Part shown: positions 1 to 64,000 of the stretch, piece by piece
Numbering within the stretch: the first letter of the stretch is position 1
Layout of the letters: every line of letters starts with the position of its first letter
Assembly (NCBI GenBank): GCA_003024175.1
Contig: MDYQ01000039.1
Location: forward strand, 62,001 to 126,000
From: Planoprotostelium fungivorum
Lineage: Eukaryota > Evosea > Variosea > Cavosteliida > Cavosteliaceae
Length of the DNA stretch: 64,000 nt
Direction of reading: 5' to 3'
Position numbers and translations under genes: made by a program
The notes under the pieces: model-generated
Databases searched by the model: none
Told to the model about the DNA's origin: nothing
What the model saw: the letters and a program-made list of their open reading frames with translations, nothing else

Positions 1-3000
1 CGAGGATGGAACTCAGGTGAGAGGAGATGAAGGAGATCAGGCGCTGAACGAGGCAGACGATCTCGTTGAGGAGAGAAGGGTTTGTCGAGATCGTCAAGGA
101 GGACTTGAAGAAGGAGAAGTTTGAGTTCAAGAAGATCCAAGATGTGGATCGATATTGGACGGTGTTGGAATACAACTCGTTGCAACAGGTGGGGAAGTAT
201 TATTCCATCATGATCACCGCATCATGATCACGATCACGTTCATCACCATCTCATGATCGCGATCACGATCACCCCATCTCACGATCGCGATCACGTTCAT
301 CACCATCACCACAACTCTGACTTACACCCCTTCAGGAAGAGAGAGACCCGTCCGATCCATCTCATCAGACGGCATCCATCCTATCGAATCACAAGCACTG
401 GATGACTTCCACCGCGATATCGAGAGCCCAACGTATCTCTCTCAGCATGTCCACGCTGGGTCAAGAGTCACTGGAGATCGATCAAGCAGAGACTATCGGT
501 AACGCCACACACTTGTCAGCCAGTCAGGTGAAATTTCCGGGAAATTTCCGGGAAATGTCTGAGAAAAGTGTAGGTGCTACTGTGGCATAAGAAGAAGAGG
601 GCGGCGAAGGAGAAGTACAAGGTGGAGTTTCAATCGATTGAAACGGTAGTGATGGAGTTGTAGTTGAAGATGGCTTCGATGGAAAATTCGGAGAAAACTC
701 AGGCCGAAACCACACTCCCGGAAAGTGGTGCGAAGAAGAAGAGAAAGATCGGTGAGATCTCCGCGATATTTCCGCGAGATTTCTCACCTCGACAGGTGAC
801 GCACCAGTTCACGTGACGGCATACAAGAAGAAGAAGACGACAGAAGCCAGCGAATCTGTACCCGAGGAGGCATCAGAGAAGGAGGAAGAGTCAGCCGGTG
901 AGACATCTCTTATATCCTTTTACTTTTATTTCTCATCGACTTCGAAGAACCTATCGTGGACGCATCTACAACGAGCCAGACCACCACCTTCCCCCACCGT
1001 TCGTCCAAGTGGAAGCCACACGAGGATCGCATCATCCTCGCGGCTTACGCGCAGAATTCAGAAGCCTTCGCGAACAAGTCCGGTGGAGGCATCGCCAGGG
1101 CCCAATGGAAGGAAGCTGCTGCTAAAGTTGGAAGAACAGAGACCATGTGTAATCACAGATTCCACATTCTAATGAAGAAGAAGGCCGTACAGAGATCTGT
1201 CAGGGTGAGTCGTCTTCATCTTTTTATTCCATTTTATTGATCTACAAATTGGGATTCGTCCCGAAATTTCGTGTCTGATTCGATGCGTCTGATTTGAATG
1301 ATTCGCATCGTCGATGTCATTCGATCGATGTACATCAATCGATCTGATGAACGATGCAGGTGGCCATCGCCGATCGAAAACTGAGACAGAGCGAGGGACA
1401 GAGACTGTGGGCACCCCTACCTGACAACATCGATGATTTGGAGAAGCAGTATCAAGTGTCTCCTCTCATCCCGGAGAAGAACAAACACATCAACGAAGTC
1501 GCCCTCGCCGATTGCATCAAGGTTCGCATCGACATCCATCGTCACATCGACGATGTCACTCACACATCGACAGAGCATCATGATGATCCCCGAGGCCGAA
1601 TACGATGCAGAAGAAGCCGTGCGTTTCATTCGAAACTATTCACAAGTTGACAAGGACATCTGCTTCCAACAGATGAGAGACGCTGGTCTGATCACGAAGA
1701 CAAAATCATCCAGCGAGTCTACCAGAGGATTTCAGCTGGCCACGAGGTGATGGCTGGTTGTAGATGGAAATCTCACGGAAAATTAGGTTCTATCAGAACT
1801 TGCACATACAGATGTTGAATAAGGCTATTTTTGAAGTTTCTGAAGAGTTCCTGGAAGGATTGAAGGAAGTGAAGGAGGGTGAGGAGGTATTTTTAGAAGG
1901 TCCCAAAATGGCCAGCGCGGGCTCGGTGAACAAGGTGAGCATCTACAACGAGCTAATTTAAAGGTTTAATTTGGGACAGCTGCTGACGTGGAGGAACGAT
2001 GGGAAGATCCAATTGGTACCCGACATGACGGTGGAGAGGTGAGGGGTGTAGACGAACATTAAAATGAAATAAAATAGGGAGGGAGCACCGAAGATGTCGA
2101 GGAGGAGGAGATGGGGTGACAGTATCCTCTCTGATGCCTCTCAGACTCCAGAGTGGGGTGATGGTTTTATTCTATTTTAATCTTTTTCGCCTTTATCTCT
2201 TCCACACGCTTTCAATCTCATTGAAAGGAAGACAGATGTGAAGGTGGTCAGGCAGAGTGGTACCACACTGGATCAATTGAAGCAAGCGAAGAAGCCAATC
2301 GTGAAGGAGATCGACTACGAGAGCTCGTTCAGTGCAGAAGAGAAACAGAAGATGACCGATAGGGTGAGAAATAAATGTTTCATTCACATTTTAATGTCGA
2401 TTTCCAGGTAATGAAAGATATCGATGAGAGTGGTGAAAGCGGTGTCACACAAGCCCAATTGAAGGTAATACCTCTATTCAGACCCATCCACGACAGACGA
2501 CATCGCGAACGTGATTCCTCGCGTGATATTGAGACGAAAACAGGAATACTTGGGCAGCGACAAAGAGATCAGAGCCATCGTAACACCTCTCTTGACAGAG
2601 GACAAGGTCATCTGCACACTCGACCACGAAGACCGAAGATATTTTTCCCGCCAAAATGCCTCGAAATACCTCTTCTCGTCCAGCCACACGTCCTCTCCCT
2701 TCGTCTTCTATCCATGGATGAAGATCCAAGGCAAGATCGATAAGAGCTACCTCGTCATGTTAAAGAAGAGGGTGCTCACGCTCATCGCGAGCACGCCCGG
2801 TATAGAATACGTGAGCCGACGGACGACCCGGCGGGAACTGAAGAAAGACAGAGACAAATGGTCAACCTTCTAAAGAGTTCCCTGTTCGCTTCAACTGTGA
2901 AGGAGATACTGAGGATGTTGCTGCAAGAGGACCTCATCGTAGAGAGGAAGGTGTGTTCGTTCATCACCGACGAGCACGTCTAAAGATATCAGGTGAGGAA

Positions 3001-3151
3001 GATGAGTACCACCTTGTTCGATAGCACCATCGGAGAAGAAGAGACGTGCTATCTACCTACCGCAGACGTCTTTAGAATCTACCCAGACATCTCGACAGAG
3101 CTCAAAACACGAACATCCAGCGTGAACGATCCCACGCCCATGGAAATATAG
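1..3151 (+). CDS. TFIIIC largest subunit-like protein (partial, 5' end outside window)
   Basis: This is a multi-exon plus-strand gene whose 5' part lies outside the window. A Myb/SANT-like segment at about 1011-1205 reads WKPHEDRIILAAYAQ, then QWKEAAAKVGRTETMCNHRF. It is followed by a charged region (LWAPLPDNIDDLEKQYQ) and winged-helix-like C-terminal stretches (EIRAIVTPLLTEDKVICTL at about 2560-2620; FASTVKEILRMLLQED at about 2887-2935). The same order, with a helical 'trained on tRNA-gene' Myb-like block upstream of C-terminal winged helices, is known from the B-block-binding TFIIIC subunit (GTF3C1/Tfc3), which recruits RNA polymerase III to tRNA genes. The final intron is 2951-2992 and the last exon ends PTPMEI at a TAG (3149-3151). 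Assignment rests on remembered family features; another Myb-like nuclear protein is possible. Confidence 0.5.
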
Positions 3152-3411
3152 ACACACCGTCTCGGTCTCATCTTCTTTCCACCATCTCCTCTCATCGTGC
3201 CACGTGTGCTTGTATCGAGCCTGTGAAACAGAACACAATGGATGTCAAAAGAAGATGCAGCTATTCTCGAACAGCCCGAAAAGAGGTCCGTCATCGAGCC
3301 CAGCCCGAATAAATGAGAAGGGGATCTTTTTGGAATTTCATCGCTGACGCATGCAGTGACACAGACACCACCAACACAAGTTTTCAGACGCACACATCAT
3401 AAACGTTCACG

Positions 3412-5843
3412 AATGTCAGCCATCCTACAGCAACCAACGGTGTCCAGTTTTGTCGCTCAACATGCGGTGCCACCGAGGGAAGCAATGCAACAATTGTTTC
3501 CTCAAAGAGATGTGAAGATTCCAAAAGCCACAGACAGAGACATGATGGCTGCTCCGCCAAAGACGCCCGAAGAGTTGGAGGCCGCATATCGAGCTGGTGA
3601 TTTCGGAGGTCGTAGACCTTCCGATCTCTTTCTCACGGTGAGAAGAGTCGAGATGATGAGTCGTATAGACACTCAACGTGATGGATCAGATCTTCAGTGA
3701 CGTGTTGAGGACCATAGATGAAGATAAGAACCCACTCGTTGGATTAGTCAGTCGTCCTCTATTGGGCACCACTGGTTCTGTACGCGCTTCCGTCGTCGCA
3801 CCCACACGAGGTGATTATCACTTACACCCCACCATCTCAATAATCACAGACATCGTCCATTATTACATGGCGCACATGATGGAAGCCAAAGACGAGATTG
3901 TCTTCTCGTCTGGTTTCTGGGATAACAAGAGTTGCAACGCACAGATCTTCAGAATGGCACTCGTCGCCACCAGTCGAAAGCTAGCTCAAGAACGTCCAGA
4001 TCACAGACTCTCTGTCAAGATTCTATGGAGTAATGGTAATGGATCACCTCATCGTATCGACACATTTCCATATCGAAGAAACTGATCGAGAGACAGGCTA
4101 CCCAGCCAACGGCTCTCTCCACACTCAGAGCCACGTGACGACAGAGAAGATTCCCACCATGTTACCCGTAGAGGACACCCCCAACATGGACTACGAGATC
4201 GTGGTGCGTTCCCTCATTCGATCGAACGCCAAACGCTAAAGAGGACAGAACTATCACAAACCGGTGTTGGGAGTTTTGCACATCAAGTATCTCATCATCG
4301 ATCGAGAGAAGTTATTTCTGTCTTCGAACAACATCCACGACAAGGCAAACATGGAGTTGTCCGTCCACATGGAAGGGGTGAGCCTCCATCTCATCATGTC
4401 CATAGAAAATAAAATACAATAAAATTCACACGCCTCCGAAAAATTCTACAACGATATAGACATCCGATCATGTCATCACGATCGTCTCATCTTTGACTCA
4501 TGTTAGGGCGTAGTCAATTCGTTCTACGATACGTTCCTCATCAACTGGAAGATCGAAATGCAAACTCCATTTCCAAGAATGAACACTCCATCTACAACGG
4601 ATTTCACGCACGATTACTCACAGAAGCCCATCCTCGGAAGAATTGCGGAAGATTCCACGCCCATCAATTTAAAGCTACCCGTTCCAATGCCTTACACCAA
4701 CTGGAAGGGTGAAGAGGTGAAATCGGGACTTTCAACTTGAAATTTGGGACTGACCCAGACAGGTGAGAGAGCCAGAGGCCAGGAACCCTTACATCCACCC
4801 GGAAGAATATCTTCCGCTGTTCGTGCACTCTCGATTGGCTCAGCAGCCAGTGCCGATGGTGGTTGTAAATCGCGCACCAGAAGGCAGACCAGGCCACCTC
4901 CACACTCACAATCCACAAGGTGAAGTATCCCACGCTCCATCATGTCGATCATCTCTTCATCATCGCATCACGTCTGATCATCATCGCATCATCGTGATCA
5001 CCTCACACTCACCTTCATCATCACCTTCATCATCTGTGATCACCTTGACCCATCACGATCATCATCATCACCTTGACTGATCTTCATCACAGACGCCGCC
5101 TGGAAATCTGCTTATCGCAACGCGAAGCGGTCCATCTTCGTTCAGACACCTGATTTCAATGCAAAACCCGCCATGAAAGGTGTCATACAGGCCTGCCGCC
5201 GCGGTGTACAGGTGATCATCATCTACAACGCCGTTGTAGATCGTGGAAATTGACGAAAACGATCAGGTCACACTGTGGATATGCTGGGGCTACAACGCGA
5301 TGAAGGAAAATATTCCGTTCCAGGGAGGGGACAATGTGAAAGCAATGAGGAAATTGTACAGACAATTGACGGAATTTGGAGACGGTAGTGAGAAGAATCT
5401 TCACTTGTACTGGCACGTTTCGAAGGGAATGAGAGAGCCACACGAAGAGACAGAGCATTGTCACAGTGAGTCGAGTCTCTCCATCATCATCATCACCTTC
5501 ACCTCATCGTCATCCACATCACACCATCATCATCATCTTTGACATCACACGATGTTGTCATCACACCGACATCATCGCTCGATCGTCATCATCTGATCCC
5601 GTTGCAGTCAAATTCATGAGCGTCGATGATGAGATCGCCATCGTCGGCAGCGGCAACATGGACGTCCAGAGTTGGTTCCACTCTGCAGAAGTCAATGTTA
5701 TGGTGGACTCCCCACAGTGCGTCGCTGAATGGTTGCACGCCTTTAGAACAAACCAAGACACCGAAGTGTTTGGAAAGATAGATCCCTCATTAGACGTGTC
5801 ACCCGATCAGCAGATCATCAACATGTTGAAGTTGAAGAAATAA
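3412..5843 (+). CDS. phospholipase D-family protein with two HKD motifs
   Basis: The protein has two HxKxxxxD catalytic motifs: HIKYLIIDREKLFLSSNNIHD near 4275-4340 and HIKFMSVDDEIAIVGSGNMD near 5604-5665. Each is followed by the Asn/Ser-rich strand typical of PLD enzymes. This layout matches a family of roughly 800-residue PLD-like proteins of fungi and protists that presumably act as phosphodiesterases or transphosphatidylases; the substrate cannot be told. The start MSAILQQPTVSSFVAQ is the first Met before conserved sequence. Introns include 3638-3689 and 4204-4248, each restoring the frame into conserved sequence. The intron at about 4960-5090 is full of CATCAC-type repeats, and the next intron ends inside the iterated motif CGTTGTAG. 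The stop is TAA at 5841-5843. Both catalytic motifs look intact. Confidence 0.75.
5221..5241. repeat. two facing half-sites of the iterated motif at a splice acceptor
   Basis: ATCTACAACG and CGTTGTAGAT face each other with one extra base between them. The intron of the PLD-family gene ends at the TAG inside the right half-site, before IVEIDENDQ. Confidence 0.85.
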
Positions 5844-6211
5844 TAGACGGGGTTTTATTTTCGTTTTATTTTTGTGGAAGGTCAACCGATGTGGATGGGT
5901 AGGAGGGAGAAAGGGTCAGGACGAGAAAATAGAAGACGTGGCAACGCGATCGATAGACGATCTGATGAGCGAAGACGGCTGAAAAGGACGTGAGACAGTG
6001 ATGTGACTTGTATACGATGGTGCTCACCATATTTTCTTCTGGTGGACATCATGATGGCTACCTTTGGCTAATTCTCGTGTGGATCCGTCAGGCGAAGACA
6101 GCCAGGCCTTCAACAACGAGCCCTCCAGACTTGCAGCATTTCATGGCCATCATTCAAGTGGCGATATTTGCAGCTTATACACGAAGTATAATAGAGGCAA
6201 CACGTCACCTC
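5844..6211. other. intergenic gap before tRNA-Arg
   Basis: I see no supported gene here. Short frames at 6008-6256 run into the tRNA and show no conserved sequence. The stretch presumably holds the 3' end of the PLD-family transcript and the upstream region of the tRNA gene. Confidence 0.4.
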
Positions 6212-6284
6212 ACCCGGTTAGCTCAGTTGGAAGAGCGACAGCCTTCTAAGCTGTAGGCCTTGGGTTCGAACCCCAAATCGGGTG
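6212..6284 (+). tRNA. tRNA-Arg (anticodon UCU)
   Basis: A complete cloverleaf can be drawn. The acceptor stem pairs ACCCGGT with ATCGGGT with one G-T pair. The D arm is GCTC/GAGC, the anticodon stem ACAGC/GCTGT encloses the loop CTTCTAA, and the T arm TTGGG/CCCAA has loop TTCGAAC. The anticodon TCT reads AGA, so the tRNA is Arg. The discriminator is G at 6284 and no intron is present. Internal A-box (TAGCTCAGTTGG) and B-box (GGTTCGAACCC) promoters are visible. It is intact and looks functional. Confidence 0.95.
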
Positions 6285-6290
6285 GCACAC

Positions 6291-6295
6291 TTTTT
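6291..6295 (+). terminator. RNA polymerase III terminator
   Basis: A run of five T residues lies 7 bases after the tRNA 3' end, the usual Pol III stop signal. Confidence 0.75.
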
Positions 6296-6375
6296 ACTTT
6301 TCATTTCAAAAACAAAAGAACGACGGACGAAAAGATGATGCATCATCTGCTGACGATTCGCGATTCTTTATCTGT

Positions 6376-7434
6376 TCATTTCGCAATGCATTCTCTCTTG
6401 TGAGCCGGCCAATGGTTGACTTGACATTCTCTTCCACAGTATCGGATGCTCTTGCATTTGGCACACAACTTTAGACTCTCTGCCGCTTTGTGGCAGTAAC
6501 CACACCTCTGTCTCATGTTCATCGCGATCGTCTTCACATCGTTATTCTCACCTTCTCACCGTCCCAAGATTCCTCCTTCCTTTTAGACGTTACATCATCT
6601 TGAAACCTCCATCTCCGTTGCATCTCATCGGCCACGTCATCTTCCTCTTGAGAATCAAAGTTTGTTACTTTCGATGAGTCGAATGGGACTGTGTTCAGCA
6701 CGGTCGCGATGTCTAATGATGTCTTGGCGATCTGTTGGAACATCTTGTCTGTTCGAGTTGCCAAATCTCTCAATCTCTCCATCAGATGAGCGTATGTATC
6801 CCCGAGATGGCGGATGATAGAAGCACACGATGCATCGGTGATTAAGAGGTAGATGAATTGGATGGGAGTGACGATGACGGAAGCGTACTCCCGAGTGTAT
6901 TGGGGCTTGGCCCTGTTTGGAATGAGATGACGATTTGAAGACAAATGATCTCATACTCGGAATAATCGGCGTCGTCTGATGTTGGCATGATTGGAGTTTC
7001 ATACACCCAATGACAGACAGTATCGAACGAACGAGGGGATTTCTGTGCGTTGATCAGATGAGAGCTATCCTGTGAAGAGATAGAGCACCTTCATCGCCGC
7101 GATTACGACTGCTTTTTTCCCCTGGTCCATCAGCTTCTGAAGGCCACAGCATGCGGCATAGATCTCTAAATCCCAAGTCGAAAATCCGTCGGCAAATCTG
7201 TGTAAGAACCTCGTGAAGCTTTCGTCCAATTAGAACATGAAAAGATAATGATCGATCGTCAAAGATCTGTTCGAGATATCTGAGATAAGCTCACGTGGCA
7301 GGCTCTCCCATTAGAACACGCTCTTCATCTTCTTCCTCGGGTAGAAGCAGCTCAACATACTTTTTAGCCTTCGTTGGTGGTGCCTCGTTGGCCATGATGG
7401 AGCCGATCATCTTACCACCACCGAATCCAAACAT
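6376..7434 (-). CDS. MYND zinc-finger protein
   Basis: The C-terminal exon (about 6376-6515, minus strand) encodes a MYND finger, CGYCHKAAESLKLCAKC followed by YCGRECQVNHWPAHKREC, with the full set of seven Cys and one His ligands. MYND domains bind proline-rich partner peptides. Upstream are helical segments (TWDLEIYAACCGLQKLMDQG; REYASVIVTPIQFIYLLIT; MERLRDLATRTDKMFQQIA) that I do not recognise as a known catalytic fold. No SET domain is visible, so a methyltransferase of the SMYD kind is unlikely. The proposed start is MFGFGGGKMIGSIM at 7434 and the stop is at 6376. The border of the first intron near 7220-7310 is uncertain because an in-frame TAA sits just before the resumed frame. Confidence 0.65.
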
Positions 7435-7824
7435 GATGGGTGTTGCTGCTTGATGTGATCTCTTGTCTGTGTATTCGAGGAAAAGAAAATTAAAATGGCT
7501 ATTTTCATCTATATTTCTCCTGATCTCACCACGATGGATGATTCATCACAGTAACCCTGTTGATAGTCGATTCTCTTGATCAGCGTGTAATTAGGTGAGC
7601 TTGTTTGACCCTTGTCTCTAATGCGTCTACCTGATCTGCGGCAAATCACGTGAGAGTGTACCAACGACATCACATTGCAGCGGTGCTTCAAGATAACGAG
7701 AACACCGGTCTGTCTGAGAGTAGACTGATCACATCGCATCGATTCTACACAAGAGTTCCACTCCAATAAATACTCTTTATATGTTCAACTCGGGTGGTAC
7801 TATCTTCTCCTTCCTACGTCGCTC

Positions 7825-8007
7825 TCAATTCGAGCTGCTGGCATCTAATGAGTCCGCGCTGCTGAGCATCATGTTGTATCCGACGGCATCTTTCGGTCTC
7901 AGATCGGCAGGGACCATCATCACGTCCTCCACGCTCCTCATCTTCTTTCTTCCCTTCGACTTCCCGTCCGATCTCAACAGTTGATTGATGCTACTTCTTA
8001 ATGCCAT
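7825..8007 (-). CDS. small hypothetical protein (60 aa)
   Basis: This single-exon frame starts MALRSSINQLLRSDGKS and ends DASSSN. It is basic and Lys/Arg-rich in the first half. Codon use resembles the neighbouring genes, but I recognise no family. It could equally be the first exon of a longer minus-strand gene continuing into 7509-7766, where a frame containing LRQTGVLVILKHRCNVMSLV exists, although I found no convincing splice junction joining them. Confidence is low. Confidence 0.3.
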   Translation of the reverse strand: MALRSSINQLLRSDGKSKGRKKMRSVEDVMMVPADLRPKDAVGYNMMLSSADSLDASSSN

Positions 8008-8530
8008 GCCGTGTGCTCGTGCTTCTGCTCTGTGACTGGGGACGAAATGAATGGAAGAGGAGACACACTCTCGCCCGACTGGGTCATCAGAACTAGAAAA
8101 GTCGATGAAAACGTGTCAAAAGAAGTGCTAAATATGGAACAACGGAGATTTCTCTTGTGTTCTGTGAAACGAGGGGACAACATTTCGGTGAAGATTTTCT
8201 ATAGGAGAACGTATCTATCACGTAGAATCGATGTGCGACGTCAAGATGGCTCATGCATGCACGCGGCGTGATGATGAACGACGTGATTCTCAGATTGTGG
8301 CCCCTGGGTGTCTTAAACTCACCCTAACGCTCCCGCAAGTTCCCCCTCTACGGAGAAATAGATTCGTACCAGCGAGTTCGGCCGAACCACGGAAGTGGCG
8401 AACGAGTTTGAGATCCACCGTGCTCGGTGTTGGAGGGAACGCGGAACACAGCGCTCGTGCGAGTTCGCCGTCGCCGTGAACTCTCGGACGGAGATTCTGA
8501 AGAATCCATCATGTGATCGCGTCTTTGTCT
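8008..8530. other. intergenic stretch, nothing recognised
   Basis: This GC-richer 520-bp gap between the small ORF and the RCC1 gene holds several short overlapping frames without conserved sequence. I looked for a tRNA, 5S RNA or snoRNA fold and found none that I can support. Confidence 0.4.
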
Positions 8531-10916
<2,386 letters not shown>

Positions 10917-11015
10917 TATAGATATCATCTTCATGGCGTGTTCGTGTCTTGTCTCGAAAGATGAAATGGAGATTTGAAATGTGAACATTTTACATTGGTT
11001 GAATGAATCTATTGT

Positions 11016-11333
11016 TTAGTTTTGTCCCTCATATACCTTCAGTGGCTTGGCAATGCTGCGTCCCGATGGTCTCGCTCCGGTCTCTAATCTGGCTCTCTCT
11101 CTCGTCTTCTCTAATCTTGACAGGTAATCATTGTCCAGACGGTTCTCTGGGTTATATATGGCCCTCTCTCTCGCGTCCAAGATGCCAATGATGGCTCTGG
11201 GGGCAAAGAGAGTAGCGAGAATGATAGCCGACCATTTGAAGGAAGAGGAGACTTGTCGCTTGGGTGTGATCAATGATGGTCTAGTGGACCTCAGAGAAGA
11301 GGAGGTGGCGGGGGCCTTGGCGAGTCGGTTCAT
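11016..11333 (-). CDS. small single-pass membrane protein (105 aa), possibly mitochondrial
   Basis: This intronless frame starts MNRLAKAPATSSSLRSTRPS, a basic Ser/Ala/Arg-rich N-terminus like a mitochondrial presequence. One hydrophobic helix follows (FKWSAIILATLFAPRAIIGIL), then a charged tail with RLEKTRERARLE. Size and layout resemble small inner-membrane accessory subunits of respiratory complexes, but I cannot name a family. It lies between the convergent PSMA6 and the divergent GBA2. Confidence 0.5.
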   Translation of the reverse strand: MNRLAKAPATSSSLRSTRPSLITPKRQVSSSFKWSAIILATLFAPRAIIGILDARERAIYNPENRLDNDYLSRLEKTRERARLETGARPSGRSIAKPLKVYEGQN

Positions 11334-11464
11334 TCTCTCGATGATTTCAACATCTCATCTCGAAATCATCTACAACAGTGTCGAAAAGCTATTTTATATT
11401 TCCATTTTTCAGGTGAAAAGCCGAGGGTATCCCGTATCACAGGACGGATGATCTTCTAAATCAC

Positions 11465-12672
11465 ATGCATCATCATCACAGACACCACGGACACAAGAAA
11501 CATAGGAATACGAAGGAAGGACAGAGATGGAGCGATGAGACGATAGAGCAGTTGCAGATCCCTCGTGCAGCGTGGATGCGACAGATGTCTGACATCTATC
11601 CTCCATGCAAAGAGTTCAGCGTCAATTTTTTCGAAGCTTTAAAGGTAATTCCTCTCGGGTGAGTCGGTGTGATCGATAATGATCCGCGCGACGTCGCATC
11701 ACACTGAGACGTAAGAGGTGGAGGATGTGGAAACATACGAAAGCCGTCAAGGCAGAAGACAGAGCTCCCATCATGGATCCTTTCACATCGAAGAAACCGT
11801 CACCTTTGATGGGGGTACCTATCGGAGGCATTGGATCTGGAGGCATCACTCGGTACGTTCAATCATCGAACGATCTCCCACATCGTCTCATTTCCAATCA
11901 ATCTCATTGACGACATCCACAGAGGATGGAGGGGAGACTTCATCCGTTGGTCCATCACGAACACGGGTATGACCAGCATGAACAATGTCGAGGCCGATCA
12001 GTTCAGCATCCGGATCAAGAGGAACGATCACATCGTAACGAGTGTTCTCCACGCCGGACCACCTCAACCTTCTGCAGAGTCTCCCAACAGGGCACCAGAA
12101 AATTCGTGGAATTTTTCCGGCATCAGCGGTAGAGACAGTTTCTACCACGCCATGTTTCCCAGAGCTTGGTCCATCTACAACGAGCCAGATCCAAATCTAA
12201 CTATAACGTGTAAACAACTGTCTCCCGTCATCGCAAACAACTACCAAGGTAAATCTCGACGAAATTTCACGATTAAACGTTAAATCCACAGAATCAAGCT
12301 ATCCCGTAGGGGTCTTCGTGTACCAACTTCACAATCACGGTAAAGAGGAGGTCAATGTGGACATCATGTGGACGATGCAGAACGGTCATTCAAATTCCGC
12401 CGCGTCAGAAGGGTCCCATTCAAATGAGCCGTTCGATTTGGAGGGCGAGCGGAAGATTCGCGGAATTAAGATGACGCACCGAGGCCGTAGGAACTACAGG
12501 GTAGACGGTGCGAAGAAAAAGTGAGAAGTGATGATGAGGATGAGTGTCATGACGATCTGACAGCGTGGCCGACACGGTACAGTATGGAATGGGAGTGATA
12601 GAGAGTGAAGATGTGAGAGTGACTCGTAGGACTACCTTTCATCCCATGTCCGTTCACAGCTGCAAGTGAGTG

Positions 12673-12703
<31 letters not shown>

Positions 12704-14948
12704 GCTGTTCGCTGAATGAAAGAAGGGAGCTCTGGAACGAATTCCAACAGACTGGAAATCTCAAGGAAAATCCACGATCGATCCGCGAGCAGCACTCGGG
12801 TGGGCGCCACGTTTAAAATTCGAATTCGGATTGAAACTTCATTTAGCCGTTGGAGGAGCTTTAACAGCTTCAGTGAGCATACCACCGGGACAGATGAGAG
12901 AGGTGATCGTCACCGATCATGATGATGATGATGATGATGATGATCAGATCGTCTTTTCTTTCGGTTGGGATTCACCTTACGTCCTCTTTGGTTCTTCAAA
13001 ACACGCCAGAAGGTCGTTGTCATGGTTTCATTTCATTAAAGCCACGCAGGTACACAAAATTCTACGGACGAGAGGGTGATCACGTGACCGAGATCGTTCG
13101 TGATGCTTTGACTCACTACAACGACTGGGAGGCCCAAGTGAGATTTCCACGAGATTTCCACGAGATTTACGAGAGGAAGATCGATCAGTGGCAGTCCACT
13201 ATCTACAACGATCCAGATCTCCCACCAGATTACGTCGGAGCATTATTCAACGAACTATATTTCATTGTAGATGGAGGCACCGTGTGGACAGAAGAAGACG
13301 ATCGAGGTGATACCCTCTACTACCGTACGTACCGTGCGTACTCATCGTGAAATAGATGACGACATTGGAAAATTCGCTTATCTAGAAGGATTAGAGTATC
13401 TGATGTACAACACCTACGACGTACACTTTTACGCATCCTTCGCCCTCATCATGAATTGGCCGAAATTAGAGCTCTCACTACAACGAGACATCGCCACGGG
13501 TGGGTGTCGACGACAATGTCTACATTGACGATGTTACAGCGACGAGATCAGATTCAGATGAGAAATGGACTCTCTTGCACAGCGGAGAAGAAGCCATGAG
13601 AAAGAAGAAGGGAGCTGTTCCCCACGATATCGGTGAGAAAAAAAGGAAGTATCTGGGATTCGAAACCGAGTACAGGTACTCCTGGTGAAGCACCTTGGGT
13701 CAAAGTCAACTCGTACTGCATACAAGACGTGTCAAGATGGAAGGACTTACCCTCCAAGTTCATCCTGCAGGTGATTTTATTTCATTTTATTGTTCGTCTA
13801 CAACGCCGTCTGAATTAATAAAGGTGTACCGCGATTACGTGGCTACGGAGGACAAGCTATTTTTAGAGAATCTGCTTCCAGTGGTATTAGAGACATTCGA
13901 GTACCTACGACAATTCGACACAGACGGTGACGGAATGATCGAGAATGAAGGTGATTGGCATTGTCCCATCTACAACTGAAGCTTCAGGTTTCCCCGATCA
14001 GACCTACGACATCTGGTCGGCCAAGGGAATTTCAGCCTACAGCGGTGGTCTATATTTAGCCTGCCTGTCCGCCGTCATAGAGATGTGCAAGCTGGTACCC
14101 CTCCAAGAGGGAGACCTGCAGGCATCTAGACTGAGAGGATACGAAGAATTGTATGCTATGGCCAGAAACAGCTATCACGATAGTCTCTGGAACGGTACGT
14201 ACTACAATTACGACTCGTGTGGCCAGGCACACTCGGACAGCATCATGGCAGACATGCTGGCGGGACACTGGTACGCGAAGGTGAGATCGTGGAGAATCCG
14301 TGGGACAACCATGGAGCGTCTGTGGAGAATCTGCAAAATTTTTGACTCGGATAGATCTGCATGCTGTCGACTTACGTCAAGGAAGAAGAAGAGATGGTGA
14401 AGGGAATATTAGATGTGGTGTACGAAAACAACGTAGTGAAGGTGAAGCGTGAAGAGGGAGAGGAGAGTGACTCGGTTGCAGTTTGGAAAGAAGATGAAGG
14501 AGAAGGTGGGACACCACATCGGTGCTGTCAATGGAATGAGGCCTTCTGGTGTGGCAGATACTACCAGCATCCAATCTCAGGAGGTGAGATGTCAAGATGC
14601 GATCGCATCGCTCATGACTTGAACGACATCACATCACATCACATGCAATGAGATCACGTCACATCATATGAGATCACATGACATGAGATGACATCACGTC
14701 AAACCTGAAATTCTCAGGTGTGGACTGGGACAACTTACGCCCTAGCTAGCACCATGATCTTGGAAGGAAAGAAGGAGATGGCATTCGATACCGCCAGGGG
14801 CATCATCGATACGACGTACAATACGTTCGGTTACGCTTTCCAGACGCCCGAGGGATGGGACTCCCAGGGAAGATACAGAGCTTACGCTTATCAGAGGCCG
14901 CTGGCCATCTGGTCCATGCAATGGGCTTGGCATCAGATGAAGAAATAA
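11465..14948 (+). CDS. GBA2: non-lysosomal glucosylceramidase (bile acid beta-glucosidase)
   Basis: The protein matches the GBA2 family (GH116), which hydrolyses glucosylceramide to glucose and ceramide at the cytosolic face of membranes. N-terminal domain blocks are [24 protein letters not shown] and [19 protein letters not shown]. In the catalytic alpha/alpha barrel, the nucleophile Glu lies in [15 protein letters not shown] (about 13243-13290) and the acid/base Asp in [13 protein letters not shown] (about 13990-14025). The C-terminus ends [21 protein letters not shown]. The start gives an odd His-rich leader, [13 protein letters not shown]. Many introns of about 50 bp occur, some made of GAT or CATCA repeats (12675-12705, 12920-12945, 14620-14700). 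Iterated motif ATCTACAACG falls in two exons. Both catalytic residues are present, so the enzyme should be active. Confidence 0.92.
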
Positions 14949-15099
14949 AAGTACGTTGGATGTGCAAACAATCAACCTCAGCAACAAGCGATACACTCTA
15001 AACAGACTATTCTTATGAGATGGAATTTCCAAGAAGGATGATAATGATACGTATGAGGAGCAAGACTTGAGAGTTTTTATTCAAAATCTTGTATCGTCC

Positions 15100-18000
15100 T
15101 CACAGGATGACCATCAGGCACGCGACGGCGATCCATAAGACGGATACCACCGTGGAACATCCCTCACTGGACGGTGAACTGGTCACAACTGGCCCATCTC
15201 TCGTTCCACTGGTCGTGGGACCATCCACCGTCACGCTCGTCGTACCCTGCCCATCACTCTCCGACGTGGTACTGCTCGTGGAACTCGAGCCGCCATTCAC
15301 TCCGCTCGTCCCTACTTCTCTCGTGACGCTTGAAAAACTCATCGGCTGGAAGGAGAAGGTGTAGTCCGTTGTAGAGTCTGACGATACCGTGAAATTCTTC
15401 GCAGTGTGGTCGACCTTGATGGCCTCTACGATCGTCTTCAAAGCAGCTCCGCTGATGGCTTGACCTCTCACGGTAGAGATGAGAGTGTAGAAAGTGACGT
15501 TGTCTCCTCCCTTCAGGAGGGTCCACGCGAAAAAGTTGGTCACGGGGAAACCAAAATCGTCGAATTCAGTTCTGAAGCCGTAATTGGCCGTGGACAAGTC
15601 CGAATGCATGGAGAAGAGAGTCTGCGTCGTCTCGTTGAGAGGCTGCTTGCGGTCGTTGTAGGTGATCGTGCGTGGCGCCTGGAGTGCCCAAGTGGGTCCG
15701 GAGAGGGTGACGTTGTCCCACAGCCTCCAGTTGATTCCAGCTTTGACTGGGTAAGCCAAGTTGGAAGATGCAGTGTAAGTGTCCTTGACGACCATGACGC
15801 CGTTGTCCGTCATGATGACTTGTCTGTCGATCGTCAGAACTACAACGAGACAGTTCGAGTCGAAATTTCACCTTCGAACGGACAATCCTTCGTGTTGAAA
15901 CCTCCCGTAAAGTACGTCTGCCCCACTAGCGTGGGAACCGAGCGTAAGTACGTTCGAGTACGTGATATTAGTGGGATACGTCTGTGTCTCGTTCAAGATG
16001 GTACCCGTGGGTCTGTCAAACTGGTACTGCATGACATCCATGTACTTCTGTGTGGCTGCCAAGAAATCAACATTCAAATCGGGGAAGGCAAGGGGGTAAG
16101 GATAGTTGATGTCGTCCTTCTGGGCGAACGGTCCGTTGCATTGATTCGCGTAGGATGGTCGATTACGTCTGCGTACGTCAGTCGCGTGATATCGTGCGTA
16201 AGGAAGCGTAATGGAAGGGGTGAGCGTACCTGTGTACCATGTAGGCACCCATGAACATGCTGTTGTCCAGGCACAGTCTCTGATCGGTGTTGGCATGGTG
16301 ACCGGCACCCGACAGTCCCAACACCGCCCAAGATGACAGATCGTGGGAACTCGTTCTCAGAATGATCTTGTCCGGTACCAAAACGGTATTAGCATTCGTC
16401 GCTCCACGATTGATGAGCATCCCCTTGTAGTACATGGTCGATTACGTCTGCGTACGTCAGTCGCGTGATATCGTGCGTAAGGAAGCGTAATGGAAGGGGT
16501 GAGCGTACCTGTGTACCATGTAGGCACCCATGAACATGCTGTTGTCCAGGCACAGTCTCTGATCGGTATTGGCATGGTGACCGGCACCCGACAGTCCCAA
16601 TACCGCCCAAGATGACAGATCGTGGGAACTCGTTCTCAGAATGATCTTGTCAGGTACCAGAACGGTATTGGCATTCGTCGCTCCACGATTGATGAGCATC
16701 CCCTTGTAGTACATGGTCGATACTCTCAAGAAGGACTGAGTCGGTTGCGTTGTAGATGCAGGTCCCTCCAGATTCAACAGATCGTACCGTTGGATGTTGG
16801 CGTGAGTGAGATCGTCAAAGACGGCCGTGTGGTTCGGCATCACATTGTAGTAGAAGCGGTCGATCTTGCGTGAAGCCCACAGGTAAGTCACGTTGCCAGT
16901 CATCATGTAGGCCATACGAAGCGGCCACACTGCCTGACCGGAAGTAACGTAAACGTACTGATAAGCGGAAGAGCCTGCCGCCTTGTGGTAGCTGGGTGTA
17001 TCACCCGTTCCTGACATCTACAACGCGTCAGAATGTCGATGAGATCATGACACGTCGGCGATCGTGTCGTCATCACCTGAAGCACCATGCGATCCATGAT
17101 GCGTTTGATGTCCGGGGAATCAGACATGTAAGCGTTGGTGTCGGTCTGCGTTCCTCGGTTGAGGCGATTGAGAACGACGGCGAGGTGGAACATCATGCCG
17201 GTGTTGAAGGTTCCGTAATGAGGTGTGTTGTCGATCTCGTAGGCTCCTGTCTTTCCGACCATGGAGTTCCAGAAGAGGAAGAAGGCGGAAGTGGCATTGG
17301 GGAAATACTTGGCGGCAGCCTGCTGATAGTCACGTCTATTCATTAACAAGATGATGTATCATTCCAAGATCGATGGATGTATGATTTGATGATCGGCTCA
17401 CAACTTCTCCGTATATGCCGATGGTAGTTCCAGCGATGAGTGTTTGAGCGATCTCCTTGTTGTAGCCGGTGGACACCCAGACACGGACACCTCTGGCCGC
17501 TGCTGTTGCCTCTGAATAGGCCAGAGTGAAGTTCTCGTAGGCATTCTGGACGGTTCCTGCAGGGGCTTGTAATGGTGTGTATTGCAGGTAAGCGTTGGCC
17601 TATGGGGTGGTGAGCATGATACCGCGTGTCATATCGTATCACCCGATTGAGAAGATAGACGCTGTAGGCAATGCTTCCTCTCTCCTGAGACTCGTTGACG
17701 TCCGGATTGTTGCCCGCCTGATCCAGTGAGATTGTGACACGGATGTTCATATCACCTTGATCCATCGATCGTAAGAAAGACAGCGCTGGATCACATCGTA
17801 TTTCACTTGAGAGATAGCATTGTCCATGTGTTGGGTGAGGTTGTAGGTGAGAGATGCCAGAAGAAGAGTCGATGCTCCTCTTCTCCACGTTGAGTTCAAT
17901 GCTGCCGCAGCATCACCCAGATATGCATTGGGTGATACATAGACACCATACTGTGAGTTGACCTTGTTGAGTCTAGACATGAGAGTCCAAGAGTCCAGAC

Positions 18001-18163
18001 GCTGGAGGTCACTCAGCTGTGCATTCCACTGCGAGATCAGGAATGCTTCACGATCGGCTATTCCTGATTCGATGGTGGGAGGTGCATCGTAAAAGATGGA
18101 AGAGGCGGCACCAGTGACGGCAAAGAGGACCAACAGCAGAAGGGTCAGGAAGAGGTTCCTCAT
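15100..18163 (-). CDS. secreted, probably GPI-anchored protein with internal duplication
   Basis: The N-terminus MRNLFLTLLLLVLFAVTGAA is a clear signal peptide. The C-terminus is Ser/Thr-rich with a final hydrophobic helix (VVSVLWIAVACLMVIL) and no basic tail, as in GPI-anchored proteins. Many N-glycosylation sequons occur. The helical middle (GQAVWPLRMAYMMTGNVTYL; FFLFWNSMVGKTGAYEID; NTPHYGTFNTGMMFHLAVVL) could be an alpha/alpha toroid such as a polysaccharide lyase, but I do not recognise the family and claim no function. A 279-bp segment covering part of one exon plus an intron is repeated in tandem (16155-16433 and 16434-16712). Reading through both copies shifts the frame, while skipping one copy restores it. 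Confidence 0.65.
16155..16712 (-). repeat. 279-bp tandem duplication inside a gene
   Basis: Unit 1 is 16155-16433 and unit 2 is 16434-16712. They differ at five positions, all silent in the encoded protein. The 9-mer ATGGTCGAT stands at 16155, 16434 and 16713, so the ancestral unit was flanked by 9-bp direct repeats, the likely substrate for unequal exchange. Each unit holds the end of one exon (from MYYKGMLINRG to AYMVHR) and one intron of about 60 bp. Confidence 0.95.
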
Positions 18164-18515
18164 CTTCTGTGTTCTCCGAGAATGATGGTCGCTCGAGCAT
18201 TCTCAGCCTGCCAATACAAAATCATACAGCGACGCCGCACGGCCAAGAAGTAGCATCTTCCATCTCAAAATCGAAAAAAATGGCGGGCACAATATCATAC
18301 TGCGATCTTTTGAACTCCATACACAGAACACGCGGGCCGACAGCATCCTCTGTCCTTATGATCAGAAGATTCACATGTAAGACAGTTCGGACCAGAGATG
18401 ATTGCGATAGAGAGAACTTCTCATCACCGAGAAATGAGAATTCATCTCGGCGAGTTCATCCTCATCGTCATCCATCACATCATCACATCATCACATGGAC
18501 ACGTCCTCTTTATCG

Positions 18516-21500
18516 TCACCGTGACGAGTGATCCATCTGATTCACATCGATGTTCTCGTTCCCCTTCAACTTCCTCCCATAGTAGATCTGCACGAGCTTG
18601 TGCTGCGTATAATTGAGGCCGACAAACACTTGCTGGTAGTGAGTGTCGCCCAGATACAGCCGCAGGTCCACGAGACAGAAGACGGCCGCCTTTCTCACTT
18701 CCGTTACCCCGCTGTTGACGCACTGTACAGTTTTGGCGGGAGAATCTTCCGAGAAATTTCACCTCGAGGATGCGGGGGGTGAAGGTGTTCTGTAGCCTCA
18801 GCAGCTGCTGAACCGGCACCCTGAGCAGAAATTTAGACAGAGCGTGTATCGTGTATCTCAGTGCCGTATTTTTCGGGTCGCTTATCTCTAAGAGCGTCTG
18901 TTTGGGTCAGCGACCATCTACAACGAGGCATTACGTACGTTAACACATCTCTCGGGGTCGAACACGAACGTGGCTTGCTCGATGCATTCTAAAGCGGCCT
19001 GTGACACGTCCTTCTTGTTGTCTATCGTCCTCTCTAACAGTGCGTAGAGGACTGCGTCGACGAAAGCCTCGAAATCTCTTGCACTCTGATTCTTCAGGAG
19101 CTGGAGGGGTCAGTCTACAACGAGACGGGTGGATTCACCTCTTTCAGGACGATGATGGAGAGCTCACGCAGGAAGGGCTGAACGAGTGTAAGAATGAAAT
19201 GAAATAAAATGAAATAAGACGATATAAAACGAGATTGGATGAAATAAAATGAAATAAAATCTCACGTCTGGATGCTTGATGACGTCGAGTAGAGAGATCA
19301 ATATGCAAGTGAAGCTGTGAGGCCACACTTCCGGTGAATTCTCCTTCGAAGTTCGTATCAATTCGTGCAGTGCATCACGCTTCTGTTCCGTTGTAGATGG
19401 ATCTCCCTCCTTCAATATCTCCGCTATCTCTTCAATGTGGGCGGGAACGACATCTTTACGTCTCCCAACAGATCGTGGCGCTAAAATTAGATTCAGATTT
19501 TGGCGGGAAAATGGTCTCACCTGTCGTGAGGACGTAGGCGTTCATCGGGTCGTTCGGCTTGTCCCAACCGTTCTTGAGCGTTGTAGATGAAGCTTCCCAG
19601 CCTTCCTTGGGCTTCCCACGTGCAAGAGGTGGACTGTCCTCTTCTTCTGAGTCGTATTTCTCCGATCGATCTACAACGGGAGTACGATACGTTTTGGCGG
19701 GAGAATTTTCCTGGAGAATTCTTCGAGCGACGGGAGGTGATGGTATATCCACGGTATCCGTAAAATCGTCGTAAATTGCATCTACAACGGCCTGACTGTG
19801 TTTGCCCCTCTTCTCCACCGCCTGACTCGACAGTCCCAAATCCGTCTGTTCCGTCTCAATTCCTCGTTGTAGATCACCGCTCACCTCGAATTGCGGTAGC
19901 TTGGCCCCGATGTGTCTCCTGAGGTCGAGTTGCAGATGGATGGGCAGCAGTAAAACGGCCGAAATAAATTCCGTGTGGTAGTGCCCGTACAACTGTACGA
20001 GAAGATTCGATGACAATCGCGAGAGATTCGCAGATTTGTCCGACAATAGCGGTACTAATTTCGATATCGCAGATTTCATATCTACAACGAGTCAGTCCGT
20101 CCGTCTACAACCCGCCGACTCACGTCCGCGGTAATATCTTCCCGCCTCTTTCACGTATTTCGTCGCGTACTCCAACGCGGCAGATCGAAGAGAAATGTTC
20201 GGATTGTCCGCCATCTTGAAGAGGTACGTATTTACGTCCAGGGGGTCGTAGTGGGTGAACAGTGTACGTACCGTACTTCCCACGGACTCTCTCACCGTGT
20301 CCTTTGGGTCGATACCTCTCTTCAGAGCAGCAGCCATGATCTTCTCTACGTACGGTCTACAATGACTTTCGAAGAAATCGATGAGGGTGTTGATCGCTTC
20401 CAGGGCCTGCGGGAGAGTTAGCGTTTGAAATTTGAAATCAGATTTCGCGCGGGAAATCACCTGAGAGACGACGCGGCAGTGTGGGTCGTTCGTGTGGTTG
20501 ATGCAGGTGGTCATGATACGATCGAAATGGTTGGGAATGTTCAGGGAAGTTTCTGAAGAGCAAGCGGAAGCAATGAGGCTGAAACACTCCACGCGTGTCG
20601 ACCAAAGCGTCGACGCCGCCTTGTCCAATACGGCCGTGATCTGGTAGACGTCGGTGAAATTTCGAGTTACGCACGATCACCTCCTCGCTCGAAGATAAGA
20701 TGGGTGTCCTCTTCATCGTACTCGAAATTGCGCTCGAGGATTTCGGTGCAATCGCCACCGGCTTAGCTTTTCTTGACAGGGGAGCCGATGCAGGTTTCGC
20801 GCTGACCGTTGTAGAATGATTTTCTTCTTGTTTCTGATGTACCTTGATTTCGTTCGTCTTATCTACAACGAGCTGTTTCACTCTCTGAGGCTGATTCTTT
20901 GTCGTGTGTTCGTGAACGGCGGCTGAAAGAGTTGAGTGATGATATCACGTGAGATATCTCACCGGCCAGATTGACGGCGGTCGTGGGGACGCTCGTTGTA
21001 GATGGACCTGCGGGCAATTCGGGTCGCGAGGCTGTCCGTTTGGGTCCTTTGGGACGGGTTCCCGGGGAATTGGGACCCGAGGTGGGTTTCTTCTCCGCGG
21101 GCCTCTCTGGGACGAGGAACAGATCGTTCTCGGAATGGGATCCCATGGGAAGGCGGGAAGGCTTCTTCACGGCCAGAGCGGCGGGAGCGGTATTACTCTT
21201 GACTGATATATCCGTCAAATTTCCGTCAAATCTCTTCGAGTTTTCTCACGGGTAGCGATAGGCAAGTTGGGGTTTGACGTGGAGAATGTTTTCTGTGGAA
21301 CGAAATTCGGCTCCAGAGTGGACCCATGCCCGGAAGAGTGTGGTCGTTTGGGTCCATTCATCGCCGCAACGTTCGATCCCGAGCTGCTCAGTCCTGCGGG
21401 AGGAATGAGAAATTTAGCCATCTACAACGAGATATACCGGGTCGGGTGGCCTTCTTCTCGTCCTTCTGATACGAGTCGAAGAGGTGCTTCTGTACATTGG

Positions 21501-23705
21501 GTGGGGCGGACTGAAATATGCGACGCGCGCGATCTGGGTAAGCGGCGTTGAGAGAGCTGAAGGTGAGACGCGCGGCGGCGCGGACCTGCGAACTGTCAGA
21601 GATGGAAATTCTGACGAAATTTCACGTCTCCCATGGCATCTTCGAAGGTGGAAGTGAGGAGTTCATCTACAACGTCCAAGTGCCTGCGACCGTTAATTTT
21701 CCCGTCACGTTTGAAAGCTGAATACCTCTCGGCGTATTCGGGATGTTGGGCCAGTATGACTCCCACGCTCTGAACGACTCTCAATCGCAGTGCCGTGTGC
21801 TGGGAAGATTTTCCCGCCAAAACCATGATTGGAATGATCCTCTCGGATCTACAATTGCTCACGATCGCCCTCAACGTGTTGCTTCCCGCCTGAAATCTTT
21901 CACCGTCTACAACGTTGTAGATGATTCACCTCCGATATAATGCTGACGGCGGATATGATGAGTTTGAAGAGAGTGGATAGAAGTGTGTCCAGCAGGGGAT
22001 CAAAGGCATCGAGCAGAATGATGGACATCAGCTTAACGGTAGAACAAGCTTCGCGTACCAAAGCTGATCGCAGGTTCAACATCTGGAAGAGTTGAGATTC
22101 GGTCATGTGTGATGAGAGTCTCATGTCATGAAGATCATGATGCATCTCGTCAGATGATCGTGTCATGATGATCATCATCACGTCCAAGAGATGAGACACG
22201 ATCATGATCATGATCATGAGATTCACCTGATTCGAAATGTGATTCTTCATTTTGATGAGCAGGGGAACGAGACAGTCATACTCTTCTGCTCCTCCCAACA
22301 GAATCCCTTGTAATTTGATCAGGGCATCCGCTTTTGGCTTCCAATCCACTGTTACCCGTCAGTCGTTGTAGATGGAATTCTCTCGGAATATTCACCGGCT
22401 TCGTTCGCGATGATGGTCTGGATGTTTTCGAGCTCTCGTTGTAGATCCTTATCTCCGTGGACCTGATGATTCGTGTCAAAAATTATTTTTTTTGTCTCTT
22501 TTCTCACTTTGATCTTCTTGATTTTCGTCTCTTGGACGAAATCGTTGATACCCTTGTCGCTGCCCGTCACCTTCTTTGGAACGGAAGATTTCAATTTTCC
22601 GCTGTCTCCCATTGGTTGCGCCGATCGGTTGGTTGTAGATGGAGCCGCACCTCCCAGGGAAGGTACCTGATGCGTCAGTGATGTCAAACTACAACGAGAC
22701 ATACCAATATGGGTCGACTGTTGACTTGGACATTCTCCAATCTCTCCCTCAGTGAAGTCATCAGCGCACTCTTCAAATTTAAATTCTCCAAATAACGGAC
22801 CAGTGGATCACCGATCGTTCTACAACGCGTCAGACGCATTTCCGGGAAATTTCTCACTTGTACAGCTCTTCGATGAGTTGAAGAGTGACCTCCCTGACGG
22901 AGGCGTTGATGTCCTCCAGACTTCTCGGAATTTTCTCTATACAATACTCTAGTGGTATGTTATCCACGCCATACGTCACCAGTGCCCTCTTCAATAGTAC
23001 GATCATCTACAACGGTTCAATCATATGAAACCCCTGCATCATCATCACCTGCTCTCTGACCCTCCAGTTGGCATGAGAGAACCGACTGTCTAACATGTCC
23101 ATGATTTGTTTGGGGACGAAGACACTCATGATGCTGTCCACGATGATGTCTTGTGATCTCTCTCTGACTTTGGCCTTCACATCGGCAAACTTGTCGGTGA
23201 TAGCCTGAACGAGAAAGACAAAGTGGTCATCCAAATACTCCCCGTAGGTATTTACCACCTGTTCCAGGGCTGAGAGTGAGCCTGAAGATGTGTGAGACAT
23301 GTGATTATGTTGTGATGGAGGTCATCAAGACGAATGAAATAGTTGTGACGTATGTTGAGAAGCTTATGGTGAGCTTAGTGGAAGAGGGGGGGCTGATTAT
23401 AGATATGGATAACTCACCCAGGGCGATGTTGGCGTTATTATCATCGAGAAGAGGAGCTAAAGCGTCAACAATTTGTATCAATTCCTCCGTCTGTTCATTC
23501 ACATCAATCTCCATCACAGTTGCAATTGAGTATGATACTCACCGTCGGTTGGTCTTCGGTTAAGAAAGAAGACAATTCATCCAGACCAGCTGACCTTGTT
23601 CTCGAATCTAGATCGATATCAGACGATTGAACATGCTACCGGAGGAATGCCTCCTGACTCACCTGCATTCGATAATTTAGACAATATGGCGTCCGTCGCG
23701 GCCAT
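18516..23705 (-). CDS. CLASP: CLASP-family microtubule-associated protein
   Basis: The gene encodes TOG/HEAT-repeat domains of the CLIP-associating protein family, which bind tubulin and promote microtubule rescue at plus ends and kinetochores. The start is MAATDAILSKLSNAG at 23705. TOG-like blocks follow: VVNTYGEYLDDHFVFLVQAI, DKFADVKAKVRERSQDII, FSHANWRVREQVMM, DWKPKADALIKLQGIL and TALRLRVVQSVGVILAQHPEYAERY. A basic Ser/Pro-rich linker (about 20690-21410) contains polar low-complexity sequence where EB-binding motifs usually sit. The C-terminal HEAT domain ends VRKAAVFCLVDLRLYLGD and LVQIYYGRKLKG, the hallmark CLASP C-terminus. About 20 short introns occur. More than a dozen copies of the iterated motif ATCTACAACG/CGTTGTAGAT fall in this gene, in both introns and linker exons. 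Confidence 0.85.
21906..21921. repeat. near-full palindrome of the iterated motif
   Basis: TCTACAACGTTGTAGA forms a 16-bp perfect palindrome in a CLASP intron. Confidence 0.9.
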
Positions 23706-23985
23706 GTCTGCACTCTCCGTGCACGTTTGATGTTGCTTCTTCTGCGGTTTGATTTCCCGCCAATTTCCGTGCGTTTGAATCGTCCGTTTACAATGGTGAT
23801 TTGATCAGATGTCCTTCAGACATAGAGATTAGCTCCCTCCATCCTCTTCGTGATCAGTGTCTGTGATGCGAGATAGCACAGCTGGGATGATACAGATTAA
23901 ATGAGATTTTTAAATGATTTTACATCGGCGAGTTCAAGTTGAAATTTTTCCGCATCACATCACATCACAAGATCAATCCATCATC

Positions 23986-26900
23986 ATGTCGAGTAAGACC
24001 AAACATGGTCTGGATGACAGTTCAAATCTTACCCCTGCCAAGAGGTTGAAGAATGGTGAGTCCGAATGATTTCCACTCGAATTCATTTTTCTTCAGGACA
24101 TCCTGAGGGAACATCAAATACAAATGGATCTCAGACCATACCTAAAGGTCAGTCTCCACCTCGACAATCATTATCATATCGTTAAACCATTGCAGATGAA
24201 GAGAAAGACAAAAGCAGCAGTGATAGCGACAGCAGTGATAGCAGTGATAGCAGCAGCAGTGATGAAGGTAAGTTCGTCATTCCACATCTATCCCAACCGT
24301 CCAGCAGAAACCCCTGCACCTAAGAAGCCCACAACAACTACGCCATCCACGGCCAAGTCTCTACCGATCAACAGTGCCCAAGTGGGTCAATCATCCCCCA
24401 TAGCCACACCTCTGATGATTGCTCATTCACCACAGAAGAAACCAAACGCGACACCCGCGAAGACTCTCCAGGCCACTCCTAAGCCGAAACAAGACTCTTC
24501 CGACTCATCGGACAGCGAACCATCCTCTTCGGATGACATCGCAAATGAGAAGCCGAAACAAACAAAGACACCCACCAAATCTAACCCCATCACTCCGAAG
24601 AAGAACGTGAAGAAGGTTTCAGCCGACAAGATGGACGTCGATGGAGATGGTGCAACGAGCGATGTCACCAACTCGGATGATTCGGAGGATGACCCAGACA
24701 GTGATGAACTCGGCAGCTCGGAAGCAGAAGAACCACATGCCGATGATGATGATGGCGATGCATCGCGAAAGAAGGTCCCCCTGACCGAAGAAGAGATGAA
24801 GGCGAAGAGAGAAGCACTGAAAGAGAGGAAAAAGACAAAGTTGAAAGAGAAGAAGAGAGAGAAAGAGATGGAAGAGGCCGAAATCCGACTCCAAGAGAAA
24901 CAAGCTCTCGCGAAGCAGAAGAGGCCACCCATCGTGGACATTCGAAATTTCACAAAGACACAGATCATCCAGGCCTACGCCGACACGGGAAGGAGTGAGG
25001 AAATCTAGATGAAATTTCGCTGAGATGTCCCGCAGCTTTCAAAGAGATGATCGAGCAGGGGTTCAAATTATTGGACTGGCCAGAGTGTCCGTTAGAAGAT
25101 CCGAGGGGTATGTTGTGCAGGTTCTTATATCAGCGATACAACAATGCGAGGCACATCGTGAACAGAATGCTGAGATTCAACGATTACGACGAGTGAGTCT
25201 ACACCGTCACTCTCATCACACATCATCACATCGACACCACATCATCACATCAACATCACATCAACATCACATCAACATCACATCAAAATCACATCGACCA
25301 CATCGACCACATCGATATCAACAACACCACATCACCGTCTGATCTCGATGCGCAGGCCGAGACTCCCTCTCATCTTCCAATTGAAAGGTTGGGAGCTGCT
25401 CGATCGCCTCTTCCATGAAATGACCTTATTCAACGACATCAAGTCCTCCATGTTACTACAGAACGCCAACACTGTCGTCAAGGCCGTCTTAGAGATCGTT
25501 TTAGATGGAGAAGCTGCTCCACGATTCGAATCCATCGACGCTCTACAGTGAGTGAAGATATCGTACCGTACGTCGTAACGACAAATCAGGACCATGGAGA
25601 GATTCTTACAGACTGTACCGTTGATCGTCTACACTCTGCCAAGAGATCTGAACGATATATCGCAAGTGTCGACCATGGACGATCTACACGCCGTGGCGGG
25701 TACGTAACGATACGTACCATACGTTGACGAGTTACGCAGAGAGGCTGATGAACGTAATGAAGACGGACAAGATTCCCACGGATCCGACAAAAATCAAGGC
25801 ACTCAATCTCATCATGCAGGTGTCGATCTACAACGAACCGTTGAAATCGTGACGAAATTTCAGTACCTGTTGGTCATCGTGAGAGCTCTGAACAACTGCA
25901 ACTTGAAGACGAAATCGACAAAACATTTTTTCGAGAGACAAGCAGAGTTCTATCTCGTCTGTTACTGCTTGGCCAATCTCTTTACAAAACGATTTGGTAT
26001 AGACATGGTGAGATGTCGTACCCACAGATAGAGACATCGTGACGAGTTGTAGATGGAATTAGCGCTCGAAGTGACGAAGCCGATCGAGACGTACGCGGCC
26101 AAATTGGTCAAATTGATCGCGACAAAGTGGGTCTTGGCTCGTTGTAGAACCAAGTCTGACGATCACAGGACGTGGTCGACGCTTGGAGCCAAGGGTCTGC
26201 AGAAGAAGGAGAGCGTCCAGAAATTCATCCTTCGTCTATTAACTGAAGGGCCCACGAGAATGACTTCACTCCAATATCACGACGGTGACGTTCATTTCCA
26301 ACTGATACCATCGATACATGTCTCTCTTTTATTTCTCATCTGGGTTCAGTTTTATACTGTATTCCGCTGGTTGTCAATGGAGTGGTGAGGAACAATTTAC
26401 CGCAGCACTCTCAATTTGTCTGGTTGGATATCTTTCACGTGCTGATCGACAAGTTGAGATTCAAAGAAGAAGGAAAAGAGGATTACGGTGAGATACTCCC
26501 TCTACATACGTACATTACGTATCACAAACCTCTCGTCACGTATACATGCTATGTGACTCGTCATCACTTCACTCATGCATCACTTGATCGCTCATCATCT
26601 CAGCTGCATCATCATCACTCATCATCTCATTTGCAACATCATCACTCATCATCTCATTTGCAACATCATCACTCATCATCTCATTTGCAACATCATCACT
26701 CATCATCACAGACGAGCTGTCCCGCCACATGGACATCGTCAACCAAATGATCCGAATGCTTGTGGAGAACAAGAACATGGACATCTACGCCTACAAACTC
26801 AACTCTTACATCAAATTTGTAGAGAAGAGCCGCGAGATGCTGGGAAAGGCAGACGTGACCGAAAATTTCATCGCCTGCACGTTAGACGCCGTATCCGGCC

Positions 26901-29900
26901 TTGTGGCCCTCGATGCTGGTGGACAGATGCAGCACCTGCCCGCGGTCTTCTCTCTCCTTTTCTCTGGAAAACTGGTGGAGATCTCATCGAAATTTCATCG
27001 AATTTCGACTGAATGTGAGTAGAGATATCGAACGGAAGGAAAGGAGAAGAAGCACATCGTGTCGAGAATCATCGACGAATTTTCGGAAATGAGACAATTG
27101 GACACACTGTTGGGACTCTTCTTCACTTCGTTGAGAGAGTGTGACAAGGCACAAGCTTTCTTTCACTCGGAAGCCGTGTACCGATCGTGAGTTGCATCGA
27201 AATGGAGCGTTGTAGATGACCGACTTCGTGCAGGTACTGTGACGCCGCGAGGAAATTACCCGAAGGACAGACGTACCACATTTTGGATAAATTCTCCGAA
27301 GAGTCGGCTCACTATCTACAGACGGTGAGAGAGAACGCGGCACGGTATTTTGTGACACCTGACCTGCCCCAGACTGACCGGGGGGAGGGTTACCAACACT
27401 TTCTACTTTTCCTGGAAGTTTTCTTGCGTAACGTGGTCATCACAAAAGTCAACGCCTCTTTTTTCCGCGTTGCCCTGGACAACATACTGGACCAATCATT
27501 TGCGCCCTCCTTCGAACCTTTTCTCGGAAAAGTCATGCAGGGCTCCACCACCCCCGGTGACTGAAATTTCCACGAGATTTCACCTGACACGCTACAGAAC
27601 CAAATCTGACCTCCCTCCTCTCCTGCTACCACGCCCTATTGGAATGTTCCGAGATCTGCAATCTACAACTGCCAACTGTTTACGAGCCTCCCGGTGGTCT
27701 ATTTGATTCATTGAATATGGGGGAGCCAATTTCTCTGGAAAGTCTCTTGCCCATCTTGTCAAAGGACTACGGTACAGCCATCGTAGTGGTAGAATTTTCA
27801 CGGAAATTTCTCGGACTGAAATTTCGTAGAATCTTCTGGCGGCAAAGAGGGTGCAGCACTTGTCGTTTCAATTGGAAAACGGAGAGGAAGATTCTTCAGT
27901 AGAGATATCTCATCTGATATCGATCATCATGGACCAACCCAACGATCGTTCACCGAAAGGTCGGTGGAAAATTCGGAGAACATTCGCGGAAAACTCACAT
28001 TGTACAGGACAAGTGTGGAACGGAACGATCATTGTAGATGGCGAACCTGTCGTTGTAGATTCTCAAGAGAAATTCGAATTACAAAATTGGAAGATCATCA
28101 CGAACAACCTTCGCTTCCTCAGGTACATCCATCTACAACGTTGTAAATCGACCATTCACTCATTTTCAGTCCTTATTTCAACGAGAAGCAGAACGACTTC
28201 ATTATAGAACGTTTGGAGAGAGCCATCCGAGACGATGATGCAGAGAAGAGTATCAACCGAGTGACGCGAGTGATGATGAACTACGCTTGGTTTTACGAGA
28301 TCAAAGAGTTCAGAGGTGAGACCACACGGGATGCCCAGGGAAGACTCAATCTACAACGCAGAGGGTCTCCTCACCGGTATGGTCGATCGGTTGTACGACA
28401 GTTCGAAGAAATTGGCGGGAAAATTCGGTCAGAAATTCCTGGAAAAGTTGTGCGACCGAGTCAACGACAAAGAAGAAAATTCCATTCAAACTCTCCACAC
28501 CGATAAGAAGAGCCCCATCTACAACATGGCAGGTGACGAAATTTCGACGAAATTTTGGATCGACCGTGATAGGTCACGTGACCACCGAAAATCCCTGGAT
28601 TTCGGTGGATTTTTCCGGTATCCAGGGACACTTGCAGTTGATCACGAAACTGCCGGCCAGATATTTTGTGCCGGAGCATAGGATGAAGATCATCTGTTTC
28701 TGCATCATCCTCGACGCCATCTTCTCCTCTCATCTATCAAATGTCGACCATAAGAATGTCGACAAGCACTCACAGGTGAGACACACCATCACCCGAGTCG
28801 ACTCAATCGATACGCAGACACTCGCAATCGTGGCCACCTTGCGTACCCTACTTACTTCTATGATGACGTCAGATCGTCATTCGCTGGCGGTATTGACTCC
28901 ACAGATCATCGTACGTATGTTGTACTCTGATGCTACGTATCGATTGTCCTTCCACGATGCATCCCATCAAGTGAATTCGGCCACCATGCAGCTGTTGGAA
29001 GCTTACGTCAAGTGAGAGATCCGAGTGAAATTTCGGAGAATGAAATTTCGTCAGGCTAAATGCCAACCACGACGACATGGTAGAGTTGACCGCGTTGACC
29101 GGATATTTGATGGACGATTTCTCCGGTTCAGACGAGCTCGATATCTCCGAACCTTACATCCTCCACATCTTCGACATCATGTGTCGCGAATTTGTGAGAA
29201 AGTGAGTCGTGGTGAAATTCCGTGGAAAACTCACGGAGATATCAGGACGAATTCGGGTGCCACCACGATGATCAACAATGTCGTGGAGAGATTCAGAGTG
29301 AGACACATGAAGCATTGTAGAGCGGACAATATTCTGCATTCCACGGCCATTCATTACGCTTCGATTATCATGACCATCTACAACAACAACGACGCAATAC
29401 GTGAGTCACATTTCCACATCGTTTTCGAATTTTACGTCTGTTTTAAAGTATTTTATTTTGATGTACCACAGAGAAGAAGAAAGACGTGATGGAAGTACTG
29501 CAGAACCTGCCTCCCGTTATCCTTCAGGTGAAATTTCGCGTGAATTTCAGTTGACATTTCTGACAGGTCCTACTGGAGGGTAGGAGTACCATCGATGTCT
29601 TTGAGAGTTCCATGAAATTTCTGAAGAATTTCTGCGAAACGTTGTCACACAGGACGCAGCTGTCGTCCAGTGGTATCCACACTTTACTCGGCGCTCTACA
29701 ACTCTTGATGATCAAATATTTGAGACGGGAAGACATCGTCGAGCAACTACAACGAGACTACTCTGAGGTCTTGGCGGGTGAATATGAAATTTCGCTCGAA
29801 TTTCACTGAAAATTCTCGTCAGCCATTCCCGCCCCGCAGATCGGGGAGGCTGTTGACGTGGCCCTCTTGGCCTTGGAAAATCACACGAATATTCCATCTA

Positions 29901-30947
29901 CAATCGTTTGCTCGTGCAGTACTCTCACCCACTTGGGAAGTGAGTTCGATCATCACATCACATCGACCACATCACATCCACGACATCACATCGACAATAC
30001 ATCACATCAATGAAATCACATCGACAATACATCACATCAATGAAATCACATCGACGATGCCACTCCATCAAGATGAGCTGAAACGTTTCAGAGAACGTTC
30101 CACTGAGGAAGAAGATCGAATTGCTTTCGAAAATCGTGCAGAACAGCACCGGCCACGATGACAAGCACATCACCATCATCATCAACACGTTCATCAAGCT
30201 ATTGAAGAGCCCGAAGGTGACTCGATATCTCCCGTCACGTAACCTACGCATCCGATGCTGATGTGATGTGCAGTTGCAAGTTGATTTGGGTCTGATCATG
30301 CAGTTCATCACGTTCAACGTGGCCAAATACGATGAGAAGAAGAAGATCCCAGCCGAAATGTTCGATCACTTTATGAGGCTTATTTTGACCGTACTGCGTG
30401 CCTGCAAGAACGAGGTGCACATCAAGATCGAAATCACGATGACATCCATCACATCCACGTGTCGTCTCATCTATCGTCGATTCACCACGTTCGATTTGAT
30501 TTGATTCTGAAGCGTTGTAGATCAAATATTTAGCCCCCAGTTTCTTCGGTTGCATTCGCACCATGCTGTACAAGATGTCCTCACCAGACAATGGTTCGTG
30601 TCACTTACCTCCCTCGTCCATCCACTACATGACGAAGCTATTACGCGAGATCGTCAACCCACCCGGCGTCGAGAGGTGACATCACATCATAGAAAGGTTT
30701 CTCATCGCTGATGTGCAGGCCACGTCTCCACTTGGTCTCCTGTCTGGCCACTTTGATCAGCGACAACGCGCTCGGATCAGAAGTGAGGGAGGAAATCTTG
30801 CCGATGGTACATCAGATCATCAAGATCTCGCCAGATGGAGATCTGGCTCAGATGAGAAGGCAGATGGGAGCGGGACCACAGAAGGCTTTGGAGAAGATGG
30901 TGGCGGACTACAACAGAGACAAGTACAAGGGAGGAGTCAAAGTATAA
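23986..30947 (+). CDS. large nucleolar Urb2/Npa2-like protein with acidic Ser-rich N-terminus
   Basis: The N-terminal region (about 24190-24900) is a Ser/Asp repeat tract (SSDSDSSDSSDSSSSDE) followed by Lys-rich and acidic stretches, like nucleolar phosphoproteins. The long remainder is an all-helical HEAT-like repeat region over some 25 exons. The C-terminus (REEILPMVHQIIKISPDGDL, then a Lys/Tyr-rich end at DKYKGGVKV) resembles the C-terminal domain of Urb2/Npa2, a factor for early 60S ribosomal subunit assembly; this is by remembered pattern only. The start is MSSKTKHGLDDSS and the stop is TAA at 30945-30947. Introns carry minisatellites (25200-25330, 26580-26710, 29950-30057) and GAAATTTC blocks. 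Another large HEAT-repeat protein is the main alternative. Confidence 0.5.
26600..26715 (+). repeat. 27-bp minisatellite within an intron
   Basis: A 27-bp unit, beginning ATCATCACTCATCATC and ending TTTGCAAC, is repeated about 3.5 times head to tail between coding blocks of the Urb2-like gene. It keeps an open frame in both strands only because it is a multiple of three. Confidence 0.85.
29955..30057 (+). repeat. CATCACATCGACAATA-type minisatellite in intron
   Basis: Two near-perfect 30-bp units (ATCACATCGACAATACATC followed by ACATCAATGAA) lie in a CATCAC-rich intron of the Urb2-like gene. Confidence 0.8.
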
Positions 30948-31042
30948 ACGTCTCTCTTGTGGTCTTTCGATGAGATAAAAGTCGTGACGGTTGGAACAGG
31001 ACACACGCGATTGGAATTACGACCAACTTCTCTTTATGTAGT

Positions 31043-31306
31043 TCACAATGTGAGGTAATAGTTGTCGCCGTGTAGATAACGATCGTTAACTTCTGAATAC
31101 GTGTCTGGGTGATCGTAGGGCGTGCCGTTCGGTGCGACACAGTAGCCTCTCGAATAATTTTTTCCCACGGCCAGAAGCTTCATCAACATCACGTGTGGCT
31201 CATACAATCGCCTGTTGAATTGCCGTGAATTGCGGCGCATCACCCACTCCGATGAGATAACGAACACTTCAAGTTTCTGAAGATCCAGCCCCGATTTGCG
31301 CCCCAT
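31043..31306 (-). CDS. small hypothetical protein (87 aa)
   Basis: This intronless frame starts MGRKSGLDLQKLEVFVISSE and ends DRYLHGDNYYLTL. It includes a basic stretch (RRNSRQFNRRLYEPH) and a distinctive GYCVAPNGTPYDHPDTY segment. It has no signal peptide or membrane helix. The amino-acid mix looks like a real soluble protein rather than noise, but I cannot assign a family. It is convergent with the Urb2-like gene. Confidence 0.45.
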   Translation of the reverse strand: MGRKSGLDLQKLEVFVISSEWVMRRNSRQFNRRLYEPHVMLMKLLAVGKNYSRGYCVAPNGTPYDHPDTYSEVNDRYLHGDNYYLTL

Positions 31307-31413
31307 ATACGATTAAAACATACAAGGATGTGATAGAGCTCCGAATTGCTCGTGAGGCTGCATGGGCCTTTAAGCTCTAAATTCAAGAATCAACGACCAG
31401 CTACAATGTTTTG

Positions 31414-32785
31414 AGATGAGACGAGCCTTCAAAGAGAATAATCCCGCCGCATATAACAACGGTGGAGGTGGGGGGGGATACGGAATCATCGTCATGACCA
31501 ACTATCGTTACAGTTGGATGATACGGTCAATGATCGACAGTATGAGATTGACTATCTGAGGGAAGACGCATTCTACACCATCAGATGTAACGAGTCAATG
31601 GTAAACGTGTCCATCAACATCCTGCCCGCACACGAAGGTGACGATACGTCAGACTTTTGTCATCCACCTGACACGTACAAGGGAGGAAAATTCTAGCACA
31701 GAACGGAACAATCGTGCAAATGAGCTCGAACGTCAGCCGGATCTATCGCCTCGTCACGAACAATGGCACTCGCTTCGAATTGGGTCAAAACGGTTACGGA
31801 GTAAAATTGAATGTGTCCGCCGATTTTACCGTTGTGTTGCCCTCTGGCTTCTCCTACGAACGTGTCATCAACATCCAAGAGTCATCGACGAATACATCTA
31901 GCGTTCGGGTTCTCATTCCAAGTGAGACGACGATGATGATGACGACTCATCCAACCAGCTCTCTTTTCTATCGTTCCTGAAGCGGGAGAGTGTATCATCT
32001 ACGAAACCTCAGCCCTGATATTTGTTCGACCCAATTGCCCTAACGTGGTACATTCGTCGCTCACTTTCTCTCCCATTGTCTTCTGTCAGCCTTGCCAGTG
32101 GAAACCGGTGATGTCACCATCTCAACGGGTGCGCAACCATCTCTCGTCGCTCTGACGTGTCACAGTCAACCTGACTAAGACTCGATACAACAAGACATTC
32201 CAGGCCGACGACCAGAATTGGAGTGTGCGTCAGTTTCCCTCGGGCGGGTCACCTGGCATTTTGCACTTGAAAGAGGATGACTTTGCTTTCTTCGCAGTAT
32301 CGACGAACATGAGGCAGATGGATATTTTGGACTATTATTTCGTGTGTCTCGTGGATACACCCATACTGGTCATCAGACAGGAGAGCAGTTTCTCCTCCGA
32401 GAATCCCTTCAATGCCACGGTGACCCATTCGTTGGGTGGGTGAATCGATTCGCTCTTCAGTGAACTGATAATGAATATAGCACCGATGGAGAGCAACACT
32501 AGCTATACATCCTCTCAGACGTCTTCTACTACCATCAGCAGCAGCACTTCGTCTTCTGATGTGTCCACTACCAGTAGCAGCAGCTCTGCGTCTTCTGATA
32601 TGTCCACCACCAGTAGCAGCAGCCCTGTGTCTTCTGATGAGACTTCCACTGTCTTGAGCTCTTCGAGCTTATCCTCGGTCACGTTGACAGGGCCGGACAA
32701 CTCTTCTCCACGCAATGCAGTTGTCGCGTCTCAGTTGTTCTCTGTCTCCTCTGTCTGGTCATGGGATAAATTCAGTAGATTCTGA
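31414..32785 (+). CDS. secreted or surface protein with Ser/Thr-rich repeats
   Basis: Coding blocks joined over short introns read LDDTVNDRQYEIDYLREDAF, CNESMVNVSINILPAHE, GTIVQMSSNVSRIYRLVTNN, NVSADFTVVLPSGFSYERVI and FAFFAVSTNMRQMDILDYYF. Frequent N-glycosylation sequons and beta-rich sequence suggest an extracellular protein. The C-terminal part (32515-32700) is almost only Ser and Thr and contains two to three copies of a 39-bp repeat (SSDVSTTSSSSSA-like). It ends AVVASQLFSVSSVWSW, a short hydrophobic stretch that may be part of an anchor signal. The 5' end is not certain: the first exon near 31414 lacks a clear signal peptide. Confidence 0.45.
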
Positions 32786-33424
32786 AGCAATGAATACAAC
32801 GTGAGATACGTCTTTAACATTGATGGGTTTGGATCCTCTTCTCAAATGTAAGATACCTCTGAGCTTGCGGGGGGTTGAATAGCTCGGTGGCGTACAGTCC
32901 AGTTGTTCAGTATGCCGCTCACATATGACACCACCTGTGTCGACTCTGGTGTGTCCTCATATGGCACTTCTCGCAGCGATCCGAAACAGAATCGTCTCAG
33001 TGTAGGTCGCGGGACCACGATGCACAGAAAGAACTCTATGGTACCAATCTTGCATCACCCTTGACGTTTCATGATATGAATCGACATAGAGGGATCTCTG
33101 AGATGGTACAGAGGTCGATCGATGAACTTTCCTTCCAGTGGCGATACATCACGATCCAACGTGATCTCATCAACTGCTTCTGAGTCGATCGATTACCAGG
33201 GCGAGAATAAATAGAATAAATGAATATCATCATTCTTTATCAACCGACGTAGATGATGTATACCCTTGCTCGCTGGAGTTACCATACCGCAGGAAAGTTT
33301 CTATGAAATTTCAGCTCCTCCATCTACAACCAGCCATCTCACCCGCAAGAGACACCGCCGACGGATACTGAGGTAGTTGCGTGTAACTGTCATCATCAGA
33401 TCATGATGACACACATCATCCATC
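32786..33424. other. gap between convergent genes, nothing recognised
   Basis: I find no conserved frame here. The right part (33300-33424) could hold one or two extra 3' exons or the 3' UTR of the minus-strand membrane-protein gene, as a GTAAG donor occurs directly at its last codons. Confidence 0.35.
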
Positions 33425-34315
33425 TTACCCCGATTTGATGACATTCATATAATACAGAGGAACCAGTAACAGCAGACCGCCTATTGGAAAAGCTTCTAAG
33501 AGGATAAAGTAGTAGGCACAGTATGCCAAGTGATAAGGTGTGTTCAGAAATTTCTCTCCTGCAATCTCGGGCAGGGCGAAGAAAGTCCACAGACCTCGCA
33601 GGACAGCATGGAGGATGGCAGATAATAGGAGGACTCCCAGACACATCTTAAGAGGTAGTAAGATCCTGTCCCTCCGATGATGGAAGGGCATCAACACCAC
33701 ATTGGCGATGACGTAGATGGCTGTTACGAATGAGGAGGTGGATGGGATGGAGGTGACTCACTCGTGATGCACAGGAGATGGATGGCGGATAGACGCTGGG
33801 GTTCTAGATTCTTGACGTTGATTGCAATGGTGAGACAGGGGATGATGATCCAGATGCTGGACACGAATGCAATGATGATAGATCTCTCCGGCCATTTCTT
33901 GATTTCTAAGGCCGAAGATTGGGCCATCCTGAATTTCAAATCAGAATGTATGTATGTGTGTACACGGGTGATGATTGAACATACAGAATGGCCGAGAGGA
34001 AGAATAGAATGGTAATATAGAGCGTTTCCGGAACCGTATTGACCAACATGTCCTGTTATTCGTCGGTGATGCAGAATTCATATGTCTATCACTCACGATT
34101 GCGGGATGAGCTGTCGGAAGGGTTTCATTTGTATTGGTCCAAGCGTATAAGATACAGAGTATTCCTCTAAAGATACAGAAGAGACAGGATAGGAAGTAGA
34201 TGGCGATGCAGTAAAACTTGGTGTCCCTCTCCTCTTTTGACTTCCTCGTCCATATATATAGCCACAAACTCACCGCTCCAATCACTCCAAAGAGAGCTGC
34301 ACCGATTAGACACAT
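33425..34315 (-). CDS. multi-pass membrane protein, about seven helices
   Basis: Hydrophobic helices in order are CLIGAALFGVIGAVSLWLYI, CIAIYFLSCLFCIFRGILC, a segment around 34000-34050 (ETLYITILFFLSAILY-like), IIIAFVSSIWIIIPCLTIAI, MCLGVLLLSAILHAVLRGL, YHLAYCAYYFILLEAF and GLLLLVPLYYMNVIKSG. The pattern of short loops with RGxxCIxYAW after helix 2 recalls the THH1/TOM1/TOM3 type of seven-helix membrane protein, but this is a guess from topology. Introns are short. The stop at 33425 may be extended by a spliced 3' exon. Confidence 0.5.
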
Positions 34316-34522
34316 CGGGTATCACATCATGGGAATCATCACCGACACCGGCAGTAAAGATCGCTATGGTCGCCTCCCTTGAAGCATTATCCACCACAGG
34401 CATCGTATGGACTTCTCGATCTTGCGCGAACTTTTTGCAGTGGGTCTGTCTACAAACTCGACGTAACAGCCACTAAACGAGAGAATGACAGCCAATAGAA
34501 GGAACAGCTTGAACGTTCCTCT

Positions 34523-36357
34523 TTATTTGAACTTGAAGACCATCACATCTCCATCGACGACCTCGTAGGCGGGTCCTTCTATTCGGACTTTTCCTCTGCT
34601 TCTGGCGGCATCCTATCCCCCCATCAACGACAATCATCACAAACGCCATCATTACACACCATCACGTCCGTGCCAGGTGAAACTTCTTTACCGATCTCGA
34701 TGAACTGGTCGAAACCCACCACCTTGTCTCTTCAGTCCATGTCCGTTCATCTTACACATCACCTCCGCTTTGATGAAGCCGCTAGACATGTCGCTGTGGA
34801 TGACTCCAGCTGCCTCTTTTGCCTTCGTACCCACAGGTATACTCCAAGCTCTAGATTCGATAGGACCTTGTCTTCGTTTCAGCGAAAGACTATAGAGGCA
34901 CATGATGTTCTGACACGTGCACATGATGTGATGCCGTTGCTCACCACAAGTGTAGTACGTCTGTTGTCCTAACAATCTCCTGCTCTCTTTGATCAGTCTG
35001 GGTAGACCTGTCCCAATCAGCTCTCGCTTTTCATCTGAAACCTGCGACGCACCTGCCTCTGCGGAAGCCCCGAGAGACAACAGATCCTCTTGCGTCATTC
35101 CCTTCTTCGTCTCTTCGTCCATCAACGCGATCTCTTCCTCTATCCTGGCGCTGATGATGACAACCGGTGTGTTCTCTTTCTTCGCCAGGGTCTCCACCTT
35201 CTCCGTGTAGCTGTTCCCCGCAGTGTCTCCCTCCTGCATGGACGTTCAATGGAGAGAGAAATAAATGAGAATAAAAGGTCACACTTTGACGTTGCACACG
35301 AACATGACTGGCTTCGCGGTGAGAAGCCGGAGGCTCTTGAAAATTTCATAGTCACTCTCGTTCAACTCTAGAGAGGATGCAAACTTTCCATTCTCCAGGG
35401 CTGAGCGGGTTGAGATGATGATGAGATCACGCGGGAGGTCGCACCTGCCATGGTCCTCGTGATGACGGCGACCTCTTTGGGTTTACTGGCTCTCTTGCTC
35501 TTGGCTTTCTCTAATGATTCCAAGTCGGCCAGAATCAGCTCTGAAAATGCATCAATGGCCATCACAGACATCATGTGACTCACCCGTGTTGATGGTGTCG
35601 ATGTCTCTCAGTGGATTCACGGTCTTATCCACGTGTGTGATCTGTTACGTTTTTATTTCTCTGTTCGAGATCTGGATCTGCTCACCTCTTCATCTTCAAA
35701 ACATCTCACGCAGTGCACGATGACGGAGACTTCTCGGATGTTGGCCAAGAACTTGTTTCCCAGACCCTCTCCTTTAGAGGCACCACGAACTGATTTGCAT
35801 CATTGGAAGATGATGCAATCCATCGAAGCCTCACCCAAACCTGCGATGTCGTAGAACTCGATCTGGGCCGATACGGTCTTCTTTGATCCCTGAACTTGAG
35901 CCAGCTGTGCGAGTCTATTTACATCATGTTAGGATGTGTGGTAGATGTTTGCACACGAACATGTTGACGTATAGATTATATGTACCTCTCATCAGGCACA
36001 GCTAACTTGGCAATGTTGGGTCTAATGTGATGTCAGTCGACACTGGTGATTGTCATTTCCATTACCCACTCTATAGTGCAAAACGGATAGTTCTATCGTC
36101 GTGTCATTTATCATGGACATTACATCACATCGACTCACAGATGCTTCCGCGATTTGTGCACTCGTGAGAGCATTAAACAGAGTACTCTTGCCAATATTTG
36201 GCATTCCAACGATTCCAACAGATCTGCAGGCTTCCCTGGTGTACTGAGAAACTGGCTTTGTCGCATATGTTCTAAGGATGCTCCTGTTGAACGAGGAGTG
36301 AAGGGAAGAGAAAGATGGCAGCTGGGACCTCGGTCTCACGAGGAGAATTCTCTGCAT
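34523..36357 (-). CDS. YchF/OLA1-family ATPase, organelle-targeted
   Basis: The protein has the P-loop [19 protein letters not shown], typical of the Obg-like YchF/OLA1 group. It has YchF-type NxxE ([11 protein letters not shown]) in place of NKxD, which explains the ATP preference known for the family. Other blocks are [48 protein letters not shown] and the C-terminal TGS domain ([40 protein letters not shown]). Before the G domain sits a basic, Ser-rich leader [20 protein letters not shown] that looks like a mitochondrial presequence, so this is probably the organellar rather than the cytosolic paralogue. The start is at 36357 and the stop at 34523. Confidence 0.88.
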
Positions 36358-36839
36358 GTTGTGATGTCCGATGATGTGATCGTTCGCGATCACTTTCCGA
36401 GCGTTGTAGGAGAGCGTAATCTCATTTTTTGGCTGGGAAGCTTTATTTTAAACGACCAATACAAGGACACTTCGATAGATTTAGACTCTCACGATGACGA
36501 ATCTTCTCCAAATGGGAGGATTGTACAATCATCGTCCGAGTAGGTCTCTACCAGCAGATTTGACTGTCGCGATGTGCGTGCTGACGTCGATGCTCGGTGA
36601 TGATATGTAAGGATACATGGTACGTCGAGGGGTATCGTCTACACTCTCCCACCCGTCTTGGCCACACACGTCATTCGTGATGTATGTAGAATGATCATCA
36701 CGATACCGACACGAGAAATCAGATGACAAAAATGAAGCGGTCGGATTCGTCGCGTCATTCCGATTTCACTGCAACTTGGTTGTGGACGATCATGTGACGA
36801 AGACAGAATCTTATTGTCGAACGTGTATTCATCGCGTCA
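36358..36839. other. intergenic, nothing recognised
   Basis: Only short uninformative frames occur in this 480-bp gap between two minus-strand genes. Confidence 0.35.
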
Positions 36840-37479
36840 TCATGCAAGGAGCCTCTGTCTCCCGTCTGGATAAAGTGAGCGGGGAGAGTTGTTCTCAACG
36901 TTCTTGTGTAACAAGGTCACCAAACCTTTCAACTGGAAGGCGTCTCAGTCATCGCGAGAATATGGAGACTCACCACGTATGCGGTAAACGCGAACAAGTA
37001 CGAAGAGACTCCCATGATGGCAGCTCCAGGCCACAGGTATCCGTGGTAATAGGTGTTATTTCTCTGATTATGGCGTGCATCGAAGCCCCAGTGTACTGTG
37101 GACGTCAGAGATCGGATGGACGATGGTGTGTAATGACTCACCAGACGAAGACGCCAAACAGAGAGAGGAAGATGCGTAACCACAGGTGATTCATCCTCGA
37201 GGGAGAAAGGTGAGCGTTGATCTCTGCGATCAGTAGAATGAGGCAAGGGGCGACGCCAAGCGAGGCGAAGATGGGGTGGTGGATGTTTGTGGGTGATCTG
37301 CTAAAGTCGAGGCTACTGAAAACGAGGCCGGACAAGTTGAGTCCAAAGAGGGCCAGACAGAAGAAAGCCACCCAGACCATGTTCCAGCCACGGATCGACT
37401 TTCGTTGTCCTTCAAGCCAGAAGGAAGAAGAGGAGGGCAACACGTCCTCGTAGTCAGAACTGTTGGTGCCTATTCTCAC
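36840..37479 (-). CDS. four-helix membrane protein
   Basis: The start is MRIGTNSSDYEDVLPSSSSF, a polar cytoplasmic-like N-terminus. Helices follow: MVWVAFFCLALFGLNLSGLV, HPIFASLGVAPCLILLIAEI, LWLRIFLSLFGVFVW and, after an intron, AAIMGVSSYLFAFTAYVV. The tail (LKGLVTLLHKNVENNSP) is short and ends at TGA 36840-36842. I do not recognise the family. The next gene to the right encodes another small polytopic protein in divergent orientation. Confidence 0.5.
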
Positions 37480-38053
37480 AGCTCACTGGCATCTGGCGCA
37501 TATAGGATTCACACAACGTTCTCTTACAATCAAACAGAAAGATCTCCAAGTTTCTCATCACCACAGACACAGGCAGAAATATATGTGAGGAGACCTGTAC
37601 AAAGCACCCGCACAGACTCTAAGAAGGCTGAGACACAACGAGCAACCATTGCTGGAGGGCCTGCCTCTCGGCAAGTCTGCTGGCGAGGTGGAGGGAGACT
37701 GTATCCCCAGTGCTTCCCGTGGGCATAAATTAGTTCTTCGTCCTTTTCAGTAGTTTCGAGTTCTATACGAGTTCCAACCAACGCACTTGAGAATATCTTC
37801 CACTCGTGTCTTATACAAGGCGCGATGCGATGATCGTGACGAGAAACTACCAGGGGATCCAAATCCATGGGGTTCGACTTCTAAAGAGGTGCTCTTGAAG
37901 TCTCCGGCAATGGAAAGAAGAGGTCGAGATCGGAAAGATATCTTCTTGTCTCTTGACCAACATCAACATCAGCTTATGATGAACGAGCGTCATCACTACC
38001 ATTTACCCTCGGGTTGTTCTCTTGAGACCGACAATTTGCGATATTGTTTGTAG
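37480..38053. other. intergenic between divergent membrane-protein genes
   Basis: I see no gene with support in this 570-bp stretch. A frame on the minus strand at 37530-37868 has a composition unlike its neighbours and no recognisable motif. Confidence 0.35.
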
Positions 38054-38811
38054 ATGCCATGTCACACTCATTTTCTCCCTCACAAAAATCGCATCAGGAC
38101 AAGATGCATAGCCAATCGGATCCTCTATTTGGAGAGAGGAAACCTCAGGTGTGAATCCTCCTCTTCACGAGACACTGACTCACTACCAGGCAAGAGCCCT
38201 TTTCTTCGGTATCGGGGCCGCGGTGACGATATGGTTCCTGGTGAGGTCACATGAGCGTCTGTCTTATTGATGTTCTCTTCAGTTCTGTCTCGGACTGTCT
38301 ATCGCTAATTCCGTAATGTATACGTGGAAGCATGGAGTCTCTGCACTCGCCTTGACCTTTGTATACGTTCTCACCATCATCACCGTGAGTTGGTTAGTCG
38401 AAACAAAGACGTGACTCATGTTCGACAGTACATGTGGAACCGCAATGATCCAGATTCTCGAATCAGCACATTCAATATCTTGATGGTGAGTCACCATTCA
38501 CTTTAACTCGACTCAAACATCAAATAGATCGTCCTCATTGTGGGTGTCGGCCTGTCCATCACCTTCTTGTTCCCATTTCACCCTCCCGAGCCCCCTCTAC
38601 ACTGGTGAGATGTCTCTTCATCTCTTCTTCACTGACTTCCATCAGTGACGGTCCAGGCTTCTTCATGAACTTGACGACAAAGACATGCTACGCATTCCCC
38701 GACTGTTCTACGGGTCTCACCCATGTATGGAGTGGTTCTTCTTTCAGCTGCGCCAACTTGACTCACCCACCGTGTCCAGCTCCTCCTAAACCGACAACAA
38801 CAGCACCCTGA
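38054..38811 (+). CDS. small multi-pass membrane protein with Cys-rich tail
   Basis: Exons joined over introns of about 45 bp give helices ALFFGIGAAVTIWFL, FCLGLSIANSVMYTW, SALALTFVYVLTIIT and IVLIVGVGLSITFLF. The C-terminal part is outside or lumenal and Cys-rich (KTCYAFPDCSTGLTH, SFSCANLTHPPCPAPP), ending in Pro/Thr. Layout resembles a four-helix protein with an external tail, although the tetraspanin CCG motif is not visible. The 5' end is unsure; the chosen Met MPCHTHFLPHKNR is the first after an in-frame TAG. Confidence 0.45.
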
Positions 38812-38915
38812 ATAAATCGCGATAATGCGATTTTATTGTTTATCGTTGTAGATGATATCGATAAACCGAACAAAGAATCGGAATCTCAACAGACTAAGTC
38901 CATCACCATCAGAAG

Positions 38916-40537
38916 ATGTTTCGAACGGTCAGTGTTGTCTCACAGAGCGCCAAGGTAATCCATATTCTAAAGGAGCCATTCTTCACTTGTGGCTTTACCC
39001 ATTCCGATATGTTGACCGCCAATAGGGCCGTGCATTCAGCACAGCTAGTGTTGGGGGATACACATACCAGACCTCACAGCTGAAGAATGGGCTCCGAGTC
39101 GTCTCAGCCTCTACTCCTTCTTCTCCCGTTGCCTCTGTAGGTCTTTACCTCAACGGAGGTAGTCGTCTGGAGACTGCAGAGACTCTCGGTGCCACCGGTG
39201 TCTTCAGAAGACTCGCCTTCAAGGTACCATCTGATTCATTTTCATATCGGAGAATCTGCCTGATCCCATATGAAAAACCCTCTCCCCCCTTGGCATTCCA
39301 AACACCCCTTTCCATGATAGAAGCTGATGAAAATGCAGGGTAGCGAGGCTTTCCCCGAGCTCACACTCACCCGTGAATTCGAGCTGTTGCCCGCCACGTT
39401 CGATGTCGCCGTCGGTCGTGAGCAGGTCCTCCTCAGCACTGAGTTTGCCCCCGAGAAGCTGGCTCAGGCCCTTCAATTACTCAACAATGCATCTGCCATA
39501 GAGGCCAGAGAGTACGCCATCCGTCTCGGACGTGAAGACGTGGAGCTCGACACCATGTCCGCCGAGGCCGATACCAGAACATTCATCCTCGATGCCCTCC
39601 ACAGAGAGGCTTACCGTAATGGAGGTCTCGGCCGATCGATCTTCTCTCCCAGCCACAGAATCCACCACCTCGGCCCTCAAGAGATCGAACATTATCTCAA
39701 GTCCATCTCTGCCAATGGTGCCACCCTCGTCGCCACCGGAAACATCTCCCACTCGGAGCTCGTCCGTGATGCCGAAGGTGCCTTCTCTCAGAGAGCCTGG
39801 GGACAAGGAGGCAAGGCCACTCCATCCAAGTATGAGGGAGGAGAGTTCAAGCTTAACGCCGACTCTGAGACGACCGTTGGTCTTGCTTTCGAAGGAGCCG
39901 CACAGGGATCCGCAGAAGAGTTCTCATCTGCCCTCCTGCGTGTCATCCTGGGAGGTGATTGGAAGATGGAGATGACACGTGTGTGACTCGAAGCAGGTGG
40001 AAGAAAGCACAGAGACTATGGAATTGGACAGGGACACACGTCTCGTCTTTACAAGAACGTCATCCAGAGTGGACAGGCCGTCGAGAGCGTAGAGTCCTTC
40101 AACTTCAACTACACCGACTCTGGACTCATCGGTCTCATCGCCAACGCTTCATCCGGTCCGTCTCATCATTTATTTTATTTTATTTCTCACCTTCATCAGG
40201 AAAGGCAAGAGCCGCCACCCACGAGCTGACCGGCGCCCTCTCCACCTTTAAGAAGAGCCCCATCACAGAAGAGGAGCTGAAGAAGGCCAAGGAGGGCTAC
40301 AAGGCCGAGACCCTCATCAGATCGGAGACCAGATCAGGTCTGTCCGAGTTTCTGGCGTCACAACACGGCCAAGCCAAGAGCCCGGCCGACTACGTCGCTG
40401 CCGCCGACAAGGTCACCGCTGAGGAGTTGAACAAGTTTGCCCGTAAGGTCTTCAACAGCCAGCCCACGCTCGCCGTGGTAGGAAACGACGTAGAGGGTGT
40501 ACCTTCTCCCTTCTCGATTCACCAGCTCTTGCAGTGA
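38916..40537 (+). CDS. cytochrome bc1 complex core protein 2 (QCR2/UQCRC2)
   Basis: The protein belongs to the M16 peptidase-like core subunits of ubiquinol-cytochrome c reductase. The N-terminus MFRTVSVVSQSAK is a short presequence. Conserved blocks are QLKNGLRVVSASTPSSPVAS, VGLYLNGGSRLETAETLGAT, TREFELLPATFDVAVGREQV and HRIHHLGPQEIEHYLK, with C-terminal SNF-like VESFNFNYTDSGLIGLI. The zinc-binding HxxEH site of active MPP-beta is absent: the equivalent region reads LGATGVFRRLAFK, as expected for core 2 rather than for beta-MPP. Introns include about 39223-39337 and a T-rich one at 40157-40199. The stop is TGA at 40535-40537. A mitochondrial processing peptidase alpha subunit is the only close alternative. 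Confidence 0.85.
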
Positions 40538-40647
40538 AGTCTAAAATGAATCTTCTTTTTCATCGTCCATCTATCTTGTTTGTGATCGCGTGAGATGGAA
40601 GGTGTCGATGTGATTGATGTCGAATGTGATGATGATGGGGTGAATAA

Positions 40648-43600
40648 ATGGTGGGAAATGGTTTTATTCGCGCCTTCTGCGAATTGCGTGCCAGATTCAA
40701 AGTAACCAAGACGTTTATGACGAGTCTCCGATTAGATGACGAAGAAGAAGAACCTATCGTCAGGAGTAGATCCACCGCCATGTTTAACCCGTCACTCCTC
40801 ACTGTCTATACAGACAGTCAAGATCCGGATATGATCGCAGAACCCTCTCCATCCCTGTCTTCAGGGGATGGATATACCATGGATTGTGCAGAAGAAACAC
40901 AGAGGAGACCTATGATCAGGCCTGCCAATCGATCTGTAAGGAATGATGCAGGAGAATCACTGTACGAGAGTATATCGAGGACGATGGGAGGTATGTCCAT
41001 GTCTACGTCGGGAGTGCCAATCATCGAAACGACGCCGTGGAGGAACTGGAATGAAGAATTTCAAAGGCTGATCGAGAAGAGATCGAGTGATGAATTGATG
41101 GAACTTGACCGAACGAGAATGCTGAGACAGGTACGTCAGACATTTGAATCTGATGTGAAGATGTAACAATTCAAATGATCATTCGAACAGTTGAGCGATG
41201 ATTTCGCACAAGAAGCATCCAAAACGGGAAAAGTGAATTGTCACGCTCTTTCACGTCTGTTGATTGACAATCATCACAGATCATCATATCAGAGCTCTTC
41301 CTTCCCGTCGAACAGAAGACCATACCTCCCATCACTGGAAAAGTCGGCGGAGTCGTTGGAGGTGTGATTTCATCTCCATCCTACCATCACCACATCTTCT
41401 CATCCATCCTCTCATCTTCTATACAGGTCAGAAGTTCTTCTGCAACGGAGTCTTCTTCAAGATGGCAGTCGATGACCACAATTTGTACGGAGGAGACGAA
41501 GGCACGATGAAGACAGCAGGTCACGAACTGAGAGCCGTGACTTCTCTTCTCAATTGTAGAGTGCAAGGCCTCCATTTCCCCCTCCATACGATTATTGATT
41601 ATCTAGGATGGAGGTGAGAATATTGACATTGTCATGTTGAAGACGATGATCATGATGAACGAGATGATCGTGATAGACATATACCATTACGATTACATTT
41701 ACGATATAGAACCACACGACAACGTCATTACAAAACGGAAACTGAAGACCATTCAAGGTTGCTGGCAGCTTCTCTACTCCCCCTCGATTCAAAGAGTTTA
41801 GTCTACGGCTCGTGTGACGCAGGCCGGACCATCCACGATTCATCCACTGCCATGAGCTCTCGAATACAACTCGCCGCCAAGATCATCAATTTGGGGGGCG
41901 AATACGTAACGAACACTCTACGCACCAAGCGTAACTTTCTGTGGCTGCCGACCGATGCCGAGGGTCACCAGGGTGACGAGAAATTTCTCGAAAATTTCTG
42001 AGAAAATTCAGGGAAGGACAAGAGGTTCTACCTGTTGGATCTGGCGAGGCTGTTCCCGCCATTAACGCCGCGGGCGGACGTGAAGGGAGATTTTCTCATT
42101 TCAAAGATGAGGCCAGAGTTTCTCAGGTCTTATCCCATTCCCCTCTGTGCTGATTCATTCTCTGGATTTTATCTAGAAAACAAAGCCCAACACAATCAAG
42201 AGGTGCGTATAACCTAGTGTGAAATCAAACGTTGATTTGACTTCGTGTGATACGATACGATGACATCAATCGCGAAGATGAAAAACATCGATGACTACAC
42301 CATATGAATCTGTACACATCAACGATACGATGATGTTGATGGAAGATGTTAGGTCAGAGATGCAACGAAATTTCTGGTCGAATCAGTCATACCCAATTTC
42401 ACCGCACAACTCTCGAAAGAATTCTCATCGTGGTATTCCGCCGCAAAGGCTTCTTCTTCTGTGCTCTACCAAGGTTCTCTCTCCGGGAGATCATTCAGCA
42501 TCAAATCAACCGAGGTGGAGATATTGGAGAGACTCATCATAGAAATCCACAGGAAGGGTGGGAACGATGTCATCATCAGATCGATGTAGATCACATCGAG
42601 AAGAGAGACATCAAGATCATCACATCAAGACCATCACATCAATCATCACATCAATCATCACATCAAGATCGTCACATCAAGATCGTCACATCAAGATCGT
42701 CACATCAAGATCGTCACATCAATCATCACATCAATCATCACATCAAGATCGAAGGCTGATGGACGACAGGCATCAACCTAAAGATGATGGGAAGGATAAG
42801 GAACCACATCGGTTCAGACCACGGAGAAGTCAGACAGTACATCTTGACCGAGATGGTCGTCAGGACCGTGAAGACCATGGCCAGATATCAGATGAGATGT
42901 CTCAGGCAGCCAGATCTGACAGCCTACACCAACTACATCCTCTGGTTCTTCAATCGTGTCTTTGGTACCGGTGAGGATGAGATTTCCGCGGAATTTCACT
43001 GATATTTCGCCTCAGGGGAAGACAGTGAAGCGTGCTGGAGAGAGATATCGGACAACGTTGCGAAGAAATTTGAAGGGGAGAGGGGAGAATTGAAGAGGAA
43101 TGATGTTCGATTGCCTCTCCTCTTTCTCAGGCTACAGAAGGTGAGTCAATTCACAATGATTCATTTGAACCATTTCTATCGATCTACAACTCACCGAATT
43201 GAAGTGCTTGGGCATCAAGATGAATGCTCAGATCAACAGCTGCGTTTGGTTACGCACGGAAGACATGCTGAAGGGTAGCGAGCCGTTTCTGACGGCAAAC
43301 TACAAGAGTGTAGTGGGAGAGGTGGTGTTGGATCCCATACAACAGAATTCATCGCTCTTGTCGACTCGAACTCAATCAAAGGAGAGGACTATGTTCACAG
43401 GTGAGAAAGAACATGAGTGTGATCGTGATCGTGTCATGATGATGATGACGATCGCGATGGTGATGTCGATGGACATGATGATCATCGCAGATCGCGCATG
43501 ACATCACCGCGATGATGCTGATCGAGAGACAGAGATACACAACTCAGACACCATGGACTGTACGGACATCACATCTTCTCCCAACTCGACTACCAATCAC

Positions 43601-46600
43601 GTGAATTGCTCTCTCTTTCATTGCTCTGAAGAAACACAGACGGGTGCTCCTTCTTCTCAGGGAGCGAAATTACCTCCAACGATAGAAGCACTGGAGCCGG
43701 TCATCAAGCACCTCAACCGAATCTTCTTCGAAGAGGGTGACGAATTTTCCGCGAATTTTCATTGAAATTTCCAGGAACTGCCCTGTCGAAATTGGCGGGA
43801 ACGGCGGAAGGATCGGACGAGCTATTTCAGGCAGCTGCGAGGAGATTCCAAGAAGCTGTGTCGATCGACCCTGGTGACTACAGGTCCCTCTACAACTGGG
43901 GTCTATCTCTACACAATCACGCGCTCAAACTTTTGGCGGGAAAAAATACAGACAAGGTGCGTACAGTAGAGGTTTCATTTGATTGAAACGACGACAGAGG
44001 GAAGTCAAGAGGCTATTGGACGAATCAGAGACGAGGTTCAGGGAGGCTCAATCGATTGAAACGGCAGATTACAGGCTATTTTTAGCCTCGGCGAATCTGT
44101 ACGCCGACCGAGGCCGGCAAGCTTCCGGCCCCGCCGCCATCGAGGATCTAAAAAAAGCCGCAATATTTTTCCGGTAACATCTATCCATCTACAACGTCCC
44201 TCATTTTTCCAGGAATTCTTACGTCCTCTCTTCGATGAGAGACTACGATGTCCTCTACAACTGGGCGAACGCCCTCATGGATCTTTCCCGCCTTCCCTCC
44301 TCCCTCGATTCCAGGAAATTATTATCCGTAGGCTGCTCTCTCTACCACACTGCGTCTCAGCTGCAAGTCGTGCAGGTCACGAAGAATTGGGCCGTCTGCC
44401 TGGGGAGGTTGGCTCAGATCGGGATCTCCGATCATTCTCCGCGGAATTCCTCGGAGGATGATATGGTATGATGTCATCACACGTCATCGTCTGACGCGTT
44501 GTAGACGGAAGGATTGGACGAATTGACTGCAGTGAGTTGGAGGCACTATTACGGGATGAGTTATCAAGAAGCTTTCTCTTTCTGCTACGTAAAGTACGCG
44601 GAGGCAGCACAGCTCCAGCCGAACGATCACGTGACTCAGAAGATTCCGAGAAAAACATCTGAAAATTTCCAGGAAATCCATCTCAATTGGGCGAATACTC
44701 TGTACAAGCAATTCATATTGGAACAGAAGGTGAAATCTCGTAGCAATTCAGATTCTGACGTTCAGAAGAAGAGTGGAAAGGTCGATTACGAGGAGTTATT
44801 CCACTCGAGCGAGAGATACTTCAGATCTCTCATACTATGCCCTGGACACATCCCTTCCATCAACAATTGGCTGCAGACTCTAACTTGCCTGGTGTCAGCC
44901 TGCGATGGTCAGCATCACATCATCACATCGAATCATCACCTTGTCATTGATGATGTGTATATCATCAATCATGTGGACGATGTGATGTGCTGATGTGATG
45001 TGCAGAGAGTGATAGTCCGAACAGTGAGAAGCAGAATACGAACACAGTGGTGACCATGTCGAAAGTCTTAACCGAGTTGGATAAATTCATATCCATGGTA
45101 GAAGCCATCAGCAGCAAAGGTGAACGATCATTCTCATTCGTTCATCATTCGGTAGATGTATACCTTCTCCCCTGCTCTCTCATCACTTCACATGTCTCTT
45201 TCAGAATATCTCATCGCATCATCCATCCTACACATCAACACATACACATCAACACATACACATCAACACATACATATCAACACATACACATCAACACATA
45301 CACATCAACATCGATGCATTCGATCCATCCTATTACAAACGAAGAGAATGACAGAAGAAAAACAGACGAAAAAGCTTGGGACAGCATCGGCAAATTGAAA
45401 GACATCGTCAGGGGATCAGAGAAGAAGTCCAGGGCACTCTTCTCCTTCTTAATGGACGCAGATTCCAGCTCCATGAATGCATCGGAAGGTATGGAGGCAC
45501 AGCTGAGAGGTGCCAGTTACCTCACCTCTCTCGTCACAAAGGTGGACGCCTGGCTGACCCAGCAGGTGTGATGTTTCATTTATTCTATTTTATTGTTCTG
45601 ATTTGGGACAGAGGCCCAAATTGGAGGGACTGTTGAAGAGTGATCAGTATCAATTGATGGAGAAGATGCTGGAGAAGAAGGGTGTCTCCATGGTGATGAC
45701 GTCATCATTCGTCATCATCCTTCGTACTGAATAGTTCTCAGCACAGAGTGAGGAAGAAGAAGACACAGCAGATCTTCGTCATGAAATCTCTTCGATTGGA
45801 TCTCATCAGAGAAGCCAACCAAGATGACGTATGTCTCGTTGTAGTTTGACATACCCATAATCATGATATGCATATGTCTCGTTGTAGTTTGATGTACTCA
45901 TTGTATTTCGACAGAATGCCGCCTGCGAGAAGATGATGAGCCAGAGCGTGTCGCATTTTTCAGTCGTACCCCTGGCGTCTTGCTTCTGCGACGAACACAG
46001 AATGCATCTCGTCTACAACTACATGCCCGGCGGTCAAATTCTACCGAGATTATCCGCCTGCAGAGACATGAAAGGTTTCATCTACAACGTTGTAGATGGA
46101 CTGACCCTTCACAGAATTTTCGATGGAAGATTCCGTCACCTTCTTCGCTGCAGAGGTGAGTGAGTTGCGTTTCAATTGATTGAGACGGTACAGATATACG
46201 AGGGAATCTGTGCTTACCACAGGGACGGAAGAATCTACGGAAAATTATCACCCAAGAAGGTTCTGCTGAACGCAGGGGGACACGCCGTGTTGTTACAGAC
46301 ACTTACGTCTTTAAATTCGGGTGAGATTTCCGCGAGGTTTCGCGTTAACCAGAAAAAGGAGAAGAAGATTCTGACGCCCTGTCATACTACGCACCCGAGG
46401 TACTGAGTGGAGAGGTGAAGTTTAGATGATGATCATCGTGATGATGATGAGTAGACGGCTACGGAGGCTGCTGACTATTGGTCGTTTGGTGCTCTTCTAC
46501 TTCACTTTTTATCTGGAAAAGTGAGTCTAATTGTTCATCTGATGATTTATTTCATTTTATTCTGTTGGATGTTTTATCACTCAAAAAATTTATTTCACAT

Positions 46601-47196
46601 AAATCTGATGAGATGACAGCCTCCATTTCCGGGTAGTACGATGTATGATGTTGTAGATTCCATATTGAGTTGTAAATACGATGTACCCAATGGTCTCTCT
46701 TCAAAGTGTTCCGATGTCATCAGAGGAGTGAGAACATCATGCATCATCCATCATCATCCATCATCGTCCGTCTTCATGTTTTCGGTCATTCCACGATCTA
46801 TGATCACGATCATCATCATCCGTCTGATCGTGATCATCCATCGCCATGCATTCGATCATCTCCACGCTCGATCGACGATCACCACGACGATCCCATCCGA
46901 TCACCCCCGATCATGATCGCAGACTGACTTGACATCAGCTGCTGGACATTGATATCCCCGCCCGAACCAAATTCTGGCGAAATCTCCGCGAAAACACGTT
47001 CTTCCGGGGAATTCCCTGGGAAGATCTGTCCCTGGCCGTCCCACCGCTCCTCCCCTCTTCGAATTTCGGAGATTTAGGTTTCACCGTTGTAGATGGAAAC
47101 GTCCACGGTGAATATATGGGAATGACTGTAGCACAAGTCCACCAGCCCAGCTCGAGCTGGTCGGCTGCTACAAACAAGAGGACGAGAGAAGAATAA
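40648..47196 (+). CDS. CLU domain - TPR - AGC-type pseudokinase protein
   Basis: The first half matches the CLU (clustered mitochondria) domain: NLYGGDEGTMKTAGHELRAV, LHFPLHTIIDYLGWR, SLVYGSCDAG, then RFYLLDLARLFPP and GINLKMMGRIRNHIG, with the downstream CLU/eIF3-like block ILWFFNRVFGT. TPR-like helices follow (RRFQEAVSIDPGDYRSLYNW; RFREAQSIETADYRLFLASA). From about 45760 an AGC-kinase fold appears: IFVMKSLRLDLIREAN (Lys kept), MHLVYNYMPGGQI, IYGKLSPKKVLLNAGGHAVL (RDLKPEN lost), LQT instead of DFG, YYAPEVL, ADYWSFGALLL and the C-tail RGIPWEDL. Join between CLU and TPR parts runs through one intron at about 43401-43534; a separate gene ending at 43501 and another starting at 43553 remains possible. 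The start is uncertain (40648 or 40718). Confidence 0.7.
42590..42755 (+). repeat. CATCAAGATCGTCA minisatellite in intron
   Basis: About nine CATCA-based units, many of them the 15-mer CATCAAGATCGTCAC, fill an intron of the CLU gene. The stretch is open in several frames but encodes only His/Gln/Ser/Ile repeats and does not match the CLU family. Confidence 0.85.
45228..45312 (+). repeat. ACACATCAACACATAC repeat in intron
   Basis: Six copies of a 15-bp ACATCAACACATACA-type unit occur in an intron of the CLU-TPR-pseudokinase gene. Confidence 0.85.
46079..46098. repeat. full 20-bp palindrome of the iterated motif
   Basis: CATCTACAACGTTGTAGATG is its own reverse complement and joins two half-sites of the iterated 10-mer. 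It lies inside a 40-bp intron: with 46075-46114 removed the flanking exons read RDMKEFSMEDSVTFFAAE, which fits a kinase C-lobe helix. Confidence 0.9.
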
Positions 47197-47260
47197 AGAG
47201 GATGAGATGATGATGATGCAGATGAGAACAGAGAGGACGATTTCGTGTGTAATTGCTTCT

Positions 47261-48344
47261 TTATGGCTTCTTGTGGCCTGGGCCTGTTGGTGTGGCAGCT
47301 TTGGTCGATGATGTCTTTGGCTTCGATGTGGATGATGTCACGCGAGAGGTGGAGCTGATCGTGGAGCTCTTTGTGGAGCTCTTTGTGGATGAGCTAACTA
47401 TCTTTGAAGAGGAAGAAGGGACTGCGGAGGAGGTAGATGGTGACACATCGATGGAAGATGAAGAGGGTGATGCAGGTGTCTCGGCGGGGACCTCCACGAC
47501 AGTAGAGGGGGGGGTGAGACAGCCATCACCACTCCATCCGTTGACACATCTGCAGTTGTCGTTCTCACAAAATTGTTGGACGGTGCTGGGGAGAGATACG
47601 GTGACCTGTTCGAATGAGACATGATCGTCTTTGGAGGATGGAAAGACTCACTGTGGCCGTGTTGCAGACGGTAGCCGCGATGACGAAAGATGAGAAGATC
47701 AGGAGACAAGACAGGTAGACCATGAAGGAACCTCTAGGAACGGAGAAGAGGCCCAAAAGTGATAAGATGGCCACGGTGATGCAGCCGGTAGACAGGAGTG
47801 ATTGAGATCCATTGGAAGATTGCAATCTCTCTTGTTTCGTCTCTGTGACGCCCATAGTGAGAGCCGCCGAGTGAGATGAATAAGAGGTGGTGGGTGTGAT
47901 GCCGTCAAAGTAGTTGCCTGGGGCCGAGGAAACTACCGAAAAGTTGAAGACAATGTTACCACTTCCGGATATGACGGCGACCGAATCATAGACAGGGAGG
48001 TTGTGGAAGATTTCCACGGTCTGAATGCCGGTGGACTTCAAGGTGAAGCTGAACGTGAGGATCAGCTGATTCCTACATCCGATGGAGATCATACCTATAG
48101 GAAGAATGGGTGGCGTTCTGGCCGCAACCGTGGTCTGCAGCGAGTGTTCCCGCGAACAAGATGGTCTAAACGGGTTTAAGAGATCATGATCTCGGGGGGA
48201 TACCAGCTCACCAGAAGCAGAAGATACATAGACATCCGTGACGTTTCGTGCGATGTGGAGGTGATGATGTTGCTCGTGTCCGTTGGCGTTGAGTGTGTGG
48301 TGCAAGATGATAGACGGCCAAAACTCGATGAATTTCCATCGCAA
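47261..48344 (-). CDS. membrane protein with EGF-like module and Ser/Thr tail
   Basis: Blocks on the minus strand are a beta-rich, glycosylated region (VFNFSVVSSAPGNYFDGITP), a hydrophobic part (STGCITVAILSLLGLFSVP; MVYLSCLLIFSSFVIAATV), and an EGF-like loop (CENDNCRCVNGWSGDGC). A long Ser/Thr/Pro/Lys-rich end (SSTKSSTKSSTISSTSR) stops at KKP. The order of a hydrophobic region before an EGF-like module is odd and suggests that two genes could be merged here: one ending around 47750 and one with its signal peptide MVYLSCLLIFSSFVIAATVC starting near 47724. I consider the two-gene reading at least as likely. Confidence 0.4.
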
Positions 48345-48450
48345 AGGACATAACCTTTCGATAAATACATATTTCGGTCACCAATTTGACATCTCTATCA
48401 TCAACTCCAGCATCTTTATTAGATGCACATCTCAGGAAAATGAGATGCTT

Positions 48451-51400
48451 TTATAATTTGCGAACCTCGTATGGATCGTGTGTAAGCTCCTCCACAGCCT
48501 TTCCTTGAGCTTGCGCTTGATCGTCCGTTCCCTTCAGCCTCTTGCCGATGTTGAAGAAGGAAGGCCTCTTCCTTGGCTCTTCCTCGGTACATTCTGATAC
48601 GAAAATCTTCACAGAGATATCCCAGTCTGCGTCCACACGAACAGAGGACACCCTCTCAGATTTCTCGTGACGATACACCTTCACACGGCGTCAGATGGTG
48701 ATCGTGACAAGGACATCACCTGACTCTCAGGACTCTTTCCATCTGATGCAATGAACGAGAGCAAGAGACCGAAGCTCCACACGTCAGCGCTGGTGTATTG
48801 CACGCCGTATTTCACTACCTCAGGTGCCTAAAGACATTTCAGATCGACAGATGCATCTCTGTTACTCACCGTGTGGCCTGACGTCTCACTACAACGAGTT
48901 CCATCCGGTACACATCGACTGAAATTGGACACTTTCGCTGTGACAGTACCCTCAATGATCTGCAACAAGATCTGGAAGGTGGTCAGAGAAGGCGAGTGGG
49001 TGAGGGTCACATGATGAGGGGTGAGAAGAGTGTGGACGATGCCTTGCTCTGACGCATAAACCATGGCTTTTACCACGTCTCTGATTCTGTCGAAGATTCA
49101 GATCTATAGGGTGATGCCTATTGGATCACATGATGAATGTAAGGGGAGACACAGAGTGAGAGAGCGAATAAGAGAAGAGACTCTTCTCGTTCATCCATTC
49201 CATCATCAGCCACTTCTCTGTTCGTTCTTCTCAGCCTCCGCTTGATCACAGTAAGCTCACCTGATAGATTCTGCCCCAAGTACATGACGATATTAGGATG
49301 ATGCATCGACTGTTCCATCTCAACATCGTTTCATCTGCCGTCACGCTCACCCTCAGTGTCGTCGCCTCTTGCACCAACTTTCTCACATTCTTCTCAAATT
49401 TCTTGACTGCCACGATGGTGATTCCTTGATGCATGGCCTTCCACACTTGTACGCCAATGTCATCGGATATTTTCTCCATCCATTCCACTTTCTCTTCCAT
49501 CTCATTCTTCTCCACTTCAAACTGCGATCGTCTGTCGTTGTTTCGCGCGTGGAGAAAGGTTCACCTGACGGATGCTGACTTTACGGCGGTAGATGATGAC
49601 GCCGATGATGATGACGATCATGATGACGGCAGCAACCACGCAACAGATGATGATGATGATGAACGGGGGGAACGTGCTGCGGTCTGCGACTCTCTCGCTG
49701 GGTATCGGATTGGGCCTCGCACCGATGGAAAAATTCGTCAGATGATTCGTCTGACAGATGGCGGCATCATCCACGATGATGAGTTGACATCCATCGGTAG
49801 ACCAGCCGTTCTGGGAATCATTCCAATACTGACAAACAGCATCTGATTTATGTGAGTCATCTGGTGATGGATGCGACTCACGGTGGCCAGATGGAACAGC
49901 TTGGATGATGCCCATCGAGATGTTGATGTGCTGTCTGGTATCTGAGACATCCATCTCGATACCACTTCCATCGTACACGTTGACTCCAACCAATCGACTG
50001 TATCTATCTCTTCCTTCAATCGTCTCAACGTAAAGTGCAGTTCACATCGTTTCGTTGGATAGAGACAGAAACGGGTTCACAGATGATGAGATCAATGCAA
50101 CGGACACTGTGCGATGTTATTGTTTCGTTTTCATCTCCCAATCACCTTGCGATGAGAAAGCAGAGACTGGCAGACTGACAGAGACGTTCTCATGAACGAT
50201 GGAGTTGTAGATGGATTCTCCGGTCAGATTGTATGTCATCACACTGATGGATACATTCTTCGAAGTGTATTCGAAAATAGGTGAAGTTCGCACGACCGCT
50301 GAAATCACGGCTGAAATCAGCTTGACCGTCTGCAATCAATCAGTCTCGTTACGATTCAGTTCCTCTTCGCACGGTGAGATTGGCGGAGTCGATCAGTCCA
50401 GCGTCCAGCACGTTCTGTACATCATTTAGATCATGGTCATCCATCTGATGAGCTCATCGTCTCACTTTGGCATCCAGTACGGTTAGCTTTGTGTTGCCAT
50501 TGAACAATTGGTCGATCTGTTGCTGATTGCACGGTGCATAAGAGACGATGCACAGAGAAGAGGTGATCAACGAAGGATAACAATGTGACACATCGATCTG
50601 GCAATCTCGGATCTGATCTACAGACACTGTAAGTCCAGTGCTGGTGATGTTCTGCCAATCTATTCCAATCATCTGATATCTATCAATACCACTGAAGATC
50701 GGCGCAATTGAATCTCACACGAAGAGACGTGACGTTCGCTACTCTGATGGAGACGTTACCGTTCAGAATTGCGGCCGAGCAGTTGATGAGAGTGATATTG
50801 TTACCGAAACCAGTGTAATCTATATGGAAATCGTCGATCGTCCCCGATATATAGATCGTAGCATTCTCTGAGATATTGGCGGCAGCATTCAACACTACAT
50901 TGAGTTATTTCGGCACAATTACACCAGACGATTTTACCTCCAGTGGCATTACTGTTAGGAAAGATAGTATAATGATCTGAACTCGTCAAATGGATTGAAG
51001 ATGAAAGGGCTTACCATCATATGTAAGAGTGAAGGGAGTCACTCGATTCAAAGATGTGATATTGCCGTGATACGTCTCTCCTGGTCTCACCAAATTGCAT
51101 CCGAAACATGTCTGGCCTGCATACAATCGTATGTACAGATTTGTTCCTTGAACTCGAACGACCTTCGTTCCTTCAATATTAAACACGCGATATTGAAAGC
51201 TACCTGACAATGTAGCCGAATATCATCGATATTGCAATTCATTGGCATGGACGAATCGAATCCTGAAGAACATGAATCGAGAAGCGAAAGATGCGTCAAA
51301 TGATGGTCACGATGAACTCACCTGTTCCAGTTAAGATGACAGTGGAGTTGAAAGGAAGAGTTATAGGGATAGACAATGGAGAGACAACACTCAGCGGGGC

Positions 51401-53478
51401 AAATTCTGTGATCAGGAACGAATCGAGGAAGATCGAGTGATCACTGACATCACTTCCCACTTGACACATGTATGGATCACTCCACACACCCACGCGATAC
51501 CTATCTCTTCATCACCCTTCCGTAACCCGAAACTCTGTCACTCACAAAGTCTCGTTCGTGGATGGCCAATAGGCGACGGCTGATGTCCACGGGTTTCCTT
51601 GCGTCGTCTTGATGGATACGACGTCTCTGTTGCTGTCGTCGTTGACAGAGATCCTACCGGCAGTACCGTTCCATCTACCATCGTAGAAGAGAGGGGGACC
51701 ACCGTCCGTGCGTGAAGCGTACATGAATTGAAATCGATAAGCTGTATAGGGTCGCAGTGTGACTCTCTGTTCGATGTAATGACAGGACACTGGCTGGTGG
51801 TGAGACGTAGAGAGAGATTGAATCACTCACTCCACTTGGATTGAATCAAGGCGAAATTTGATCTCTTCGTTGAATTGCTGGGCAAGAAGAAACCAGGATT
51901 GCGATACACCGAGATGATGGCTATATTTCCTCACGCACGGTGAGGAAAATATCTTGAAGCAGTTAGGCTCACCCTCCCAACACGGGTAATTGAATGAAGG
52001 ATAATAACCAGATGTGGATCCATCTTCAAAATCCGGGTTAAGGAGAGATCCCGTAGCAGACACTGGAAGAATATCAGAAGAAGAATTGGACGAAAAATGA
52101 AAACACACCGAAACGAGTGTGCCGCAGTGCCGTATGATCGATGAATATGGTCTCGTCGGCAAGGTACAGTGATGATATGGAGATGTTTACGAACGTCAGC
52201 TGATTCAGAGTGAAGGGAAAAGAATGGTCGATCCATGGCGAAGATGAATTGCTGTAGATGGACCAAGAGAGGGAAGAACCAAGAAAAGACAACGTGATAT
52301 TTGCTCCTTGATCTCCGTATATCGATCTTCCGGCAGCTGAGGGGGTGAGTAAGCGAAGGAATGAATGCACGTACCTTGCAGTGTGAAATTATAATAACCA
52401 GCTGTAAGGAGTAGATGCGTGGTAATGGTCGATGTTCTCTGCAAGCTGACGACCATCAGTTGAAATCAGAAGAGACGCCATATAATCGAATGAGAGACTC
52501 ACAATATGAAGGCGGATCGGTTGGCAGTATCGGAAAATCCTCCACCAGTCGACACACCAGTGAGGTTGAGTAGTGGTGGAAGTCCGTACACCCAAGGCGG
52601 GAGGTGACGTGGATGGTACTGAAAGGTAATATTCCCGATCTGTAGGTTGTCGTACATTTCGGTGGGATTTAGACCGTTAAAATAGATGGAGGGCTTGCCG
52701 TACGTGTCGTAATCGACGACGCCATAAGTGCAACCTCTAGATTGACTACCACTACCCGCATAATTGACTCCGACGTAGTAGAAGAACGTGTTGGTCACTT
52801 GGTACATCTGACCTACACGCCAGACCGAAGAGTTGGTGCAGCTGCGGCAGTCGGTGGTGGGACACGAATATCTGATGATGAGTCAGTCGGAACGAAGATA
52901 GGAGAAGGTACCTGGTGATGTATGCGTCTTGTTGGTCCTCTGAACATGAGTCATTTGAGAAGAAATGAGATCGCATCACCTGTCTGTTGGACGCTCATCC
53001 GAGCTACACCCACGAGGGGGTTGGTGTCGTCATATACCGAGCAGTATTGAGACAAAGTTGCTATGATCCGAAAGACATTCACGCATGCCTTCGACTCGCA
53101 GAAGATCTGTAGAACGCCATCATACTGCGTGGGCTGGGATTCGATGGTGACTTCGATTCCGTCCGAACAACCTAGACCCCAGCGGGATTGATTGATGGAA
53201 GGTCCAGTGCAATCCGATGTGTTGAATGTCCATTCTGATCCGCATTAAAACGTCTGACGTGCATGAGACCGCTCACTCGTGACGAAAGAAGAGTTGAAGG
53301 ACCATACGAAGTATAAACCGTTGTCTGTCTCTGGATAACAGAGGCTGGGGTTGATGGGGTAGAAGCTCGCCGATAACATCCATCCGGTGCAACTCTGCCG
53401 CGTGATGACCTGAACGTACTGACTGAAGATCACAGAGATGAAGAGAAGGAGCACGACTATCCTGCGTGAGTGGTGCAT
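48451..53478 (-). CDS. receptor with GPS autoproteolysis motif, one TM helix and pseudokinase
   Basis: The start is MHHSRRIVVLLLFISVIFSQ, a signal peptide. The long ectodomain is Cys-rich and heavily glycosylated and includes a carbohydrate-binding-like block (LLNPDFEDGSTSGYYPSF). At about 49775-49900 there is a GPS motif: CQYWNDSQNGWSTDGC, then CQTNHLTNF, with the HL/T cleavage triad. One membrane helix follows (FIIIIICCVVAAVIMIVIII) with a basic stop-transfer. The cytoplasmic part is a kinase fold: VAVKKFEK and an alphaC Glu are kept, but HRD reads HTL (IVHTLLTPHHVTL) and DFG reads NFS (KVSNFSRC), while APEVV and ADVWSFGLLL are intact. So it is probably catalytically dead. The ectodomain exons are joined by eye and their borders are unsure. 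Confidence 0.65.
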
Positions 53479-53758
53479 CTGGTTGCTCTTGTGAGTGAAA
53501 CCGCGTTAAAATCTCACATGTGATGACATTCCTGTCACGACACTTGACTTCCCCGTCAACGACTTCTCGTTTCAATTTTGCGCTGACGAGCTCATTCACA
53601 CAATATTGAGTCGTCCAGCACCTAAGACTCAAGCATCAAGGATGAATTCTCCCGTCTGCCGATCTATTGGAAGAGAAATTGAGATACCTCCCCACCATCA
53701 GACGAGGACTATAAGCTGCAGAGAGAAGGATCAGAATCAAATGGATCCACGTCGGCTG

Positions 53759-55317
53759 TCACAAGGCGAACGATTTATGAGAACTCGGTCTCCTCTGGTA
53801 GATTTCGGTAACCAGCATGTGCGGCAGCGTCAGAGCGTTGAGTCCGATGAACATGACTCTGGCCATTGCCCCTTCGTCTACGTTCTCGTCCACGGTCAAC
53901 TGTTGTCTCGTCATCATCGTGATCATCGCGATCACCATCGTTCATCTTACCTGCGTACAATACGGTTGTAGAGAATAGAGGAGATAACCCAACGCCACAG
54001 TTGCCACGGTAACCGGTACTGACCTCTTGACAACTCTCTTTGAATGCTCCAAGATGTTCCTCTTCTGGAACGTCTCTTCTTCAAACAATGTGGCGAGCAA
54101 CAGAATGTGCCTGATTGAATGCCAGAGGCAAAAGTAGATGCCGAACGACAGGTGAGAAGTTCGACTGCGACAGAAGAGGAGAGGTAAGACGATGAGCTCC
54201 GCCGTCTTGCTGACGAACAGCTGCTTCGCATCGTTCTGGCCTCTCAATGTGCTCTTGATGTCTCCGACGATGGAGAGGAGAGAGAAGAAGAGGAAAGCGA
54301 AGATGAGGCCGGAGCTGATGGGTCTGCATGTTGCGTCAGTCTTATGATGGAGATCGCAAAGATAATGATGTTCATACCCTCGGATGAGTTGCAGAGTGAC
54401 GTGGTCTGGAGGCAACTCGAGTAATACGGAGATGGATTGCATCATTCGGTGAGGTTGGAAATATAGAGGACAGGCGATGGGAAGTAATCCGTGTGACATC
54501 ACGTCGCTGATGAAGAAGATTGGGTCATTCGGTGATTGGATGCTGCTCGGCATGTCACCCACACCAAAGTGAACTGTGACGATTAGCGATGGAAGACATG
54601 CATATGCCCAACTGATGGAGATGATGACAAAGAACAGGAGGGAGAAGGCTCGGTCGATGTGCCACGAGAGAAAGACGACAGACATCAGGAACAGATATAG
54701 AGGTACGAAAGCGCACCACCAATAGCTGTGGGTGGATGAGTCTGGTGACGATGATGGATCATTCACTTTTTGAATCGGGGCTCAAAGATGGCCTTTCCAA
54801 GGAACCAGTCGAGAGCGCCGTGAGGCAGACCGAAGATGATGACAAAGAGGGCTAACAGGTACAAGTCCACAGATGAAGCCGTTGAAGATATCAGTGGAAC
54901 GATTAGGCTGATGGTAAGCGTGAAGAAGATCATGAAGAAAGAGTGTTGGTAGTAACATCGATTGAACCATTCGGATGAAGCCGGCGTCTGATTTGAGCAT
55001 TGAATATTCATTCCAAACATTACATTACACTCACTTGAGCGACACTGAACGAAGGAAAATCCGCTGGCGTGGAGTGAAAAGGCGAGATCTTCTTCCCAAT
55101 CATCTCGTTTCGATTGATGACATCTTCCAGTACTGATCCGCTCGGCCAGTACTGAGGTGAAATTGTCATGATGAATAAAGAGCGTATATCGTAGTTTCGT
55201 AGTGTCGGGTTGGTGATGAACGAGCGGAATTCGTGATGATGCGCCCGACTTTGTATGTTCCGAAACTTCGTTAGATTTTCTCATTGACAGACAGATGATG
55301 ATAATAGCCGTTGCCAA
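53759..55317 (-). CDS. blh: Brp/Blh-family beta-carotene 15,15'-dioxygenase
   Basis: This polytopic membrane protein carries the Brp/Blh signature: IFGLPHGALDWFLG, VHFGVGD, ISDVMSHGLLPIACPLYF, GIYFCLWHSIRHILLLA and the C-terminal LTLPHMLVTEIYQRR. In the family, His in GxxHGALD, His in HFGxxD and both His of HSxxH hold the iron; all four are present. The enzyme cleaves beta-carotene to two retinal molecules. Splicing removes 54725-54765 after FEPRFK. Another intron near 53895-53950 leads into the last exon, which ends at TGA 53759-53761. The N-terminal 100 residues before the first helix (from MATAIIIICLSMRKS) are not typical of the family, so the true start may lie further inside. Confidence 0.82.
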
Positions 55318-55558
55318 CGTATGTATTGACTCGATATCATCTATAGAAGGTTAGCTCTGTTCACATCACCTCTCCCCGGTGGTCTTGGACTTTTGAATTA
55401 TGAGTTTCATTGTAGATCGATGAATCAAGAAGGCCGAAATTTTGAGAATGCTCTTGTTGCGATCAGGTCGATCTATCGTACAATCAAAGTCACTCGTTCT
55501 TCCTGTCTTCCGACCAGTTGAAATCACTTCATTTCAGAAGCGCTTAACATCAAACAGC
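55318..55558. promoter_or_regulatory. short divergent intergenic region
   Basis: This 240-bp gap separates the divergent blh and ABC-ATPase genes and must hold both promoters. No specific element is recognised. Confidence 0.35.
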
Positions 55559-58182
55559 ATGCCAGGAAGGGGTACGATTATCATTCGATAACGATGTAAT
55601 CGATATAGGTGAGTATTACAAACAAAAGTATGGAGGTGGAAGAGGTGGCAGAGGTGGAGGAAGAGGTGGTCGAGGTGGTCTTGATAATCATCACCAAGAA
55701 TCGTTCCAAGAGAGCTACGTCAGCCAACCATCACAATCAGGTGTGTTCTTTCAGATATCTTTTCACTCTGATGTATGACAGACACCAAACCGAACACATC
55801 ATCCAATGCAGCAACTCAAGACTCACTCGTTCGACTTTTGAGGAGAATAGACGGGCAGAGTTACAACGCTTACAAAGATCTCTACAGAGGTGACATCCTA
55901 CCACCTGTGTAGACAGTGTACATCTCATCGCTGACATCAACTCCAGAACAGAGTTGGAGGTTTCCACAGTTCTCCCTGCACGTCACCCGCGTCCAGTCCG
56001 ATGCCTTCGCTCCCCCCTCTTGCTTCAGAGTTTACGTCCCCGCCGCCGACGCAAAATTTCCACGAGATTTCAGCACCTCACAGATCAGACGCGTCGCCCT
56101 CGCCGACTACCTCCACAGAAATTTTCACGCCAACTGCAGGAGCAACCGCTACGACTACAAAGAAGCATCGGGTGCAGACTCATCGTCTTGAACTTTCCCC
56201 CTCACTCATCACAGGTGGATGGAGTGGATCGAAAGGTGGTGATATCAGCGTCGTGCAGCCTTGTCAGCACGTGATGGAACGCACGGCCGTCGTGGTGCAT
56301 CCTAACGGTGACGTGGAAGCGAGATTCACGGTGGGGCTTCCAGCGAGGGGCAGGACGATCATGGGGGAGATGGCGAGTCAAGTTCTGACGGAGAACGTGA
56401 GTCACATGGTGAGGGAGACGTTGTTGTACGGAGCTTATTCGAACGAATCGAAAGGTGAGATCGGTCGATGGTGATCGCGATCGCGAGATGATGATGATGC
56501 GAGATGATGATGATGATGCAGATGAGATGAAGCAACATATTCTGAGTGTGGAGGATCAAGACAGTTTGAGGGCGAAATTGAAGGAAAAAGGATTAGTCGC
56601 CTTCGTCTGCAACGGCGCCACTCTGCCCAGAATGACGGGAGACAGTGACAAGCCACTGGTGGAGGCAGGAGATGACAAAGTGGTCACCTTTCAGAGCCCG
56701 AAAGACATGGAGGTCTCTTTTGATCTGCCCAATCGGTGAAAACTCACGGAGAAGTGTCAGAAACGTCTGACGAAATGTCACAGAAAAGTCGTTGGCATGG
56801 GGATTCCTGCGGGTATCACCATCCTCGTGGGTGGTGGTTTCCACGGTAAGAGTACTCTACTCAACGCCCTGCAGATTGGTATCTACAATCACATCCCCGT
56901 GAGTCGTCTCATGACATCAGCGTTTTCGTATCATCATGAGAGAATTATCACTTCATATCATCGATCATGACATAGTGATCGTTCGATCATCATCCAACAT
57001 CATCACATCATCACACATCATCACACATCATCATACATCATCACATCATCATCATCATCATCATCATTTCATCCATACTAATACAGTACACAGGGTGACG
57101 GCAGAGAATTCGTCGTGACCGAAAACTCAGCCGTCAAGATCCGATCAGAAGACGGAAGGTCCGTCCAATCGGTGGACATCTCTCCGTTCATCTCTAACCT
57201 TCCCTACGGTAAAGACACAAAGTCATTCTCCACCACTAACGCTTCGGGCTCCACTTCACAGGGTGACGAATGATGACGTCACGATCCGTCATCTGATGGA
57301 CTCAGCGGCGAACGTGATGGAGTATTTAGAGATGGGATGCACGACCCTGTTGATTGACGAAGACACGTCGGCGACGAACTTCATGATGAGAGATGAGAGG
57401 ATGCAGATGTTGGTGTCTGACGAGTGTGAACCCATCACTCCATTCTCTTATCGGGTGAGATTTTCCTCGGATGTCGTTTGTCATTTTATTGTATTTTATT
57501 CTCGCTCACGCGGCAACAGGTGAGAGAGCTGAGAGAAGCGGGTGTCTCATGCATCATCGTAATCGGAGGCTCAGGTCAATACTTTGGTATAGCCGACCAC
57601 GTCTGTAAGTCTTCCCCGTTCCTTCTTATTCCTTCTATCTCGCTCACCATCATCGCAGTGATGGCCAACAGCTACCGGTACACCGTCGTCACAGACAAGG
57701 CGAAAGACATTGCAAAGATGTTCGAAGAGAGAGAGAAATTAGAACCGACGAAAAAGAAGTCAAAGAAGACAAACCTTCATTGGACCGACAGAAAGTCTAA
57801 AGTTCGTGTATCTGATGAAAGATGGGTCGCCGATCGACATGGGTACCTGAGAAGTAAAGACTCGCCCGAGTTGGACCTGTCCCTCGTAGAGCAGCTGGTG
57901 GATATCGGACAGACTAAGTTCATCGGCAACCTCTTTGAGAATAAGGTGATGATGTGAGAATCTCGGATGACGCGATCGAACATGTCACAGTTGATGGGCA
58001 AGTTGAATGAGACGACGAAAAACATGAAGGACATGGGAGAAGAGATGGACAAACAGATGGACGAGAAAGGAATCGACGTCTTCAACCATCAACAAGTGGG
58101 GACGCTCGTCCGACCCAGAAGATACGAGATACTCGCCGCCATCAACCGAGATCGTTCGACACCCTTCACACAGACGAAATAA
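55559..58182 (+). CDS. MRB1590-type predicted ATPase of the ABC class
   Basis: The protein matches the 'predicted ATPase of the ABC class' family. Walker A is GGGFHGKSTLLNAL (about 56825-56870), Walker B is CTTLLIDEDTSATNFM (about 57340-57385), and a conserved VSCIIVIGGSGQYFGIADHV block follows. The catalytic part is preceded by ARFTVGLPARGRTIMGEMA, typical of this family. The trypanosome member MRB1590 belongs to an RNA-editing-associated complex, and bacterial members are uncharacterised. Here the N-terminus is an RGG box (KYGGGRGGRGGGRGGRGG), so RNA binding is likely. The start is MPGRG at 55559, with an intron right after. Further introns include CATCAT-repeat stretches at about 56455-56520 and 56900-57090. 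The stop is TAA at 58180-58182 after FTQTK. Confidence 0.85.
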
Positions 58183-58512
58183 AGACTCCCAACAGCATCG
58201 CATGCGATCATGCAAAAGTCAACGGTGCACGTGTCAGCACTCAACGGGGCTAAGGTCTATCTCCGGGAAAGACAGCGGGCTCCCGGATTTATTGTACCGG
58301 AGTTGTAATCGATTACAACTACTGAGTGTCTATCGATCCAAGGAAAGAACTTCCTTCCCCGCACGGAGAAAAAACAGAAGCGAGAGACGCAGCTGAAGGA
58401 CACGAACGGCCACAGAGGTCCCTCATCTTCACCAGAGACTCTTCGTCCGCAGACTGAGACAGGGGGGAACCTAAATTTTCCTTTTTTCCCGACACAAGAT
58501 AGACGGTTGGCG
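58183..58512. other. intergenic, with a 20-bp palindrome
   Basis: No gene is seen in this 330-bp stretch. It holds the perfect palindrome AGTTGTAATCGATTACAACT at 58301-58320. Overlapping short frames in all phases lack conserved features. Confidence 0.4.
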
Positions 58513-60948
58513 ATGATGAACCCGAATGCTATGAGGCCGGGTGAAAACGGGAGGAACAGAGGATCAGTCGAGGCTTTCCCATCAGAAGAGGTCCGCATGC
58601 AGATGCTGGCGGCACCTCTCAACACCGGGCTCAATCACCAGCAATTGGTCAACTCCATGCAGATCCCTCAGAACGGGATACAACAGCAACAACAGCAGCA
58701 GCAACAGCAGCAGACACAGGGAGAACTCTCGATGTGGAACAACTTTATGTCTGATGTGATCTTTCCCAGCTCTCTCACAGACCCGAGGTGAGAGAGACAC
58801 GAACATCATGCAGTGATTCATAAATGGCCACTGACACAACTGTAGATTCAATCTCGAATGTCCAGAAGATGAAGTTTGGATTCCGTCTGATCAGACGATA
58901 CATTGGGGAAGGCGTCCACACTATGTCTATCCACAGATGAAGATGAATCGAAGAGAAGATCTCAGTTCCATCCCAAGAGGCAGTCGCCTGGTGGCCAAGC
59001 TGTGTTTCTGTGATTGGACGTGGGATGAAGACAGAGGCATGACTGTAGAAGACACAACGAGGAAATCACAACGACCAGGTGAACATAATCACGTCCACAA
59101 TGCAACACATGACTGAATACGCGAGCAGATCCCAGTTGTACGTCTTGTTTCGAAGAAGACAAGACGATGGTTCCATTCGAGAGAGGTGTCGCCACCTTCA
59201 GACATCTCCGCATATCGAAGAACATCAAACTGAAGAAGACCGAGATGTTCACCGTCAATGTTTTGGGATTCGAGATCGGTGATTCTTTGCAACATGGATC
59301 ACGATACGTATCATCCGCACATCACCATCTCGATCGACATCTGAACGAGATCAGGTTACCACAATCTATTCAACAAGATCCCATTCAAATCTTTAGACAT
59401 CTACCTCTCGAAGCCAGTCAAAATTCACATCGTCGCGCACAAGGGCAGCGTCAAGCTCATGCAAAAACATGGCATCTTGCCCATGACGCTATCACCCACA
59501 TCATCATCTCGAGATGGAGAGATCTTGTCTTCTCCCATCTCATCTGAACCTGAACCTGACACACCACCCTCTCCAGGCCAACTCAACGTGTCCGCTCAGA
59601 AGGTGAGATGAGAAAAAAAAGAGTCGGGCGACGGGAATCGAAGCGTGGTCACGGGCTGACGATCGGCAGAGATATCTCTCTTCGCCCGCCCCAGAAGAAA
59701 ATTTCGGACAACAGAACAAGAGAGTGAAGAATCAGAGCGAGAGCCAGATGAGAGACGAGATCTTGGAAGAGATGACTCTCATGCAAGGTCAGCTGGACGT
59801 TCTGAAGCGTAAAGTCGAAAACCTGCTCACGTACCAATCCGTCCCCAGGGTGAGCCCTTCATTCCACGAGTCATTTAAAATGATAAAAATTGACATTTCT
59901 TCTCCAGGTCCCCCCCCGTACGATTCGAATCACTTGCACCATTGACAGAGTCAAACCCTCTTCTTTCATCTTCAACGCCTTCCGCACGAAGAATCTAGAA
60001 GTCGGTGTCAATCTCATCCGAACCTTCAACTTCAACGTGAACGACAGAAATTCGAACGGCTACACGATACTGCACGTCGCGGCGAAGCACGCTTTTCCGG
60101 AGGGAGTGCAGTGGTGCATCGCCAACGGTGTGTCGATCAATGCGTACACGAATTTGAGGTGTACGGCACTGCATCTGGCCTACCTGAGAAACGAGAAATC
60201 TGTCAGGAAGATGTTGAAAGAGGCCAAGGCCGATACGGAGGTGAGATTTCGGTGGAATTTCAGTGAAATTTCGCGGCAATTTGCACGGGCGTGACGGTAA
60301 AAAAAGGTGGTGAACGTGTGGGGATTGAAACCGAGAGATTATCGCAACAATCGAAGGGCTATTTTGAGGCCCATCCCGGAAGCTGCACACAGCGTCGAAG
60401 TCGAATTGGAAGGCTACGACATCACCATGGAGATCAGAATTTGGTTTGCCGCGCGAATCAATTGGTTGGAGGTGAGAAGCGTTGTAGATGGAGTCCTGAG
60501 GCAATTCAGGTCTTGAAGATATACATCGAACAGTTGTCGTGTGACGTGGATGTGAAAAATCCGAACGGGCAGACGCCGCTCATGTGTGCCTGCGAACACA
60601 GACAAGAAGAGGTGATCATCACATCATCCATCACATCCATCATCATCGGAGTACATCCACATGCTGACGTCCACACTTCAGGTCGTGAGGTACCTCCTCA
60701 GTATGGGTGCAGACGTCAACGCGAGAGACATACACGATTCCACACCTCTCCACTACGCATACATGAGCTTCGATCAGAACCGAGCCATCCTCTCCATGTT
60801 ACAGACCGCAGGTGAAGTACTGTACTCTCCTCTCTCTCAGCGTTCAACAGGTGCGGACCCTACCGTGAAGAACATTTTCAATCGAACACCGCAATGGTAC
60901 AGAAATAAGACGTTAGACAACCACTGGAATCCAATCTGGAACATCTAA
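58513..60948 (+). CDS. polyQ and ankyrin-repeat protein, possible transcription regulator
   Basis: The start is MMNPNAMRPGENGRNRG. A glutamine run of about ten residues lies at 58680-58712, followed by a beta-rich domain (PEDEVWIPSDQTIHWGRRPH; GSRLVAKLCFCDWTWDEDRG; FERGVATFRHLRISKNIKLK; TEMFTVNVLGFEIGD). A coiled-coil helix (RDEILEEMTLMQGQLDVLKR) precedes ankyrin repeats: NGYTILHVAAKHAFPEGVQW, LRCTALHLAYLRNEKSVRK, NGQTPLMCACEHRQEEV, DSTPLHYAYMSFDQNR. PolyQ plus an Ig-like beta domain plus ankyrins recalls Rel/NF-kB- or CudA-type regulators, but I cannot prove the beta domain's family. The stop is TAA at 60946-60948. Confidence 0.6.
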
Positions 60949-61023
60949 AGAAGAGGAGGAGAGAGAAAACGTGACGCGTGAGACGTGAAATGAAGAGTGT
61001 AGCACAGTTGATGTCTCTCGTCT

Positions 61024-63343
61024 TTACTTGTGAGGTTGGTGCGGTGCCTGTGTGGGATCGTAGGCCACTAGATTCCAATTCTTCAGCTTCATCCTTCCCT
61101 CTGGATTTTTCAATCGATCGATGACATACTCTTGTATGCCTGCGTGTCGTTCAGCTCAGAGGATGACTTTTCCGTGTTCGCAAGAGTGTAATCTCACCGC
61201 AGTTGGGTGTCACTTCTAACCCGAGCACACCAGCCTCGTCTAGATACTGCAATCTACCTCTGAACAGTTTGTACGGAACCTGACACAGTGTCAATCGTAA
61301 CAGAATGAGCGTGAAGAGTAGAGGTTGAGATGAAAGAATGGGTTTCACTTGGTGCGTGACGACTAAGACGGATCTACCGGCGTAATCTCTGCAGATCTTC
61401 TCCAAGAAGAGATGGACTCGGATTTCTACTGCGGGATAGTTTTCTCCACCGGGGAACTTGTACCAGTACCTTCCGTCCCTCTTTCGAATGGAGACTTCTT
61501 CCGGAAATTTCTCCTGTTTCTCTGTTCAGTCTCATGTGTACAAAGACGTGATGATGATCACAGTGATGATGATAATGATGATGTGATTATGAAAATGTTG
61601 ATGATGATCGTGATGATAACGATGATGATAATGTTGATCAATGGTGATCTGATGTGATGTGATGACGAACCTTGACACTCTTATCATCTAAACCGTGTAA
61701 TCTTCCAAATTCCTTCTCTCTCAACCAATTATCCGTGTACTGTTTCAGATTGTAAGGTAACTCCTTCCTGATCAGCTCGGCTGCACACGTTCATTCTACG
61801 TCTCAAGACATGATCACCTGTGTCCATCGCCCTCTGATAAGGTGAAGAGAAGCAGATGTCAAACTTCTCCCCTCCCGCCAGATATTTACCCGTCTCCGTC
61901 GCTTGCCATCTACAACGATTTAATTTTCCAAATTCCATTTTATCTCTCTCACCTCCCCAGCGGCGTCAGCTTGATGTCCGCATCTACTACCTCTCAGTGA
62001 TCACGTGACCATCACATCGTCACCTCTGACGCTGGACAGTGCGTCTATATTTGGATCCATCAGATCCAAGGCTGCGTTCTGTTCGGACTGTCCGTGACGG
62101 ATGATGACCAATCTTTTGGGCCACTTCGGCCTCACATTCGAATAGAACCTGCTGTCCAGAGAGGGCATCGAACTGCTGCGAGCCTGTCCCAATTTATATG
62201 AATAAAATGTGGATCATCGATTTTAAATCGCTCCCACCATGTGATTGTCTGTGTGGGCGCAGAATGGTTGAGCTAAGACTTGTTGGTTGTTCAATATGAT
62301 CGATGCGTTGCGGTTCAATTTGTGTCTGCTCTCGTCAACTTCATGATGACCTGACACTCACCTCTTCAACTTCTCTTCCTCGTCGATTGTGGGCCTCTTT
62401 ACGATGGACATGGTCTGATACACGTCAAGAACCATCCTCTATATCTTCCTCACCTTTCCAGACTCCGTCAGCCTCCTCTTTCGGTTGGTGATGACGGGTG
62501 CATCACGGTTCACGTTTGCCTTCTGAGGCGATTCAGAGTATTCGATGGGTGCAGGGGGTGTAGAAGGTCTCTTGGCTGGTGTGGCCGTGCTCGATCTGGC
62601 GACATGAGATGAGATGAGAATGATTGAAAACGATTGAAATGGAAGGCGAGGGACTCACTTGATCTGTTGCTTCTTTCTCTCCAGTTCATCTCGATAATCG
62701 TCATCGAGATGATCGATGGATGAGAGAGCGAGGGTGAAGGAGAGGATGGGTTTGTCACGTTCGTCTGTTTCTAACTCTTCGATGCGAGAGAGGAGAGGTA
62801 ATGATTCGTTCTCGACCTGTTCGATGGTGATTCACGATTTGAGATGGAGGAATGAAGATCACCTTTCCGATGATCATGTATTTGCCCTGCAGACTGTTGC
62901 AAGCATCGAGAGAAACGATTATGTCGCCTCCCCTTGCAAGAGCGACGACACCTCTTCCGTCGAAAGACAATCCAGAATTGGGTGGAAAATCGAAGAGGGT
63001 CACCTCTTCTGTGTGAATGTTAATGATGCATTTTCGGTTGGACGCTATTCGGTATCACCTCGGTTGTTCGTTCCAAATGCAAAGAGAAAGTTCTTGATGA
63101 CACGATGAACAGACACATTGGCGTATTGTCCAGATAGAACGAGGGTGAAGAACTTCTCTAAGACGTAACACACCTGAATCATATCATTTCAAAGATCTAT
63201 GAAATCCCTACCTCTGGAGTGTTACTCCTCGTTATCATATCCAACTGCGTCGTATGTGAGATAATCACGTGATGGAATCATAATGCCTCACCCTCAATGT
63301 TCCGATTGTGGTAGTGAAGGTTAGTGTGCTGGGGTGCTCCATC
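61024..63343 (-). CDS. cyclophilin (CWC27-like) joined to histidine phosphatase, fusion or two adjacent genes
   Basis: N-terminal part (63343 to about 62500): a diverged cyclophilin, TLTFTTTIGTLR, VLEKFFTLVLSGQYANVSVH, GRGVVALARGGDIIVSLDAC and GKYMIIGKV, then an acidic coiled tail (DDDYRDELERKKQQIKS) and Pro/Ser-rich sequence. This fits CWC27-like spliceosomal cyclophilins; the active-site FHRV..FMIQGGD is changed to VHRVIKNFLFAFG, so isomerase activity is doubtful. C-terminal part (about 62420 to 61024): histidine-phosphatase/phosphoglycerate-mutase fold with RLVIIRHGQSEQN, FSSPYQRAMDT, FGRLHGL, PGGENY and VLVVTHQ; both catalytic His residues are kept. All introns between the halves preserve the frame, but without splicing at about 62447-62484 the cyclophilin would end in VRKI, and MSIVKRPTID could start a second gene. 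Confidence 0.6.
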
Positions 63344-63589
63344 TCATGAGATCGTGTGTAACGATGTTGTGAAGATCTTGAACGAATCTACAACATACTG
63401 ACATCACAAGCAATTTGCGGCTTTATTTGTGCACAAGCGAAGAGAAGACGTCCGTGTAAGATCGATCTATTGTACAGCGTATACAACACCGACATCCTTT
63501 GTCTTTGGATAGAAATGCTATGCTTTTCATCACCATCACGGCACGATCTGATAAGATCGCATAGACATGACAACAGACTTTACAATTTA

Positions 63590-64000
63590 CTCTTGACTTG
63601 ATCAAAGTAGCAGGCCATCTGTACTTCCTTCTGTTGGAATCCACTCTTCTCGTAGAAAGGTTTGTTCTTCTCTGAACAAGACAAGATGACCTATCCTCCA
63701 TCATCACATTGTTCGACATTGCATCATTGTATTCACCTTATAGCATCCTTGCTGCACGGCGATGTGTTTCAATTGGAAGATTAACCTTTACGTTCGTCAG
63801 AGATAATGTACATCGTATCACGACTCACTTGGCTCCCAAGTCTTTACCTCTATAACCAGAGTCGATGGCCACGTCTTCAATGTGTCCAACCTGATGCGAT
63901 TGAGAGGTGTGAGAGGACTCGAACATCACCTTGCCAGCGTTGTGCACTGTCTTTCTCTCCACCATGAGGCTGGAGCAGCCGATGACTTTCTTGGTCTGGG
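63590..64000 (-). CDS. GNA1: glucosamine-6-phosphate N-acetyltransferase (partial, 5' end outside window)
   Basis: Three short exons at the window end give KKVIGCSSLMVERKTVHNAG, KVGHIEDVAIDSGYRGKDLG, AKLIFQLKHIAVQQGCYK and VILSCSEKNKPFYEKSGFQQ. This is the GNAT-fold C-terminal part of GNA1/GNPNAT1, with the acetyl-CoA-binding RGKDLGAK and the family-specific GHIEDVAI and GCYKVILSC. The enzyme acetylates glucosamine-6-phosphate on the way to UDP-GlcNAc. Introns fall at about 63893-63930, 63787-63829 and 63691-63738. The stop is TAA (63590-63592) after VKSKL. The N-terminal part lies beyond 64000. Confidence 0.88.

Follow-up and report, generated by a model that had tools for sequence, protein, structure and literature searches.

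Short DNA words repeated exactly and at high copy number have been described in bacteria. Among them, the DNA uptake sequences (USS/DUS) of Pasteurellaceae and Neisseria are exact and iterated, and force tripeptides on proteins. The highly iterated palindromes (HIPs) of cyanobacteria, as defined in PMC4390886, occur at 1,000-2,000 per Mb; for HIP1, Elhai proposes a methylation-dependent repair model (PMC4390886). Introners were found in 5% of the species searched (PMC9860276), and the periodic An/Tn clusters (PATCs) of C. elegans are carried by introns and can protect from silencing (PMC7725773). The word described here, the 10-mer ATCTACAACG, was analysed in the genome of the fungus-eating amoeba Planoprotostelium fungivorum (Protostelium aurantium; Amoebozoa; 36.9 Mb) and in one 64-kb stretch of it (the window).

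Exact copies of the 10-mer were counted at 7,984 genome-wide (4,011 forward, 3,973 reverse), compared with 62 (35 + 27) for the reversed word as control. The window contains 37, whereas 100 dinucleotide shuffles gave a mean of 0.13 and none reached 37; when the window was modelled as a third-order Markov chain, the word had the highest z score of the 10-mers (37 observed, 0.41 expected). The earlier note had put the chance expectation at about 0.12 and had proposed the assembly count and the Markov test; the two orientations and the HIP-like iteration that it described were borne out. Its 35 exact copies are all real, with three coordinates (19864, 22438 and 47084) one position off, and the copies at 21913 and 46088 had been overlooked. 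The flanks of the 37 window copies were compared and showed no relation beyond a few bases; the word is therefore not a repeat family. That its thousands of copies are fragments of one ancient interspersed repeat, MITE or coding repeat, the case in which shared flanks had been predicted, has next to no probability, as the flanks are unrelated, decayed inner-core copies are few and five coding frames carry the word. One-mismatch copies numbered 155 in 259 kb, compared with 192 exact ones, and the first or last letter was altered in 102 of the 155; the "many one-off variants" noted earlier are thus for the most part changes of the outermost letters, and few affect the inner core.

The site is longer than 10 bp and consists of TCCATCTACAACG followed by a mirror half or by NNGCCA. 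The perfect 18-bp palindrome ATCTACAACGTTGTAGAT was found at 287 places genome-wide (control, 0) and the NNGCCA form TCTACAACNNGCCA at 1,948 (control, 14). Only 574 of the 7,984 half-sites lie within an exact palindrome; the palindrome described in the earlier note is real, but its halves usually stand singly or with an NNGCCA partner. Where GTTGTAGAT was exact, the left half had no mismatch in 60 cases, one in 8, two in 3, three in 5 and at least four in 185 (palindromes counted on both strands), so that the mirror half is nearly all-or-nothing. Dyad symmetry and strand independence were both observed, as in the DNA-binding site of a dimeric factor.

On balance, the word is probably the strong half of a putative double-stranded recognition site of ~18-22 bp, which lies in the bodies of a subset of genes and is kept there by selection. 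The site would comprise the core TCTACAAC, a G, and one of two alternative second parts: NNGCCA, or the mirror half GTTGTAGA, which completes the perfect palindrome. Selection would maintain such sites in the transcribed bodies of these genes, most densely in short introns. A putative nuclear protein, probably a homodimer or two-part binder because the site has two-fold symmetry and its second half is interchangeable, would bind along the gene and might mark or control its chromatin or transcription. The sites within one gene would act jointly, which would explain the many copies per gene and the turnover of single positions.

Introns contained 164 exact cores, and 45 one-mismatch copies at core positions 2-7 (47.5 expected), a scarcity of near-misses that counts in favour of the binding site. 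It also fits the main rival. Near-misses at background level beside so many intact cores look as if they had been converted, as under a molecular drive of the HIP1 or uptake-sequence type, in which repair, methylation-dependent mismatch or gene conversion would turn near-matches into the exact word with no benefit to the gene, selection merely removing copies harmful to proteins or splicing. Intron and exon differences that preserve length, and altered protein sequence, also fit such a drive. We nevertheless consider it unlikely: intergenic density is as low as exonic, though weaker constraint is expected between genes, and one gene differs from its neighbours, so that a drive would need transcription coupling and gene selectivity. 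In the anchored context CA-core-G (127 exact copies), moreover, 24 one-mismatch copies persist (~4 expected), with 14 at core positions 2-7 (~3 expected); their persistence also counts against a binding site.

Gene models were obtained with a purpose-built gene finder. Of 26 introns checked against a deposited protein, 22 agreed; 20 of these 26 stretches had been chosen for containing listed copies. Over 309 kb, the 10-mer occurred at 2.1 per kb in introns, 0.31 in CDS and 0.31 between genes (129, 59 and 18 copies, total 206, at setting pint -11; 139, 55 and 12 at the alternative setting -9); in a less biased 114 kb the densities were 1.03, 0.30 and 0.32 (23, 21 and 7 of 51). The window copies fall in introns, exons and gaps, as noted earlier (18, 14 and 5 of 37 by the gene finder's model; Table 1), but they do not run evenly "throughout the window": introns are densest and only part of the genes carry the word. 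CDS copies were sense in 52 cases and antisense in 28, near the 3:2 allowed by one stop-containing antisense frame; intron copies were oriented 66 and 97, an excess close to the 35 copies that serve as 3' splice sites. A promoter element appears unlikely, as sites are sparse between genes and no 5' bias was found among 187 gene-body sites. A classical regulatory site would be expected at least as densely between genes as in introns; the lower density observed speaks against a binding site.

Short intergenic spaces might have led several ordinary transcription-factor sites to shift into introns, and no special mechanism would then be needed. The iterated word, TTTCCCGCCAAA (which we take to be E2F-like), TGACGTCA (presumably CRE-like) and GAAATTTC are all enriched; genes rich in the word also tend to contain more GAAATTTC (Spearman 0.50) and TTCCCGCC (0.35; n=132 for both), and TGACGTCA and GAAATTTC likewise prefer introns. 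With intergenic density below intronic, dense coding copies and a rigid core, we hold this account to be highly improbable.

The core was absent from 56 of 132 genes (24 expected) and from 26 of 52 less biased genes (13.6 expected). Counts in the two halves of the same gene were correlated (rho 0.48, p 1e-4, n=60), and those of neighbouring genes were not significantly so (rho 0.16, p 0.10, n=106). A replication or modification signal acting simply across the whole genome is disfavoured by this gene-level specificity and by the lower intergenic density. In the window alone, the excess of zero-core genes was smaller (13 of 32; 7.4 expected) and site pairs were 1.41-fold in excess at 5-8 kb, beyond most gene lengths; both observations run against a binding site. 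No functional theme was recognised by eye among 24 motif-rich and 41 motif-poor proteins. Motif density showed no relation to the codon adaptation of the genes (rho 0.08, p 0.39) and was weakly tied to C-ending codons (rho 0.21, p 0.02), CDS length (rho 0.25, p 0.007) and intron share (rho 0.27, p 0.002; n=121 throughout); part of the gene effect may therefore be structural.

In coding copies, VVD was spelt GTTGTAGAY in 21 of 33 cases (0.7 expected), and the word spelt LQR in 13 of 35 (0.5 expected) and STT in 29 of 82 (1.3 expected), with 0-1 for the reordered-codon controls of all three; xTC-TAC-AAC was used in 31 of 53 (12.1 expected). The peptides themselves were in excess (VVD, 33 vs 13-16.5; IYN, 24 vs 5), so that the sites cost protein change, as they would under a drive. 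In the GGT gene, neither of the two copies coincides with an alignment gap: among 120 homologues, every residue of VVD is the commonest in its own column, and SVYN aligns without gaps to SVHT; just upstream of SVYN are two residues absent from most homologues and present in two eukaryotic ones. Coding copies in the CLASP-like gene, which the gene finder splits in three (18519-21361, 21391-22612 and 22687-23705), likewise lack inserted residues. Where matched introns or residues differed in having the motif, no length had been added in nearly all cases examined, with XPF, which has four extra residues at its palindrome (possibly an indel), as a possible exception.

The core overlaps 165 of 1,050 introns. 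This number, together with the short palindromic cores, would suit introners, that is, short intron-making transposable elements with a common conserved core. Motif introns do not, however, differ from the others in median length (44 and 45 nt) or phase (p 0.11), and the copies share nothing beyond the site, without similarity over the intron length. As to terminal inverted repeats or target-site duplications, the palindrome was seen to lie inside the introns. Position-matched introns were compared in 14 overlapping paralogue pairs (36 comparisons, hence not independent): the motif was present in both introns in 4, in one in 6 and in none in 26. Of the introns with the motif 12 of 26 were unmatched, and of the others 77 of 135; unmatched introns thus showed no motif excess, and insertion at new positions was not seen in these paralogues. 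With the CLASP and GGT coding copies also free of inserted residues, introners are highly unlikely.

Intron preference would equally suit an RNA-level splicing or RNA-binding signal in the pre-mRNA, as would the 35 of 1,050 introns that end in GTTGTAG/A (slash, junction); in 17 of these, CTGAC precedes the ending by no more than three bases. We judge such a signal very unlikely. Both orientations are used in introns and exons alike, 885 of 1,050 introns are without the core, and the introns of motif-free genes are similar in predicted splice-site composition. The exon resumes with AT in 28 of the 35, compared with 171 of all 1,050 introns, so that a DNA word spans the intron-exon junction. Copies of the word thus coincide with 3' splice sites, with codons chosen among synonyms and with residues that have changed, and are mostly not inserted DNA.

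Table 1. Motif sites and motif-richest gene of the window (each row is one exact 10-mer unless stated otherwise).
Feature	Position	Strand
intron	964..973	+
intron	1941..1950	+
coding, STT frame	4590..4599	+
two facing copies, one base between, ATCTACAACG-C-CGTTGTAGAT, intron	5221..5241	.
coding, IYN frame	12173..12182	+
coding, IYN frame	13201..13210	+
coding, STT frame	16748..16757	-
3' splice site CTGACGCGTTGTAG/AT of minus-strand intron 17018-17076	17016..17025	+
within 41-nt intron 18898-18938, intron matches deposited protein	18916..18925	+
coding STT, TOG domain of CLASP-like gene	19389..19398	-
coding STT	19579..19588	-
coding VVD	19669..19678	+
coding VVD	19780..19789	+
within 39-nt intron 19846-19884, matches deposited protein	19865..19874	-
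3' end of predicted intron 20082-20123; deposited model's boundary differs	20080..20089	+
coding VVD	20861..20870	+
coding STT	20994..21003	-
coding by gene finder; 44-nt intron by hand reading and deposited protein	21420..21429	+
intron by gene finder; coding VVD by deposited protein	21665..21674	+
left half of palindrome TCTACAACGTTGTAGA, 40-nt intron 21890-21929	21913..21922	-
within 47-nt intron 22349-22395	22364..22373	-
coding LQR	22437..22446	-
3' splice site of intron 23007-23048	23005..23014	+
intron	25826..25835	+
intron	27208..27217	-
between gene models	28051..28060	-
near-palindrome ATCTACAACGTTGTAAAT, between gene models	28131..28140	+
coding IYN	28349..28358	+
intron	30513..30522	-
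between gene models	38844..38853	-
intron, context GTAACATCTATCC[ATCTACAACG]TCCCTCATTTTTCCAG	44187..44196	+
perfect 18-bp palindrome ATCTACAACGTTGTAGAT (46080+ / 46088-), between gene models	46080..46097	.
coding in gene model, VVD	47085..47094	-
intron	60480..60489	-
intron	61908..61917	+
CLASP-like (TOG-domain) gene, richest in motif within window; deposited within PROFUN_05996	18519..23705	-

More tentatively, and with some doubt, the sequence might hold a eukaryotic 'gene-body code': a nearly all-or-none mark of 18-22 bp in the introns, splice sites and codons of about half of the genes. A dimeric protein devoted to this mark would read it, or transcription-coupled repair or conversion would write it, and the mark would assign the genes that bear it to a state of chromatin or expression without involvement of their promoters. 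The word may belong to a small alphabet with TTTCCCGCCAAA, GAAATTTC and TGACGTCA in the amoeba. A eukaryotic counterpart of the bacterial words that is densest in introns, selective for genes and able to rewrite codons, residues and 3' splice sites would point either to a sequence drive in eukaryotes or to gene-body regulation of a new type. The organism grows in culture, which makes the predictions open to direct testing.

Like the USS/DUS, the amoeba word is exact, iterated and tripeptide-imposing, but it is near strand-symmetric, gene-selective and intron-preferring, and we know of no DNA uptake system in the amoeba. With HIP1 it shares a short word, palindromic symmetry, strong genome-wide over-representation (thousands of copies) and unrelated flanks; it differs in being eukaryotic, in its sequence (ATCTACAACG instead of the octamer GCGATCGC or a GC-rich alternative), in having a long site with one strong and one variable half, in its selectivity for genes and preference for introns, and in its lower density (the 7,984 exact copies in 36.9 Mb amount to ~217 per Mb, compared with 1,000-2,000 for HIPs). 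Introners likewise provide thousands of intron-associated copies in a protist, whereas the amoeba copies share the site only, showed no insertion signature and include exons. PATCs are also a DNA-level signal that resides in introns and favours particular genes; they are, however, periodic clusters of A/T runs with no defined word, and the amoeba word is not itself an A/T run and is found in exons too. Eukaryotic factor sites (general regulatory factor or dimeric TF) resemble it in their rigid core, dyad symmetry, half-site with variable partner and presence or absence between homologous introns, but the amoeba sites lie in gene bodies instead of promoters, and there are very many per gene.

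The earlier note's claim that a 10-mer is highly iterated in the window was borne out: 37 exact copies of ATCTACAACG/CGTTGTAGAT were counted, against a mean of 0.13 in shuffled sequences and 0.41 expected from a third-order Markov model. Throughout the genome assembly containing the window (G000; 36.86 Mb, 471 contigs) the exact word occurs 7,984 times, about once per 4.6 kb, against 62 times for the same letters read backwards. The palindrome of which the two orientations had been described as halves is likewise real, its 18-bp form being found at 287 places genome-wide (control, 0). The copies could have been fragments of one repeat family with shared flanks; the flanks of the 37 window copies proved unrelated, the left-hand ones having only about three bases in common and the right-hand ones no more than a weak resemblance.

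The form of the site was determined in a 309-kb sample consisting of the window and 25 fetched stretches, 20 of which were chosen for listed copies, so that 20 of the 26 stretches are motif-enriched by choice. The consensus reads T-C-C-A-TCTACAAC-G, then A/C, G/T, N, C/T, A. To the right of the core (the inner eight letters) one of two discrete partners can stand, the mirror half or NNGCCA. Among 347 cores the mirror half was exact in 72 (36 palindromes with two cores each; 1.1 in a control region 30-60 bp downstream of the cores) and carried one mismatch in nine (control region, 0.3); the GCCA partner was present in 43 (control region, 1.1), and the remaining 223 had neither. Genome-wide, TCTACAACNNGCCA was found 1,948 times (control, 14).

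Introns and genes were predicted with a home-made, HMM-style gene finder, at the stricter of two settings (pint -11); the other setting gives the same picture. Junctions agreed with the deposited protein PROFUN_05996 for 22 of the 26 introns tested, including eight of the ten flagged as motif-bearing. Introns are dense in this genome: the 309 kb yielded 1,050 predictions, of which 678 measure 30-49 nt; most introns start with GTGA, and 192 have CTGAC within the last 25 nt. Some coding assignments are wrong (one copy in the table is intronic, and the RCR reading frame consists in part of missed introns), and counts in coding sequence (CDS) are therefore upper estimates.

As the earlier note had it, introns, exons and gaps are all occupied: the 206 exact 10-mers in 309 kb fall into introns (129 in 62 kb; 2.1 per kb), CDS (59 in 189 kb; 0.31 per kb) and the DNA between genes (18 in 58 kb; 0.31 per kb). 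A less biased sample of 114 kb, comprising the window and five stretches unselected for motif content, gave 51 exact 10-mers, with 23 in introns, 21 in CDS and seven between genes (1.03, 0.30 and 0.32 per kb). The preference for introns is thus about three- to sevenfold, and exonic density is also far above chance. Cores were overlapped by 165 of the 1,050 introns; in 35 introns the motif itself forms the 3′ splice site (GTTGTAG|A), and the exon continues with AT in 28 of these, against 171 of all 1,050. Genome-wide, CTGACNCGTTGTAGAT occurs 356 times (control, 0). The CDS holds 52 sense and 28 antisense copies, close to the 3:2 ratio to be expected when one of the antisense frames is closed by a stop codon; introns hold 66 and 97, respectively, and the surplus about matches the splice-site copies. 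Orientation to the gene is thus nearly symmetric, which points to a signal in DNA; an RNA signal was rejected because both orientations occur. A search for spacing or nucleosome-like phasing of the sites gave nothing clear.

Copies have mostly not arisen by insertion. Motif-bearing and other introns have median lengths of 44 and 45 nt and do not differ in phase distribution (p 0.11). In 14 overlapping pairs of paralogues, 36 position-matched intron comparisons were made, with the motif in both introns in four, in one intron in six and in neither in 26; unmatched introns numbered 12 among the 26 with the motif and 77 among the 135 without it. The four shared cases comprise one at the same place and one at a different place (both in stretch L014), one at a different place and in opposite orientation (stretches L012/L021, residue 1323) and one in which a half-site faces a palindrome (L012/L021, residue 1292, matched within four residues only). 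In the GGT gene, compared with 120 homologues, the motif-coded V, V and D are the commonest residues in their columns (84, 98 and 120 of 120) and SVYN aligns to SVHT, motif residues being gap-free; immediately before SVYN, two residues are absent from 116-118 homologues and present in eukaryotic P0019 and P0133. Motif-coded STT in the CLASP TOG domain shows no inserted residue relative to human CLASP2. XPF has four extra residues at the palindrome-coded IYNVVD, possibly an indel. For a gene that carries no sites, an initial homologue search yielded a relative at 84%. Contigs C185 and C187 of the assembly share 3,000 identical bases, through either a duplicated contig or a very recent duplication; these are motif-free and so uninformative. 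The motif fails the tests made for introners, which were rejected on the strength of intron length and phase, the comparison of paralogues and the copies in coding sequence; an origin as a coding repeat was rejected because five frames are used.

The motif imposes a cost on codons. GTTGTAGAY encodes 21 of the 33 VVD (0.7 expected), CTACAACGN 13 of the 35 LQR (0.5 expected) and TCTACAACG 29 of the 82 STT (1.3 expected); reordering the same codons gave 0-1 cases for these three peptides. [IVLF]YN was written xTC-TAC-AAC in 31 of 53 cases (12.1 expected). The peptides themselves are in excess (VVD, 33 vs 13-16.5; LQR, 35 vs 13-16; IYN, 24 vs about 5; STT, 82 vs 24-47, partly due to Ser/Thr-rich stretches), and the motif has therefore altered residues as well as codons.

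Under neutral turnover, one-off remnants are expected to be about as numerous as intact copies (an uncomputed estimate). Introns contain 164 intact cores and 45 one-mismatch copies at core positions 2-7 (47.5 expected), with an excess at positions 1 and 8. In the context CA-core-G, 127 cores are intact and 24 carry one mismatch (about four expected), which falls at positions 2-7 in 14. Inner-core remnants are few, which means that the majority of intact copies are retained, or that near-misses are quickly restored or lost. The few decayed copies, together with the unrelated flanks, rule out a repeat family or MITE.

Motif density is a property of individual genes. It correlates within genes when each is divided in two (rho 0.48, p 1e-4, n=60), and a regional or contig effect was rejected, since the correlation between neighbouring genes was not significant (rho 0.16, p 0.10, n=106). 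Of the 132 gene models 600 bp or longer, 56 contain no core (24 expected); the corresponding figures are 26 of 52 in the less biased sample (13.6 expected) and 13 of 32 in the window alone (7.4 expected). In the whole sample the surplus of paired sites dwindles at 3-5 kb; within the window alone it is back at 1.41-fold at 5-8 kb. Expression level was rejected as the cause: density shows no relation to codon adaptation scored from tubulin (rho 0.08, n=121) and only a weak one to C-ending codons (0.21), as it does to CDS length (0.25) and intron share (0.27; n=121). Intron signals and lengths are alike in motif-rich and motif-poor genes, and no functional theme was seen by eye among 24 rich and 41 poor proteins.

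The most economical reading, which we favour with some reserve, is a double-stranded recognition site of a putative dimeric or two-part nuclear protein, which would bind in gene bodies at several sites per gene maintained by selection. That a HIP-like drive is responsible appears unlikely; it accounts for the rigid core and leaves unexplained both the gene selectivity and the low density between genes.

Other words are iterated as well. TTTCCCGCCAAA, which we take to resemble an E2F site, occurs 687 times genome-wide (reversed control, 1). Motif-rich genes are also richer in GAAATTTC and TTCCCGCC. In the 309-kb sample GAAATTTC (1.14 vs 0.16 per kb) and TGACGTCA (0.92 vs 0.06 per kb) are concentrated in introns relative to CDS, and in some introns they are fused with the 3′ splice site (TTTCAG, ATCAG), as is the main motif; TTCCCGCC is equally dense in CDS and introns (0.25 and 0.27 per kb).

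Several genes were noted in passing. The CLASP-like protein predicted in the window matches PROFUN_05996 of Planoprotostelium fungivorum at 97% over 99% of the query; the deposited protein seems to be a fusion of the CLASP-like gene with a separate downstream gene, which starts with the signal-peptide-like MRNLFLTLLLL. By eye, L012 and L021 encode motif-rich receptor-like proteins whose kinase parts carry the tyrosine-kinase-type HRDL(A/S)ARN, and stretch L033 an IQ-repeat protein with the motif in repeated units, in the VVD and RCR frames. Two adjacent paralogues in stretch L015, which share 34% identity across 277 aa and look rhomboid/TMEM115-like by eye, have four cores and none, respectively, and partly matching intron positions.

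Coordinates of individual features in the window and in stretch L015
Sequence	Position	Strand	Feature
Window	16460-23705	-	PROFUN_05996 (1,779 aa)
Window	18519-23705	-	CLASP-like gene (TOG domain)
Window	19481-19520		Intron of the CLASP-like gene, example of TTTCCCGCCAAA
Window	21420		Intronic motif copy
Window	54766-55350	-	Frame that looks, by eye alone, like a carotene dioxygenase of bacterial type (Brp/Blh)
L015	3141-6531		Adjacent paralogues

NCBI taxonomy places P. fungivorum in Amoebozoa, Variosea, Cavosteliida; according to an excerpt of PMC10639083 the record ought to bear the name Protostelium aurantium. In the two collections covered, prokaryote DNA (257 Gb) and viral contigs, the palindrome is rare: it was found in 15 stretches of the former and was absent in exact form from the latter. 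One stretch with an exact TCCATCTACAACGAGCCA also turned up. A foreign origin was rejected within this scope. No paper naming the motif was found among the 40 listed of 592 matches in the open-access literature. Like HIP1, which the excerpted text of PMC4390886 ties to methyltransferases and a repair model, the motif is an iterated, palindrome-derived word. Like PATCs, as portrayed in part of PMC7725773, it is a gene-specific DNA signal carried by introns; unlike PATCs as portrayed there, it is a defined word.
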